Source of the DNA: a virus
Length of the DNA stretch: 56,624 nucleotides
IMG/VR virus record: IMGVR_UViG_3300017986_003448
Location: 1 to 56,624 of that record
Strand: one strand, 5' to 3'
Translations under genes and position numbers: made by a program
Shown here: piece by piece, positions 1 through 56,624 of the stretch
Layout: every line of letters starts with the position of its first letter
How positions within the stretch are numbered: the first letter of the stretch is position 1
Notes under the pieces: model-generated
What the model was told of the DNA's origin: nothing
Databases searched by the model: none
Seen by the model: the letters and a program-made list of their open reading frames with translations, nothing else

Positions 1-245
1 ACATCAGTTCTATAACTTTTATTTGCAATTTTTTCTTCTTGATAACATCGTGTGCAACCTGGATGAGCTTCGTCTTTTTTGCATTTATCTCGTAAGTTCT
101 CTAAATACTTATCATTAAAAACATTAGGGTTTGATATGTTTATTGACTTCGGTTTATCAACATCATAAAATACACAACATGGTGAAATTTCTCCATCGGG
201 ACGTATAAATAGAGCGTTTAAGGGCAAAGGGCATCCAAATTTCAT
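1..245 (-). CDS. Twitch-type radical SAM protein, N-terminal part (runs off the left edge)
   Basis: The reverse strand from 245 reads without a stop to base 1, giving 81 residues that begin MKFGCPLPLNALF. It carries the N-terminal cysteine layout of the other twitch-type radical SAM proteins in this window: GCPLP at residues 4-8, a CC pair about 19 residues later within DGEISPCC, and GCTRCYQEE at about residues 62-70. The radical SAM CxxxCxxC and GGEP motifs would lie beyond the edge, so catalysis is inferred from the relatives. The start is fixed by the conserved GC.LP block directly after the ATG. The ATG lies inside a late-promoter palindrome (244-257), so the message may be nearly leaderless. 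The gene diverges from the nitroreductase at 271. It shows that the radical SAM cluster extends further left. Confidence 0.85.
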   Translation of the reverse strand, partial: MKFGCPLPLNALFIRPDGEISPCCVFYDVDKPKSINISNPNVFNDKYLENLRDKCKKDEAHPGCTRCYQEEKIANKSYRTD

Positions 246-257
246 AAATATATTTAT
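244..257. promoter_or_regulatory. Palindromic bidirectional late-type promoter
   Basis: The 14 bases ATAAATATATTTAT are their own reverse complement and contain a T4-late-like ATAAATA box on each strand. On the minus strand the ATG of the gene ending at 245 overlaps the block. On the plus strand an AGGA ribosome site (261-264) and the ATG at 271 follow. The same 14 bases recur at 10449-10462 in another divergent gap. Confidence 0.6.
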
Positions 258-270
258 TATAGGAAAATAT

Positions 271-870
271 ATGTTGTTGAAAAAATATGCAGAAACTGCT
301 GAACGTTGTCAGCGCAATTATGATATAACGCAGCTATTACCTAAAGAGCATGTAGATTATATTTTATCAGTTTGCACAACTATGCCATCAAAAAATAATA
401 AAAATTTGTATAGACTTTTGGCTATACAAAATACAAGCATTTCTAAAAAAATATATATAAAAGGGGCATGGGCAGCTGGCGATCTCAAATTAAAAGAAGT
501 TCCTAATCAATATAGAAATGGCCAAGTATACGCACCATTATTACTAATTTGGGACGGGTCTATTTGTCCTGAAGGCAGGAATAGTAGAGAAGATCATCTT
601 ATGGCTGTAGGTATTTCTAGTGGTGCTGCTGCATTAGCAGCAGCAGAGCTTGGGTATAAGACCGGTTTCTGTGTATGTTTCGAAGAGAAAAAAGTTGAAG
701 GTGTTTTGAATAAACATATAGGTCAAACTTTAAATTTAAAAATTACACTTATGTTAGGTATAGGTTTACCAGACAGCCGATTTGATCGTACAGAATGTGT
801 TTTAAACGATAAAGTTGTCTATACATGTGGTTCTTTTAACAAGACCACACCTATTTTAGAAATACATTAA
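271..870 (+). CDS. Nitroreductase-family flavoprotein
   Basis: This 199-residue protein resembles the nitroreductase superfamily, FMN-dependent NAD(P)H oxidoreductases of about 200 residues. The segment TMPSKNNKNLYRLLAI (about residues 37-52) matches the PS..N.QPWR stretch that contacts FMN. SSGAAALAAAELGYKTGFC (about residues 115-133) matches the conserved central helix and the strand after it. The usual N-terminal RRS motif is weak, so binding is inferred. AGGA at 261-264 lies six bases before the ATG and supports this start. The gene is a single plus-strand unit between two minus-strand radical SAM genes, and its end overlaps the convergent gene at 867 by four bases. The family includes nitro/quinone reductases, dehalogenases and peptide-modifying dehydrogenases; the substrate here is unknown. 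The neighbours suggest a redox step in the same pathway. Confidence 0.7.
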   Translation: MLLKKYAETAERCQRNYDITQLLPKEHVDYILSVCTTMPSKNNKNLYRLLAIQNTSISKKIYIKGAWAAGDLKLKEVPNQYRNGQVYAPLLLIWDGSICPEGRNSREDHLMAVGISSGAAALAAAELGYKTGFCVCFEEKKVEGVLNKHIGQTLNLKITLMLGIGLPDSRFDRTECVLNDKVVYTCGSFNKTTPILEIH

Positions 871-2069
871 CCAAATACCTTCATGTCAGTTAAATGACTA
901 GGTAGTATGTCAAACAACTGCTGTTTTTCAGTAGCTTTAGGCACGCATAGACCACAACCACAGTGCTTTCCAGGACCTAACGGGCATTGAATTACTGGCA
1001 TTGTATTATTTTCTATATTACTTCGTAAATTTTCTAGAATTTTTCTATTTTCAGTAATTGATCCGATTGGGCCTCGAGTACCGTCAAATCTTGCTTGGCA
1101 AGTTTGATGATGCCAAATAGTATCTGTTTGTTGTTCTATATGCAAAAAGAACCAATTTACACTGCAATGCCAATTTCTAAATTTAGCAAACTCTAAAAAT
1201 TGACTCTTTTTCCATTCGCCGTCATTGCTACAAACTTCCATTGTTCTACTACCACAGCAAGGCCTTCCTAATTCTCTTGCAAGTTTTTTCTCTTGTGATT
1301 TTTCAGTTTGAACTGCACTAGCTTCATGAGATACTTTTGCTTCTTTTGCTACTTTAGACTCATTCAATTTAGCATTTTTATTGGCCCAATACTCTTTAAA
1401 CCAAGAAAGTTGTTCGTCGGTATATCTATGAGCAAAGCTGTTATGACTGTCTTCATGTTCACCGATTAATCTGGGAACAAATCCTATGCCGTCTCGATCT
1501 AATTGTAAACATAAATCTTTGCATTCTTCAAAATACTCTGCATGGAACATAACATTGGTTTTCAATGGAAATTTCTTTTCAGTAAGATAATAAATGTTAT
1601 CTACTACTTGTTTTTTAAGCTTTTGATGAGCTTCGGCGTGATAGCTTATTGTAATAAAACCATAGTTTTCGATTATGCTGTCAGCCATTTTCCTACTAAA
1701 AGCTCCGTTACTTGTAATAGTAAGGTTAAGCATAAATTTTTTCTTATACTTTTCTTTGTAAGTTTCTTTTAGCCATTCTCCAAACTTTAAAAAGTTTGGA
1801 TTTACTGTAGGTTCACCTCCAGTAAAATTTAAATTTAAGCGTTTATTAGTTTTGTATCGTGTTAGGAGTTCGCCGTATTCAAATACAAAATTAGCGGTAT
1901 CTTGCAGTGTTTCTAAACTTGCATGAGGTGAAAAATTATCATGTCTATGTGCCGGACAATAAGTGCAGTCATAATTACAACGACGGCCTACATCCCAAGT
2001 CACAGTTAAATTGTGTCCATCTAACAAATTTACTGCTTTAAAATCAGTTTTTTCAATTGTTTCGGTCAT
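867..2069 (-). CDS. Radical SAM enzyme with C-terminal cysteine-rich domain
   Basis: The protein has 400 residues. CNYDCTYC at residues 31-38 is the CxxxCxxC loop that holds the SAM-cleaving 4Fe-4S cluster, and TGGEPTVNP (83-91) is the SAM-binding GGE motif. Unlike most neighbours it lacks an N-terminal twitch segment. It carries instead a cysteine-rich C-terminal half (CCGS near 271, HC near 302, then CPLGPGKHCGCGLC near 362-375), resembling the auxiliary-cluster SPASM/twitch domains of peptide- and small-molecule-modifying radical SAM enzymes. A Lys/Glu/Ala-rich stretch near 235-265 is probably a linker. It is the last gene of the five-gene unit starting at 7038, and its ATG overlaps the previous TGA. 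The substrate is unknown. Confidence 0.85.
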   Translation of the reverse strand: MTETIEKTDFKAVNLLDGHNLTVTWDVGRRCNYDCTYCPAHRHDNFSPHASLETLQDTANFVFEYGELLTRYKTNKRLNLNFTGGEPTVNPNFLKFGEWLKETYKEKYKKKFMLNLTITSNGAFSRKMADSIIENYGFITISYHAEAHQKLKKQVVDNIYYLTEKKFPLKTNVMFHAEYFEECKDLCLQLDRDGIGFVPRLIGEHEDSHNSFAHRYTDEQLSWFKEYWANKNAKLNESKVAKEAKVSHEASAVQTEKSQEKKLARELGRPCCGSRTMEVCSNDGEWKKSQFLEFAKFRNWHCSVNWFFLHIEQQTDTIWHHQTCQARFDGTRGPIGSITENRKILENLRSNIENNTMPVIQCPLGPGKHCGCGLCVPKATEKQQLFDILPSHLTDMKVFG

Positions 2070-3379
2070 ATCATATACTTTTCTAAGTTAGGGCATACTT
2101 CTGCTATGCTTTCATTGCGCATAGTGTCTAATTTTTTAGTGTAGCTGCAAAATTCTTGCCAGTGATCATTATAGTAACTTTCACTATTCATATATTTACA
2201 TACTCCGTTTACAATTCTATGAGCATGTTCTACAACGTGTTTTTCAAAATTATTTTCTTCAATCCACGTAAGAAAATCATTAAAACGTTCTGTAAGTCTT
2301 GCTTTTTCTTCGTTCGGTAACACTCTTATATTTAAATGCTTTGGGTGATGTGCTACATGATGAGTAATTATAGGTTTACCTCTAGTACTGTTTATTTTTT
2401 TAAAACCACTTTCTGTAAGTTTCCATTTCATAAAATCAATCATATGATCCACAGTATAAGCTGTTACAGTAAACGCTAGCCAACTTCTAACATTTCCTGC
2501 CATATTGTCTAATGTTTGTAAATTTTTTAAAGTTTTAAGCCATTTTGCTGGATGCCGTTGGTATTCAAAAACTTTATCCATTCCATCTATACTTGCACCT
2601 ATCTTAACTGATTTAAACCATTCCCATAACTTTTTAACTCGTGATGGTAATGTACTCATATTTGTGTTGTACTCTACAGAAATATTTTTAGCGTAATCAT
2701 TTTGTACACAGTATTCTAAGAAATCATAATGGCGCTCAATTAGCATAGGTTCGCCGCCTGCAAAATATACATGCTCTATAGTATTTGCATTTTTTTCTAA
2801 TTGTTGCCAAAAAGGTTCATAATTAGGCCAGTCAAATTCTTTCGCATGCAACCCTTTACTGGTATTTTCAATTGTAATATTTCCGCTACTATCTTTAAAA
2901 GTATTTGATCCGGTTAATTTTATCCAATCTTCATACCAAGCACTACTATCAGTAGGTCCACACATTCTACATTTTAAATTACAAAAATTACCAAATCGTA
3001 TATCATAATGGCGTACTGGCACTAACTCTGTGTTTATATTACCGTCTTGATCAGTATCAGCTTTAGCCTGCTCTAGTGTATAGTCCCATTGTTTTAGTTC
3101 TTCTGTACGCCTGCTATGTAAGCCGTTGGATTCTTCTGTTAAACACCGGCCGCACTCTTGACTCCATTGATTATTAAGCATATTAATGCGCATAGCACGC
3201 ATTAACTTAGAATTTCTACTATCGTCTAAGCTATCAAATCCAGCATTGTAAGCTGACCCATCTTGTTTACGCAAAACACCTTTATTAGGTGTTACGTTAG
3301 CTTGACAGCAAACTCTTACATCGCCATTAGCTCGTACTGCTTGAAAAATCCAAGGTATAGGGCAAAAAGTGTTTGACAT
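2066..3379 (-). CDS. Twitch-type radical SAM protein
   Basis: This 437-residue protein has the full two-part layout. The N-terminal part carries FCPIPW at 5-10, CC at 24-25 and CGRCLTEES at 76-84; these cysteines probably bind an auxiliary iron-sulfur cluster. The catalytic part has CNLKCRMC at 133-140 (CxxxCxxC) and AGGEPML at 207-213. Downstream, KIGASIDGMDKVFEYQRHP matches the S.DG......R.P segment seen in the other copies. Its ATG shares one base with the stop of the PP-loop gene (TAATG), indicating translational coupling in the five-gene unit. It is closest in look to the genes at 4229-5626 and 5623-7038, consistent with duplication and divergence. The substrate is unknown. Confidence 0.88.
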   Translation of the reverse strand: MSNTFCPIPWIFQAVRANGDVRVCCQANVTPNKGVLRKQDGSAYNAGFDSLDDSRNSKLMRAMRINMLNNQWSQECGRCLTEESNGLHSRRTEELKQWDYTLEQAKADTDQDGNINTELVPVRHYDIRFGNFCNLKCRMCGPTDSSAWYEDWIKLTGSNTFKDSSGNITIENTSKGLHAKEFDWPNYEPFWQQLEKNANTIEHVYFAGGEPMLIERHYDFLEYCVQNDYAKNISVEYNTNMSTLPSRVKKLWEWFKSVKIGASIDGMDKVFEYQRHPAKWLKTLKNLQTLDNMAGNVRSWLAFTVTAYTVDHMIDFMKWKLTESGFKKINSTRGKPIITHHVAHHPKHLNIRVLPNEEKARLTERFNDFLTWIEENNFEKHVVEHAHRIVNGVCKYMNSESYYNDHWQEFCSYTKKLDTMRNESIAEVCPNLEKYMI

Positions 3380-4239
3380 TATTTTATCTTTAACTTCTTC
3401 TTTGCAGAGTCAATTGCCCATTTGCGTTCTGCACACCAATAACAACAGCCTTTTTCTAAATCATCTGTCAAATCTAAACATTCTATTAAAGGACTTTTAC
3501 CGTGTTTATACGTAGTATAATCTTCAAACTGAGATAGTAATAATTTATCACCTTCGCAGCTTCTTGTAGTAGCAAGTAAATCTTCCCATCCATTTTTATA
3601 ATACTGTCCTATTACAAAATCTTTAGAAAGTAATCTCCACGGCAAAACCGTACGCTTGTCATTGTTAAAATGCCATTGCGGACAGTCAAGTTCCCTCATA
3701 ACTTTTTTCCAAGTCCACTTTCTGTCCCAAGGTTCACCCCTATGCTTAAACTTTTCATCTATAGGATTATTTGTTATAAATCCATAAACTGCATCTATAT
3801 CATACCTGTGCTGCACGTAGCTATTAAAACTGTTTGTGCAAATTCTATCACCAGATTTGTCTAGCTGCGCTATTTTTCCTATTGCACCGTCTTCGAGTTC
3901 AGGCGGAATAAAGTTTTCTAATCTTGTCATTTTAATATTAGGAAACATCGACTGTAATTTTTCAAAAACTTCTACACTAATAGGTGCTGCCCAGGGCCTA
4001 TTATTCCATACTCTTACATTAGAAATAACAATTAATTCTGCATTAGACTTGGTTTTTTCAATAAAAGAACATAAAGTAGCTGTACCACAAGCACTATCCG
4101 CACCTCCGCTCACATTTACTGCTATTTTTTTCCATGTAGGATCAAATGGAAACACCGTATTATCTAAGGGCTGTAAAATGTTTTTAGGTACTTTCCAGTA
4201 ATTATAACTTTTATTATTCAATTCTACATTAAATTTCAT
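3379..4239 (-). CDS. QueC-like PP-loop ATPase
   Basis: The protein has 286 residues. NVSGGADSA at 42-50 is the SGG.DS pyrophosphate loop of the adenine nucleotide alpha-hydrolase fold, found in enzymes that activate a substrate by adenylation. The C-terminal cysteines (RSCEGD near 228, a Cys near 254, CCYWC near 265-269, followed by ERKWA) recall the zinc site of QueC, the preQ0 synthase, but with a longer insert between the first and later cysteines. Overall similarity to QueC beyond these two sites is low, so preQ0 synthesis is not claimed; amidation or nitrile formation on another carboxylate is equally possible. It sits between radical SAM genes and overlaps them by 11 bases upstream and 1 base downstream. 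A second protein of this class is encoded at 14338-15003. Confidence 0.75.
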   Translation of the reverse strand: MKFNVELNNKSYNYWKVPKNILQPLDNTVFPFDPTWKKIAVNVSGGADSACGTATLCSFIEKTKSNAELIVISNVRVWNNRPWAAPISVEVFEKLQSMFPNIKMTRLENFIPPELEDGAIGKIAQLDKSGDRICTNSFNSYVQHRYDIDAVYGFITNNPIDEKFKHRGEPWDRKWTWKKVMRELDCPQWHFNNDKRTVLPWRLLSKDFVIGQYYKNGWEDLLATTRSCEGDKLLLSQFEDYTTYKHGKSPLIECLDLTDDLEKGCCYWCAERKWAIDSAKKKLKIK

Positions 4240-5626
4240 TAAATATATCTTTCATATCAGGAAATACATCTTGCCAACTGGTGCTTCTTTGTTTATCGCA
4301 AAGTTCTAGAAATTCTTTCATTTCAGGCAATCGAATACTCCAATCTTCTGATTCCATAAATTGTAACATACCTTCTAAACGTTGTATACCATAATTTGCT
4401 GTTCGCCAATCTTCGTACGTTACTTTTCCTTTATGCCAACTTGGAATGCCTTTTTCCCAATTAGCTTCCCACCAAGGATAAAACTCTTCGTATTTTTTTC
4501 TGCATTTTTCCTTAAACTCGTTAGGCAAAATTTTAACATTTAAATGCGGCGGATGGTATACAAAATGATAATTTACACCACCTGCTCCAAACGGCCACAT
4601 ATTTATTTTGTTAAAGTTTTGCTCTAGTTTCCACTTTATTAAGTCAGGAATATAATATATGTTTAACGCTTGAACTGCACAAGCTACAGTAATTTCTACA
4701 TTGTTTGATGTTTCTTTGTCAAGAATATGAAATACTTCTTTTTGCCTTTTCCACTTACTTGGATAGCGTATGTAATCATTCATTTCTTCTATACTATCTA
4801 TACTGTAATGGAAACGCACTAATTTAAAATGTTTCCATAAATCAAATAAGTCATCTCGCCATTCTACACCATTTGAATTATATCTTATTTCTAGGTCTTT
4901 AGCATAACCCATTTCAATACATTTTTCTAATATTTCGTAGTGCTCTTCGATAATAAGGCTTTCGCCGCCTGCAAAATAAATTTGTTGCATGTTAGGAATT
5001 TGTTCATAAAATTGCTCCCAAAATACAGGATTTTGCTTATGCCAATTGTAACTACTACCGTTGTAACTGCCTTTGTCTTTCCATTGCATTGTTGTTTTTA
5101 AACTGGCATTTTCTACTGCTGGAAAAATAGCTTTGTAATCTTTTATCCAACCCGAACTATCGTGCGGAGAGCACATTACGCATGCTAGTTGGCATTTAGT
5201 GCCAAACCGCAAATCAATATAAGCTAATTGCGGAGGTACACTTCCGTCATCGTTTGTGTTTTCTATTAATTTACCAACACTTACTCTTTTGCTCCAGTAC
5301 TCTGTTTCCCATTGGCGTTTACTACGATGACCGGCTGCTTCTTCTTTATAACATTTTAAACAACTAGGAGGCTTTTCACCATTCATCATTTGTCTTCTGA
5401 CATTTTTCATATAAGTGCTATTCCAACTACTTAAAAAATCACTTACATTTAAATTATTAGGCTTACCGTCATCTGTTTTTAAAATTCCTACCATACCACC
5501 GTGTTCACGATCGTTGGTAGCTCCTACACTAGATGCATTTGCTGTACAACATACTCGCATACTTCCGTCTGGCCTAGTGCTCAAATGAACCCAGGGTAAA
5601 ATACAAAATGTATCACTTACTGTCAT
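4229..5626 (-). CDS. Twitch-type radical SAM protein with GGES variant
   Basis: The protein has 465 residues. N-terminal cysteine motifs are FCILPW at 7-12, CC at 26-27 and SCLKCYKEE at 88-96. The radical SAM loop is CQLACVMC at 145-152. The SAM-binding motif reads AGGESLI rather than GGEP; the GGE core that contacts the SAM amino group is kept, so activity is likely. SIDSIEEMNDYIRYP matches the conserved S.D......IR.P block of the relatives. Its ATG overlaps the TGA of the upstream gene (ATGA), and its end overlaps the PP-loop gene by 11 bases. Second gene of the unit starting at 7038. The substrate is unknown. Confidence 0.87.
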   Translation of the reverse strand: MTVSDTFCILPWVHLSTRPDGSMRVCCTANASSVGATNDREHGGMVGILKTDDGKPNNLNVSDFLSSWNSTYMKNVRRQMMNGEKPPSCLKCYKEEAAGHRSKRQWETEYWSKRVSVGKLIENTNDDGSVPPQLAYIDLRFGTKCQLACVMCSPHDSSGWIKDYKAIFPAVENASLKTTMQWKDKGSYNGSSYNWHKQNPVFWEQFYEQIPNMQQIYFAGGESLIIEEHYEILEKCIEMGYAKDLEIRYNSNGVEWRDDLFDLWKHFKLVRFHYSIDSIEEMNDYIRYPSKWKRQKEVFHILDKETSNNVEITVACAVQALNIYYIPDLIKWKLEQNFNKINMWPFGAGGVNYHFVYHPPHLNVKILPNEFKEKCRKKYEEFYPWWEANWEKGIPSWHKGKVTYEDWRTANYGIQRLEGMLQFMESEDWSIRLPEMKEFLELCDKQRSTSWQDVFPDMKDIFNEI

Positions 5627-7038
5627 TTATTATCATCCGTAAAAATATATTCGTAAAACTTTGGGAATATGTCTAAAATTGATTGCCCGCGATGCGCATC
5701 GAGTTGTTCTGTGTATTTTTCACATTCTATTCTTTGCTCTGCTTTATGTCCATGCTGATCTTCTGTAAGATTACTAGGCAGCGCATTAAAAACCATTTCA
5801 GTTTTTTCTTCATTTGGGATAAGCACATCAGCATGCTTTCCGATTTTTACAATATCTTTGTTAATTCTATCAATCTTATACCAAGTTACTTTAACGTTTT
5901 CGGGTTCATTATCTATATTATCCATTAGATTTTTATAATATTGTTTCCATTTAGTATACTCTTCAAACCAAGCTTTTTTGCCTTGATTATTTAAAATTTT
6001 AATACTTAACCTACTAGGATCATATAAAAAATCAAACGATAAATTAAAATTATAACGTATTCGTTGATTGACTCTAAATTGTTCGATATACCATTTTGCC
6101 ATATCAAACACATCAAAAACATTATATATTTGTACAACATAAGAAATATTTATTGTAACTTGTTTTCCGTCTTGCTCTAGTAACTTTGCTAAATTAGTAG
6201 ATAACACTTCCCATTTACTAGGGTATCTTATATATTCATTTACTTTTTCTGTGCCGTCGATGCTTAAATTAAAAATAACTCTTTCGAATTTGTTTATTAC
6301 TGCTAACAATCTAGGCTGTAAATTTGTTAAATTAGTAGTCATCTTTAATGTTATTTGTTTAGCATAATCTTTTTCTACTAGATTGTCAAGTAAGTCATAC
6401 ATCTCATCGTGTAATGTAGGTTCACCGCCGACAAAAGTTATTTCTTTTACTTCAAATATATTATCTTCTAAACTTTTCCAAAAAACAGATATGTCATCTA
6501 TTTTATCAAAAGTTAAATCTTTATACCAAGTGGGTTGATTGGTATCTTGAAATTGTTGCTGTTCTTTAACAATTTGACTGCTAAACTGGGGCCAGCACAT
6601 TCTGCATTTTAAGTTGCATAAATTATTTAATCTAATATCAAAATATGAAATCTGAGGATTTGTAACTATTTCGTCAAACGACCTAGTTAAAGCATCTTGC
6701 CATTTTACATTCTCTTTCATTCGTTTACTAGGTAAAAATTGTTTTGGTCCTACTTCAGTCCAATCTTTATCAAAATCAACTTCCTCTTTCCAACAAATTT
6801 CACACTCTGGCAATCTTTCATCATTTAAGATTTTCTGCCTAGCTTCGTTCATGTAATCGCTATTCCAAATTTCAGTAACTGAATCCTTTGCAATATTAAA
6901 TTTTTCATTATTATTTTTCACTGCTACTTTTTTTCGATTAACTTTGCAGCATAATCTTACGTTACCTTCAGTAGTCGTTGCTAAATGGATGAAAGGTAGT
7001 ATACAAAAATTTTTTAAGTCAGAAACTTTGTTACTCAT
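5623..7038 (-). CDS. Twitch-type radical SAM protein, first gene of a five-gene unit
   Basis: The protein has 471 residues. It shows FCILPF at 11-16, CC at 30-31, CEICWKEE at 79-86, the radical SAM loop CNLKCRMC at 141-148 and VGGEPTLHDE further on. SIDGTEKVNEYIRYPSKW is the family's conserved block after the GGEP strand. No other Met lies between residue 1 and the conserved FC, so the ATG at 7038 is the likely start. A perfect TATAAATA on the minus strand ends only five bases before it, so the transcript would begin at or very near the ATG. The coupled genes after it (two radical SAM, one PP-loop, one radical SAM in total mixed order) suggest co-synthesis for one pathway. Confidence 0.88.
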   Translation of the reverse strand: MSNKVSDLKNFCILPFIHLATTTEGNVRLCCKVNRKKVAVKNNNEKFNIAKDSVTEIWNSDYMNEARQKILNDERLPECEICWKEEVDFDKDWTEVGPKQFLPSKRMKENVKWQDALTRSFDEIVTNPQISYFDIRLNNLCNLKCRMCWPQFSSQIVKEQQQFQDTNQPTWYKDLTFDKIDDISVFWKSLEDNIFEVKEITFVGGEPTLHDEMYDLLDNLVEKDYAKQITLKMTTNLTNLQPRLLAVINKFERVIFNLSIDGTEKVNEYIRYPSKWEVLSTNLAKLLEQDGKQVTINISYVVQIYNVFDVFDMAKWYIEQFRVNQRIRYNFNLSFDFLYDPSRLSIKILNNQGKKAWFEEYTKWKQYYKNLMDNIDNEPENVKVTWYKIDRINKDIVKIGKHADVLIPNEEKTEMVFNALPSNLTEDQHGHKAEQRIECEKYTEQLDAHRGQSILDIFPKFYEYIFTDDNK

Positions 7039-7043
7039 AAAGA

Positions 7044-7051
7044 TATTTATA
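7044..7051 (-). promoter_or_regulatory. T4-type late promoter (TATAAATA)
   Basis: The plus strand reads TATTTATA here, so the minus strand carries the exact T4 late promoter box TATAAATA. It ends five bases before the ATG at 7038. With the usual spacing, transcription would start at about the A of the ATG. No Shine-Dalgarno site fits between box and start. Confidence 0.65.
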
Positions 7052-7057
7052 ACTGCA

Positions 7058-7073
7058 TTAAATAAGGTAAATA
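7058..7073 (+). promoter_or_regulatory. Possible late-type promoter and ribosome site for the gene at 7078
   Basis: The plus strand has two overlapping late-like boxes, TTAAATA (7058-7064) and GTAAATA (7067-7073). TAAGG at 7063-7067 could be a Shine-Dalgarno site ten bases before the ATG if the first box is not the promoter. The sequence does not decide which one is used. Confidence 0.35.
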
Positions 7074-7077
7074 TTTC

Positions 7078-8337
7078 ATGAACGATTCTACATTTTGTCC
7101 TTTTCCTTTTGAATCATTAGCTCTTAAAAGTTGGCTAAACGGCCAAATTCATAAAGTTTATCCGTGTTGTAATATGAAACACGATCGTCCCATAACTGAA
7201 GTAAATAAAGAAACAGATCTGCAAAAAGTTTTTGACAGTCAGACCTTTCAAAATCTACGTAAAGACTTAATGAACGGAAAGAAAAATTCTCTATGTAATT
7301 ATTGCTGGAACTTAGAGAAGCAAACTGGCCAAAGTCCAAGAACAATAGCATGTGAATCAAATAATACAACTTACAAAAAGACAAAAAAACTAAAAATTAA
7401 AAAATTAGATATTCTTACTGATGAAGCATGCAATTTACGATGTCGAATGTGTACTCCGTCGTCGTCAAACAGTTTAAGAATAGATGTAAATAATCTCATA
7501 AGCAATGACAAACCATTAGTTAGCAATTGGCCAAAGCATTCTGTAAGTTATGCAAAATTAGATCCAAAAGGCACCAGTGCTTTTTTTAATATGGGCCAAA
7601 AATATATAGATGAAATAGTACAAATTTCTGATACTTTAGAAGAAATAAAATTTACAGGCGGCGAGCCGACAATAAGTTCTACTTTTTGGCAAATAATAGA
7701 TAATATTCAAAATCCTAATATCAAAATTCATCTTACAACAAATGGTACAAAATTTAATCAGAGATTATTGAAAACTTTAGATAAATTTACTAATAAACAT
7801 TTTACAATAAGTGTAGATGGCACAGATTCAACCTATGAGTACATACGTCATCCGTTTTTGTGGAGTAAACTCACTGAAAATATAAATCGTTTAATATCTC
7901 ATAACCAAAATCACAATACTGAAATACATTTTTGCAGTGTACTAACTTCTTACAACATATTAAACATACACTATCTTGTAACCTACATAGAAAAACTATC
8001 AACTACTTGCTCGAATAACATAAAATGGAAATGCATTCCTAATCCTCATCCTAAAGATAGCGTGTTTGATGTTAAATATCTTCCTACTCATATTTTAAAA
8101 AAAGCATTAAACTATTTTGAGATTTTAGAACAAGACTGTACTAAAACATCAATACATGCTGTGAGAAAAATTAAAAATTATTTGCAGTTTAACATAGAAA
8201 ATCCAATTGACATTGATACAAAAACAAAAAAATTAACAATGTTAAAACAAGATATAGATTTATTAGATTTCTCTCGAAAACAGTCGTATAAAGACTTTCT
8301 TCATGACGACTTAATAGACATTATAGAAGATATTTAA
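7078..8337 (+). CDS. Twitch-type radical SAM protein
   Basis: The protein has 419 residues, alone on the plus strand between two minus-strand units. Motifs in order are FCPFPF at 6-11, CC at 30-31, LCNYCWNLE at 72-80, the radical SAM loop CNLRCRMC at 118-125 and TGGEPTISS near 198. SVDGTDSTYEYIRHPFLW is the block shared with the other copies. The C-terminal half is rich in Lys, Ile and Asn, in line with the local base composition. Its last 17 bases overlap the 3' end of the convergent radical SAM gene at 8321, leaving no room for a terminator between them. The substrate is unknown. Confidence 0.87.
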   Translation: MNDSTFCPFPFESLALKSWLNGQIHKVYPCCNMKHDRPITEVNKETDLQKVFDSQTFQNLRKDLMNGKKNSLCNYCWNLEKQTGQSPRTIACESNNTTYKKTKKLKIKKLDILTDEACNLRCRMCTPSSSNSLRIDVNNLISNDKPLVSNWPKHSVSYAKLDPKGTSAFFNMGQKYIDEIVQISDTLEEIKFTGGEPTISSTFWQIIDNIQNPNIKIHLTTNGTKFNQRLLKTLDKFTNKHFTISVDGTDSTYEYIRHPFLWSKLTENINRLISHNQNHNTEIHFCSVLTSYNILNIHYLVTYIEKLSTTCSNNIKWKCIPNPHPKDSVFDVKYLPTHILKKALNYFEILEQDCTKTSIHAVRKIKNYLQFNIENPIDIDTKTKKLTMLKQDIDLLDFSRKQSYKDFLHDDLIDIIEDI

Positions 8338-9427
8338 ATTCAGGTATAGTTTTTATATAATCTATGTTTCTTATTTTAGATATGTCATGTAGATGATCTA
8401 CTAGTACTGCATGGTAATCTTGTTTATAAGAAGAATTTGTAACAATAGTTTGTAATTCACTAATTTTTTTCCGTATATTAGGAAAATTTTTCTCTGATGT
8501 TTTCAACATATCAGTAACAAACTGCTTTGCCGAGTCTGGCATTGCGTCGATACTAAAATGCTTAGGATTAATGCAATTTAAAAAATCTATTTTTGTTTTT
8601 GGCCTGTCTTTTACAAACTTAGAAATAAAATGCAACCATTGGTCTGCTACTAAAATGTTATAAGGTTGTATGACAAAATTTAGATTTATATTAATCTCTT
8701 TCATTGTACAAAGTTGATCAACGTTATGTTTTACTGTATTCCAATTTGCTGGAAATCTTATGAGGTTGTACACCTCATCAACAGCATCAATACTTAATAT
8801 AACTGTTAAACTTTTAAACTTACTTTTGTATTTGTCAAAAAAGTTTTTTATTCTAGTTGCATTTGTAGTAATTATTAACTCAACTTTTGATGCATCATAT
8901 TTTTTTATAAATTTATCTAAGAATGCAATACAATACGGATCAATGGTTGGTTCTCCGCCAGCAAGTTTTAAAAATTTCAAATTACTAAAATCAATATCAA
9001 TGTTAATATCCAAATTATTACCAGCAGCTACTTGCCTAAAATATTTAGACATGTGTGTATTTTTTTTTACAAAACTTTGTATTTGAGAACTGTCTGCTTG
9101 TGAACACATGTTGCATTGTAAATTACAATAATTGCTTGTTCTTATATCTGCCCAAATTGGTTTATGCTTTTTGTAATCAATGGACGATTGATGCTCTTTG
9201 TCTAGTTGAGAAAACCAATTCCGTAAAGACATTTCACTTGTATAAGTTTCTTTATTCCAACAAACTCTGCACTCTTTTTGTTTTTTTCTGTTAACGTAAT
9301 TAGCAACCTTTTTATAATTATAATCATCTAGATTATAATCATCATCATAATTGCAACAAGGAGCAATTGTATTTTTGTCAGTTTTATAAAAAAGACCTAT
9401 ATAAGGTGCTGCACACTTATTTGTCAT
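8321..9427 (-). CDS. Twitch-type radical SAM protein, short form
   Basis: At 368 residues this is the shortest complete twitch-type copy in the window. It has C5 in a reduced CAAPY motif, CC at 24-25, ECRVCWNKE at 52-60, the radical SAM loop CNLQCNMC at 101-108 and AGGEPTIDP near 154. SIDAVDEVYNLIRFPANW follows. The usual W/F after the first motif proline is a Tyr, so the N-terminal domain has diverged. The start overlaps the end of the upstream radical SAM gene (9417) by 11 bases, so the two are translationally coupled. Its end overlaps the convergent gene at 7078-8337 by 17 bases. Confidence 0.86.
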   Translation of the reverse strand: MTNKCAAPYIGLFYKTDKNTIAPCCNYDDDYNLDDYNYKKVANYVNRKKQKECRVCWNKETYTSEMSLRNWFSQLDKEHQSSIDYKKHKPIWADIRTSNYCNLQCNMCSQADSSQIQSFVKKNTHMSKYFRQVAAGNNLDINIDIDFSNLKFLKLAGGEPTIDPYCIAFLDKFIKKYDASKVELIITTNATRIKNFFDKYKSKFKSLTVILSIDAVDEVYNLIRFPANWNTVKHNVDQLCTMKEININLNFVIQPYNILVADQWLHFISKFVKDRPKTKIDFLNCINPKHFSIDAMPDSAKQFVTDMLKTSEKNFPNIRKKISELQTIVTNSSYKQDYHAVLVDHLHDISKIRNIDYIKTIPEFKYLL

Positions 9428-10436
9428 GGAATTTTATTTCATTTTGGTACGCACCCTTTTTAGCACATGTTCTAATGCATCTACTTATATGAAGATTATG
9501 TTTAGGGTCCCAACTGTCTTGCAAAACTTTTTGATAGTATTCTGTACTTAGAATTTCATCTAGGGAATGAAACTGTAAATTGTTCCAATCCGTAGGAAAG
9601 GTTTTATATTTGTCTAATATTTGTTCTTTATTTTTGAATGCACTATCCCATAGAAAACAACACGGCCAAACAGTACTATTAGCTGCGATGAAAATTTCTT
9701 TTCCATGATAAAATTTGCAATCAATACTTGATAATATTTCTTTTGTTTGCTGTTCTGATTTATTTTCATTTGTAATAAATTTATCAAGCTCGGCTACTAC
9801 TGCTTTTTTGCTGTGCTCTTTTGCTCCACTAGTTGTTATTACTACATCGGTTTTATCGTTTTTCTTACCGATTTTTGATACCCAATCATGATAACTATTC
9901 CTCATACCAGTACGGGTTGCAAAATCAAATCCGTATTCTCTTGCTAATTTTTTAGCTTCATCAACTTCGTGTTCATTATGATCAAAAACAATGTATATCC
10001 ACGTTCCTTGGCCGCCTGCGTCACTATACGCTTTCATGTTCCGTTTGATTATATCAAAATTTGTATTAACTCTATATATATAATTACTATGCGTACCGTC
10101 TACACAAAAATTTACCTTAATATTTAACTTACCTAGTTCGTTCCACCACGAAGCACTGTTACGTCCTCCGTTAGTACTATATTGTATAAATGCACCTTTT
10201 TCTACTAGATATTGTGTTATTTCTAAACATTCAGGATTTACAATAGGATCTCCTAGAACTCCACAAAACTTGAATTTTATTCCTTTTGGGTCTGGGAACC
10301 AATTTTTAATTTGTTGTAGTGTTAAGTTCTGTGGTTTTAAAATATCTAAATTTTGAGTCCGAGCACATCCCGGACATGCTGCGTTACAGTCACTGGAAAT
10401 TTCTAATTCTACTCGTTGTATATTTTTTATTTGCAT
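9417..10436 (-). CDS. Radical SAM enzyme of the LGDP subgroup with C-terminal auxiliary-cluster domain
   Basis: The protein has 339 residues. CNAACPGC at 17-24 is the radical SAM loop, almost at the N-terminus with no twitch segment before it. The GGE position is replaced by GVLGDPIVNPE. The C-terminal half carries WPCCFLWDSAF and then CIRTCAKKG, resembling the C-terminal cysteines of SPASM/twitch proteins. CPGCAR, the LGDPIV motif and a DHNEHEVD-like stretch are shared with the gene at 13259-14338, so these two form a subgroup separate from the GGEP copies. GGAAG on the minus strand at 10443-10447 lies six bases before the ATG. First gene of a two-gene unit; the substrate is unknown. Confidence 0.85.
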   Translation of the reverse strand: MQIKNIQRVELEISSDCNAACPGCARTQNLDILKPQNLTLQQIKNWFPDPKGIKFKFCGVLGDPIVNPECLEITQYLVEKGAFIQYSTNGGRNSASWWNELGKLNIKVNFCVDGTHSNYIYRVNTNFDIIKRNMKAYSDAGGQGTWIYIVFDHNEHEVDEAKKLAREYGFDFATRTGMRNSYHDWVSKIGKKNDKTDVVITTSGAKEHSKKAVVAELDKFITNENKSEQQTKEILSSIDCKFYHGKEIFIAANSTVWPCCFLWDSAFKNKEQILDKYKTFPTDWNNLQFHSLDEILSTEYYQKVLQDSWDPKHNLHISRCIRTCAKKGAYQNEIKFHDK

Positions 10437-10448
10437 TAATCGCTTCCA

Positions 10449-10462
10449 ATAAATATATTTAT
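10449..10462. promoter_or_regulatory. Palindromic bidirectional late-type promoter
   Basis: Same 14-base palindrome as at 244-257 (ATAAATATATTTAT), again between divergent genes. On the plus strand it runs into the ATG at 10461, so that message may be leaderless. On the minus strand it leaves room for a GGAAG ribosome site before the ATG at 10436. Confidence 0.6.
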
Positions 10463-11786
10463 GAATAAAAATAGCGGCAAGAATTTAATGCATGCCAAAC
10501 TAACAAATGCTTACGGTGAAAGTTTTTGTGCAAGTCCATGGAATAGTTTACATGAAGGCCCAAACGGAATAGTTAACACATGTTGTAAGACAAGATGGCC
10601 AATTGGAAAAAATACAGAAAGTTCCTTTGAGCAAATGTATAACAGTGATCATGCTAAGAGTGTTAGAAAAGAATTTTTAGAAGGCAAAAAGCCAGAACAG
10701 TGTAAAGAATGCTGGGTACAAGAAGAAGCAGGAAATCATTCTATTAACAGAATTGCTGCTAACAAAATGAGTACTGAAGCAGTTATTGCCGACCTAGTAA
10801 AAAACACAGACTCAGACGGTACTTTACATAAACATAAACCGGAATGGTTAGATTTGCTTTGGTCAAATAAATGTAACTTTGCATGCATAGGTTGTGTTCC
10901 TGATCTAAGTTCAACTATTAACAAAAATTTCAAAAAAGAATTTGCTATACTCAACGGCAAAAATCCATCATCATATCACATTGATACTAAAGATTGGACA
11001 AATTCTAATAACAATAAAATAGATTACATATTGCGTCATAAAGATACTATAAGGCGTATTCATTTTAATGGCGGAGAGCCATTTTTGAACGAAGATATAT
11101 ACGAACTGCTTGAAGTATTATTAAAGAAAAAACTACACAAAAAAATAAACATTTGGACTCACACAAACGGTAGTGTTACTAAAAGTTACAAAGGAACAGA
11201 TATAATAGAAGACTATCTAGTACACTGGGGCGACAATGCAGATGTTGTTATGAGCAATGACGGTTTCGGAAAAATAGGAGAATATATAAGGTGGGGATAT
11301 ACTGATAAAAAATGGTTAGCGACCTATGAAAAGATCTCAAATACTAATATAAATTTAAAAATCCAAACTTGCTATAATATGTTTAATGCTTGTAATATTC
11401 ATGAATTAGGTGAATGGTTTATTCAAAACTGTAAAAATAAAACGGTATACGGTAAACTAACTGTGTGGACAAACGAAACTACCAATCCGAGTATGTTAAA
11501 CTATAATTCAGATGTCAAACAAACAGCAATTGATTCTTTAACAAAATCAATACAATCAAGAAATCATCCAGTAGGCTGGGAAGATAATTTACATAAATGG
11601 TTAGACTGGTTAACTGGAGACGGAAAAGCAGCACAGCATGAAAAAAGCTATAGTTTGAACAATTATAGAAATTTAAAAGCATGGTACAACGGCGTAAATG
11701 CACTAGACATTAAAAGAGGTACTGATCTTTGCCAAGATATTCCACTGTTAGCTCCGCTGTATAACTTAGGGAAAGCTATTAGTTAA
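10461..11786 (+). CDS. Twitch-type radical SAM protein
   Basis: The protein has 441 residues. Motifs are FCASPW at 22-27, CC at 41-42, QCKECWVQEE at 80-89, the radical SAM loop CNFACIGC at 138-145 and NGGEPFLNED near 204. The shared block after the GGEP strand is altered (SNDGFGKIGEYIRWG), so it is one of the more divergent copies. Two starts are possible: the ATG at 10461, inside the late-promoter palindrome, or the ATG at 10488, nine codons later, which would give a 27-base leader. Neither has a strong Shine-Dalgarno site. Its end overlaps the convergent oxygenase-like gene by eight bases. Confidence 0.86.
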   Translation: MNKNSGKNLMHAKLTNAYGESFCASPWNSLHEGPNGIVNTCCKTRWPIGKNTESSFEQMYNSDHAKSVRKEFLEGKKPEQCKECWVQEEAGNHSINRIAANKMSTEAVIADLVKNTDSDGTLHKHKPEWLDLLWSNKCNFACIGCVPDLSSTINKNFKKEFAILNGKNPSSYHIDTKDWTNSNNNKIDYILRHKDTIRRIHFNGGEPFLNEDIYELLEVLLKKKLHKKINIWTHTNGSVTKSYKGTDIIEDYLVHWGDNADVVMSNDGFGKIGEYIRWGYTDKKWLATYEKISNTNINLKIQTCYNMFNACNIHELGEWFIQNCKNKTVYGKLTVWTNETTNPSMLNYNSDVKQTAIDSLTKSIQSRNHPVGWEDNLHKWLDWLTGDGKAAQHEKSYSLNNYRNLKAWYNGVNALDIKRGTDLCQDIPLLAPLYNLGKAIS

Positions 11787-12336
11787 CTAAAACTGATTGA
11801 TTTCTCCATTGATCATTTACGTAGTTTACAATAATACTACTTCTATCATTACTTAACGGTTTTAGACTATGATATTCGGTTCCTGTGTTTTTAAAAAACC
11901 AACCAGAATTTTCTTTTGCTGCAACTTGACTATTGTTTAATATCGTACTGTCTTGCAATGATGTTAAATAAACTTGCAAAGTAAACAACTTTGCTTTATC
12001 ATCAACATGACTGTGTAGATAGCTTCCTTTAGCATCGTTACAAAGTTCAATTCTTGTCTTACATTTAATAAAGTTTTGATTACACACATTTCCAAAAAAT
12101 TCTTTACATTTAGCAGTATCGAATTCTTTACCTAACTCGTATAATAATTTAGACTGAATAGAATTACAAAATATTCTATTTTTGACGTCAGTTCGTTGGC
12201 CAGAAAAAGTATCAAATGGAAATTTTTGGTATTCATCTACTAGTGCGTCAAAGACTGATTTTTCCAGTAAATCATCAAATTTAAAAAATGTATAACTACT
12301 AGATATCTTTTTGTATATAAAATTGTAATTTATCAA
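11779..12336 (-). CDS. 2-oxoglutarate/Fe(II)-dependent oxygenase-like protein
   Basis: This 185-residue protein fits the small phage 2OG-Fe(II) oxygenases. HSHVDD places an HxD pair at H110 and D112, with a second His at H156 (EYHSLKP) and an Arg at R165 (NDRSSIIVNYV), the expected HxD...H plus 2OG-binding Arg order and spacing. FTLQVYLTSLQDST matches the beta strand after the HxD. The start is a TTG that overlaps the upstream TGA; a GAAG lies shortly before it. It is the last gene of the ten-gene operon and converges with the radical SAM gene at 10461. Members of this fold hydroxylate proteins, nucleic acids or small molecules; the substrate here is unknown. Confidence 0.6.
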   Translation of the reverse strand: MINYNFIYKKISSSYTFFKFDDLLEKSVFDALVDEYQKFPFDTFSGQRTDVKNRIFCNSIQSKLLYELGKEFDTAKCKEFFGNVCNQNFIKCKTRIELCNDAKGSYLHSHVDDKAKLFTLQVYLTSLQDSTILNNSQVAAKENSGWFFKNTGTEYHSLKPLSNDRSSIIVNYVNDQWRNQSVLVN

Positions 12337-13259
12337 AATTTTATCTTCTTACGTACTAGTGTATTATATAATTTACAATTAAATAATTCTTTATCACTAT
12401 TTGCAGTTAGATTAACAATACGTATTTTTTTTGTTTCGCATTCTTTAATTCTTATATCGGGATCTATATGAAAAAATAATTCCCAAAAATCAAAATTTTG
12501 ATACATAATATCTTTATCAAGAACTTCGATATAAACTTCATTCTTAGGAGACTTTGTTTTCATATCAGTTACAAAATTATTATTTACTAAAACTTTTTTG
12601 CTTACAGGATTTATAACTTCTAGCCCATATTCTAATAGATACTCTCTGTAATTACATGAACTAGGTCTGCTTTCACTTTTTCTAAACCAATCATCATATC
12701 CGTTATCATCCCTAAAACTAGACAAACCGTGCCAGCTTATTTCTAAGCGTTCTTTATTACGTATTTGCACACTAATATCATTACCAAAATTAGATATAAT
12801 TTCATCTTGATTTTTAATTTGTGTGTAACTAGTTTTTTTGATAGGTTTTGTACTTTTTGTTTGCTCAAGAATTGGCACTGTGTCTAAATTTAAATATCTA
12901 GCTATTAATAATCGTTTATTACCGGGGTGCACTGCTTCATAAAACTTTTGAATAGGCATAAAAATTCCGTTTTGATCAATGTCAGTTATAATAAAATTAC
13001 ATAAATCAATTGTTCCCTGTAGCCATAATTCAAGTTTATGATACATAGATAGCATTCTATAATCTAGGTTGCTATATAAGTTTCTAAGTCTTCGACTCGG
13101 CATATAGTCTGCAAACGCACTAGGAATATTATTTAATTTTTCTAATTTATATTCCGGATATATAAAAAAATTATAATTTTGAAAAATGTAATTCAAAGCA
13201 GCATTGTCTGGCCATCTAGGTTTTTCTGACAAATTATCTTGCAAAGTTTTTAATTTCAT
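12333..13259 (-). CDS. Protein with a possible ParB-like domain
   Basis: The protein has 308 residues and I do not recognise it as a whole. Residues 91-132 read ITDIDQNGIFMP, then VHPGNKRLLIARYLNLDTVPIL. This resembles the ParB/sulfiredoxin fold, in which a G-H-(R)-R loop binds nucleotide and is followed by a helix and a (V/I)P(V/I) strand; here the loop is HPGNKR. That fold occurs in CTP-binding ParB proteins, some nucleases and DndB-type modification proteins, and in kinases acting on serine. The rest (Tyr/Asn/Lys-rich N-terminus, C-terminal 150 residues) shows no motif. The ATG overlaps the stop of the radical SAM gene (TAATG). The context suggests a role in the same modification pathway. 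Confidence 0.6.
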   Translation of the reverse strand: MKLKTLQDNLSEKPRWPDNAALNYIFQNYNFFIYPEYKLEKLNNIPSAFADYMPSRRLRNLYSNLDYRMLSMYHKLELWLQGTIDLCNFIITDIDQNGIFMPIQKFYEAVHPGNKRLLIARYLNLDTVPILEQTKSTKPIKKTSYTQIKNQDEIISNFGNDISVQIRNKERLEISWHGLSSFRDDNGYDDWFRKSESRPSSCNYREYLLEYGLEVINPVSKKVLVNNNFVTDMKTKSPKNEVYIEVLDKDIMYQNFDFWELFFHIDPDIRIKECETKKIRIVNLTANSDKELFNCKLYNTLVRKKIKF

Positions 13260-14338
13260 TATTTAAATTGCTCCGAAAAAGGATCAAATTCCTTACCACA
13301 CTTCATAGCACAGACTTTCAACTTTCCAGCTTTGCAACTAGGTTTATTCCAACTTTCTTCTATGTTGTTAAATATACCTGTATCAAATACCGCCTTTAAT
13401 CCGTGTTTTTTTGCACTGATAGCATCTTTTCCACCAACACTTTTTATAAAATCCCATACTTGTTCAACTTTTGGATCTTTATGCCACCATTTATACATAC
13501 GACCTGCGGTCCAACAACACGGCATAGCAAGACCTTCTGCTGTAATAAACAAGCTGCCTTCGTCTTTTACCTTACAAAATATTTCAGCTTGATCATAATA
13601 TGCATCCATCGTACCGTGTTTTTGTTTGATATCGTCATATTGCTTAATAGCTGCATTTTGATACTGTGCGTTAGGTTTTTTTAATTCAGCAGTTTTATTT
13701 CCTTTACGATCCACTGCTTGGTGTGTTTCCTTTTTTTCGCTTTTTGCACTTATAAATCTACCAGTTTTCTTTGCAACAAATCTTTCAAAACCTATTTTTT
13801 CACTTAATAATTTGGCTTGTTCTACTTGATGTTGATTATGCTCAAATATTAAAAAATCCCATCGGCTACGGCCGCCTGCATTTGTAAATGCTCGCATACT
13901 GCGTTCTACGTTATCCCATACTACACCTTGACGATAGATATGATTAGTATCGGACATTCCATCTACACTAAAAATAACAGCGCCCATACGACCAAAAGTT
14001 TTTGCAAGTTCCTGCCACCATGCTTCGTCTCTTGCACCTGCATTTGTATTCATTGATAACCACATTTTAGAATTGTGTTTTCTAAAATATTGAAATATCT
14101 CAAGTGTATCCCGTGCAACAATAGGGTCGCCTAGGTTGCCACACATGTACATAGTGTTTAATTGTTGGATAAATTCTGGTTTAAAAATACGCTTGCAATC
14201 ATCAAGTGTTAATTCGCTAAGATCGATATGTGGATTTATTGCGCCACCGTTTTGGTTACGATCACACATTGGACAACTTGCCTGACAATTTTGTGTATTT
14301 TCTAAGTGTATGGTTCGTATATTTTCATACTTGTACAT
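13259..14338 (-). CDS. Radical SAM enzyme of the LGDP subgroup
   Basis: The protein has 359 residues from the ATG at 14338, which shares one base with the stop of the PP-loop gene (TAATG). An upstream start at 14383 would need a 46-base overlap and is less likely. CQASCPMC at 18-25 is the radical SAM loop, and CGNLGDPIVARD stands where GGEP is usual. FSVDGMSDTNHIYRQG and FEHNQHQVEQAK parallel the gene at 9417-10436. The C-terminal half has MPCCWTAGRMY and SCKAGKLKVCAMKC, probably for an auxiliary cluster. A Lys-rich insert lies near 195-235. Of the ten radical SAM proteins it is the only one inside the glycosyltransferase operon, directly after a PP-loop ATPase. Confidence 0.85.
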   Translation of the reverse strand: MYKYENIRTIHLENTQNCQASCPMCDRNQNGGAINPHIDLSELTLDDCKRIFKPEFIQQLNTMYMCGNLGDPIVARDTLEIFQYFRKHNSKMWLSMNTNAGARDEAWWQELAKTFGRMGAVIFSVDGMSDTNHIYRQGVVWDNVERSMRAFTNAGGRSRWDFLIFEHNQHQVEQAKLLSEKIGFERFVAKKTGRFISAKSEKKETHQAVDRKGNKTAELKKPNAQYQNAAIKQYDDIKQKHGTMDAYYDQAEIFCKVKDEGSLFITAEGLAMPCCWTAGRMYKWWHKDPKVEQVWDFIKSVGGKDAISAKKHGLKAVFDTGIFNNIEESWNKPSCKAGKLKVCAMKCGKEFDPFSEQFK

Positions 14339-15003
14339 TAGTAGTGACCAAATCCCCAGTGTTTCTCTCTGCATGACCAACAATCTTTACAAATTACTGA
14401 CCAATTTTCTGTAAAAACTTCACAACTACGAGTTTCAGGTAATAAGCTGTCTAACACACCTAAAGATTTATACAGCTCTTGTACACCGCGTTTATCAATA
14501 TTGATTAAAGGTCGAAATGATCTAACCCCATAACGTTGTGGTTTTTTATGATGTTTTTTCTTTTTACGACCTTTATCGTAAATATGTTTGCCGTCATATA
14601 GTTCGGGTGCTTTCTTTTTACTAGGATTTGCAGTCAAACCTACAAAATGTGCTTGTATTTTTTTTTGTTTATACAAATCCATTACTATATCGCTCATATC
14701 TCCAATGTAATTGTTCGCAGCGTCTGTTCTTATTGTGCCTATAAAATGCTCACCAAAATTAACACCTGTAAGTTCTGTAATTTTATTCATTACTCTTTTT
14801 GCATAAACTTCTTGAAATGGTTTATTTTCTGCTATACAACTTATAGGGTGAATAACAGTATCGGAACGTTCTTCTTTTACATACAATGCAAGCATATAAC
14901 AAACTATAGCACTATCAATACCGCCGCTAAGTTTAATACCTACTTTTTTAACAAATTTTGAAAATTCTATATTAATGATATCTTGTTTATTATAAAATTC
15001 CAT
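14338..15003 (-). CDS. QueC-like PP-loop ATPase
   Basis: The protein has 221 residues, about QueC length. GIKLSGGIDSAI (22-33) is the SGG.DS PP-loop. The C-terminus reads TRSCEVF, then CKDCWSCREKHWGF: a Cys followed by C..C..C, the layout of the QueC zinc site. FRPLINIDKRGVQELYKSLG matches the RPL..L.K..v..la...G stretch typical of the PP-loop/QueC/NAD synthetase class. A Lys- and His-rich insert (GRKKKKHHKKPQ, about 149-160) is not expected in QueC. GGAA lies six bases before the ATG. No folE, queD or queE partner is seen, so preQ0 synthesis is unproven. It is coupled to a radical SAM gene by a TAATG overlap. Confidence 0.77.
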   Translation of the reverse strand: MEFYNKQDIINIEFSKFVKKVGIKLSGGIDSAIVCYMLALYVKEERSDTVIHPISCIAENKPFQEVYAKRVMNKITELTGVNFGEHFIGTIRTDAANNYIGDMSDIVMDLYKQKKIQAHFVGLTANPSKKKAPELYDGKHIYDKGRKKKKHHKKPQRYGVRSFRPLINIDKRGVQELYKSLGVLDSLLPETRSCEVFTENWSVICKDCWSCREKHWGFGHY

Positions 15004-15005
15004 TT

Positions 15006-15227
15006 TTATTCCAAAATCAACTTAATGTCTTTTCCTGGCCCAATTTTACTAGGAAGGTCGCCATATGTATCCACATACCATTCAATAACTGCAATATACC
15101 AGTTATGACTATTGTGATGTGCTTTTTTATTAAACTTATGTATGTTATTATTAGTAGCTTGCATAGTGCTCAAAGCACGAGCACTTTCTTTTTGCAAATC
15201 TCTAACGCTTAGATTACTTATATCCAA
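15006..15227 (-). CDS. Small conserved-looking protein of unknown function
   Basis: The protein has 73 residues and starts with TTG at 15227, overlapping the upstream gene by 14 bases; it stops two bases before the PP-loop gene. It is polar and has no membrane segment or signal peptide. The centre is His/Asn-rich (HKFNKKAHHNSHNWY), followed by VIEWYVDTYGDLPSKIGPGK. I do not recognise it. Its place between the glycosyltransferase fusion and the PP-loop/radical SAM pair would fit a carrier, adaptor or modified peptide, but nothing in the sequence proves this. Confidence 0.6.
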   Translation of the reverse strand: MDISNLSVRDLQKESARALSTMQATNNNIHKFNKKAHHNSHNWYIAVIEWYVDTYGDLPSKIGPGKDIKLILE

Positions 15228-17817
15228 TTCTCATAAACCTTGTATAACCTTCTAAATTTAATTCATCTGAAAACAGTACATCCGACATTGGCGTTTGTGA
15301 TTCAAACTGTTGTAAATTACTCGATCTATTAATATGCTCATCTATTTTCAAATCATTACTTTGTAATATTAACAACTTTCCTTGTGGCAATCTATCATAC
15401 CATAAAGTAAAGTTTTCTATATGTTCACAGCTTGTATTAATAATTGTGTCCGGTCTTGCTTCTAAAGTTACTTCTCTATCTTCTTGTGCTGTTAAAGTTT
15501 TAAATTCAAAAAAGGAATAATCAATGTTATGTATATCCATTGTCTGTGCTTTAAACTTCCAATCGCCTGCTACTATATCTTTATTAAACAGTTCTGCAAT
15601 TTTCCAGCAAGTAGGATCACTATCAAAGCTGTACATTTTAGTAAAATCTACACCATGCTCTCGTAATAGCGGCACAACTGTTGCATACCATCCAGCACAT
15701 AAAAATACTATACCTAAATTTTCTATTGCGTCTAATGACGACACTGTATTTGCTAACCATTTTTTACTTAATATTTGTCCTCGAGAGAAGCAATCAAAAT
15801 TAAAATTTTCATTATCTTTTAATTTTTTCAAAGGCTCTACAAATAAGCTACTTGTGTATTTTTCTAATATACGCCATAACGCATGATAGTTGTTAGACAA
15901 TAAACTAAATTCATCTTTTAAATCAGGCAATAACCTAGATAAACTGTATAAGTTATTCTCTAGTACAGCTTTCCGTAAGTCATCATTTTCTGTCAATTTA
16001 AAAATACTGGACAAATCATGATCGTTGTACATACGCCTTACATTTGAAATTTGTCCTTGATACAATATTTCAAATCTATCTAGTGTATCAATAATGTTCA
16101 TAGACTTAGGTATAATTACACTGCTTTTAATTTGACTTTCTATACCTTCATCTAACGATACCACTGCTTCTTGCTCTGGGTATTCTATATTATCAAATGT
16201 ATTGCTAGGCACAAACGCAACAGATTGAAACTTTGCGTGTAACCATTCAAAATCATTTATTTTCTTTAACTTTTCGGGATCTGTTTTATTACTTTTTCCG
16301 TAATTTCTACCTTCATTAGCACCTTTTAAAATCCAATCTTTCAAAGGTCCTTCGGCATGCGTACACCAAGTTTTAAGTCTTTCTTCGGTTTCATTATCTT
16401 TTTGACGGTCGATTACTTTGCTTGCTAACTTAACACATTCTCTAAAAGCACTACGCCAAGCACTAAATTCATCTACTGCAAAATTTGTTAAATTACTTAC
16501 AGTTGGCATAGGCTTAAATTTAGAACTTATGCTTGTAGTCATATCAGTTTTTGATATATCCATATGTTCTGTAAGTGCACGTGGCAACAGCTTTACACCA
16601 CCGTAGCCATACTCTAGACCGTTAATTGGGTTTTTACTTCTCCATACCTTTACATAGTCTTTTTCGTTTTCAGGAGTAATATAATCAAAGTTAAAATCAT
16701 CAACAATAGTTGCGTCGCCGTCTACTACCCAAAACATATCAGAATTAACTTGTTTTGCAGCTTCTATGTGTGCTTGATGAATACCTTCTATACCGTGTAC
16801 TCTTTTTGCTCTAGGAAAACGTTTTAACAATTCGTCATAATTTTTATCTGCTTCGGGTTCATCGTAGGTTATCATTACTATATCATAATGGCTTTTTTCT
16901 GTTTTCAAATACTTATGGCCGATACGAGGCGGGTTAACGTACATGCTCTTAAACATTTTGCTTTGATCTTCGTTATATACATCTAACGGTACATCCATGC
17001 TGAGCTCATTTACTAAGTGTTCTCCAAGGATTTCCATTTCGTATAAAAGATCTTCTTCGCCCATTTTAGAATATGTGTCAGTCCACATCTTATTAACATA
17101 TTCAAAATCACGGACATTAACATAATCCCAATCAGTGCAATTTGTAAGATAAGTGCCAAGGCGGGCACCATACATTGCCCATATACCATTATCTACATCT
17201 AATCCTACAGTTTGCCAAATACGTAATCTGTCCATGTTTTTCTTGTGTATTTTATGAAAATTAGCAAGATCTACTTTTTCACCTTCTCTTAGAGTCATTT
17301 TTACGCCTTCTCTAAATCCAGCACGCCATGCTTGATGCGGAGTTGCATTGTTGTATACTGTACTACATACTCTATCTATCTGGCAATATTCTACATCCCA
17401 GCAAAAGTCTACTTGAGCTTGGATATTATTTGGATCAGCTGACTCGTGTGTTTTCATATTTTCGATTATATGTTTTGGCCATGACTTGATGCCGCCGTTA
17501 CCGTACACTAATCCATTAATTATATTCCGACCGCTCCAACTTACAACACTGTTTTCTAAGTCAACATGATCTTGAAAAACAAGTTCTTGATTTATAAAGT
17601 CGCCGTTGATTACATTATCAGCATCTACAATAATTAATCTTTCTGTATCAGATAATTTTGCACATGCTTTATGTGCAGCATCAGAACCTTCAACACCGTG
17701 CACCCGTTTTGCCCATGGTATTTTTTTAATTAAATCATTGTAATTTTTTTCTGCATTAGGCTCATCATAACTTAAAAAAATCACGTCATAATCAGCAGGT
17801 TTCAATATATTAGTCAT
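15214..17817 (-). CDS. Double glycosyltransferase-like protein fused to a methyltransferase-like domain
   Basis: The protein has 867 residues from the ATG at 17817; a TTG two codons upstream is the alternative. Two homologous halves lie in tandem. The first begins YDVIFLSYDEPNAEKNYNDL, with VDADN near 66-70 and NGLVYGNGGIKSWP. The second (near 310) begins YDIVMITYDEPEADKNYDEL, with VDGDA near 370 and NGLEYGYGGVKLLP. The acidic DxD-like motifs and order suggest GT-A-type glycosyltransferases. From about residue 700, LGIVFLCAGWYATVVPLLREHG, then a Ser-Phe-Asp acidic end of strand two and TIINTSCEHI, resemble a class I SAM-dependent methyltransferase Rossmann fold. One chain could thus make two transfers and one methylation. 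Activities are inferred from motifs only. Confidence 0.65.
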   Translation of the reverse strand: MTNILKPADYDVIFLSYDEPNAEKNYNDLIKKIPWAKRVHGVEGSDAAHKACAKLSDTERLIIVDADNVINGDFINQELVFQDHVDLENSVVSWSGRNIINGLVYGNGGIKSWPKHIIENMKTHESADPNNIQAQVDFCWDVEYCQIDRVCSTVYNNATPHQAWRAGFREGVKMTLREGEKVDLANFHKIHKKNMDRLRIWQTVGLDVDNGIWAMYGARLGTYLTNCTDWDYVNVRDFEYVNKMWTDTYSKMGEEDLLYEMEILGEHLVNELSMDVPLDVYNEDQSKMFKSMYVNPPRIGHKYLKTEKSHYDIVMITYDEPEADKNYDELLKRFPRAKRVHGIEGIHQAHIEAAKQVNSDMFWVVDGDATIVDDFNFDYITPENEKDYVKVWRSKNPINGLEYGYGGVKLLPRALTEHMDISKTDMTTSISSKFKPMPTVSNLTNFAVDEFSAWRSAFRECVKLASKVIDRQKDNETEERLKTWCTHAEGPLKDWILKGANEGRNYGKSNKTDPEKLKKINDFEWLHAKFQSVAFVPSNTFDNIEYPEQEAVVSLDEGIESQIKSSVIIPKSMNIIDTLDRFEILYQGQISNVRRMYNDHDLSSIFKLTENDDLRKAVLENNLYSLSRLLPDLKDEFSLLSNNYHALWRILEKYTSSLFVEPLKKLKDNENFNFDCFSRGQILSKKWLANTVSSLDAIENLGIVFLCAGWYATVVPLLREHGVDFTKMYSFDSDPTCWKIAELFNKDIVAGDWKFKAQTMDIHNIDYSFFEFKTLTAQEDREVTLEARPDTIINTSCEHIENFTLWYDRLPQGKLLILQSNDLKIDEHINRSSNLQQFESQTPMSDVLFSDELNLEGYTRFMRIGYK

Positions 17818-18319
17818 TCTCAAAACTCATAGGTAAATTTTTCTTTGTAAAGATACTTATTGGTACATTAATTTTATCTGAAATTTTTATTTCAATACAG
17901 CGCTTTTCAAATAGCTCGTTTACGGACAAAGTTATAGTATCAAGTAAATTATGTGGTGAATTTTTTTCAGTTACATAAAAAACTATCCAACTGCTAGTAA
18001 CAGATTCAATATCTGCTTGGTCCGTTAAAGTAATTTTTAAAATATTATCTACTTTTGTGATTATTATTGTACTATCTGCATTATTTTTTACATTCACAAA
18101 ACTTTTATAGCTAACAGTAAAATTATTGATTGCTTTTTTTTCTACTAGGCAATATACATCATGTATTTTTTGAACTTGAAAACTGTGAAGATTAACTTTT
18201 CCTTCTACAAAATCTACATATTGCTGCTTGCTTACTTCCAGTAAATCTAAAGTGTTGTCATGAAAATTGATACATCCTAAAATAGTTCCTGTATTTTTGT
18301 CAAATTTTAGATAAAACAT
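17810..18319 (-). CDS. Protein of unknown function in the glycosyltransferase operon
   Basis: The protein has 169 residues and I do not recognise it. It looks mostly beta-stranded, with alternating hydrophobic and polar stretches (STIIITKVDNILKITLTDQA, SSWIVFYVTEK, RCIEIKISDKINVPISIF). There is no signal peptide, membrane helix or cysteine motif. Its start is coupled to the end of the upstream glycosyltransferase (18319) and its end overlaps the fused glycosyltransferase gene by eight bases. A small virion or fibre-associated beta protein is possible from the context, without direct support. Confidence 0.65.
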   Translation of the reverse strand: MFYLKFDKNTGTILGCINFHDNTLDLLEVSKQQYVDFVEGKVNLHSFQVQKIHDVYCLVEKKAINNFTVSYKSFVNVKNNADSTIIITKVDNILKITLTDQADIESVTSSWIVFYVTEKNSPHNLLDTITLSVNELFEKRCIEIKISDKINVPISIFTKKNLPMSFEND

Positions 18320-19125
18320 CAGTCATCTAGCCAATCTTTAATATCATCATTAATAAAATTATCTTCTACATAGTGTAAAAATTGGTGTTGTTTATAATTA
18401 TTAATAAAAATTCCATCAGCACTTGCATAGTACATCAAACTTTCAGTCCAACTTTGAATGTTTCGAACTCCTTGCAAAGGTGTTTTCATGTGAACTAGAT
18501 TAAATTTATTTTTATCTAATTTAATATTGCATAATTTAACACACATTGCTGCGGCGACATCTATACTGCAAAATTCTTGTTTTTGCTTAGGAGTGAATAT
18601 GTTAGCAAAATCATCAAAATTATCTACTATTAATTCTAAATTATCAAAAAAGTTATCATTTGTTTCATTTTTTTCAAAGTAAAAAAATGCACTGTAAATG
18701 TTAGGTAAATTATTTGCTAAAAATACTTTCCTATGCTTATAATCTTGGATGATCTTACGCCCTCTATGATTTACAATTTCTGTACTAAAATATAATTTAG
18801 TATCTTGTAACTCATCCCATATATTAGATAAATTACACAATACCAACACATCTGTGTCAAAAACTATAGTACGATTGTACGGTGTTAATTTGTAAATAAG
18901 CTTCCTATTATTAATTCTCCACTCATTAATTTCAGTTAAATCATTTTCAATTGGAATAATTTTATCAAACAAATGTATTTTTTCATCAGGCACTTTATCG
19001 TTAGTAATAATACTTATTTTTTCGTCTTTACTAAATTTTTTTATACTTTGGGCTAGATAGCAAGCTTGCAATACATAGTTAAATTTAGTATTATTTTGTG
19101 CTACTACACACACTCCTTTATTCAT
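18319..19125 (-). CDS. Glycosyltransferase-like protein (DTD motif)
   Basis: The protein has 268 residues from the ATG at 19125 (MNKGVCVVAQNN), chosen because it lines up with the start of the paralog upstream (MSSGVLLFAINN) and has AAGGA about nine bases before it; a start at 19143 is possible. YNRTIVFDTDVLVL carries a DxD-type metal/nucleotide-sugar motif near residue 90-98. SIITND and YLAQSIKKF parallel VVTND and YCAKRVKRY in the paralog. These features fit the GT-A fold of family GT8-like enzymes. The likely role is sugar transfer to a phage or cell-surface acceptor; donor and acceptor are unknown. Third gene of the ten-gene operon. Confidence 0.65.
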   Translation of the reverse strand: MNKGVCVVAQNNTKFNYVLQACYLAQSIKKFSKDEKISIITNDKVPDEKIHLFDKIIPIENDLTEINEWRINNRKLIYKLTPYNRTIVFDTDVLVLCNLSNIWDELQDTKLYFSTEIVNHRGRKIIQDYKHRKVFLANNLPNIYSAFFYFEKNETNDNFFDNLELIVDNFDDFANIFTPKQKQEFCSIDVAAAMCVKLCNIKLDKNKFNLVHMKTPLQGVRNIQSWTESLMYYASADGIFINNYKQHQFLHYVEDNFINDDIKDWLDD

Positions 19126-19960
19126 TTGCAAAGTCCTTGTCAATAATTTTATCTAACTCAAACTTATTCATTAAATGCACATTGGTATTTTTCATTACAT
19201 GTAAATTATAATCACCTCTATTATTAGACAATACTTTAATAGTACTGTTGTCTATTGATAACGGTATGTCTACATCAAATGAATTATACAGTGTATAAGG
19301 CAGGTCGACTACAGTTTTACTTTCAGTAAAACCATTTATAATATGTGCTGCAATACTAAATGCATAATCATTTCTAAATTTTGTACTTGTAACATTAAAC
19401 AACGACCGATAGTAGCTCCAATTATCTCTTACAAAGCCTACTAAATCAAAAATATTTTTTGCTAAGTTGCTTTTTTTGAAGTATACTACCGTTGCCCAGT
19501 ATAAAGGAATACTAGCCTTAGATACTCTACCTTGTTTAACTTGAGGTACTGTGTCTGCAAAGTCTTTATATGCTTTACCAATACATATATCATTGTTACT
19601 TTGAAAAAGATTTAATAAATTAGAATTAGCAATAATAAAATCTGTGTCAATTAACAATGTTTTATCGTAAGGGGTCAGTGTATAAGCATCTACTCTATTA
19701 GAATTATGCCATAGATCTCTAATCTTAAGTGATCCTTGCGTAAATGTACGATAATTCTCAAAATCGGGAGTATTTGTAACTACAATATTATCTACATACT
19801 TAGAATAAAACGGATATTTTTGAAAATTATCTGTATCGTTTGTAACAACAGTTACAGGTAATTTTAAATATCGTTTTACACGCTTGGCACAGTATATTGC
19901 TTGTTTTACATAGTCAACTGTTTCATTATTAATTGCAAACAATAATACTCCGCTAGACAC
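19118..19960 (-). CDS. Glycosyltransferase-like protein (DTD motif)
   Basis: The protein has 280 residues with a GTG start at 19960; AGGAA at 19966-19970 on the minus strand supports it. The N-terminus GVLLFAINNETVDYVKQAIY is the nucleotide-binding beta-alpha unit. VTVVTNDTDNF follows, and YDKTLLIDTDFII holds the DTD motif at 105-107. It is paralogous to the next gene (18319-19125), so the pair probably arose by tandem duplication. GT8-like GT-A fold is the best fit. The start overlaps the upstream 112-residue gene by eight bases and the end overlaps the paralog by eight bases. Confidence 0.65.
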   Translation of the reverse strand: MSSGVLLFAINNETVDYVKQAIYCAKRVKRYLKLPVTVVTNDTDNFQKYPFYSKYVDNIVVTNTPDFENYRTFTQGSLKIRDLWHNSNRVDAYTLTPYDKTLLIDTDFIIANSNLLNLFQSNNDICIGKAYKDFADTVPQVKQGRVSKASIPLYWATVVYFKKSNLAKNIFDLVGFVRDNWSYYRSLFNVTSTKFRNDYAFSIAAHIINGFTESKTVVDLPYTLYNSFDVDIPLSIDNSTIKVLSNNRGDYNLHVMKNTNVHLMNKFELDKIIDKDFANE

Positions 19961-20291
19961 TTTTGTTCCTAATTAAATCGGCAATATTATCATAATCAGC
20001 TTTGTACTGTTTTAAAGCAACATTATAGGTATTCCAAACTATATGATAAAAGTCATACAAGTTAGTAACACAGATTGGTATATTATCGTTGTCAAGAAAG
20101 ACTGCGTCTTCTTCATCTTTAGACAAAAACAAGCCGATTTGTCGCACTAATTCAGCATCAGCTGTGAAGGCGCCGCCGTTATAATACACTTGTAATTTTT
20201 CTAAAAACTTATCGTATATGTAAGCTCTTTGTCTATTGATTGATTCTAAATTTTTACTAGCTTCTAAAGCTTTAACTAATCTTTGATCCAT
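19953..20291 (-). CDS. Small unknown protein, first gene of the ten-gene operon
   Basis: The protein has 112 residues, mostly predicted helical and soluble (MDQRLVKALEASKNLESINR at the start, then YNVALKQYKADYDNIADLIR near the end). I do not recognise a family. A strong sigma70-like promoter ends six bases before the ATG, and no Shine-Dalgarno site is present in between, so translation may start on a nearly leaderless message. It lies between the tail-fibre genes and the glycosyltransferases, and its end overlaps the first glycosyltransferase by eight bases. A fibre-assembly or adaptor role is only a guess from position. Confidence 0.7.
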   Translation of the reverse strand: MDQRLVKALEASKNLESINRQRAYIYDKFLEKLQVYYNGGAFTADAELVRQIGLFLSKDEEDAVFLDNDNIPICVTNLYDFYHIVWNTYNVALKQYKADYDNIADLIRNKSV

Positions 20292-20297
20292 GTTACT

Positions 20298-20325
20298 ATT
20301 ATATAGTAAAAAATAACAAAGTCAA
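20298..20325 (-). promoter_or_regulatory. Sigma70-like promoter of the ten-gene operon
   Basis: On the minus strand TTGACT (20320-20325) and a perfect TATAAT (20298-20303) are separated by 16 bases. Transcription would start at about 20291, the A of the ATG of the first gene. It differs from the late-type boxes elsewhere in the window and suggests host-polymerase (early) expression of this operon. Confidence 0.7.
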
Positions 20326-20329
20326 GAAA

Positions 20330-21307
20330 TTAATAAGTTGCCGTAAATCCTACTGTGCTACCATTTGCACTAAATGTAGGCGTAGTTGCAGCAAAAGTAC
20401 CCGTAGGTGTAATAACATCTACAGTAGTTGTAACTACTGTCTGTACATCTTCATCATTAAGAGTATCGCCTACATCCGCATCATAAAAATCTAAAAATAT
20501 TTGATATGTAGTATCGTTAGCTCGTCTAAACCTATATCTTACATAATTTTCATTATATACAGCATCTCCGCCGTCTATATCGCTGGTAAACTTATATATT
20601 TCTGTATCAGGAGTACCGTTAGGTTTACCATCTAAAAAATACCATCCTTCGTACGATGCTAATTTAGTTGATCCTACATACGCACTATTTGTATAGGTTA
20701 TACTATCTGCAAATATATCAACCTGCTCTAAATTATTAACCATATTACGCCAGTCAATACTTTTTGCTTCTGAACCGGTATATGTCGCACTTGCAGTAAT
20801 GCGCAAACTGCCACCTGTGTTAAAAAAAACAAATTTATCATTTTCAGACGCAAAAACAATGTTAAAAACATGCTGATTATTACCATTCCAGCCAGCAGCT
20901 AGTGTACCGGTAGTAGCTGTTGTTAAACTTGTATTTGTACTATCAACAGTAAATCTATCACCATAATTTGTATTATGAGCCGCGGCTATTGCATTGTATT
21001 TTGCTGCGGTTATTTTTTCAGTTGATGTTAAAGTTGGAAGGCTACCGCTAGTGCCGGTTCTATGCCCTGTAACCAAGTTAACAATATTGGAAACTGTGTT
21101 CCAATCATCAGCAGTAATTTTATCGACATCAGTTACAGTGCTACCTTGTGTTATAGATGAGCCATAACCTTGGATAGTTCCTTCTGTGCCATCATTTACA
21201 TATGATCCACTAGGTGTATCTATTATTGCATTTACTTCATTAATTAGATCGTTATACTTTGTTGCTGTAATACTATTTGTAGTTGCTACTGATGTTACTG
21301 TGCCCAT
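20330..21307 (-). CDS. Tail-fibre-like structural protein
   Basis: The protein has 325 residues, rich in Thr, Ser and Asn, as is usual for phage fibre proteins. It is paralogous to the next gene (21311-22291): both have repeats of IT(A)..(Y/W)N near the start, then GTL..GWNG..QHVFN, FF(N)(T/A)GG.LR, (D)W.N.V, a WW/GW segment, YDENYxxxRxRR and (N/D)DADxGD..(V/N)DEDV. It has no signal peptide, membrane helix or receptor-binding motif I know. It lies at the end of the fibre block. The start has no clear Shine-Dalgarno site and follows the paralog by three bases. A role in receptor binding or the distal tail is inferred. Confidence 0.65.
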   Translation of the reverse strand: MGTVTSVATTNSITATKYNDLINEVNAIIDTPSGSYVNDGTEGTIQGYGSSITQGSTVTDVDKITADDWNTVSNIVNLVTGHRTGTSGSLPTLTSTEKITAAKYNAIAAAHNTNYGDRFTVDSTNTSLTTATTGTLAAGWNGNNQHVFNIVFASENDKFVFFNTGGSLRITASATYTGSEAKSIDWRNMVNNLEQVDIFADSITYTNSAYVGSTKLASYEGWYFLDGKPNGTPDTEIYKFTSDIDGGDAVYNENYVRYRFRRANDTTYQIFLDFYDADVGDTLNDEDVQTVVTTTVDVITPTGTFAATTPTFSANGSTVGFTATY

Positions 21308-21310
21308 TTT

Positions 21311-22291
21311 TTATGCCAATACTAAACTATTACCAGGTCCTTCAGAAAATACAGGGACAGGCAAGCTTATATAATCTCCGCTAGGGGTTTCCACAAACAC
21401 ATTACTATTAATATTTGTTCTCACGTCTTCATCTACACTCGGGTCGCCAGTATCAGCATCATTAAAGGTCACTGTAAATCTATAACGTGTCTCAGAAATT
21501 TTTTCTACTTCAATTTCGTAATAGTTTTCGTCATAATTAGGAAAACCAGATACATCTCCAGCATTCAAAGTGTAGAGTTTTGTAAGTGTATTCAAAGGTA
21601 ATGCATCTATTGCCCACCATCCAGCATAAGTAACACCGCTGCCATTAGTTTGTGCTATTTTAATAGTGCCTAATCCGCTACTTGTAATACTAAGATTTTT
21701 AATTTCAACTGTGCCTATACTTGCCACAATATTAGCCCAATCTGTATCTTTATCTTCAGGACTATTAGGAAGAGATGCACTCCCGCCTAATCTAAGCACG
21801 CCGCCTGCATTAAAAAATCCTTTTTTATGATTTTCACTTTCCCAAACCATATCAAACACATGTGTTTGAATTCCGTTCCACGGTGTTGATATACTTCCAA
21901 TACTAGCATTACTTAGACTTTTCTGACTAGGATGACAGGTATTTCTATTGTTTGTATTTTGTAATTGAACTGCTTCCCAAGTGTTGTATATGTCAGCATC
22001 AACTGTGTCATTATTAGACAGTTCAGGCATAGCTATATCACCAGTTGGTTCATTACCATTGATATGCACATATGCTCTTATAATGTCCTGTCTTAATAAA
22101 TTCCAGTCTGCTGCTGTTATTAATTCTTCAGCAACTACCGGTACTGCATTTAGCGGGTTAAAGTAACCCGCTGTAGTACCTATAGTATTAATACTCCAGG
22201 ATCCTGTAGGAGTTCCGATAATTCTTACAACTTTTGCTCTAAGATCTTCAAACTCAGCCGCTCCAATAATATCACCGACTTCAACTGCCAC
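21311..22291 (-). CDS. Tail-fibre-like structural protein
   Basis: The protein has 326 residues and a GTG start at 22291, supported by AAGGA just upstream on the minus strand. It begins VEVGDIIGAAEFEDLRAKV and shares with the 20330-21307 product the order WNG..THVFDMVWESENHK, FFNAGGVLRLGG, DWANIV, AGWWAID, YDENYYEIEVE and FNDADTGDPSVDEDV. The two proteins are of equal length and clearly a tandem duplication. The composition and the neighbouring collar-domain fibres indicate a virion fibre component. The exact role is unknown. Confidence 0.65.
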   Translation of the reverse strand: MAVEVGDIIGAAEFEDLRAKVVRIIGTPTGSWSINTIGTTAGYFNPLNAVPVVAEELITAADWNLLRQDIIRAYVHINGNEPTGDIAMPELSNNDTVDADIYNTWEAVQLQNTNNRNTCHPSQKSLSNASIGSISTPWNGIQTHVFDMVWESENHKKGFFNAGGVLRLGGSASLPNSPEDKDTDWANIVASIGTVEIKNLSITSSGLGTIKIAQTNGSGVTYAGWWAIDALPLNTLTKLYTLNAGDVSGFPNYDENYYEIEVEKISETRYRFTVTFNDADTGDPSVDEDVRTNINSNVFVETPSGDYISLPVPVFSEGPGNSLVLA

Positions 22292-22300
22292 AATAATTCC

Positions 22301-23815
22301 TTACACCATTAAAAAACATTCAACAAGCTTTTCGTCAGTATTTATATTTGTTTCTAACGCTATGCCTACAAGATGAAACTTTTGTTCTACACTTGCACAG
22401 CCATTATTGCAAGCCCAAACTCTATCACCTTTATTTACAGGACCTGTAACTCTTACAGGCACACGGCCTTTAAGTGCAATTGCTTGTCCTTCAGCTTCGG
22501 CATTCATCAACAGTGCTGGTTTCTTAGAAATAACTCCTATAGCTGCAAAAGAATTTTCAGTATATTCTTTAGTTTCTGTATCTTCATATGTGCTCACCGT
22601 CATTACGGTGCCTACTGCATAATCTTTGTCTGTTGTATAAACTTCAGCTAAGTCAGCATATTTTGCTTTAGTAGCTGTACCTTGGAATAGTACTGCATTT
22701 AAATTGCCGCCTGCATCACGTATAGCAACTGTATTTCCAGTACCAGTTGCTGCTGTATCAACGCTACCTGGATATACTGTACCACCAACTCTTAATCCTA
22801 GTGCATCGCTAGCAGTACCGATAAAGTTACTTGCATACATGTCAATATACGGACTTGCTGCACTACCTACATTAACACTTTGGCCTGGCCCCGGTAATAG
22901 TTCTCCAGCTTTTGCTTGTACAACATCAACATCTGCGCCGCCGCCGCTTTTCACACGCAACTTTGTTACTAAGCCTTGTTGATTTTGTATAACTGCTTCA
23001 TTACCATTTTCTATGAAAAGTTGTAAATCTTTACTAGCACCTATTGCTACACCACCGTCGTTGTTAACATCTACTGCTTCTTGTAATTGAGTTGTAATAC
23101 CTGGGATTTCTTTAATGTGATATTGTGCTAGTACGCCTCCTAGCATTTCTGCATTACGCACAGTGCCCCAGAATATATGATCACTTGAAGTTACACCCGG
23201 ACCGTAAGCATCGCCAGCTGGATCAGTAGTTGTAGTGTTAAGTTGCGTCATACCGGGAAATACATTATCAAATCCCGGATAAGCATTTACTGCTTGGTCA
23301 ATGGTGTACTCGTTGTCATTACTTACAATATAAACTGTTACATCATTAATTACCGCAATAATTGCCTGGTGATTAATTCCTAGTGTATCACGTATTAATA
23401 CACTTTTCCAAAGTGTTTCACCATCGCCTGCGTCTTGAGGACCAATTAAAATAAATTCATTACCAGTGTACGCATACAACTGCAAATCATCATTATCCCA
23501 CCAAAGGTCACCTTCTAATAGTCCTACTGGCGGTTCTGGTGCAACTTCTGTACCACCGGTGTTTCTCCAGCGAACACCGTTCCAATATTTTAAGCGTCCG
23601 GAACCAGCATCGTACCAAACTTGTCCAGTTAGTTTTCTCGGTGGTTGGTTTGCTCCTGCAAAATTTTCAAGTAGAAATACAAAGTTTTCATTTTGTATTT
23701 CGCCGTAACCTGCATAGTTACGCCCAACTAGTTTAAGATCAGTGGACTGATCAATAGTGCCGTCTTCGACAACTGTTAATACATCATTATCATAGGTATT
23801 AATTGTATATGCCAT
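22301..23815 (-). CDS. Tail-fibre protein with shared N-terminal module and maturation-like C-terminus
   Basis: The protein has 504 residues. The N-terminus (MAYTIN, LKLVGRNYAGYGEIQNENF, LLENFAGANQPPRKLTGQVW) is the module shared with the next two upstream genes and probably attaches the fibre to the virion. Two WYD/WWD plus LKYW/LQLY repeats follow. The centre has ASPYIDMYASNFIGTASDA, a typical fibre pseudo-repeat. The last 110 residues (YADLAEVYTTDKDYAVGTVM, GVISKKPALLMNAEAEG, LKGRVPVRVTGPVNKGDRVW) resemble C-terminal domains that help fibres trimerise or are cleaved off; cleavage is inferred. A late-type box and a GAGG site precede the ATG. Confidence 0.75.
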   Translation of the reverse strand: MAYTINTYDNDVLTVVEDGTIDQSTDLKLVGRNYAGYGEIQNENFVFLLENFAGANQPPRKLTGQVWYDAGSGRLKYWNGVRWRNTGGTEVAPEPPVGLLEGDLWWDNDDLQLYAYTGNEFILIGPQDAGDGETLWKSVLIRDTLGINHQAIIAVINDVTVYIVSNDNEYTIDQAVNAYPGFDNVFPGMTQLNTTTTDPAGDAYGPGVTSSDHIFWGTVRNAEMLGGVLAQYHIKEIPGITTQLQEAVDVNNDGGVAIGASKDLQLFIENGNEAVIQNQQGLVTKLRVKSGGGADVDVVQAKAGELLPGPGQSVNVGSAASPYIDMYASNFIGTASDALGLRVGGTVYPGSVDTAATGTGNTVAIRDAGGNLNAVLFQGTATKAKYADLAEVYTTDKDYAVGTVMTVSTYEDTETKEYTENSFAAIGVISKKPALLMNAEAEGQAIALKGRVPVRVTGPVNKGDRVWACNNGCASVEQKFHLVGIALETNINTDEKLVECFLMV

Positions 23816-23840
23816 GCTTGCTTAACCTCTCAGTTACAAG

Positions 23841-23849
23841 TATTTAGCC
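23841..23849 (-). promoter_or_regulatory. Late-type promoter (GGCTAAATA)
   Basis: The minus strand carries CTAAATA in the 48-base gap before the fibre gene starting at 23815. An AGAGG ribosome site lies between the box and the ATG with normal spacing. Confidence 0.5.
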
Positions 23850-23863
23850 TAATTTATTAGATT

Positions 23864-25015
23864 TTACAATGCAGCAATTCTAGCTTGGAAGTCTGCAAAG
23901 TTAGTGCTTGCTGCTACTTCAGTTTGCAGTACAGATAAACTAATATATCCTGGTATTGTTCCATTTACAGCATCTACTAGAAGAGTTGAATCGTCTGCAA
24001 ATACGCTACCTTTAAAATCACTTACTACTTCTGTAGCGGTCACAGTGCCGGTCACGTCTAATTCTGAAGCTGGTGCACTATTGAAAATGCCAATCCTACT
24101 TTCACTGCTATCTATATATAAAGCATCAACTCGTGTTGTATCGTCTAGAATTCTTATTGCAAAATCGTTATTTTGTCTTTCTATATCTAAGACAGTATTT
24201 GTTGTTGAAGTATCAACTTTTAATGTTCCATATTTTGAGTCTTGATATCCTATAGATAGACCACTTGTGCCTTTTACAAATAATCCTGATTCTATGTTTT
24301 GATCAACTAAGACGTTTTCGCTATCTCTTTGATTATTTCTAACAAAATTACTTGGAGAATAATTGTTACCGTCTGCGCCAACAAGTGTGTCTGTTGAAAG
24401 GGCTGTTCCTCTAAATTTATAATTGTCAACATCTACAGGATTAAAACCAATTTTGATAGGTGTATTTGCTGGATATAATGATATACCAAAAGTATTAATT
24501 GGCGTAAATTCTTCTCTACTAGATATACCTACTAAAAAACCATTTACATAATGAGTTTGTACTGTTTTAGGCACACCTACTGTATCAGTTAACGTTATTG
24601 CTTCTGTGCCTGTTTTTCCTTGTGCCTTTGTATACGCAGGGCCCACGGTAATATATTCGCTACCGTTATAAAATTTCAATTGGTCTACACCAGTATCAAT
24701 AAAAATGTCACCGATATCAGCGTTGCTTGCTACAGTTCCTACTATATTGCCGTTTGCAGTAACAAAATTTTCACCATTATATACAAGTAATCTACCTTGT
24801 GCAATATCAAACCAAATTTGACCTAGTAATGCATTCTCAGGTGCAGTAGTTGAAGCAAAATTTTCTAATAATTTAACAAAATTTTCGTTTAATGCTTCGC
24901 CAAAGTTTGAATAATTTTGCCCTATTAATGCAAGATCAGTTGATGTAGTATCTAGCACACCGTCTATTAGATCTGTTAATATATCACCGTTGGTTTTATT
25001 AATCCTATAACTCAT
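23864..25015 (-). CDS. Tail-fibre protein with shared N-terminal module
   Basis: The protein has 383 residues from the ATG at 25015, which overlaps the TGA of the upstream gene; a TTG one codon earlier is the alternative. The N-terminal module reads MSYRINKTNGDIL, LALIGQNYSNFGEALNENF, LLENFASTTAPENALLGQIW, as in the two paralogs. The middle shares the YNGSEYITVGP and QTHYVNGFLVGISS type segments. The end (SSESRIGIFNSAPASELDVTG) resembles the stalk repeat seen in many fibre proteins. There is no collar domain. It may be a shorter fibre or a spacer protein of the same complex. Confidence 0.72.
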   Translation of the reverse strand: MSYRINKTNGDILTDLIDGVLDTTSTDLALIGQNYSNFGEALNENFVKLLENFASTTAPENALLGQIWFDIAQGRLLVYNGENFVTANGNIVGTVASNADIGDIFIDTGVDQLKFYNGSEYITVGPAYTKAQGKTGTEAITLTDTVGVPKTVQTHYVNGFLVGISSREEFTPINTFGISLYPANTPIKIGFNPVDVDNYKFRGTALSTDTLVGADGNNYSPSNFVRNNQRDSENVLVDQNIESGLFVKGTSGLSIGYQDSKYGTLKVDTSTTNTVLDIERQNNDFAIRILDDTTRVDALYIDSSESRIGIFNSAPASELDVTGTVTATEVVSDFKGSVFADDSTLLVDAVNGTIPGYISLSVLQTEVAASTNFADFQARIAAL

Positions 25016-27123
25016 CAATTAACTCCTGTATAGATGATGTAGCTCATTGTTAAATGTGGATTTGTAACATCTAATGGTAGACCTGTTGTAGGATTAAGTA
25101 CGCCGCCACTGGATGCGATTCTCTCACTAGTATTACTTAATGCAACTTCAAATGATCCACTTGACACTCCACTAGGTGTTGGTGTTTCTTGTATTTCCCT
25201 ATAGGCATAGAACTGCTGTCCTGTACTAGATTTTAAATCATGTTCGTGTTCGGGTAAATTTTGTACATCAATACTAACTTCTTCATTACCACCTACTGCT
25301 GCTATTGTTTGCGCACTAGCCCCTGTTACTCTATTGGTATCTGCAGATGGTGTTGTACTGCCCATATTATACGCACCTAAAGGCAATCTGCCTCGTAAAT
25401 CTGGTAATACAAAAGTTCCTTCAGTTGATGTTGGATTTCCCAAACCATCAACTGGTGTATAAGTATATCCTATAACATTGAACAACAGAGAATATATGTT
25501 AATATCTAGCTCTGCTCCATTACACCAAGCCCACCCCGAAGGCACTGTACTTGTAGGCCATATCATCATTCCGCCTACTGGCATGACTCCAGGTATGTTA
25601 CTTAAAAAAGTTTGTCTTGTAATTCTTTTAAGACCAGTGTTCAAGCCATCTAGTCTTTCTACAAGTATTTGATCAGAATTAAATGTTTCTGTTGTTAAGT
25701 CTTTGGTATTAATAACTGTAGGTGCAATGGTCAAATTAAATGTTTTTGTAGTACCTGTGCTACCATCAAAATCATTAGAAACTGTCTCTACGTCTCCAGT
25801 AAACTGAAATACTGTGCTGTTTGTTAATCTAGATGCGGTGCCTGCATTACCACTTACTGATCCAAAAACATTTCCTTGCACGTTGCCTACAAAACTAGAA
25901 GCATAAATGTTTTTAAATTTAAGATCGGCTCTACCTATATTGCGAGCACTGTCTAAGTCAGGTATAATTAAGTCATTCCTTGGATCATTTTCTGGAATGT
26001 CTAAATTACCAATTACTAAACCTTCTTTAAATGTTGCACCGCCTCCAACATTTAAATTGCCTGATATCCCTGCGCCGCCTGTAATTACAAGTGATCCAGT
26101 TTGAAAATCTGTAGATTCAACACCGCCTGCACCTTTGATATTACCAGTAGCAGCAATGTTTCCATCTACATCTAAAGCTTCTTCAGGTGCTTGATTATTG
26201 ATACCTACTTTTTGATCACTTGCTAAACTTAATATAGTTTTTGTTTGCCCAGCTTGTCTAAGTCTAAAGTCAATATTACCGTTTTGAACACTATTACTAA
26301 TAACTCCATTTATATTATCAATTGAGAACGATATTTCGTTATTTACGCCTAATTTTAACGCATCTGCATTACGTATACGCAAAGGATATTGTGTTGTACT
26401 TTCGACATCACTTCTTAAAAAATTGCCTGCGCTTACTACTTTATCGCCTATGATTAAATTTTCTGCTTTTTCTGCTACGCCATGATATTTTACTAAGTTT
26501 TCATATTGATCGGGATTTACTAGTGCATCTGGTTGCGTTACTGCAAGATTTATACCTGGTTTTATTTCTTTTCCTATAAAGCCAGGTATAGTTTGTTTTG
26601 GTGTAAATGTTTGATTAGATACAATAGCAATAGCATTTTGCTCTACTTCTAATACAACTACATTATATTCATTATTATCTGTTGCTACAATCTGCTTAAC
26701 AGTAGCACCGGTAGTTAATCCATCACTGAATTCAGGGCCTACTAAAATCCAATTGTTACCATTGAACAAATACAACTGTTGAGAGCCTTGGTCAACCCAC
26801 AAGTCACCATCTACACTATCAGCAACTTCAGGTCTTGTTAAGCTTTTTTGCAATCCGCCTGCACTTGAAAATTTCGTTCCGTCGTAAACTTTAAGTTGCT
26901 CTGCATTGTTATCGTACCATACTTGACCTTCTATTGGATTTATAGGTTCTACAGGACTAGCAAAATTTTCAAGTAACCTAATTAAATTTTCTGCAATAAC
27001 TTGTCCGTATCCAAGAGAATTTTTACCAGGTAGTTTTAAACTGGTTTCTGTATTGATAGTATTATCTTCTATCTCTATTGGATTTTTAGTTGTATTGTCT
27101 GAGAACTCTATAGTGTAGGCCAT
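25015..27123 (-). CDS. Tail-fibre protein with phage tail collar domain
   Basis: The protein has 702 residues. The shared N-terminal module occupies about residues 1-150 (LKLPGKNSLGYGQVIAENL, LLENFASPVEPINPIEGQVW). Fibre repeats follow (IRNADALKLGVNNEISF, VGINNQAPEEALDVDGNI). The C-terminal part holds a tail collar domain: GGMMIWPTSTVPSGWAWCNG, then FVLPDLRGRLPLGAYNMG, ending with NLPEHEHD. In T4, gp12, a short tail fibre, has this type of domain, with histidines that bind metal. By analogy this is likely a receptor-binding fibre. GAGGAA lies before the ATG. It ends in a TGATG overlap with the next paralog. Confidence 0.82.
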   Translation of the reverse strand: MAYTIEFSDNTTKNPIEIEDNTINTETSLKLPGKNSLGYGQVIAENLIRLLENFASPVEPINPIEGQVWYDNNAEQLKVYDGTKFSSAGGLQKSLTRPEVADSVDGDLWVDQGSQQLYLFNGNNWILVGPEFSDGLTTGATVKQIVATDNNEYNVVVLEVEQNAIAIVSNQTFTPKQTIPGFIGKEIKPGINLAVTQPDALVNPDQYENLVKYHGVAEKAENLIIGDKVVSAGNFLRSDVESTTQYPLRIRNADALKLGVNNEISFSIDNINGVISNSVQNGNIDFRLRQAGQTKTILSLASDQKVGINNQAPEEALDVDGNIAATGNIKGAGGVESTDFQTGSLVITGGAGISGNLNVGGGATFKEGLVIGNLDIPENDPRNDLIIPDLDSARNIGRADLKFKNIYASSFVGNVQGNVFGSVSGNAGTASRLTNSTVFQFTGDVETVSNDFDGSTGTTKTFNLTIAPTVINTKDLTTETFNSDQILVERLDGLNTGLKRITRQTFLSNIPGVMPVGGMMIWPTSTVPSGWAWCNGAELDINIYSLLFNVIGYTYTPVDGLGNPTSTEGTFVLPDLRGRLPLGAYNMGSTTPSADTNRVTGASAQTIAAVGGNEEVSIDVQNLPEHEHDLKSSTGQQFYAYREIQETPTPSGVSSGSFEVALSNTSERIASSGGVLNPTTGLPLDVTNPHLTMSYIIYTGVN

Positions 27124-27125
27124 TT

Positions 27126-27740
27126 TTATTCCTCATTAAACCCAGTTAGACTTTGAATTCTAACTGTGTAATCTATTTGAATTAATCTATTAAGACTCTT
27201 TTGCACTGGATGAAAAATTACATGAGTAAGCAATCTACCTTCACCGTTTGGATCATACGATACTAATCCAAGCTCGTCAAATATAAATATTCCGTCTGTA
27301 GTTTGTGAATTATCAAAGGCATCTTGACCTTCTGGTTCACTGTAATCTAAAAGACATGACACAAAAACATCAGTATAGTTAGTACCGCTTACGTGTCTAG
27401 TTTCAATTTTATTTCTAAACGGATCTACGTTTTCAACACTGTTATCGTCGACAATTTTGCTGTAAGTTTGATTATACAAACTTGCATTAGTGCCAGTGCT
27501 GTTAGGAGTCAAGTAAGTAATAATGCCTGTTGGGTCAACACTTGTTCCACCATTACCAAATGCCATTTGATATATAAAACCGCTGCTTGAATTACCTATA
27601 CTTTCTGCTAAACTTATACTCATGTTTTCATAATGTATAGCATTGCGTTTATTAATTAATACTTCGCCAGAGTCAGGATCATGTATTTTTATATGACCCT
27701 CAATATGCACTCCGTTATAATCTTTCATTGCGTCGTTCAT
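27126..27740 (-). CDS. Small virion structural protein, baseplate or fibre-associated
   Basis: The protein has 204 residues. It begins MNDAMKDYNGVHIEGHIKIHD and contains AFGNGGTSVDPTG, DVFVSCLLDYSEPEG, FIFDELGL and LLTHVIFHPVQKSLNRLIQI. I know this composition from uncharacterised structural proteins of marine T4-like phages, which sit next to the giant baseplate protein. AGGATA lies directly before the ATG and a late-type box 20 bases upstream, so the start is well supported. It follows the giant gene and precedes the collar fibre by two bases, fitting a role as a link between baseplate and fibres. The exact function is not known. Confidence 0.65.
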   Translation of the reverse strand: MNDAMKDYNGVHIEGHIKIHDPDSGEVLINKRNAIHYENMSISLAESIGNSSSGFIYQMAFGNGGTSVDPTGIITYLTPNSTGTNASLYNQTYSKIVDDNSVENVDPFRNKIETRHVSGTNYTDVFVSCLLDYSEPEGQDAFDNSQTTDGIFIFDELGLVSYDPNGEGRLLTHVIFHPVQKSLNRLIQIDYTVRIQSLTGFNEE

Positions 27741-27759
27741 TTTTATATCCTAATAATTG

Positions 27760-27767
27760 TATTTATC
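27760..27767 (-). promoter_or_regulatory. Late-type promoter (GATAAATAC)
   Basis: The minus strand reads AGATAAATAC in the 34-base gap between the giant gene and the 204-residue gene. An AGGATA ribosome site (27743-27750) follows, then the ATG at 27740. Confidence 0.5.
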
Positions 27768-27774
27768 TGACCTT

Positions 27775-30700
27775 TTAGTTAGATACATTTTGTAAAAACA
27801 CTGCTGCTGGCGTAGCACTATCTTTTAAACTTTTACCTGATTCATACCAAGACATTCCCTTCTTGCGAATTACTAGTATTTTAACATTTTCAGGTGGTGT
27901 ATTTTTTAACACTAATTTACTATCATCTACGATAGTAAAATCAGGCTCTAAAGTTATGTCGCCTTCTGGTGAATCTTGATCAATAGGTTGTATTACATTT
28001 CCTTGGTCATCTTTATATTCGAATCTATAACTAGCAATAGAATTTTTACGTAATCTAGACCCTGCTACAAAAACTTCAAACTCTGACTCACTTGTTGGCG
28101 TAAAGTCTAATTCATACTCGCTAGATGTTCCGTCTGCGGTAAAGATTGTACTAAACGTTTCGTCTTTGTAAGGAATTCTATGTTCATCATTAATGTATAA
28201 AACCTCTGTAGATTTTTCATGCAGTACCGGAACACCAGTTCCTAATGTTCCTCTTCTTATCTGAGATATCACATTACCATCTCTTACATAATATTCAATT
28301 CTTTCTCCGTTTATCCATATTATTCCCGGCTTATCATTTACGCCCGGTGATGGAAGATTATCTGCATTTTTTAGAGTAAGCTTTTTATCATACCAATATA
28401 AATCGTCAGCTAAAGTATATTCTTGATTATTAGTAATTGCGTAGAATCGTGTCCTATTTAAAATATCTTTAAACTGTATCCACGAAAGTTCACTTTGTAC
28501 AGGGCCAGCCGCAAAGTGTATAACTAAAAATTCATCGCCTAAATCTACATCTGTAATAATTTCTATTACTTTTTTGCTAGAGTCTATTACATAATCAACA
28601 TTTGGCGTCAGTAATTGCTTATTTCTCGATAGCCAAACATACTGTGCGTCAACAGTTTCTGTTGTAAGATTAATTTTTTTGTTTATTATGTTGGAAATTT
28701 TTCTCCATTCTTTTGTATTTTCTTGTAACCCAGACAATGATTTAACTGTGATTCTATCTCTAATCAAACCTTGATGCGTAGCATTGTTAAATCTATAAAT
28801 TTTAATTTTTGCATTCTCAGCATATATTGTGTCAAATGTAATAGTATTATTATCTACTATAAATTCTTCATTTACAAAATTACCAAACTGATATTCTGCA
28901 TTATGTCTTACATATACCTTTAAATCCTGCCCTGCATCAAAACTTACAACATTGTTGTCTAAAATTACAGCAGCTCTGTCTGAATCCCAATTATAGTCTT
29001 GCAAGTATTGTAATTTTGTGTCATCTATATATACCTCAACTGTATAACCAGGTATATTGCCTAAATCAACTTGCTCTTTATTTAAAGAATATTCAAAAAC
29101 ATTTGCTGTCAAATTAAAGGTTTCGTAATATCCTGGATCTAAGACTTGATCGTTTACAGTGACTACTACTTGCCATTCGTTTAGAGATCTAGTTTGACCT
29201 TCTTGAACTTCATACTGTGTAGAACTACCATCTGCTGTTAAGTTTTCTATAGACAACTGACTGTAGTTTATATGATCACTAGTATTGTATATGTTATACT
29301 GTATTTCAGCATTTTCTTGTATGGAATCTGCAAATTCAACAACCGTGTTACCTGCGTCGTCGTTTACAAGCTGATGTTCTTTTTCTATGCCATCTACTGA
29401 TACAATACTTTGTAAATTTTCTTTGTAAGGCACACTTGTTATTATGCTTAGTGTACTACCGTCACTTATTAATGATTCCGAAGCTAAAATATCGTTGCCG
29501 CCTACAGAGAAATTACTTATAGATATAATATCTCCATTTGCAGGTGCAGTGTTAAATTCTATGCTTGAATTATTAAAATCTACAGTAAACTCTGCTGTGT
29601 CAACTATATCTCCGTTTAATCTTGCAATAATCTGATTATTTAAAAATACATCTGCATTTACTTTGTAAATTTTTGTACTTCCGTCGCCGTAATAAGTGTC
29701 TGACGATATTACGCTAGAACCGCCTTGAGCTTTTTGTGTTACCTTGATGTTTAAGGTGTCTAGTACTTGTCCAGGTACATGTTCTTCTACGCTTCCGCTT
29801 GTATTAGGAGTTACAAAATTATCTCCGTCTATTGTAATATCATTTGCTAATAAACCCTGAGCATTACCATATGTTAAATTACCGCCAGATAAGTTTGTAT
29901 CAATACTGTCAGGCATAGGAGCAAATGTACCGTCACTCGAAGTTTTTCTAATTACAAGCACATCGCCTTGTACTACTTTTATTTCTGCATAATTAGCAGA
30001 TCCTGGCATTCTAAATTCATCTAGATATAATGTTTGTGTTACGCCATCGCCAATTAACGATTCCATAATAGCATTAGGGTTATCTACAATAGTAGACCCG
30101 TCGTATGCTGAATCATCTAATCTTGTGTTGTTCAAGTATACGTTATAGGTTGTATTTGCTTCTAATGGTGAACTTAATGTAATCTGTGTAGTAGAACCAT
30201 CAAAAGTAAATATTTCATCTTCGTTTGTATCTACATAAGAATCCCAAGTACTGTTAAACCATACATCATTGTCCCAGCCCTTAATGTTATCAAACTCTAA
30301 ACCTTTAACTTCAACACCGCCGTAGTCTACACCAGACATAAGTTGTGATAGTTCTTTTCCTAATCCTTCTGTTTGAGGTAGATACAATTTTCCTATTCGG
30401 TCGGCAGCATTTAATAGTTCTATAGATTTAGAGTACTCAATTCTTACTTCTGAACCTTCACTTAGAGGATTGTTTGTAGTTATTCTTCCTAAATATCTCA
30501 AATAGCTTTTTGTTTTATCTTCAATATTTTCGTAAGTATAATCACCAAGTAATAATTCTATATCATTTACATACACTTTAATTTTGTCAGTACGTATGTC
30601 TAATGGCCATTTTAAAGTGTATTGAGTTGAAGTTCCGCTAGCAACAAAAGATTCGGTAGACTCTAAAACACTTACAACAAAATTATTTGTTATTCTATCA

Positions 30701-33700
30701 AATTTCATTTTACTTGTAAGAGATCTTGTCTTACTGTTTCCTATTTCTACACTTATTTTTGCAGGTGTGCCAGAGTCTGTTATATTAGAAATAATTTCAA
30801 CTTCGGGTACTGAAAAATATCCTTTACCAGGGTTTATGATTTCACATCTTTTTAATTTGCCATTTGTTCCAATGTATGTTTTAATTTCTGCACCAGTGCC
30901 TGACTCGCTTGTTAAATTTATGATAGGCGGCGTTCTATAACCACTACCCGGATCTATAATATTAACTGCCGTTATTTCAAAACTTGCGTTGTCTAACCAA
31001 ATTTTATTAGGATAATCTTCGACAAATCTAGACTCTACTTCTATTTGATCGTTGATGAATTTTGTCTTAGGAACAACAATTCGATTCAACTCATCATCAT
31101 AGACTACTCTTAAATCAAAGTCTGTAGTAAGAGCTCTTGCTGGTTCTAATCTATCATAGATACTTAAATATTCTCTTATTTTAGTCTTATAAGGCTTTAT
31201 TTCTTCTATATAATTTTCATAGCTAGGCAAATTATCATTATTAAAAGTAAGATCTTTTCTTAATTTTCCGACATTATGCTTTGCTTTTATAAAACTTGTT
31301 TTAAATAACCAGTCTGCATTATTTTGCTCTGATAGTAAATATCTTATACTAGCAAAAAATAGTTTATTATATTCATCTAACAAGTCATTTACAAACAAGT
31401 TATTCTTAATTGCATAAAGAATTATTCTAAGTTCAAAAATTGGTAGGAAATCATATAGCTTTATATCAAAACTATTACTATCATAACCAAACGGTAAAGG
31501 TTTGTAAAGTCTTTCTGAAAATTCTATAGTTCCATTTTGTCTACCAATGGTGTCGTAATCTATTGTATAATCTAAACTATTAGTTGTGTTAACTCTACGT
31601 AGGAGCAACCAGCCACCCGTGCCTACATTTTTAATTTTTACAGTTTGATTAAAATTAATATTAGCTGTATAAATGTCATGTGTTGTTTCAACAATATGAT
31701 TTATTTCTGTATTTTGATTATACCCTTTTGCGTACCAGTCTATATAATTCCAGTACAATGTAGTATCAAACTTTTGAGTAATTGCTCTAGTCCATACCTG
31801 GAATACAGTATCTCTTTCGTATATAGCCCATTTGGTATTGATGTTAGAGTCAGAATTTACTAATACTCTATAACTACGAACAGTAGCAATGGTATCTTTA
31901 TCATAATTTTGCCCTGCGTTTTCTATCACAACAGAACTTAATTTGCCTACACTATCAATAGTAGTAGAAATTACAGCGCCCGAACCTTGCCCTATTATTT
32001 CTACTGTAGGTGCTACTTTGTATCCGCGACCTTTTGATACAATGTCTACTCTAGAAACTCTACCGTTTTCGATAACCAAAGAAATTTTTGCCTGTGTAAA
32101 CTTTTCTGTTTTAATATCTGTTAAATCATCATAAGTATCTACAATTTGGTCATAAGCTTGTTGTTCGCTTGTAGGTGGAGGATCTGCATCAAATAAAGGT
32201 GTTAAATCTTTATTATCTACGATGAGATTTTGTTTTAGCACATAATTTGTACGCTCGACAACCTGTTTCAAAGCTTCAATTCTGTTTTCAAACCAAGTTT
32301 GTCTAGGTATAAATAGGTTTCCGTATCTATATTTAATAGGAACTCTTGGATCTGGAACTGGTCTTTGAAAATCGTCGTATCCAATTAAGCTGTCGTACCA
32401 TTTCAAGATAATATCATCATTAGGCTGACTCGAACCTAAATTTTCTGTTGTGATTTGATATTGTAAGTGCGAATTGTTGTCTTCATTGCCGACCTTAAAA
32501 GTTTGCACACTTAATACTATATCATCATCTGTTAAATATTTCTTTACATTGTTTAGTAAGAATGAATTACCATTTAAGAAAGAAACAAATTCTATGCCTG
32601 CGTTTACAGGGTTGCTAATAATAGAAGCTATCTGAGAAATACTAATATTTCTACCTTCTACATTTGGTATAGTGCTTTTGTTTTTTACCCAAAAATAGTA
32701 CCTTGGCACAAATTGTTCTGATACAACATCATATTTTTGTTTAACAGTATATGCTCTATTACCATACACACTAAATCCACCCGATATTAATCCTTCTTGA
32801 ACTACAGAATCATATTCAGACGGAGTTAATCGACTTTCTACCCATTCGTACACATCAATACTGCTATTATCAATCAATGTATTTTGAGTTTGGGAGTTAT
32901 ATATTACGTCATTTTGATATGTATTTAAGAATGAAGCATTACTAATATCCCACCATACTTTGCCTACATACTCTTCCGCCCAAGGCGAACCACTATCAAA
33001 AATTACATCTTCACCTTCGTCAGAGCTACTACTAGTTGATACTATATTGTAACTAGCTGGATCATCTGGTGTTTTAAATGATATTTCTTGCTCTGCAACT
33101 CCGGCTATTTTTCCTTGAATAATATCTATGTAGTCTAAATTCCTAATTACTTTGTCTGTTTTTCTGTTATACAAAAAGACTTTTTTAATCTTACTAAGGT
33201 CAACTGTTTCTTCAAGGCTTCTTATTTTTAACCACATTGTATTAGTTGTGGTATCTGTAAGTTTAAAATTATAAATTTGTCCTATACTATCATCTCTAAA
33301 TGTCGAAGTTGCATATATGTTATTGTTTTTTAGAACAATTTGAGAACCAAAATTTTCAATGTCATTATCTGGAGCACTTAAGATTTGCGCTAATAGGAAT
33401 TCATCATCGATATTATCATAAATGTAAACTTTTCCTTGATTTGCATTTGTATATGCAAACCGTGTAAAGCTGTAATCAAACGTTGTGTTATTATTGTCAT
33501 ATGTTGTATCAATAATTGATTCGCTATTTTTTGCGCTAATTAGTAATTTTTCACCGTCGAAATCAATTTCTGTGCCAAATTGTTCATTTTTGTCATAGTT
33601 TTGATTTTCAAGAACAGACAGTAATTCAAACGAGCCGTTAATTTGCTTATAAATTAAAACTCGACCTTCATTTTTTCTAATTGTATCTTTTAAGGGTTCG

Positions 33701-36700
33701 TTAATAGCAATGTATAATCCAGAACCACTAATTGCTACCCGTGTGCCTAAACCGGAAGTTGTGCTATCTAGCTGATTAGTACTATCGTCACCAGTTATTA
33801 TAGTTTGACTTAATTGATATAGCCCGTTGATATTTCTGTAGACTACAATTTTAGACGGTTTATCTAAATATGTTGCTCTTGCTACAAGTACATCTCCATT
33901 TTTCGATACGTCAAATGTAGAGCCAAATGTCTCTAGTAGTTCTTGATCTAATATAGTAGAGTAATCTACTGAATCATTTATAACTACAGTTCCTGTATTG
34001 TTAGGTATATGTCCTACATAGTCTATGTATTCAGATTTCTCTGTCCAATTAGCAATATTAAATACACTAGGCACTAGATTTGTTTTTGCTTCATACAAAG
34101 TGCCATCAGGGTCATCAAGATAAATTATATCACCTGTTCTATAATTAAGTGTTTCGTCAAAAGCACCTTTGTATTTCTTAAATTTAGCTAGGTCCCAAGA
34201 ATAATCAACTCCGTCTATAGTACCATTATTAACAAAATATATTTTACCAGGTAATACAATGCTTTCGTCACCTTTCGCTGCAACAAATGCTTTTTGATTA
34301 CTACCATCTATTCGTAAAGTTACCTGAGATCCTAAATGTCTATTACTTTGTCTATCTGGTGTTGTAAAGTTACCTATTAGTTCATGACCCTGCCCTAAAC
34401 TCTTATATATAGAATACATTCCTTCATTTGTAAAATTACTTGCTTCTCCGTTTATATCAGCTGGAATGTTGAAAATCTCTTTCCAATTGCTGTTAATAAT
34501 ACTAGGTGATTCATTTGTAATAGGTGCACCTAAAATTTGTCTATTTGTATACAACCAATATTCTGCATCTATTAATTCGTTTTGACCTGTATACTGTATC
34601 TCTAAACTATTGTCAAGTTCTATGCTTACTGTATTTTCAAAAACTAATAAGTCGCCTATTCCTTGAGCTGAATTTCCTAAACTTACAGCATTTACATTTC
34701 CTATTTCTCTATCTATTTGATAAATCGAGCTAGGGTCGCTAGGTATTGCTAAAAATTCTATAGCTGCTAAGTCACCATAATCAAATCCTTTGCTCCAAGT
34801 GCCTGTTGTATTTTTTACAAATATTTTTACATTTGTGCCATTACGTTCTATGAATGCAACTTCTGCTGTTGCTCCAGTACTTTTATCTCTTACTGTTTGG
34901 CCAATTTTAGGTTGATAAGGTTCGCCGTTGGTCTGGAATTTTGTAAATTCAAAACTAATGTACCCATTCCAAATGTCAACAATATTGTGTTCTCTATTAA
35001 TTTGCCCCGGTGACAAACCAATATTAGTAATAGGATTTTGTACGCCCAACGTGTAATTAGGAATTTGATTTACATATATGTAAACGTCATCGCCTATAGA
35101 TAAAGTGTCTAAAAATGCAGACGGTGCTCTAACAGCAAATTTTGTATTTAAAATTTCTCCATTTACATTATCAGCATTAGGAAAACCTTCATAGCTAAAA
35201 GTTTTAATGTAAGAATTTACATTATTTTCACTGTCTATTATTGTAGTATTAGTATCATATATGTTGTGATAATCATTAATGTAAGTAGAATCTTCACTTA
35301 TGTCAAGGTATATTAATCCTCGACCTTCGTCTGTCAATGTAGAACCATTTGTAACTGTATATGTTGGTGTTTCGATAAACCAAAAACCGCCGTATACAAT
35401 TCTATCTGCGTCTAGTTGTTTTACAAAATCTCCTACAAATTCACCAGTATTAAGTAAAAACAAAGATGCAGTAGTATTAAATGTACCAACAGTATCTTTT
35501 AGATATACTATATATTTGTCTTCGTCGTTCTTGTGAACATACGCAACTGTACCTGCGCCAGTTGAAGACTGCACTGCATCGCCTACTTGTGGAATAGTGT
35601 TAATACTTGCAAAATATAATGTTGTATCAATAGCTTCCCTAATTATATGTTGAGATTCAAAAAATGCTTCGTCTATTCCATTATATTCTAAATTAAATGG
35701 ATTTGTTGGCACTAGCGTTTCTTGATCTTGATAGGTTTTTGTAAGTGTGTTCCATGCAAATTTTGCTTGATATGAATCAGCATTACGAGTATTATCGTAT
35801 AAAGTTTTAGGCACTCTTACAAGTATATGATTTACATCTCCTGTAAATGCAGGTATACTAGTACCAGTACGTAGTGCATAATTTCCTACATTCAGTATAG
35901 AATAAGTTTCTGTTCTGTTTTCTTGATTTGAATCAATAATACCTTGAGTAACACTGCTAAAAGTATTAAACAAGTTTCCGTCGAGCGCTGGAATTAGATC
36001 AAATTTTGATTCCCATAATCTATCTTTATATTTTACAATATCGCCCTCGGAGTATGATACCGACGTTGAAAACGCATCTTTGTATTTGGTTTTTACATTA
36101 GATGCTGTAGGCGAACCTACAATTATATGAGGTCCTTTTATATCTACACTAGAACCAAATTTTAAATTATTACCAATGCTAGTATCTGGCTCTAATACAT
36201 CATTTAAAGTCCAAGACGAAGAAGCAGATTTTCTACTGTAAACCCAAACTTTTCCTTGTTCATTTTCAGGATCACCTATTACTAAAATATTATTATTATC
36301 GTTTACTGCAATACTATCACCAAATGTTCCACTAAATGTTGTTTCGGTATCACTAGGTCCGTTTACTTTTTCTAATAAATCAAATTGATTACTATTTTTG
36401 AGTACTTGCCAATTATTAGATTCGGCAAAATTATCAATCCAAATACGCATATTGTCATCAAAAGATTTCTGTAATGTTTGATTAGCTTCGCTGACGTCTG
36501 TAAATCTTACCTTCTCTAATTTTGTAATATTTGCTGTTAGATTAGATCCCGAAGGAAGTTGTTTTGTAAATTTTACATATAATGTGTCATTTTCTTTTCT
36601 TGTAACCTGTCCGAAATAATTAACTGATGAATTATATACTGACTCATTTAAAGTAACTGAACTGTCCGCAAGGTTTCCGCCTTGATCAGTATTAGGTGCA

Positions 36701-39700
36701 TAAAAATTGTTTATACCTATAATATCATTTACTTGTATATCGCCAACTGGTTGTTTAAATTGTATTTCTGCAACATAAAAAGTAAGTGCTTTAGATTCTG
36801 TAAAAGCGCCTAAATCGCCAAATAATGATTCAGCTATTGCTTGATCCGATAATCTATTTGCTTGTTGTATTTTTGCTTGAGTGTCTAGATATTGTTGATA
36901 AAGAAAATCAGACTGTTCTCGATCAATAATGTTAACTATTTCTTCTAATGTTAAAGTTTCAGTAGACACATTTATAATTTCATAGTCGTCGATAGCTTTG
37001 ACTTGTAAATCTGTTTTTACATGTTTGTATACATTCCAATCTTCAGTTTTATCACCAAATATCCAAAGATATTCATTATTTCCTAAAACATTTGTTCCTA
37101 CTCCTATTATGTCAGCTAGATTTGATAAACCTGCTTTTACATCTTCTTTGTGAACATAACCAGCTGTGTTCACATAGCTAGTAAATTGTTTTTTAGTGGG
37201 GAACGGATTATTAATGTTTTCTGAAGGAACATATACATCATAAGTTGGAATGTTATACGTTGTGTCACCGTTCGTATTTTCATCAGCAATTTGTATTAAT
37301 TGCGGATTAACAATAAACTTTGCTTCGTCTAGTTTAACTTCAAATTCATCAAAAGTTGCCGAAGCACCGTATACACCATCTCTAATTGCCCATTCTTCAT
37401 AAAATTCCAAACTGTCTTTATCTTCACTTGCTAACGCATCAAACAATTTAGAAAAAGCATTTTGAGTTCCTTTTTCGAGAATCATGCCCTGATAAAATTT
37501 ATATTGACTTACATCGTCAGCTATAATATTTTCAAGGTAATCTCTTTTTTGATATCCTATTAGGTGTTGAGCAAATTTTTGCTGCTCGGTATCAAAATTA
37601 TCACTATCTAGATCATAAAAATCACCAAATTGATTAACTTTATATTCAAAATTAGGTAACAATCCTTGTTTTGGTTTTTCGTTTAATGCAATCCAATTAG
37701 AAGCATTAAAAAATTCTGTACCAAGAATTTTTTTATCCGCAACATAAAATTTTTGTTCATATTGAATAAGGTCGCCTACATCATATGATTTATTTGATTC
37801 CCACTGTTCGTAATCTGCATCTTGAAAAACAAAACCCGGGATGTTAGCACTACCATTCCACTCATCAGTGCTATAGCCTAATATTTTTATTCTTTCTTGC
37901 CTATAACCAGGTATAAGATCAAAAATTACGTCACTAAATATAGTTTGATTATTCAATAAAATTACATGCTCTTTTTGAATTAAGGGCAATTCTACGTGAT
38001 AAATTCCTTCGCCTGTGTCTTCGTCGTTTACATATAATGTATAGTTAGAATCACTTCTACCTACTGAAGATAAATTAATTTCTAGTATATTTCCATTAGC
38101 ATTATACAATGTATTTCCATTAGGACCATTATAAATGTCACCAACTACAGCATAAGGATTTTGGAATTCTAAATAATTAGATCCTGGGCTTAAAGAAATT
38201 AAGCTACCTTCATCTAAGTCAAATAAAGTCCAAAACAAAAATTCTTTCGACGTGTGTAACCAATTATATACAACATTTTCGTTGCCTTTATAGTATTCAA
38301 AAACAAAACCTTTTTGTTGTAGATATTCGCCATAGCTGATTAAAAAGTCAACTACTTCTTGTTCTGTAGTTAACAAAGTGCCATATGGGATTTCTTTTAT
38401 TTTTGCTTGAAATTGTGTACGTATTTCAACTGTTTTACCGCCTATAATAGGCAAGCTATCTAGTTTTGCAAAAAAATCTAGATTAAATTCTGTTTCTCTA
38501 TTTGTTGCGGTACATCTATAAAATGTATTATTATTACGCACAATCGTACCAGTGGTATATAAGTTGCCGCTTTGCCATTCAACATATGATTCACTTATAC
38601 CACCTACGTTTATAGGGTAATCTGTACTACTAGCAATATGAGGGAAAATAGAAAAATATCCTTTTGCTTTGTTATATCCTTTTAATAAAAATCCTTCTTC
38701 AGTTCGTTCAATAATTACACCGCTATAGGAACATATATCAACAGGAGTGCTCTCATTGTAAACAATTTCGTAATCTTCTTCAGGTACAAAAACATTTCCT
38801 TTGTTTAGTGGTGTTCTGCTGTCAAGGATTAACTTTAATTTGTTTTTTTCCGTGTAACCTGCAAATTTAAATCCCATTTGATTAGTAATATTTTGCAAGT
38901 CATTTTTATAAAGATCGAAATTTTTCTTAATCATTTTTGAATAATTTGCAATATAATTTATTATACCACTAGTTGCAACATAATCATCGTCAATATTATT
39001 AGGAGGATACACTATGTCTTCTAACTGTAGTCTATTATTAGACGGTTTGTAAATTATATTTCCGCTTATATCTCTTATTTGATTATATCTATCAAATGCA
39101 GTTGCAAAAAATTCATTAGGTTTATTTAAACCATATGCCATAAGCAATGCAAACGGGTACTCGCTAGATCTACGCCAAGCTGCTTCAACAGGAGCGCCAT
39201 CTCCAAATACAAAAGGCTTTTCTATATTATTAAAATTATAAGCACCGATCAAACCAATTTCTAATGGTTTAATTAAATCACCATGCTCGTCTACTGGAAG
39301 TATTTCAAATAAATTAGGCCTACTATATTTAGGATTGTAAATAGGTCTTTGATTAGGAACACGTATGATACCTTTTTGGATGTCTTCCCATAGTAAAAAA
39401 TTATCTTTTGTGTAAGGCGCTGAACCGTAGGTATCTTTCCACCAAGTAGGCTCAATAGAAAATCCTAGCATTTCCCACGGAGTAATATTAGGACGATCAG
39501 TATCGTAGTAGTATTTGAAAATTTCACGCCAAAAACCTGGCAATTTATTATACTCTATATCTGTACTATCACTGTAGTTATAAGTAAAACTATTATCTCG
39601 TTCAAAAAAATCATGACTATGATAGTCTGTGTTTATTAAATTTGTCCAAGCAATAAATTCAGGAGTAAGTGCTTTATTAACTAATTCAGTACTCAAAGAA

Positions 39701-42700
39701 TCATTTCTATAAAAGCTAGATTTCACTCTAGATATATCAAATAATTCAGTATTGTAAGTTACTTTAATATTATTAAAAATTCTTTTTTCTAATTCTACTA
39801 AAAGGTCATCTCTATAATCATCATAAGCTTTAGTTATAGATCCGTCATGACCTTGTATAACATTTACTGGTGTTTGTAATGTTGTATCTAAATAGATTTT
39901 TGGTTCAAAAAGAGGATACAAACCTAGTTTAGTTGGAGTAGGCGGAATGTAATTACCATTTGTACTTTCATATTCGTAAATTGAAATTACGTCTTGCGGC
40001 TGTTTATTAGCCGTTACTACTGCGTAGCCTTCGTTATTAAATGTATAATCAATTCCGTGCAATAATTGTACATCATTCAAATAAACTTGAACAGCTCTTG
40101 TTGAAGCATCTGCTAGTGTAAAGTTTTCAGCTAAAGGAAAATAAATTTCATCGCTATCTTCAATTTCGTGATCGGTTTTTATATTGCCACTGTATGGTAC
40201 CATATCACTAAAATAGAAGTTGTCATTTGTATTTTTATTACGAGAAAATTCTTCTAAAATTTTATCAACATGAGTTTTTGCATCACCGCTAATTCCTAAA
40301 TTTTCGCTCAAGCTTAAAAATTCACGTTTGAATTTACTATACTCATTTTTAGCATAGCGTATAGCATCAACAAAATTAGCATTTTCATTTACTATATGAT
40401 ACAATGATAAATTTAAAGGTGCGCTATGTTGTAAAAAACGTCTACCATTTTTATCAATATCTGATATATCTCTTAAATTACTCGAACCAGGATATTGGCC
40501 TATAAATTCTGCTGTATTTTCTACAATACTAGATACATGATCATTTACTTCTCCTAAAGTAAAAGTATCTAGATTTTGATTTTTAGGGTTTCGTTCTAAA
40601 GAATACGGAAATTCATATTTTCCATTTTGATTTTTCTGTAAATCTGAGGTAGTTTTTATGACTATGTTGTCGCCATACTCTAAAGCAGCAATAAAATCAA
40701 TTCTTGCATATTCAGTTACATCGGGCTCTACAGTATAGTCTGTACCTTTAATTAAAAGTTCATTATTTTTGAATACATTGATCTGTATATTTTCAATATT
40801 GTTTGAACTATCGTCATATACGTCTATATAAACATTATTAAAAGATTCGTCATATACATATTGTCTGATCACAGGTTGTTTATATTCAGTAATTTTTTGC
40901 CATTGAGACACATTTTCAAAATCTGTTCTATTTTGATATTTTCGTAAATAGCCTTTGTTTACCTCTACAATCTTCTCGTTTTCGTTTTCTATGTACGTAA
41001 AAGTACTTTGACCGTAATCAGACTCAAATACAATATCTCCTACATTATTAATATTTTGATATGATAAAGGAAAGCCTAATTCAGAGTCTGAAACACCAGT
41101 TCCAACTTTGTATCCTACAATTCTATTACCATTAAATGTGCTAGATTCATAATAATTAATATCTCCGTAGCTGTAGTTATTGCTATCAAACATATCAAAC
41201 AACGGAGCTTGATTTCTTTGAATTTTTCTTTGACTTACAGTCCAGGTATTATTTGCAAAAGATAAAACTTTCCCTTTATATTCATTACCTCTTAAAACTG
41301 CAACTGTTTCGTTTTCTAAAGATTCTGCATCGTCGGCTTCTACTAAAGTAATTTGCCTTCTACCTGACACAATAGCATCATCTTCAATTGTACCATCATA
41401 TGTAATAAATTTTACTGTATAAATTTTATTTGTTACGAACGGATCTAGATCTGCAAGGAACAATACTCTCATACCGTCTGCTAAATCTACACCATCTACA
41501 TTATATCCTATGCTTCCTTCAATAACAGAAAATACATCAACAGTAAAATCATCAACCAAATCAATATTCTGTTTTGCTTTTGTGCCATAGTTATATAATT
41601 TAATATTAGGATTAAATTCAATAATAGGTCTGCTGGCTCTAAAATTTTGATCTAATTCAACAACAGAATTATTTAGGTCTGCTGACTGTTGAATAATATC
41701 TTTATGGAACCATCTATTGTGTCGTGACCATAGATTTCCATCTATAGATGATCTGTTAATTGTTAAATAATCTTTTTGCGACGGATATCCAATCGCTGTA
41801 TCAAACGGTTTAGAATCAAATTGTATACTATCAAAGTCTACTTCTATATCTGGTGTGTATTCAGAAGGTATATTAAGAGAATTTTCTTCTATGAGAGTAA
41901 TACTATCTCCAACTCCTTCGACGTAGAATGTTTTATCTTTATAATATGCTGGCTCAACTTCACCGATAAATTTAATTTTCATTCCATTAGAAAATTCAAC
42001 GCCGTTGCCTGATTTATAGTATTTCTTTTGTAGAATTTCTGCTTCTACGTCAACAAAAGCAGCTTCCTCTAAATCTTTGATTTCAATGCGTCCATTAATA
42101 TTAATATCCTCTGTTGATACATACCATAGAGTGTCCGGCGCATACTGGCTTAACTGTAAAGTTGCTGTGCCTTTTTCTAAACCTTGTATATCTAAGCCTT
42201 CATATATTATAATAGATGAACTATCTAAATCAAAATCCGGCTGATCGGTTAATTTACTTCTAAATACAATAGGAAAATTTGGTATATCAACATCAAATTT
42301 ATATGTTATGCCTCTATACAATGTTAAAGTAGGATTGTTCGTTAATCCATCTGGTGTAAAGATATACGAGTACGAATCTAAATTATCACCAAGTCTTACT
42401 TTTATAGTACTATCAACTTCTACCGAGTTTCCAGCAATACTAATTGCTTGAGGCCCGCTAGGTAGCCAATAGTATTCTCTAAAATTAGCAAATTTATCCC
42501 AATTGATATTAGGGTTCCATGCATAAAATTCTTGCTGGGTTAATAAACTATAATCTTTGTTAGCAGAATTATAATTTGCAAATGCATTAGTATAATCATT
42601 AAAATCTTTATAGAATCTTGTATTGCCTAAATTATCTTTTATAATCGACGCAGGCTCAAACTTATAATCATTTCTCGTTTTAGAAACATCATCGAAGTAT

Positions 42701-42915
42701 GTGTCATCTATATTATATGCTTTAGAATCTTTTCTCCCTACAAATCCATTAACTCTGTTAATTAAACCAGGAGATATAAACCTATCTAATGTTGCATTTA
42801 AAAATTTACTATTCTGTGGAGTTCTAAAAATTTTAGGTAAATGATCTCTACTACGTCTTTTAGAAGATCCGTTAACTGGCAAGTTAGGTTCATTTTGAAA
42901 ATTATCGTAAGCCAT
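27775..42915 (-). CDS. Giant virion structural protein (5046 residues), baseplate/tail
   Basis: This one uninterrupted frame covers 27 percent of the window. The N-terminus (HLPKIFRTPQNSKFLNATLD, then WNPNINWDKFANFREYYWLP) is a layout I associate with giant structural proteins of marine T4-like phages. Repeat types seen along the chain: chitin-binding-like Y..GD.V.Y....Y.A segments near residues 1450, 1705, 2285 and 2920; FG-GAP-like blades (FGSSVDIKGPHIIVGSP and relatives) near 2200-2270 and 2995-3200; GSGY/GSGA segments near 3630 and 3990; and DGS(S/T)TQY.L adhesin-like units near 4092, 4238, 4408, 4558 and 4928. The protein follows gp6 by two bases, where T4 has gp7-gp10, so it may take over peripheral wedge and fibre-anchoring roles. 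No enzyme motif was seen. Confidence 0.85.
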   Translation of the reverse strand: MAYDNFQNEPNLPVNGSSKRRSRDHLPKIFRTPQNSKFLNATLDRFISPGLINRVNGFVGRKDSKAYNIDDTYFDDVSKTRNDYKFEPASIIKDNLGNTRFYKDFNDYTNAFANYNSANKDYSLLTQQEFYAWNPNINWDKFANFREYYWLPSGPQAISIAGNSVEVDSTIKVRLGDNLDSYSYIFTPDGLTNNPTLTLYRGITYKFDVDIPNFPIVFRSKLTDQPDFDLDSSSIIIYEGLDIQGLEKGTATLQLSQYAPDTLWYVSTEDININGRIEIKDLEEAAFVDVEAEILQKKYYKSGNGVEFSNGMKIKFIGEVEPAYYKDKTFYVEGVGDSITLIEENSLNIPSEYTPDIEVDFDSIQFDSKPFDTAIGYPSQKDYLTINRSSIDGNLWSRHNRWFHKDIIQQSADLNNSVVELDQNFRASRPIIEFNPNIKLYNYGTKAKQNIDLVDDFTVDVFSVIEGSIGYNVDGVDLADGMRVLFLADLDPFVTNKIYTVKFITYDGTIEDDAIVSGRRQITLVEADDAESLENETVAVLRGNEYKGKVLSFANNTWTVSQRKIQRNQAPLFDMFDSNNYSYGDINYYESSTFNGNRIVGYKVGTGVSDSELGFPLSYQNINNVGDIVFESDYGQSTFTYIENENEKIVEVNKGYLRKYQNRTDFENVSQWQKITEYKQPVIRQYVYDESFNNVYIDVYDDSSNNIENIQINVFKNNELLIKGTDYTVEPDVTEYARIDFIAALEYGDNIVIKTTSDLQKNQNGKYEFPYSLERNPKNQNLDTFTLGEVNDHVSSIVENTAEFIGQYPGSSNLRDISDIDKNGRRFLQHSAPLNLSLYHIVNENANFVDAIRYAKNEYSKFKREFLSLSENLGISGDAKTHVDKILEEFSRNKNTNDNFYFSDMVPYSGNIKTDHEIEDSDEIYFPLAENFTLADASTRAVQVYLNDVQLLHGIDYTFNNEGYAVVTANKQPQDVISIYEYESTNGNYIPPTPTKLGLYPLFEPKIYLDTTLQTPVNVIQGHDGSITKAYDDYRDDLLVELEKRIFNNIKVTYNTELFDISRVKSSFYRNDSLSTELVNKALTPEFIAWTNLINTDYHSHDFFERDNSFTYNYSDSTDIEYNKLPGFWREIFKYYYDTDRPNITPWEMLGFSIEPTWWKDTYGSAPYTKDNFLLWEDIQKGIIRVPNQRPIYNPKYSRPNLFEILPVDEHGDLIKPLEIGLIGAYNFNNIEKPFVFGDGAPVEAAWRRSSEYPFALLMAYGLNKPNEFFATAFDRYNQIRDISGNIIYKPSNNRLQLEDIVYPPNNIDDDYVATSGIINYIANYSKMIKKNFDLYKNDLQNITNQMGFKFAGYTEKNKLKLILDSRTPLNKGNVFVPEEDYEIVYNESTPVDICSYSGVIIERTEEGFLLKGYNKAKGYFSIFPHIASSTDYPINVGGISESYVEWQSGNLYTTGTIVRNNNTFYRCTATNRETEFNLDFFAKLDSLPIIGGKTVEIRTQFQAKIKEIPYGTLLTTEQEVVDFLISYGEYLQQKGFVFEYYKGNENVVYNWLHTSKEFLFWTLFDLDEGSLISLSPGSNYLEFQNPYAVVGDIYNGPNGNTLYNANGNILEINLSSVGRSDSNYTLYVNDEDTGEGIYHVELPLIQKEHVILLNNQTIFSDVIFDLIPGYRQERIKILGYSTDEWNGSANIPGFVFQDADYEQWESNKSYDVGDLIQYEQKFYVADKKILGTEFFNASNWIALNEKPKQGLLPNFEYKVNQFGDFYDLDSDNFDTEQQKFAQHLIGYQKRDYLENIIADDVSQYKFYQGMILEKGTQNAFSKLFDALASEDKDSLEFYEEWAIRDGVYGASATFDEFEVKLDEAKFIVNPQLIQIADENTNGDTTYNIPTYDVYVPSENINNPFPTKKQFTSYVNTAGYVHKEDVKAGLSNLADIIGVGTNVLGNNEYLWIFGDKTEDWNVYKHVKTDLQVKAIDDYEIINVSTETLTLEEIVNIIDREQSDFLYQQYLDTQAKIQQANRLSDQAIAESLFGDLGAFTESKALTFYVAEIQFKQPVGDIQVNDIIGINNFYAPNTDQGGNLADSSVTLNESVYNSSVNYFGQVTRKENDTLYVKFTKQLPSGSNLTANITKLEKVRFTDVSEANQTLQKSFDDNMRIWIDNFAESNNWQVLKNSNQFDLLEKVNGPSDTETTFSGTFGDSIAVNDNNNILVIGDPENEQGKVWVYSRKSASSSWTLNDVLEPDTSIGNNLKFGSSVDIKGPHIIVGSPTASNVKTKYKDAFSTSVSYSEGDIVKYKDRLWESKFDLIPALDGNLFNTFSSVTQGIIDSNQENRTETYSILNVGNYALRTGTSIPAFTGDVNHILVRVPKTLYDNTRNADSYQAKFAWNTLTKTYQDQETLVPTNPFNLEYNGIDEAFFESQHIIREAIDTTLYFASINTIPQVGDAVQSSTGAGTVAYVHKNDEDKYIVYLKDTVGTFNTTASLFLLNTGEFVGDFVKQLDADRIVYGGFWFIETPTYTVTNGSTLTDEGRGLIYLDISEDSTYINDYHNIYDTNTTIIDSENNVNSYIKTFSYEGFPNADNVNGEILNTKFAVRAPSAFLDTLSIGDDVYIYVNQIPNYTLGVQNPITNIGLSPGQINREHNIVDIWNGYISFEFTKFQTNGEPYQPKIGQTVRDKSTGATAEVAFIERNGTNVKIFVKNTTGTWSKGFDYGDLAAIEFLAIPSDPSSIYQIDREIGNVNAVSLGNSAQGIGDLLVFENTVSIELDNSLEIQYTGQNELIDAEYWLYTNRQILGAPITNESPSIINSNWKEIFNIPADINGEASNFTNEGMYSIYKSLGQGHELIGNFTTPDRQSNRHLGSQVTLRIDGSNQKAFVAAKGDESIVLPGKIYFVNNGTIDGVDYSWDLAKFKKYKGAFDETLNYRTGDIIYLDDPDGTLYEAKTNLVPSVFNIANWTEKSEYIDYVGHIPNNTGTVVINDSVDYSTILDQELLETFGSTFDVSKNGDVLVARATYLDKPSKIVVYRNINGLYQLSQTIITGDDSTNQLDSTTSGLGTRVAISGSGLYIAINEPLKDTIRKNEGRVLIYKQINGSFELLSVLENQNYDKNEQFGTEIDFDGEKLLISAKNSESIIDTTYDNNNTTFDYSFTRFAYTNANQGKVYIYDNIDDEFLLAQILSAPDNDIENFGSQIVLKNNNIYATSTFRDDSIGQIYNFKLTDTTTNTMWLKIRSLEETVDLSKIKKVFLYNRKTDKVIRNLDYIDIIQGKIAGVAEQEISFKTPDDPASYNIVSTSSSSDEGEDVIFDSGSPWAEEYVGKVWWDISNASFLNTYQNDVIYNSQTQNTLIDNSSIDVYEWVESRLTPSEYDSVVQEGLISGGFSVYGNRAYTVKQKYDVVSEQFVPRYYFWVKNKSTIPNVEGRNISISQIASIISNPVNAGIEFVSFLNGNSFLLNNVKKYLTDDDIVLSVQTFKVGNEDNNSHLQYQITTENLGSSQPNDDIILKWYDSLIGYDDFQRPVPDPRVPIKYRYGNLFIPRQTWFENRIEALKQVVERTNYVLKQNLIVDNKDLTPLFDADPPPTSEQQAYDQIVDTYDDLTDIKTEKFTQAKISLVIENGRVSRVDIVSKGRGYKVAPTVEIIGQGSGAVISTTIDSVGKLSSVVIENAGQNYDKDTIATVRSYRVLVNSDSNINTKWAIYERDTVFQVWTRAITQKFDTTLYWNYIDWYAKGYNQNTEINHIVETTHDIYTANINFNQTVKIKNVGTGGWLLLRRVNTTNSLDYTIDYDTIGRQNGTIEFSERLYKPLPFGYDSNSFDIKLYDFLPIFELRIILYAIKNNLFVNDLLDEYNKLFFASIRYLLSEQNNADWLFKTSFIKAKHNVGKLRKDLTFNNDNLPSYENYIEEIKPYKTKIREYLSIYDRLEPARALTTDFDLRVVYDDELNRIVVPKTKFINDQIEVESRFVEDYPNKIWLDNASFEITAVNIIDPGSGYRTPPIINLTSESGTGAEIKTYIGTNGKLKRCEIINPGKGYFSVPEVEIISNITDSGTPAKISVEIGNSKTRSLTSKMKFDRITNNFVVSVLESTESFVASGTSTQYTLKWPLDIRTDKIKVYVNDIELLLGDYTYENIEDKTKSYLRYLGRITTNNPLSEGSEVRIEYSKSIELLNAADRIGKLYLPQTEGLGKELSQLMSGVDYGGVEVKGLEFDNIKGWDNDVWFNSTWDSYVDTNEDEIFTFDGSTTQITLSSPLEANTTYNVYLNNTRLDDSAYDGSTIVDNPNAIMESLIGDGVTQTLYLDEFRMPGSANYAEIKVVQGDVLVIRKTSSDGTFAPMPDSIDTNLSGGNLTYGNAQGLLANDITIDGDNFVTPNTSGSVEEHVPGQVLDTLNIKVTQKAQGGSSVISSDTYYGDGSTKIYKVNADVFLNNQIIARLNGDIVDTAEFTVDFNNSSIEFNTAPANGDIISISNFSVGGNDILASESLISDGSTLSIITSVPYKENLQSIVSVDGIEKEHQLVNDDAGNTVVEFADSIQENAEIQYNIYNTSDHINYSQLSIENLTADGSSTQYEVQEGQTRSLNEWQVVVTVNDQVLDPGYYETFNLTANVFEYSLNKEQVDLGNIPGYTVEVYIDDTKLQYLQDYNWDSDRAAVILDNNVVSFDAGQDLKVYVRHNAEYQFGNFVNEEFIVDNNTITFDTIYAENAKIKIYRFNNATHQGLIRDRITVKSLSGLQENTKEWRKISNIINKKINLTTETVDAQYVWLSRNKQLLTPNVDYVIDSSKKVIEIITDVDLGDEFLVIHFAAGPVQSELSWIQFKDILNRTRFYAITNNQEYTLADDLYWYDKKLTLKNADNLPSPGVNDKPGIIWINGERIEYYVRDGNVISQIRRGTLGTGVPVLHEKSTEVLYINDEHRIPYKDETFSTIFTADGTSSEYELDFTPTSESEFEVFVAGSRLRKNSIASYRFEYKDDQGNVIQPIDQDSPEGDITLEPDFTIVDDSKLVLKNTPPENVKILVIRKKGMSWYESGKSLKDSATPAAVFLQNVSN

Positions 42916-42917
42916 TA

Positions 42918-45900
42918 TTAGTATGAGCCTCCTGAATTATTGTTACTTGAACTAGATGAAGTATAATTTGTTGTTGAAGTTACATTTAAGGCAGTGCTTT
43001 GTACACCTGCATTTACATCAGTAGTTGACGTAGTAATTAATCCGCTAGCTTGGATTTTAGTCGCTGTGATTTCATCTATAACTTCTAAATCTGTAATCTT
43101 TGCACCACTTACAAATATTTCATCTGATTCTGATTTTACTTCAAATAAGCTACCAAAAACTCTATTTGCATCGCTAGGAACGACAATAAATGTAACTATG
43201 TCAGGACTAAGTTGTTTCATTACATACGCACTCAATTCACTAAAATAGAATGTATCACCAAAATTCCAATTTTCTAATGCAAAAAATTCTTCAATTGCAC
43301 TTAAACACTGTGATTTTATATCATTATCGTTGATTACAGATTCTGGATTTTTAACAATTTTAAATGTTGCTTGCAAGTCACTATCTGCTTTTGCACCAAA
43401 AATTATTTTGTACTTTACAGGATTATAAATTATTTCATCACTTACTGATTTGATAGAAGCAAGATTTGCATTGTAAGAAAGATATAGCTGATCAGTACTA
43501 GGAGGCAGGGGTTTTTCTGCTTCGTCTCTTAGATATCTTCTAAAACTTGTGTCATAAGATTGAGTAAGCACATATACATCTATTATGTTGCTTACACTCG
43601 GGTCTAATCTTTTATCTTTATCTGCAGAATGCACATAATGGAATTTTAAATTATCTCTGCCAGAAACAGCTCGGTAGTCTGCTGTAACCTTTAGTGAATT
43701 TGATTCTTTGTTTAGAACTTCAAAATAATCCTCGTCTAGATAATAGAATATTTGTCCATCATCATACAAGCTAGTCGTTTGCACTGATGCCTTAGTTGCA
43801 AACGAAATAATTTCGTTGTTTGAATTAGGAAAATACAAATATTGTTCGCTTCCGTCAGCGTTCTGCTGTCTTTGTCTATATACAATTTTATTTTCACTGT
43901 TTACCTCGTCAGCAACAATTACTTCAAAAAGATCAGGATCATCAACTATTCCATCTTCGTCGCTATCAAAAAAAGTAATTTCCATTTTGCTACTATCAAC
44001 ATAACCATCTGTATCTCTATAACTTGCTAATACAGACCAATCATAATCAACAGTAAAAGCATCTGTAGAATCAGGTTTTGGATTTATACTCAAAACAGAA
44101 ATTTTATCTTTTAATGTTTTGCCACTTGTTTTATTAAAAACTTTATCTGATGAATCAAAATAAAATCTAATTTCGTTAGGACTTTCGAACAAGTACCTAC
44201 ATGCTCTATATGTTACTGTATAAGTATTGCCTTCTGGCTCAAACAATAACAGCCAACTACTATCTAATTGTCTGCTCGAATTATTCCCTGCTTGCTTCAA
44301 ACTGAAGTCATTAAAAATATCCAAATTTTCAAGGGTAATTACTTCCCATTTTAAATTATTTGTATCATATCTTAAGCCAAAAGTTTGTCTTGCAAATGCT
44401 TGATTAACTATCTGTGTCTGTGTAGTAGTAAATAATTCATTAGACATTTTTGGAATGATTTGATCTAATATTGCACCTGTAGGAATTATATCAGATAATT
44501 TTACTGGTCCGTCTCCGTTGTCTGTTAATTCTGTACCATTACCTTGGATACTGTATACTTTTGTCCAAAGATAAGTAACTGAATCTTTATGATCCGCTTC
44601 GCCGTCCATTAAAGCATTATTATTGCTTTTCATAAAATGCTTGCCTTCTGGTGCAACAAATTTTAACAAAGTATTAGGCTTAATAAGCTTTAATGTACTT
44701 GTAGTAAAATCTCCTAGCAATTGTAATTGGCCGCCAAGGTCATTAAAATAACCTGTATTTTGATTCGTACTACTAGATACACTTGTCCAAAAATTGTTAA
44801 AGTCATTTACTTTTATTTTTGTATATTCGCTGTAGTAAAAGTTTTGTAAATTTTTATTTGCTAGCACAGGCTGCACAACATTTATTATCGCACCGGCAAT
44901 ATCAGTTCTTGTTTGCCAAGAGAATTTTTCTTTAAATTGTAGTAATTCTTTTGTTAGAATACCATCATTACCGTATAAATTTGTTTTACTGTATTTTCCT
45001 GTACTGTCTAATAGATCAAAATATCTACTAATACCACTACTTATTCTGTTTACACTTTTAACTTTTACAATGTCCGGGTTCCTTGTAATAGGTGCTAACT
45101 GATAATCTTCAGCTGTAATCATTCTATTTTGTGTATAGTAATTTGCCGGAGCGTTAGTTTTTATACTTTCATTAGACTCAGAACTAGAACCATTGTTTAT
45201 AGTATTAGGCAATTGGCATTGAATGTTAAGTGTCTCTTCTTTACCAAACTTACTTATGTACGGAATATTTAAACTAATAGCTGAAAGTTCTTCTGGATCT
45301 AAAGAGCCTACATCTGGACTAGATACTCTAAAATACGCTCTAAATTTTCCTAATGGAATATTACCAAAAGTTCCGTCTCCGAAAACCAAACTAATTCTGT
45401 CTTCTAATCTAGTTAACACACTGAAAACATTTTTATCATTTTTATTTAAGTTATTATATATTACATTATTTCCTTCAGTAGAAACAACTTTTGTCCATTC
45501 TTCGTCTTCATTGTTTTGTGCATCTAACGAGTACAGCCAAACGTCTGATTCATTAACATTTGTATCGTCAATAGCTACTACTTGATTACTGTTACCTTCA
45601 TTAAGTGTAAAATCTCCATTTATGAGTGTTCCTTGCCTAAAGTGCATAAAGTAACCTGTATTTTCACTTTGATTTCCTCTACCATCTGATCGATATAGAA
45701 TTGCAAATTTGTTTCCGTTAAACGGAGCTTCTTCTACTATAGAACCATTTTCTATTCCAGTACTTACAATTTCGAAGGGTCTGTTTATGCCATTTATCGG
45801 ACGGGTAAAAGGAAAAATAGGTAAACCTACATTTGCACTATTAAATCTATATTGTTGGGTTAAGATACCATTAATTGTTTCTTCTTGTAATGGATTACCT

Positions 45901-46409
45901 ATACTGGCTTCATACGGAAGTGCTGCATTTAATATTCTTGTAAATTTACTTTTCCAGCCGACATCTTGGGAATCATTAAATCTAATATTTGTTCCAGATA
46001 TATTTAAATTATTTTCATCTCTAACGTCTTCAGAAGTTGTTACTGAAATAATTTTTAATAGCCCGTTTACAGGTATTACACGTTTAGGTTGATAACTAAG
46101 AAGCCTAGCCAACCGTAGCACGCTTTCACGTCTTTCTGCTGTTTCAAGAAAGTTTTCTCGAGCGTTTAAATCTGTTCTAAACGAGAAATTCTGTCCTAAG
46201 AATGCTATTAAATCAATTAAAGCAATATATTCACTAGACTCAATATAATCATTAAAATCTTCAGGATAATTACGTCGCAAGTACGTAATCATCGTTCTTC
46301 GTAAATTATCAAAATCATAGGAAAGAAATTCAGCATTTCTAAAGCTTTGGTAGATACGCTTCCAATCTTCAGCTACTAATAGCCTATTTTGCCGATCAGT
46401 ATTAGACAT
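42918..46409 (-). CDS. 6: Baseplate wedge protein gp6
   Basis: The protein has 1163 residues; T4 gp6 has 660, so it carries an extended C-terminus as in marine relatives. The N-terminus (LLVAEDWKRIYQSFRNAEFL, YDFDNLRRTMITYLRRNYPE, then YIALIDLIAFLGQNFSFRTD) is the conserved gp6/baseplate J-like start. NARENFLETAERRESVLRLA follows. gp6 forms the ring of wedge dimers at the core of the baseplate. The last 40 residues are Ser/Thr/Asn-rich. A late-type box (46436-46442) and a GAAGG ribosome site (46419-46424) precede the ATG. It lies between gp25 and the giant protein, in T4-like order. Confidence 0.9.
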   Translation of the reverse strand: MSNTDRQNRLLVAEDWKRIYQSFRNAEFLSYDFDNLRRTMITYLRRNYPEDFNDYIESSEYIALIDLIAFLGQNFSFRTDLNARENFLETAERRESVLRLARLLSYQPKRVIPVNGLLKIISVTTSEDVRDENNLNISGTNIRFNDSQDVGWKSKFTRILNAALPYEASIGNPLQEETINGILTQQYRFNSANVGLPIFPFTRPINGINRPFEIVSTGIENGSIVEEAPFNGNKFAILYRSDGRGNQSENTGYFMHFRQGTLINGDFTLNEGNSNQVVAIDDTNVNESDVWLYSLDAQNNEDEEWTKVVSTEGNNVIYNNLNKNDKNVFSVLTRLEDRISLVFGDGTFGNIPLGKFRAYFRVSSPDVGSLDPEELSAISLNIPYISKFGKEETLNIQCQLPNTINNGSSSESNESIKTNAPANYYTQNRMITAEDYQLAPITRNPDIVKVKSVNRISSGISRYFDLLDSTGKYSKTNLYGNDGILTKELLQFKEKFSWQTRTDIAGAIINVVQPVLANKNLQNFYYSEYTKIKVNDFNNFWTSVSSSTNQNTGYFNDLGGQLQLLGDFTTSTLKLIKPNTLLKFVAPEGKHFMKSNNNALMDGEADHKDSVTYLWTKVYSIQGNGTELTDNGDGPVKLSDIIPTGAILDQIIPKMSNELFTTTQTQIVNQAFARQTFGLRYDTNNLKWEVITLENLDIFNDFSLKQAGNNSSRQLDSSWLLLFEPEGNTYTVTYRACRYLFESPNEIRFYFDSSDKVFNKTSGKTLKDKISVLSINPKPDSTDAFTVDYDWSVLASYRDTDGYVDSSKMEITFFDSDEDGIVDDPDLFEVIVADEVNSENKIVYRQRQQNADGSEQYLYFPNSNNEIISFATKASVQTTSLYDDGQIFYYLDEDYFEVLNKESNSLKVTADYRAVSGRDNLKFHYVHSADKDKRLDPSVSNIIDVYVLTQSYDTSFRRYLRDEAEKPLPPSTDQLYLSYNANLASIKSVSDEIIYNPVKYKIIFGAKADSDLQATFKIVKNPESVINDNDIKSQCLSAIEEFFALENWNFGDTFYFSELSAYVMKQLSPDIVTFIVVPSDANRVFGSLFEVKSESDEIFVSGAKITDLEVIDEITATKIQASGLITTSTTDVNAGVQSTALNVTSTTNYTSSSSSNNNSGGSY

Positions 46410-46434
46410 GTATAAAAACCTTCAAATATATAAG

Positions 46435-46443
46435 GTATTTATG
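46435..46443 (-). promoter_or_regulatory. Late-type promoter (GCATAAATACC)
   Basis: The minus strand carries ATAAATA in the 59-base gap between gp25 and gp6. A GAAGG site and the gp6 ATG follow at normal distance. It would drive gp6 and the giant gene. Confidence 0.6.
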
Positions 46444-46468
46444 CTAATATAAAATGCGTACTAAACTT

Positions 46469-46951
46469 TTAATATGATCTTTGTTCTGAATAATCGTTTG
46501 TTGTAGGTATTAAATAACCAGCTCTATTATCAAATCTAAGCTGCAAATATTCTGATACATCGTAAGGAACATAGGTAATGTTACAGGTAATTTGAATGCC
46601 ATGTTCGTAAGAATCTACAATTATTTTGTCAGCATTTACTCTAGGATCATAGTTTATAATTTCTGTAACATCTTCCGCAATAGCTTCTTTTAATCTATCT
46701 GTTAGTGGGTCAAACAACACATCCCATATAATTGTACCAAACTCAGGATCTGACAACTTTTCGCCCTGCCTTATATGAAAGTGATTAATAATATCTTGTC
46801 TAATGCATTCTAAATCAAAAACTTTAGTTGATCTTTTAGAAGGACTTGTAGTTGAAAAACCCTTATAGCTTTGCGTAGGCAAACCATAACTTTGCTTCTT
46901 TGAAGTAGGTATAATAACTTCTTTGTATATCTTTTTTTCTATACGAGACAT
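46469..46951 (-). CDS. 25: Baseplate wedge protein gp25
   Basis: The protein has 160 residues (T4 gp25 has 132). The segment IRQDIINHFHIRQGEKLSDP through FGTIIWDVLFDPLTD is the GPW/gp25 family signature, followed by EDVTEIINYDPRV and a beta-strand C-terminus. gp25 joins wedge and sheath in the baseplate; despite older naming it is not thought to be a lysozyme. The ATG overlaps the stop of gp5 by one base (TAATG), with AGGAAA in front of it. Confidence 0.92.
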   Translation of the reverse strand: MSRIEKKIYKEVIIPTSKKQSYGLPTQSYKGFSTTSPSKRSTKVFDLECIRQDIINHFHIRQGEKLSDPEFGTIIWDVLFDPLTDRLKEAIAEDVTEIINYDPRVNADKIIVDSYEHGIQITCNITYVPYDVSEYLQLRFDNRAGYLIPTTNDYSEQRSY

Positions 46952-49194
46952 TATATAACTTTCCTATCTTTAATAATATATTCTCTACAGTCTATATGAT
47001 CTGCTGACTGGTAACCTTCAGGCGGAATACTGAAATTACTAGTTGTAACTTCTAATCCTGAATACCATAAGTCGTGTTCTTGTTGTTTCCCCCATGTAGT
47101 CAACGGCGGATGGAATAAATGATTATTCATTGACTCTTCATGTCGCCACGGATGCCCAGCAGGCATTCTTCCTAGATTTGTTTTTATTACAGTAAATGTA
47201 GGATCTTTGTAATATCCCTCAGGCCAATTTTCTGATTTTTCATATTTTTTAACTGGTTTTGTATTCCAACTACCACGACCACCTTGTTCGCCTTCACCCT
47301 TTTTGTTAGGTGTGTTCGAAATCAACGGCCATGTTTGATAGAATTCGTGGGGTCCTGTTGTAGCTAATCGCACTCTATTAATAACTGCTCCGACTTCGTC
47401 AGTGCCTGACCCATCTTGTGGGCCGCCTGGAGCTTCGTCAGTGCACTCCTTGGCTCCAGTGCCTATCTCCTTTTGTAACTTAGTTCCTATTAATTCAAGA
47501 TACGGTCCTCTAAATTCATCAGTACTCCATTTCTTAAGTTTTTCTACTATTCGACCGTTTTCGTCTGTTGTAATTTCGTTTTCACCAGCCAGGTCATAAT
47601 AAGATTTAGATCTGTTGTGGCCGCCTACATCATCAAAATCAGGTCCTTCAGGATGACAATATGCATCTATAGTTGAGGTTTTTCCTTCTAAATCTGGTTC
47701 AGTTTCCCCTAAGTTAGTCGGTTGAAACGGAAAACATTTTACAATAAAATTATCTTTTCTATTTTCCATATGAAACTGTAGATTTCCTTGATATAAATTA
47801 TCTGCCCTAACTAAACTTGATCCTTTAAATGTTGAAATTCCAAAACCGTTAGTTGTTAGAATTTCCATTCTACCATCTTTAACTTCGAGAGCAAATTGGC
47901 GTTGACCTGCTCCTCTGTGCTTACCATCAGAACCAAAACCTAAATCTTTTCTTTGTTCCATATAAAGCTTACGATGCGCAGAAAAGTTAATATCTTGTGC
48001 TTCTACATTTACTTGACATGCATGTAAATTAATTTGCGCTTGACCGTCTTCCTCAGGAGAACCTTCTTGGCTTTGGCTTGCCATGTGTATTCCATCTTTT
48101 GCAAACACATCTATTTTTCCATTAGGTGACATGTGAATCCAAGACATACCACTGCCGTGCATTATATGAATAAAGTCTTCTGAATTGTGCATGATAATTC
48201 TGTGACCCGTTCGTGTTGTAATACGAAATTGTTCATGTAGATAAGTGTCTTTTAAGTTAGAGTGATCTCCGTCCCATTGACTCTCTGCTTTTGAATTATA
48301 ATCTGTTATATCAGGCTTTGTGCCTTTATAATCTCTATGTCCGTCCCACGGAAATCTTGCGCTAGTAAATCCTAGCATTCCGTCGTCCATAACAATGTTA
48401 GTTCCGCCCATACGCATTTTAGGTACAGGATTTACATCTTCCCCTACTTTTTGGTTAAAAACCTTGTTAGATCTAGGAGCATTATCCATTACGGCTGGCG
48501 GGCCTGGTGAACTCCACCCGTACACATTAGACGGAGTGTCTCTTCTAGCGCCGCTTGTTATTGCCGATGAAAACTCAAAATGGTCCATTGTACCTGCAAA
48601 AATTTCTCTATCTTCTCTAGTTTGCATTCCCCAAAGAGTTTTTATCTCATTATTTTTACCTCGCTTTTTACGATCAACAGCAGCATCCCACTCAGCAATA
48701 GCAGCAGCATCATCAGGACCCGAAAATGCTCGTGATGGTCCTACGTCTTTTTTGTTAAAATTAGACTCAAGGTTGTTAAACAAATTTTGATTCATATATT
48801 CGTCATGCATGTAGCCAACTATGAATCCTTCGCCGTCGCCGCCTTCAGCAACTACAACCACGCACAATACACCTACGTCAGGCGGTACTGCCCAAAATCC
48901 ATATGATGTTTGTGATTCTGCATAGGTACTTTGCTTTCCGCTAGCGGTATAATTAGTTTGGCCTGCAAAAGGTGAAGTATATCTTGCAATAATAGTTTGA
49001 GTGTCATCGCCTGCTGTTGTACCTTGCTTACTATTAGGTAAAATTTCAACTTCGCAATAACCCATTCTCTGCGGATCGATATTATTTGCAACTCGACCAA
49101 TATATATACCCGTACTTGTTCCAGCGCCGCCGGCCATAGAAGTACGTGTATTGCGGGTTACACCTGATGTTCCTTGATTTAATTCTGGTCTCAT
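46951..49194 (-). CDS. 5: gp5-like baseplate hub/spike protein with OB-fold domain
   Basis: The protein has 747 residues. Residues 25-130 (GIYIGRVANNIDPQRMGYCE, then GFWAVPPDVGVLCVVVVAEG and GFIVGYMHDEYMNQN) match the OB-fold domain that starts T4 gp5 and VgrG-type spikes. Around 325-400, HRIIMHNSEDFIHIMHGSG and INLHACQVNVEAQDINFSA look like the beta-helix strand repeats of the needle. I see no T4-type lysozyme motif between the two, so the tail lysozyme activity may be missing or elsewhere. The C-terminal 350 residues are Pro/Gly/Trp-rich and not recognised. It lies between a hub-like protein and gp25. Confidence 0.8.
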   Translation of the reverse strand: MRPELNQGTSGVTRNTRTSMAGGAGTSTGIYIGRVANNIDPQRMGYCEVEILPNSKQGTTAGDDTQTIIARYTSPFAGQTNYTASGKQSTYAESQTSYGFWAVPPDVGVLCVVVVAEGGDGEGFIVGYMHDEYMNQNLFNNLESNFNKKDVGPSRAFSGPDDAAAIAEWDAAVDRKKRGKNNEIKTLWGMQTREDREIFAGTMDHFEFSSAITSGARRDTPSNVYGWSSPGPPAVMDNAPRSNKVFNQKVGEDVNPVPKMRMGGTNIVMDDGMLGFTSARFPWDGHRDYKGTKPDITDYNSKAESQWDGDHSNLKDTYLHEQFRITTRTGHRIIMHNSEDFIHIMHGSGMSWIHMSPNGKIDVFAKDGIHMASQSQEGSPEEDGQAQINLHACQVNVEAQDINFSAHRKLYMEQRKDLGFGSDGKHRGAGQRQFALEVKDGRMEILTTNGFGISTFKGSSLVRADNLYQGNLQFHMENRKDNFIVKCFPFQPTNLGETEPDLEGKTSTIDAYCHPEGPDFDDVGGHNRSKSYYDLAGENEITTDENGRIVEKLKKWSTDEFRGPYLELIGTKLQKEIGTGAKECTDEAPGGPQDGSGTDEVGAVINRVRLATTGPHEFYQTWPLISNTPNKKGEGEQGGRGSWNTKPVKKYEKSENWPEGYYKDPTFTVIKTNLGRMPAGHPWRHEESMNNHLFHPPLTTWGKQQEHDLWYSGLEVTTSNFSIPPEGYQSADHIDCREYIIKDRKVI

Positions 49195-49200
49195 TTACTG

Positions 49201-51465
49201 TTATTCCCTGTATTCTTTTACATCTGATATTAATTCGCCGCCTGGTTCATACATTGGAGTACTAGTGCCTTCGCCTTGCTGTCTGTAACGAATACAGCTA
49301 AGTGTTTGTTTAAATCCTTCTGATTTTGTAAATGTACTCTGCACTTTTACTACCTGATAGAATCCTGTAAATCTGTACTGTCCGGGTGTTGTCCACGGAA
49401 CACCTAAATCATAAGGTGTTTCAAAGTTTATTTGAATATCCGCTTCACTGTTTATATACTCAAGATCTCCGTCTTTTGTTAAATTTCCGTCGCTGCCAGC
49501 AATATAATTGCCGCATCCGTTTGACTGCAAATAAACTGGATCGCCGTGTATATCCATTTCTATGTTTAGCAAATCAATATCTGAATTCATTAATATGTTG
49601 TGCCAGTCTCTGTTAGCTATAGATTCTGTATGTTTAGGTGTACCTATAGTCATTTTAGATCTTTGCGGAAGACTTTGAGTTTGCGTTATTTCGTCTGGAG
49701 AGCTAGGTGGCGAGCCTATTACTGATTTCATTAATACATCTGCACCTTTAGGGTGTTGCAATCCTGGTGTACCTAATGCGGCTGTTGCTTCGTTGTGTCC
49801 CATATCTGACGTAATCGGCGCAAAGAATGAATAATTAAAATCTAAATCTAATTTAAGAACATCATTGTTTAAGCCAGTGTAAATGTAATTATAAATCCTA
49901 GCAGGAGATCCTCCCCCTTTGCCTATACTTCCAGGCGCTGCAAATCTGTTTAATGCTGCTTTGTGTTCGATAACCCTATAGATATATGTTTTAGCAGTAC
50001 GCCCGCTTTCAGGTTCTTTAGCACTGCTTTCTGCTAACACAAAGCACTGTATTTTATACCAATTAACTTTGTTATTTTCATCAGGTTTGCCGTTGACTCC
50101 TTCGTTTCGACCGTATTCACTGGCTAAAATTAGTTCTTCTAATATATCAATAATTCTATTACCTGTTTCACACTTAATACTGAAAGAATCATGATCTAAT
50201 AAATTAAATCTATTTTGAAAAATGTCGTAATTTTCATCAGTTCGTGTATTGCGAACAGGTCCCATTTTATTGACTTTTCTATCAAAAGGTGTTTTACTTA
50301 ATGTTGACTCGCCTATCTTGTTGCAGTTATCTTTATAAAAATTATAAATTACAGGACCTCTTGAATTAGTACCTTTGTTACCACTAAGATTGTATTGTTT
50401 ATTTTGTGCTACCCAGTCGTCAAACGCTTTATAAGCTTGTGCATCTCCTGTTGAATTTTCAGCAGCGCTTAAACTTCCTATACCTCTTTCCTTATCCCAA
50501 TCTTCTAACCACTTTACTGCAAATTCAGCCGCGCCTGGCGACGAAAGTGCTGTTAATACTGCTGATTCTTCAGCACTTGTTTTTGTATCAGGAAATACTA
50601 TGTAATATTGATCGCCTTCAGCAATCAAACCTTTTTCTTGTTTTTTCAATTCTTGGGAATTTAGCAAAGCAGTTAAACTATTTTGTCCATAAAAACAGAT
50701 ATCTTTAAGTTTGTCTCCAACAAGTGTACCATTGGTCTTAAGAGTAGCGTTTTCATCATTCCATGCTTGATCATTCCATGCTATTGCTTGACACTGATAC
50801 ATTGTGCCGCCCTCGGTATATTTAAATTTTGCGTTAATTAATTTTACAACAAAATTAAATGGTCCTACAGTTCCAGGGCGACCCTGATCGTCCCAGCCAT
50901 CAAACTTTAAACCTAGCATCCATCCAGCATCTGAATAGTTAGCCCAGCCCTGCGCTCTTGCTGCTTTATCTAAGTCTTCAATAAAATTACCTAAACTATA
51001 CGGTTCAAATATATCAAAATCAAAACTTATAGAATGAGTGTTTCTAATATGCGCATTTGGCGCAGCAATACCTTGAATTCGCATAGAGTCAAAATGATAA
51101 TCACTTGCTCCCATATCAACAGCTACCGGTATACCTGCTTTAAATTGCCCTTTTATCGAATCGGGAAAATTTGTCTGTCCTTTAGACAAACAACATAAAG
51201 ACCACATCCAAGAATAAGAAGCAAATTTATGTAATGGATTTTTTCCGCCAGCAGTTGCACCTGTGCCGCCGCCATTCGGTGTTGGATTTTTATTTCCGCC
51301 GGCGCCTGCTGCTCTATTAGGCTCACGAAGATAAAAGAATTCATCAGGTGATAAAGGATTATCTACCCAAGTACGCCAGCTAGTATCGCTTACTGGAGTA
51401 TCTGTGTTTTCTCTTGTGCTTTCTCCGCCGTTAGCAAGTGTTGCATCAATATTAAAAGTAGGCAT
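49201..51465 (-). CDS. Baseplate hub-like structural protein
   Basis: The protein has 754 residues. I see no clear T4 name for it. The N-terminus has a Gly/Asn-rich linker (GAGGNKNPTPNGGGTGATAG, about 53-73). The middle has HSISFDFDIFEPYSLGNFIE and FNFVVKLINAKFKYTEGGTM, which look like tube- or hub-domain beta structure. Later come YRVIEHKAALNRFAAPGSIG and YNYIYTGLNNDVLKLDLDFN, a block I have met in structural proteins of marine T4-like phages. It is encoded between gp53 and gp5, where a gp27-type hub partner would be expected. That assignment is by position and size, not by direct similarity. Confidence 0.62.
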   Translation of the reverse strand: MPTFNIDATLANGGESTRENTDTPVSDTSWRTWVDNPLSPDEFFYLREPNRAAGAGGNKNPTPNGGGTGATAGGKNPLHKFASYSWMWSLCCLSKGQTNFPDSIKGQFKAGIPVAVDMGASDYHFDSMRIQGIAAPNAHIRNTHSISFDFDIFEPYSLGNFIEDLDKAARAQGWANYSDAGWMLGLKFDGWDDQGRPGTVGPFNFVVKLINAKFKYTEGGTMYQCQAIAWNDQAWNDENATLKTNGTLVGDKLKDICFYGQNSLTALLNSQELKKQEKGLIAEGDQYYIVFPDTKTSAEESAVLTALSSPGAAEFAVKWLEDWDKERGIGSLSAAENSTGDAQAYKAFDDWVAQNKQYNLSGNKGTNSRGPVIYNFYKDNCNKIGESTLSKTPFDRKVNKMGPVRNTRTDENYDIFQNRFNLLDHDSFSIKCETGNRIIDILEELILASEYGRNEGVNGKPDENNKVNWYKIQCFVLAESSAKEPESGRTAKTYIYRVIEHKAALNRFAAPGSIGKGGGSPARIYNYIYTGLNNDVLKLDLDFNYSFFAPITSDMGHNEATAALGTPGLQHPKGADVLMKSVIGSPPSSPDEITQTQSLPQRSKMTIGTPKHTESIANRDWHNILMNSDIDLLNIEMDIHGDPVYLQSNGCGNYIAGSDGNLTKDGDLEYINSEADIQINFETPYDLGVPWTTPGQYRFTGFYQVVKVQSTFTKSEGFKQTLSCIRYRQQGEGTSTPMYEPGGELISDVKEYRE

Positions 51466-51779
51466 TACAGCAGTTCCTTTAAATATTTTGCTTGAGGCAA
51501 ATATATTTCTACACCAGCTTCGAGATCATAAACAGGGTCTCTAATAACATTTAGATTTCTTTGTGCAAAAACCCACCATAAAGCTCGTTCTTTATACAAA
51601 TCATATGCTAACAAATCCGGCCTATGTGTGTATTGGGGTTCGATTTTGTAAAGCACATCGTTTGCTCTTGCTGGCACTGGCCTAATTTTTAAAATATCTA
51701 AATACAAATCATTTTGTATGTCGGTTTTAAAATAAGGACTAGCTCTGCTATAGTCTGGTGAATCATATTTTGTAGTCAT
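51465..51779 (-). CDS. 53: Baseplate wedge protein gp53-like
   Basis: The protein has 104 residues (T4 gp53 has 196, so this is a short form). The centre LLAYDLYKERALWWVFAQRN followed by RDPVYDLEAGVEIYLPQ matches gp53: a helix with the Y...WW..A.RN motif and a LysM-like C-terminal strand with G..I..P. In T4 gp53 staples neighbouring wedges. Its start and end overlap the flanking genes by one base each (TAATG). Confidence 0.75.
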   Translation of the reverse strand: MTTKYDSPDYSRASPYFKTDIQNDLYLDILKIRPVPARANDVLYKIEPQYTHRPDLLAYDLYKERALWWVFAQRNLNVIRDPVYDLEAGVEIYLPQAKYLKELL

Positions 51780-52600
51780 TATAAGAATCCATCTAATGCG
51801 CCTGCAGCGAAACCTTGTAGACTAAATGTTTGTGATTTGCCTCTGCTAATTGCAATTTGCATATTAGCTGTTATTTCACATTTTGTAGGTGCATATGCAC
51901 CTACACTAGATTGTATGTAATCTACATCTGAAGGCAAACTAATGTTCCATTGTTTTACTACGACTGGCACATTTGGAAGCACATGCCGTCCGTAACCAGT
52001 TAAAGTTACAACCGGAGGCGGTGAACCTTGGAATGCACTATTTGCATATGCACTTTTAGTTACTGTTTTAAGGTACTGCTGTGCAGCAATTATGTAATCT
52101 GCTTCTCTTTCTGTTTGACAAGTAAAAGTGCCCGAAATACTAATATCACTTACTCCGCTGTTTTGGTAAACAACATATGGATATAGTGCGTGTGTAGGCG
52201 TTTGTTCTGAGTAAGCAGCAAATGTACCTAACGAAACTGTAGGAGTATACGGCCAAATTAATCCATTTGTACGAGCAATACTGCGATGTAAAGGTCCAAA
52301 ACTTATTCCTGGTGGTATACTTAATCTCACTCGCCAGTCTTGAGCACCAGTGGCTTTCCAGCTAGCAGTTTGAAGTGTTATTGGTGTTGGATTTGCTCCT
52401 TCAGGAATATTTCTTGACCGTAATTGACTGTTAAAAAATTTTCTTTCGTATGTTTCATTGTCAACAAATTCGTCAAGTCTATTTGTATTATCACCAATTA
52501 TCGTAGAACTACCTAACGCTGCATCGTTGGTTGATGTAGGATCAAATGAACTTCGACTTTGGCTTTCTTCTGTTGGATTTTCTACAAATGGTAATGCCAT
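51779..52600 (-). CDS. Baseplate tail-tube cap/initiator-like protein (gp48/gp54 type)
   Basis: The protein has 273 residues. An acidic N-terminal third is followed by WRVRLSIPPGISFGPLHRSI, WPYTPTVSLGTFAAYSEQTP and YQNSGVSDISISGTFTCQTE, and ends with an all-beta stretch (VDYIQSSVGAYAPTKCEITA). Such proteins cap the baseplate hub and start tube polymerisation in T4-like phages (gp48 or gp54); which of the two it matches cannot be told here. It is the first gene of the baseplate block, with a late-type box at 52629-52636 and AGGAAG five bases before the ATG. Confidence 0.6.
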   Translation of the reverse strand: MALPFVENPTEESQSRSSFDPTSTNDAALGSSTIIGDNTNRLDEFVDNETYERKFFNSQLRSRNIPEGANPTPITLQTASWKATGAQDWRVRLSIPPGISFGPLHRSIARTNGLIWPYTPTVSLGTFAAYSEQTPTHALYPYVVYQNSGVSDISISGTFTCQTEREADYIIAAQQYLKTVTKSAYANSAFQGSPPPVVTLTGYGRHVLPNVPVVVKQWNISLPSDVDYIQSSVGAYAPTKCEITANMQIAISRGKSQTFSLQGFAAGALDGFL

Positions 52601-52628
52601 ATTTGCTTCCTAAATAAAATTTTATACA

Positions 52629-52636
52629 TTATTTAG
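52629..52636 (-). promoter_or_regulatory. Late-type promoter (CTAAATAA)
   Basis: The minus strand carries ACTAAATAA upstream of the tube-cap gene. An AGGAAG ribosome site at 52606-52611 lies between the box and the ATG at 52600. Confidence 0.45.
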
Positions 52637-52662
52637 TTGACAAAAATACACATACATTATAT

Positions 52663-52670
52663 TATAAATA
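52663..52670 (+). promoter_or_regulatory. T4-type late promoter (TATAAATA) before gp55
   Basis: The exact box TATAAATA is on the plus strand. It lies 18 bases before the gp55 ATG at 52689. It could also act as part of a host-type -10 element in this AT-rich gap. Confidence 0.5.
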
Positions 52671-52688
52671 TTATTTTATGGAATTTTG

Positions 52689-53519
52689 ATGAAAAGATAT
52701 AATTACCTAAACAACAAAGATATTTTACTAGAAATACACAAATCAAAAAATACATTTTGCAGCTATGTCGATGATGATTATCATCAATATGATATTATTA
52801 TACCAATGCCTACACCGTATTCTACTCTAGACGAAACTTTGCAAAAAATAAACATTAGAACTGTAGCAGAAGCTAAACGTAATAAAGCAAAAAGATTACA
52901 ACATCAAGATTACGACCGGCGAAAAGCAGCAGGCGAAAAGATAAAACTAGCCGAATGCGAAGTTAATTATAAAAAGATTGATAAAAAAGATCTTATTTTT
53001 AGAGTTATGACTTTTGATCATATCCCAGAAGAAATTGGCAGAAAGAAAACTCCTAAGTCTCTAGCTGACACAAAAACTAAACTAAATTTTCCTGCTTTTC
53101 AACATTTTAAATTTAACGAAAATGACGAATTAGAATGTATAGGCAAAAGTCATTGGCAAGGCGGCATGGAAAATGGTTATTTTGACAAGCAAAGCGGCAA
53201 AGTTACCAATAAACTTGCTCATATGTGGATGAAATTGTGCGAAAGATATTCTACTAGAGGTAACGTTAGAGGATATACTTATAACGACGAAATGAAAGGG
53301 CAAGCTATATTACAGCTTACCCAAATAGGACTACAGTTTGATGAATCTAAGAGTCAAAATCCATTTGCATATTACACAGCAGCAGTTACAAATAGTTTTG
53401 TACGGGTTATAAATTTAGAAAAACGTAATCAAAATATTAGAGACGACATTTTAGAAATGAATAATATGAATCCTAGTTATACAAGACAAAGTCAACGTGA
53501 CTGGGATGCTTCAAATTAA
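52689..53519 (+). CDS. 55: Late-transcription sigma factor gp55
   Basis: The protein has 276 residues from the ATG at 52689; a TTG one codon upstream is an alternative. The C-terminal half matches T4 gp55: NKLAHMWMKLCERYSTRGNV, GYTYNDEMKGQAILQLTQIG, then FDESKSQNPFAYYTAAVTNS and FVRVINLEKRNQ. These helices are the region-2-like part that binds the RNA polymerase clamp and reads the TATAAATA box. T4 gp55 has 185 residues; the 90-residue N-terminal extension (PMPTPYSTLDETLQKINIRT) is seen in marine relatives. It diverges from the baseplate block it should switch on. Confidence 0.9.
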   Translation: MKRYNYLNNKDILLEIHKSKNTFCSYVDDDYHQYDIIIPMPTPYSTLDETLQKINIRTVAEAKRNKAKRLQHQDYDRRKAAGEKIKLAECEVNYKKIDKKDLIFRVMTFDHIPEEIGRKKTPKSLADTKTKLNFPAFQHFKFNENDELECIGKSHWQGGMENGYFDKQSGKVTNKLAHMWMKLCERYSTRGNVRGYTYNDEMKGQAILQLTQIGLQFDESKSQNPFAYYTAAVTNSFVRVINLEKRNQNIRDDILEMNNMNPSYTRQSQRDWDASN

Positions 53520-53536
53520 TAACATACGAGGAAAAA

Positions 53537-54547
53537 TTGTTTAAAAAAGCAGCAATCTTCACAGATATTCACCTTGGCTTAAAAAGCAACAGTAAAATAC
53601 ATAATACCGACTGCGAAGAATTTGTAGATTGGTTTATCGAACAAGCAAAAGAAAATAATTGCGAAACTGCAATATTTTGTGGCGACTGGCATCATAATCG
53701 TAGCAGCGTTAATATCGGTACACTCGATTATACTGTACGTTGTTTAGAAAAATTAGGCAAAAGTTTTGAAAATTTCTACATGTTTGTAGGTAATCACGAC
53801 TTATATTACAAAGATAGACGTGATGTGAGTTCAACTAACTTTGCTAGGCATATTCCAGGCGTTACAGTTATTGATGAATTTACTGAAATCGAAGATGTTG
53901 CGTTTGTGCCTTGGCTAGTTGACAACGAATGGAAGAAAATAGAACAATCAAAGTCTAAATATATGTTTGGTCACTTTGAATTGCCAACATTTTTAATGAA
54001 CGCTCATGTTCAAATGCCAGAACACGGTGATCTAAGAGCATCTCATTTTGTTAATCAGAAGTATGTGTTCTCAGGGCACTTTCACAAGCGTCAAATAAAA
54101 GGTAATATCCATTATATTGGCAATGCTTTTCCTCATAATTACTCAGATGCATGGGACGACGAACGTGGCATGGTAATTTTAGATCGAGAAAACGACAAGG
54201 AACCCGAATATATCAATTGGTCTAACTGTCCTAAGTACCGTACAGTAAAACTTTCTGAGCTGCTTGACCCCGAAAGCAATATTATCAAAGACAAAATGTA
54301 TCTTAGAGTTTCTATTGACATTGATATTAGCTACGAAGAAGCTAGTTTCATTAAGGAAACTTACGTTAAGCAGCATAATTGCAGAGAAATTACACTTATT
54401 CCACAAAAACAGATTGATGAAATTACTACTAATCTAGATATTAGCAAATTTGAAAGCGTAGATGAAATTGTTTCTAAAGAAATTGTAGCAATTGATTCAG
54501 AATCGTTCGATCAAAAATTATTACTAGACATTTATAGAAATCTATAG
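53537..54547 (+). CDS. 47: Recombination endonuclease subunit gp47 (Mre11/SbcD-like)
   Basis: The protein has 336 residues (T4 gp47 has 339) with a TTG start at 53537, supported by CGAGGAAA just upstream. The metallophosphoesterase motifs are in order: FTDIHLG (D10, H12), GDWHHN (49-54), GNHDLY, FGHFE and SGHFHKR. With gp46 it forms the nuclease-ATPase that processes DNA ends in T4 recombination-dependent replication and degrades host DNA. It lies 17 bases after gp55 and 24 bases before gp46 on the same strand. Confidence 0.94.
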   Translation: MFKKAAIFTDIHLGLKSNSKIHNTDCEEFVDWFIEQAKENNCETAIFCGDWHHNRSSVNIGTLDYTVRCLEKLGKSFENFYMFVGNHDLYYKDRRDVSSTNFARHIPGVTVIDEFTEIEDVAFVPWLVDNEWKKIEQSKSKYMFGHFELPTFLMNAHVQMPEHGDLRASHFVNQKYVFSGHFHKRQIKGNIHYIGNAFPHNYSDAWDDERGMVILDRENDKEPEYINWSNCPKYRTVKLSELLDPESNIIKDKMYLRVSIDIDISYEEASFIKETYVKQHNCREITLIPQKQIDEITTNLDISKFESVDEIVSKEIVAIDSESFDQKLLLDIYRNL

Positions 54548-54571
54548 TATATTATACTAAAAATAACCTAT

Positions 54572-56347
54572 ATGACAATTTTAATTAAAGATTTAACAGT
54601 TAAAAACTTTATGAGCGTTGGTAATCAAACTCAAGCAGTTCGATTTGATCAAGAACAGCTCACTCTAGTGCTTGGTGAAAACTTAGATCAAGGAGGTGAT
54701 GACTCAGGCTCACGAAACGGGACGGGCAAAACTACAATTATTAATGCATTGTCTTACGCTCTCTACGGCCAAGCACTAACTAATATCAAAAGAAACAACC
54801 TTATTAACAAAACGAACTCAAAACACATGTTAGTAACGTTGAATTTTGAAAAAAACAATGTTCAATACCGTATCGAACGTGGTAGATCGCCTACATTTAC
54901 TAAGTTTTATGTGAATAATGAAGAACAAGAGCTTACAGACGAGTCACAAGGCGACTCTCGAAAGACTCAAGAGTCAATTAATGAGCTATTAGGTATGAGT
55001 CACGATATGTTTAAGCATATTGTAGCACTTAATACCTATTCAGAGCCATTTTTAGCAATGCGTACTAACGATCAGCGTGCAATTATTGAACAATTGCTTG
55101 GTATTACCATACTTTCTGAAAAAGCTGAGGCTCTAAAAGAGAAAATTAGAGAAACAAAGACTACTATTGACTCTGAAACTAACAAAATTACAGCAATTCA
55201 GTCAGCAAATGAGAAAATTGAAGAAACAATTGCCAGCCTTGGTGGTACTCAACGTGCTTGGCAAGCAAAAAGAAAGCAAGATATTGAAAAATTAGAAGCT
55301 GCTATCAATGAATTGGGCAAACTAGACATTGATTCTGAGATCGAGAACCACGAAAAGCTACAAAATTGGCAAACAACCAATACTGAACTTGAAAATTTGC
55401 AAAAAGAACGGATAGCTTTAGAGTCTGCACAGCAAAGAGCACAAAAAACTGTAGACAAAATAGAAAAAGATATTCAAGATCTTGAAGATGCAGTGTGTTA
55501 TGCATGTGATCAACCACTGCACGACGACAAAAAACAAGAAATTCTTGCAAAAAAGACCAAAGAATTAGACGAATCTGCAAAATATTTGCAAGAAATTGCC
55601 GAAACGCTTGATAAAACACAGAAAAGCATTGCTGATATTGGTGATTTAGAAAGCAAACCCACAGTTTTTTATGAATCTATGAAAGAAGCATACGAACATA
55701 GACAAAACATAGACAGTCTTTCACAAAGTCTTGAAGCAAAACAGAACGAAACTGATCCTTATGAAGCACAAATTAAAGAACTTACTAATACTGCACTTCA
55801 AGAAATTGATTGGTCAACTGTAAATCGTCTTACTGATTACCAAGATCATCAAGAATTCTTGCTAAAATTGCTTACAAATAAAGATAGTTTCATTCGAAAG
55901 AAGATTATTGATCAAAATTTGAGCTATTTAAACAACAGGCTTACTTCATATCTTTCAAAACTTGGTCTTCCGCATCAAGTTGAGTTTCAAAATGATCTAA
56001 ATGTAGAAATTACGCAACTAGGACAAGATCTAGACTTTGATAACTTGAGTCGAGGCGAGCGTAATAGACTTATACTTGGATTGAGTTTTGCATTTAGAGA
56101 CGTATGGGAAAATCTGTATCAAAATATCAACTTATTGTTTATTGACGAGCTGATAGACAGCGGTATGGACTCAGCAGGTGTTGAAAATGCACTCGGCGTA
56201 ATCAAACACATGGGCAGAGAAGGTAGAAAAAATGTTTTCCTTATCTCGCACAAAGATGAATTAGTAGGAAGAGTAAATCATGTGCTCAAAGTAATAAAAG
56301 AATCAGGTTTTACTTCTTACTCAACAGACTTGGATGTTGTAGAATGA
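54572..56347 (+). CDS. 46: Recombination endonuclease subunit gp46 (Rad50/SbcC-like)
   Basis: The protein has 591 residues (T4 gp46 has 560). Walker A is SRNGTGKTTI at about 47-56. A long Glu/Lys/Gln-rich coiled coil holds a zinc hook, CYACDQPL, near residue 309. The ABC signature LSRGERNRLILGLSF and Walker B LLFIDELIDSGMD (near 521-533) are close to the C-terminus, followed by the switch His in LISHKDE. It is the ATPase partner of gp47. Its TGA overlaps the ATG of the small protein that follows. Confidence 0.95.
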   Translation: MTILIKDLTVKNFMSVGNQTQAVRFDQEQLTLVLGENLDQGGDDSGSRNGTGKTTIINALSYALYGQALTNIKRNNLINKTNSKHMLVTLNFEKNNVQYRIERGRSPTFTKFYVNNEEQELTDESQGDSRKTQESINELLGMSHDMFKHIVALNTYSEPFLAMRTNDQRAIIEQLLGITILSEKAEALKEKIRETKTTIDSETNKITAIQSANEKIEETIASLGGTQRAWQAKRKQDIEKLEAAINELGKLDIDSEIENHEKLQNWQTTNTELENLQKERIALESAQQRAQKTVDKIEKDIQDLEDAVCYACDQPLHDDKKQEILAKKTKELDESAKYLQEIAETLDKTQKSIADIGDLESKPTVFYESMKEAYEHRQNIDSLSQSLEAKQNETDPYEAQIKELTNTALQEIDWSTVNRLTDYQDHQEFLLKLLTNKDSFIRKKIIDQNLSYLNNRLTSYLSKLGLPHQVEFQNDLNVEITQLGQDLDFDNLSRGERNRLILGLSFAFRDVWENLYQNINLLFIDELIDSGMDSAGVENALGVIKHMGREGRKNVFLISHKDELVGRVNHVLKVIKESGFTSYSTDLDVVE

Positions 56348-56574
56348 CCGAAGAATCAAATAACAAAGAAGAAACAACTCATGAAAAGTTAGTAAAAGAG
56401 TATCTAAGGTACTACGACGCTAATATAAAATTTCAAAGCAGGCACAGTTTTAGAACACACAGATCAAGTAGAAGACACTTAAGAAATATTATCAAATTGG
56501 CTAGAGACAGGCAAAAAGAAATACACGAAGAATACGCAAAAAATAAAAAAACCAGAAAGAAAGGCACTGACTAA
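56344..56574 (+). CDS. Small basic protein of unknown function after gp46
   Basis: The protein has 76 residues with many Arg, Lys and His (RHSFRTHRSSRRHLRNIIKL), predicted helical, and without cysteines. It is coupled to gp46 by an ATGA overlap. A DNA- or protein-binding role in recombination is possible from charge and position only. I do not recognise a family. Confidence 0.65.
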   Translation: MTEESNNKEETTHEKLVKEYLRYYDANIKFQSRHSFRTHRSSRRHLRNIIKLARDRQKEIHEEYAKNKKTRKKGTD

Positions 56575-56594
56575 GGCATGAATATAAACATTAT

Positions 56595-56624
56595 ATGGAA
56601 TGGACCTATAAAGGCAATGTAATC
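56595..56624 (+). CDS. Possible start of a further gene (cut by the right edge)
   Basis: An ATG at 56595 opens a frame reading MEWTYKGNVI to the window end. The start MEW.YKG is common in small phage proteins. Only ten codons are visible, and the alternative ATG at 56578 reaches a stop after 14 codons. Confidence 0.35.
   Translation, partial: MEWTYKGNVI

Follow-up and report, generated by a model that had tools for sequence, protein, structure and literature searches.

A radical SAM-rich island in a T4-like phage fragment and its conserved core in common with Bdellovibrionota

The window, the whole stretch of 56,624 nt that was analysed, is a fragment of a T4-like phage (IMGVR_UViG_3300017986_003448). 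The phage origin given in the original prediction is sound, and a baseplate wedge protein, a late sigma factor, an SbcD-like protein and virion proteins are present. The nearest phages by late sigma factor are PA5oct-type jumbo phages. The radical SAM block belongs to an island that extends past it on both sides and adjoins tail-fibre genes (Table 1), and the left extension of this island encodes FkbM, GNAT and 2OG-type genes.

Nine complete radical SAM genes and one cut at the left end are located within 14.4 kb, in agreement with the predicted count of ten including one partial gene. The CxxxCxxC motif is intact in 9/9 complete proteins and Radical_SAM (PF04055) is above cut-off in 8/9, the exception being g11 (24.5 against a cut-off of 29.5), which yet passes Fer4_12. 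Seven of the ten had been described as having the same twitch layout, and seven belong by score to NF033640, the twitch domain-containing radical SAM protein family (cut-off 170 bits), for which no known reaction was found: g4, g6, g7, g8, g9 and g11 score 194.7 to 426.4 bits, and g1, when completed to 382 aa from the near-identical contig L009, scores 245.5 bits. The g3, g10 and g14 gene products are radical SAM proteins with other layouts. Scores below this cut-off were obtained for g3 (29.1 bits), g14 (43.4 bits) and x4 (43.6 bits), a third core radical SAM protein encoded just left of the window, and g10 is not among the matches listed. The viperin family NF038283 (180 bits) is not reached by any of these proteins, the best score being 45.6 bits for g7.

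The two predicted PP-loop proteins, g5 and g15, are real by a check of the SGGxDS motif. No family is above cut-off for g5 in Pfam or NCBIfam, and only 10 viral loci were found for it. The g15 gene product passes NAD_synthase (23.3 bits, cut-off 21) in addition to the QueC family of Pfam, and scores 21.8 bits with the NCBIfam QueC model TIGR00364, where 150.3 are required. No QueE equivalog of NCBIfam is near its cut-off among the island proteins. Of two further assignments, the nitroreductase-like g2 passes PF00881 narrowly but is without an NCBIfam or PHROG match, and g12, proposed as a 2OG-oxygenase, has an HxD and a later H...R but no convincing match in any of Pfam, NCBIfam and PHROGs. 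The g18 and g19 proteins exhibit 25.8% identity to each other. The f21 and f22 proteins exhibit 34% identity and have no PHROG match, and their virion role is our own reading.

Table 1. Genes of the island and the adjoining fibre-like pair, with positions in the window
Gene	Position (strand)	Assignment	Evidence or remark
g1	3..245 (-)	N_Twi radical SAM, cut by window edge	NF033640 61.3 bits (fragment); complete as x1, L009:13995-15143
g2	271..870 (+)	Nitroreductase-like, 199 aa	PF00881 24.9 bits, cut-off 23.5
g3	867..2069 (-)	Radical SAM without N-terminal twitch	PF04055 34.7 bits; CNYDCTYC
g4	2066..3379 (-)	N_Twi radical SAM	NF033640 368.8 bits
g5	3379..4239 (-)	PP-loop ATPase	SGGADS; TRSC and CxxC near end, as in g15
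g6	4229..5626 (-)	N_Twi radical SAM, core gene	NF033640 426.4 bits
g7	5623..7038 (-)	N_Twi radical SAM	NF033640 320 bits
g8	7078..8337 (+)	N_Twi radical SAM	NF033640 225.9 bits
g9	8321..9427 (-)	N_Twi radical SAM	NF033640 194.7 bits
g10	9417..10436 (-)	Radical SAM with C-terminal SPASM	PF04055 42.3 bits, PF13186 23.9 bits
g11	10461..11786 (+)	N_Twi radical SAM	NF033640 237.7 bits
g12	11779..12336 (-)		HxD...H pattern only
g13	12333..13259 (-)		No family above cut-off
g14	13259..14338 (-)	Radical SAM, core gene	PF04055 32.8 bits; longer TTG start possible at 14383
g15	14338..15003 (-)	QueC-like PP-loop ATPase	PF06508 25.2 bits, cut-off 22
73-codon gene	15006..15227 (-)	Missed small gene, TTG start inside end of g16	Conservation
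g16	15214..17823 (-)	Two glycosyltransferase-like domains and a class I methyltransferase domain (predicted)	AlphaFold, fold match
g17	17810..18319 (-)		Often in the same position where detected
g18	18319..19143 (-)	Glycosyltransferase-like (our reading)	No family above cut-off
g19	19118..19960 (-)	Glycosyltransferase-like (our reading)	As g18
g20	19953..20291 (-)	Small	Position kept where found
f21, f22	20330..22291 (-)	Fibre-like paralogues (our reading); candidate acceptors	Between island and tail genes

The g16 gene product was modelled with AlphaFold (pLDDT 90.2, pTM 0.52). Domain C of the model (residues 679-869) has a class I methyltransferase fold, matching 8x8j_A with a Z of 16.1 and an rmsd of 2.5 over 161 aligned residues. 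Domains A and B have GT2-type matches in Pfam, all below cut-off, and viral structure matches named glycosyltransferase at low TM-score; the PDB match lists for the whole model are filled by the methyltransferase domain. The g16 domains are encoded as separate genes in many other phages. On these sub-threshold profile and low-scoring structure matches, g16 is a probable sugar transferase. The small gene of 73 codons is conserved between g16 and g14, with 232 related places in viral contigs and a pN/pS of 0.16. It overlaps the end of a g16-type methyltransferase in 74/80 loci, and g14 is downstream of it in 62/63 loci at a distance of no more than 4.5 kb (within 60 bases in 23). The encoded protein is conserved over its full length with no split into leader and core, and it was not found in the bacterial core loci described below by a profile search without filters.

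Each of 15 related long records, a set that includes near-copies, contains 5 to 20 PF04055 matches (E up to 1e-5), so chance clustering of the radical SAM genes is dismissed. Three of the radical SAM genes, g14, g6 and x4, form a core, and the radical SAM genes between them vary among relatives. The g6 and g14 genes have 241 and 418 related places in viral contigs, respectively; g14 is upstream of g6 in 60/64 loci and g6 is downstream of g14 in 48/49, near-copies included. The x4 gene is present in 15/15 long records, with 81-88% identity outside the near-identical contig; the records compared for conservation had been retrieved with genes of the core or island. The late sigma factor exhibits 52-79% identity in the 13 other records where it was found, a value exceeded by x4 in 13/13 records, g6 in 11/13 and g14 in 6/13. 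The broader statement that the whole core is more conserved than the late sigma factor is ruled out by g14, which is lower in 7/13 records. For gp6 the identity drops further, to 50-61% in 11 records and to 30-44%, in pieces, in two. Among pairs with finite dS (33/66 for g6, 10/45 for x4 and 27/45 for g14) the core has a median pS of 0.72-0.79 and a dN/dS of 0.08-0.09, and it is under strong purifying selection. Recent cassette transfer is ruled out as the cause of the high identity because synonymous sites are almost saturated.

Universal presence of the core in the lineage was rejected with a sample anchored on gp6: of the five records in which at least 37 kb was available, two have no g6 orthologue and the match in a third reaches only 48%, and the two phages without g6 still carry 3 and 6 PF04055 matches. 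Most radical SAM, PP-loop and nitroreductase genes vary between relatives, and g5, g12, g13, g7-g9 and further accessory genes are present in some and missing from others. Isolated phages gave distant matches only for g6, g14 and x4, none better than E 0.2 for the 73-residue protein and none for g16.

The same core is encoded on Bdellovibrionota chromosomes, where g6, g14 and x4 occur together in 15/21 loci, often with g16-type genes. These 21 loci are what is left of 29 after eight were set aside, namely L179, L194, L195, L200 and L201, apparently phage contigs placed in other bins, together with L180, L206 and L207. Gene order and orientation are shuffled in the bacteria and the company is kept, and in three trees the phage copies group beside Bacteriovoracaceae. 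Matches to NF033640 number 10-37 per genome in nine Bdellovibrionota genomes. Phage contamination was checked as a source of the bacterial loci, with gp6 matches in 0/9 Bdellovibrionota genomes; late sigma factor matches were found in 0/5, in a search without a positive control. The presence of this core in phages and Bdellovibrionota points to a common modification pathway. Such a core does not need f22 as acceptor, because relatives of f22 are found in only 1/290 Bdellovibrionota genomes and x4 in 17/290. On one Bdellovibrionales chromosome, a block located right after pheT comprises an f22-like gene, g6, x4 and g16-, g18-, g19- and g20-like genes.

The original prediction placed all ten radical SAM enzymes in one multi-step pathway. 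This is upheld for the core of g16, g14, g6 and x4, genes that tend to be linked in both phages and bacterial chromosomes, but not for the full set of ten, as g5, g12, g13, g7-g9 and others vary between relatives. The variable company of these genes comes near the scattering among related phages that had been named as evidence against a pathway. The reading we favour, with a probability of a little over one in three, is that an uncultivated lineage of marine T4-like phages carries a tailoring island that works in the cytosol. The analysis establishes the genes themselves, their conservation, linkage and purifying selection, and their kinship with Bdellovibrionota genes. The tail-fibre genes next to the island and the bacterial block with an f22-like gene agree with this reading, and the rarity of f22 relatives in Bdellovibrionota, the incomplete spread of the core and the lower conservation of g14 speak against it. 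The core proteins g14, g6 and x4 would cooperate with g16 and, in phages, with the 73-residue protein; the radical SAM enzymes would act one after another, by radical chemistry, on a single fixed acceptor, and g16 would transfer a sugar and a methyl group. The product would be diversified by the other radical SAM enzymes, PP-loop ATPases and oxidoreductases around the core, which are exchangeable. The most likely acceptor would be a phage protein encoded nearby, such as the fibre-like f21/f22 or the tail fibres, or its glycan. By a hydropathy threshold, membrane segments are predicted in 0/28 genes of the window and extension and, across 72 non-redundant phage islands, in 25/576 ORFs, with two or more in 4/576; this near-lack fits a cytosolic target.

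Remodelling of host-surface glycans during infection, using the membrane machinery of the host and either blocking superinfection or altering the receptor, is a somewhat less likely alternative. Genes for GT2, UDP-glucose dehydrogenase and PMT_2 occur next to the core in Bdellovibrionota and in islands that share this core; they favour cell-surface glycans, and the FkbM, GNAT and 2OG-type genes of the left extension are consistent with this role. Glycosyltransferases of the pelagimyophage tail-fibre island are read in this way in the accessible text of the paper describing them (PMC7029224). The island here is variable and located beside tail genes, and its glycosyltransferase-like proteins score below Pfam cut-offs. 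Against a host-surface role, neither a flippase nor a polymerase nor any further multi-pass membrane protein was seen in the phage islands, excepting the 4/576 ORFs above, which are possibly spurious, and conservation as high as that of x4 and, mostly, g6 would not be expected of a system matched to receptors.

A peptide or small-molecule pathway, with the 73-residue protein, or else some small compound, as the substrate matured by the core radical SAM enzymes, is quite unlikely. Radical SAM-SPASM enzymes mature PQQ, mycofactocin and sactipeptides, and the linkage of the 73-codon gene to g14 and the end of the g16-type methyltransferase agrees with such a role. The best structural matches of the g6 model (pLDDT 76.8) are the peptide-acting CteB (5why, Z 9.3, rmsd 4.4, 216 aligned) and, tied with it, the sugar- or nucleoside-acting DesII (8hzv, Z 9.2, rmsd 4.5, 226 aligned) and BlsE (7vob, Z 9.0, rmsd 3.9, 208 aligned). 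The peptide maturases SkfB, CteB and SuiB are among the solved structures nearest g6, but the cluster domain of g6 is N-terminal, and these weak matches are on a par with those to MoaA, viperin, DesII and BlsE. The PDB matches of the g6 model fail to separate peptide from sugar or nucleotide substrates. A PDB sequence search with x4, g6, g16, g5 and the 73-residue protein gave weak matches or none. The even conservation of the 73-residue protein, without a leader and core, argues against a peptide precursor, and its absence from bacterial core loci disfavours it as the sole core substrate.

That the genes have no common pathway, and are auxiliary genes gained independently and piled up in a hypervariable region, is improbable and already disfavoured for the core. 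The variation of most radical SAM, PP-loop, nitroreductase and other genes between relatives agrees with such a pile, as do the PF04055 matches in the two gp6-sampled phages without g6; on the other side, core order is kept in most phage loci, its company is kept in bacteria despite shuffling, and the core is under strong purifying selection. A 7-deazaguanine-type modification of nucleotides or DNA by QueC-like and QueE-like enzymes is very improbable: g15 passes the Pfam QueC family and both g5 and g15 keep the TRSC and cysteine motif, but the NCBIfam results for QueC and QueE stand against it and the PP-loop genes are accessory among relatives.

A fuller form of the favoured reading, a tailoring island acting on phage proteins, is rather unlikely as a whole. 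The three core radical SAM enzymes and the g16 transferase would together be a modification system not described before. Its origin would lie in Bdellovibrionota, with a single transfer of the whole unit into a phage lineage that infects marine Bacteriovoracaceae-like predators. There it would have acquired the small partner protein, and it would modify the fibres of the virion by radical chemistry, with variation supplied by exchangeable radical SAM and PP-loop enzymes. If the virion is the target, radical chemistry would be a new means of fibre decoration by phages. This lineage spends tens of kilobases on radical SAM enzymes, and x4 and, mostly, g6 outlast the late sigma factor in conservation. 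Why some phages hoard radical SAM genes is now testable with g16, the 73-codon gene, g14, g6 and x4, and the bacterial version of the core is a second system for finding the product.

The claim that no phage pathway with this gene set had been described was too strong, as Campylobacter phages CP220/CPt10 and pelagimyophages precede it; radical SAM-rich phages and radical SAM cassettes within tail-fibre islands have both been published (PMC2853527, PMC7029224). The conserved core of three radical SAM genes, its Bdellovibrionota counterpart and the 73-codon gene are new here. No prior report of a core common to phages and Bdellovibrionota was found in a literature search thin on subscription papers and without bioRxiv preprints. 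CP220/CPt10 are, like the phage here, large T4-like phages rich in radical SAM genes of unassigned function, with 11-12 such genes, of which an exchangeable cassette accounts for five (PMC2853527). This cassette includes a putative glycine amidinotransferase, whereas none was noticed among the annotated proteins here, and the accessible text of that paper describes no core common with Bdellovibrionota. The host recognition cluster of pelagimyophages is similarly a variable island at the tail fibres, and it carries glycosyltransferases and sometimes radical SAM cassettes (PMC7029224, accessible text), whereas the island here has the recurring core g16-g14-g6-x4 and is dominated by radical SAM genes. 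The sole sequence link found to a Campylobacter phage is between x4 and CP21 (23.5% identity), and a weak pelagiphage link is exhibited by g14 with Pelagibacter phage Mosig (21.8% identity over 53%).

In its right part the 56.6 kb IMG/VR virus record carries genes for baseplate wedge, virion, late-sigma and SbcD-like proteins. The late sigma factor matched 507 isolate records, the best being PA5oct-like Pseudomonas jumbo phages at approximately 45% identity. This region also encodes a protein of 5046 residues; compared with PHROGs without its first 305 residues, it matches phrog_10938, a virion structural protein (935 bits). The original prediction of ten radical SAM (rSAM) enzymes at the left, one of them partial, agrees with the nine complete genes and one edge-cut gene identified in the left 14.4 kb, and each of the nine complete proteins retains its catalytic cysteine motif. 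Seven of the ten had been described as sharing one layout; six complete proteins, and the cut gene as completed in the near-identical contig of locus L009, pass the N_Twi rSAM family NF033640. Both expected PP-loop proteins are present, one being QueC-like by Pfam. The nitroreductase is retained on a marginal match, and the proposed oxygenase (g12) received no support from any profile.

The island exceeds its earlier noted extent on both sides. To the left, the near-identical contig supplies the rest of g1, the rSAM gene cut by the window edge, followed by an FkbM methyltransferase, a protein that looks SGNH-like by inspection and the rSAM x4, and further an Asp/Asn-hydroxylase-like protein, another protein without assignment, a 2OG-FeII protein and a GNAT protein. 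A third protein with a PP-loop motif in this extension falls below the Pfam QueC cut-off. The right side is composed of g15, a small gene, g16, g17, two glycosyltransferase-like genes and g20, followed by fibre-like and tail genes. In relatives the usual order is tail fibre, g20, g19, g18, g16, g14, variable rSAMs, g6, variable rSAMs and x4, with exceptions, where g14, g6 and x4 are the core rSAM genes. Scans of viral contigs gave 241 related places with g6 and 418 with g14, and the best 80 of each were used. Among loci with enough room, near-copies included, 60 of 64 have g14 upstream of g6 and 48 of 49 have g6 downstream of g14; x4 falls near enough to g6 in 31 of 46, a figure limited by the 10 kb flank. 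A set of 15 records, comprising 14 of over 100 kb (L160 omitted) and the near-identical 77 kb record, contains 5 to 20 PF04055 (Radical_SAM) matches per record, the maximum of 20 being found in 170 kb; some of these records are near-copies.

Outside the near-identical contig, x4 (15/15 records) is 81–88% identical and the late sigma factor (14/15) 52–79%, while the baseplate wedge protein gp6 (14/15) reaches 50–61% in 11 records and is found in pieces at 30–44% in two. Compared with sigma record by record in the 13 records that carry it, the near-identical one excluded, identity is higher for x4 in 13, g6 in 11 and g14 in six. When g6 is measured in loci found with g14, and g14 in those found with g6, with matches restricted to at least 45% and less than 97% identity, g6 lies at 57–87% (median 83, 62 loci) and g14 at 48–82% (median 65, 72 loci). 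Median pS is 0.72–0.79 for g6, x4 and g14 pairs, from sequences hand-picked as distinct, and dN/dS is 0.08–0.09 in the pairs with finite dS (33/66, 10/45 and 27/45, respectively). Because of these values, recent spread as the source of the high identity is rejected in favor of selection. Since x4, and mostly g6, are conserved above late sigma and gp6, the substrate of at least these two enzymes is probably a fixed one; g14 does not show this level of conservation. Island genes had themselves served to select the 15 records and the loci of the g6 and g14 scans. Sampling independently with gp6 yielded 80 loci; 17 of them, on longer contigs, were tested, and five of the 17 had at least 37 kb on the island side. 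A clear g6 orthologue is present in two of the five (one at 85%, the other a cut gene at 88%) and a 48% match in a third; the two records without a g6 match still carry three and six PF04055 matches. The core is common among these phages, not universal. In two contigs x4 is split at residue 46–50 by about 240 bases, with a TAA within the short piece; either the gene is broken or it contains an insertion that is perhaps an intron. In L174, g6 (68% identity) looks recombinant from the alignment, its C-terminal half resembling a distant g6 type and its N-terminal half the common type.

Coordinates of features in the window and in related loci
Feature	Sequence	Position	Strand
Small gene	window	15006-15227	-
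5046-residue protein	window	27775-42915	
Split x4	G011:C1 (contig of L158)	83119-84480	
Split x4	G003:C1 (contig of L161)	166428-167789	
g6, recombinant-looking	L174	10218-11630	
Transposase-like gene	L183	11638-12522	
GT2-type protein with repeats	L188	12135-14060	
GT2-type protein with repeats	L189	11275-13368	
GT2-type protein with repeats	L191	4723-5562	
Block partly in phage order	L204	9953-18692	
Membrane-protein pair	L187	1-1207	
Membrane-protein pair	L187	19101-20550	
Membrane-protein pair	L219	614-2063	

The g6 alignment, used through two short peptide patterns in a single scan of a collection of 84,980 species, identified 29 loci. Of these, 21 belong to Bdellovibrionota, 20 according to the record title and L185 via the phylum listing of its genome. 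Identity to the phage genes in this phylum is 51–61% for g6 and, where counted, 37–49% for g14 and 56–66% for x4. The three genes occur together in 15 of these 21 loci, with varying order and orientation, and 14 of the 21 contain g16-type genes. L183 and its near-copy L184 contain a compact unit flanked by ordinary chromosomal genes; a transposase-like gene separates g6 from g14 in L183 and is missing from L184. Nine Bdellovibrionota genomes examined contain 10 to 37 NF033640 matches each, and gp6 had no match in any of them. The distribution is patchy: of 290 Bdellovibrionota genomes, among them the nine already known, 17 have x4. On one Bdellovibrionales chromosome (L204), a block with relatives of g6, g16, x4, the fibre-like gene f22, g20, g19, g18 and g16, partly in phage order, comes directly after pheT, the preceding genes being read by eye as rnhB, rplS, trmD, rimM, pheS and pheT. 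A cluster of GT2-type proteins is found in 10 of the 29 loci (one member checked by Pfam), and UDP-glucose dehydrogenase and PMT_2 are encoded in islands of the same bacterial genomes. Three of the GT2-type proteins contain long, basic and aromatic repeat runs (WLPGK/WLPNEVRK). Another recurrent feature of Bdellovibrionota islands is a gene pair for a small membrane protein and a larger one with multiple membrane passes, the latter HTTM-like by eye; the L219 pair has no Pfam match.

Quick trees of g6, g14 and x4, built without bootstraps and with long-branched paralogues as outside reference, place the phage copies, together with phage-like contigs binned elsewhere, beside a Bacteriovoracaceae/Halobacteriovoraceae group inside Bdellovibrionota (SH-aLRT of the joint group 96, 95 and 87, respectively). 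L204 and L180 are even nearer to the phages in the g6 tree, and L204 groups with Bacteriovoracaceae in the x4 tree. These trees agree with a single event in which the phages received the core from bacteria of this kind. A literature search found no report of a core common to phages and Bdellovibrionota. Phage rSAM accumulation or rSAM cassettes at a tail-fibre island are already known: published cases are Campylobacter phages CP220 and CPt10 (PMC2853527), their relative vB_CcoM-IBB_35 (PMC3322345) and pelagimyophages (PMC7029224). A virome study also reports rSAM among the prevalent auxiliary genes of Tasman Sea samples (PMC7150976).

The tentatively favored reading, given a probability of roughly 0.36, is that the island modifies a phage protein or a glycan on such a protein. 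It is favored because of the conservation of x4 and, mostly, g6, the scarcity of membrane proteins, the tail-fibre genes that the phage island adjoins and the f22-containing block of L204. A hydrophobic 19-residue stretch is present in none of the 28 genes of the window and extension and in 25 of 576 ORFs from 72 non-redundant phage islands, four of which have at least two (three of those look like antisense frames); in 14 bacterial loci, 53 of 252 ORFs have such a stretch, 21 with two or more. Modification of the host surface instead is a somewhat less probable alternative, to which the polysaccharide genes of the bacterial islands lend some weight, as does the occurrence of an f22-like fibre gene beside the core in a single one of the 290 genomes.

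The AlphaFold model of g16 is locally confident (pLDDT 90.2), with a domain arrangement that is not (pTM 0.52). Residues 679–869 match class I methyltransferases (Z 16.1, rmsd 2.5, 161 aligned). Residues 1–535 form two similar domains, encoded by separate genes in many phages; these are putative glycosyltransferases of GT-A type, as suggested by Pfam hits that stay under the cut-off and by matching viral structures that bear the name glycosyltransferase. The small gene is a previously missed 73-codon frame between g16 and g14, with g15 also in between here. Its product had no match better than E 0.2 among known sequences, and the gene was not found in the Bdellovibrionota loci searched. It is present in 152 of the 170 viral loci L009–L178, a set in which one contig can contribute several loci, and the genome collection adds three phage-like loci that have it. 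A scan of viral contigs gave 232 related places, and in the 80 loci retained from these the end of a g16-like methyltransferase gene lies upstream in every locus, overlapping in 74. Of the 63 with sufficient room, 62 have g14 downstream, at no more than 60 bases in 23 and at distances of up to 4.5 kb in the others; g6 lies no more than 6 kb downstream in 23 of 44. The first codon is TTG in 64 of 81 sequences, ATG in 11, ATA in four, and GTG and ATT in one each, and pN/pS is 0.16 over 60 of the 81.
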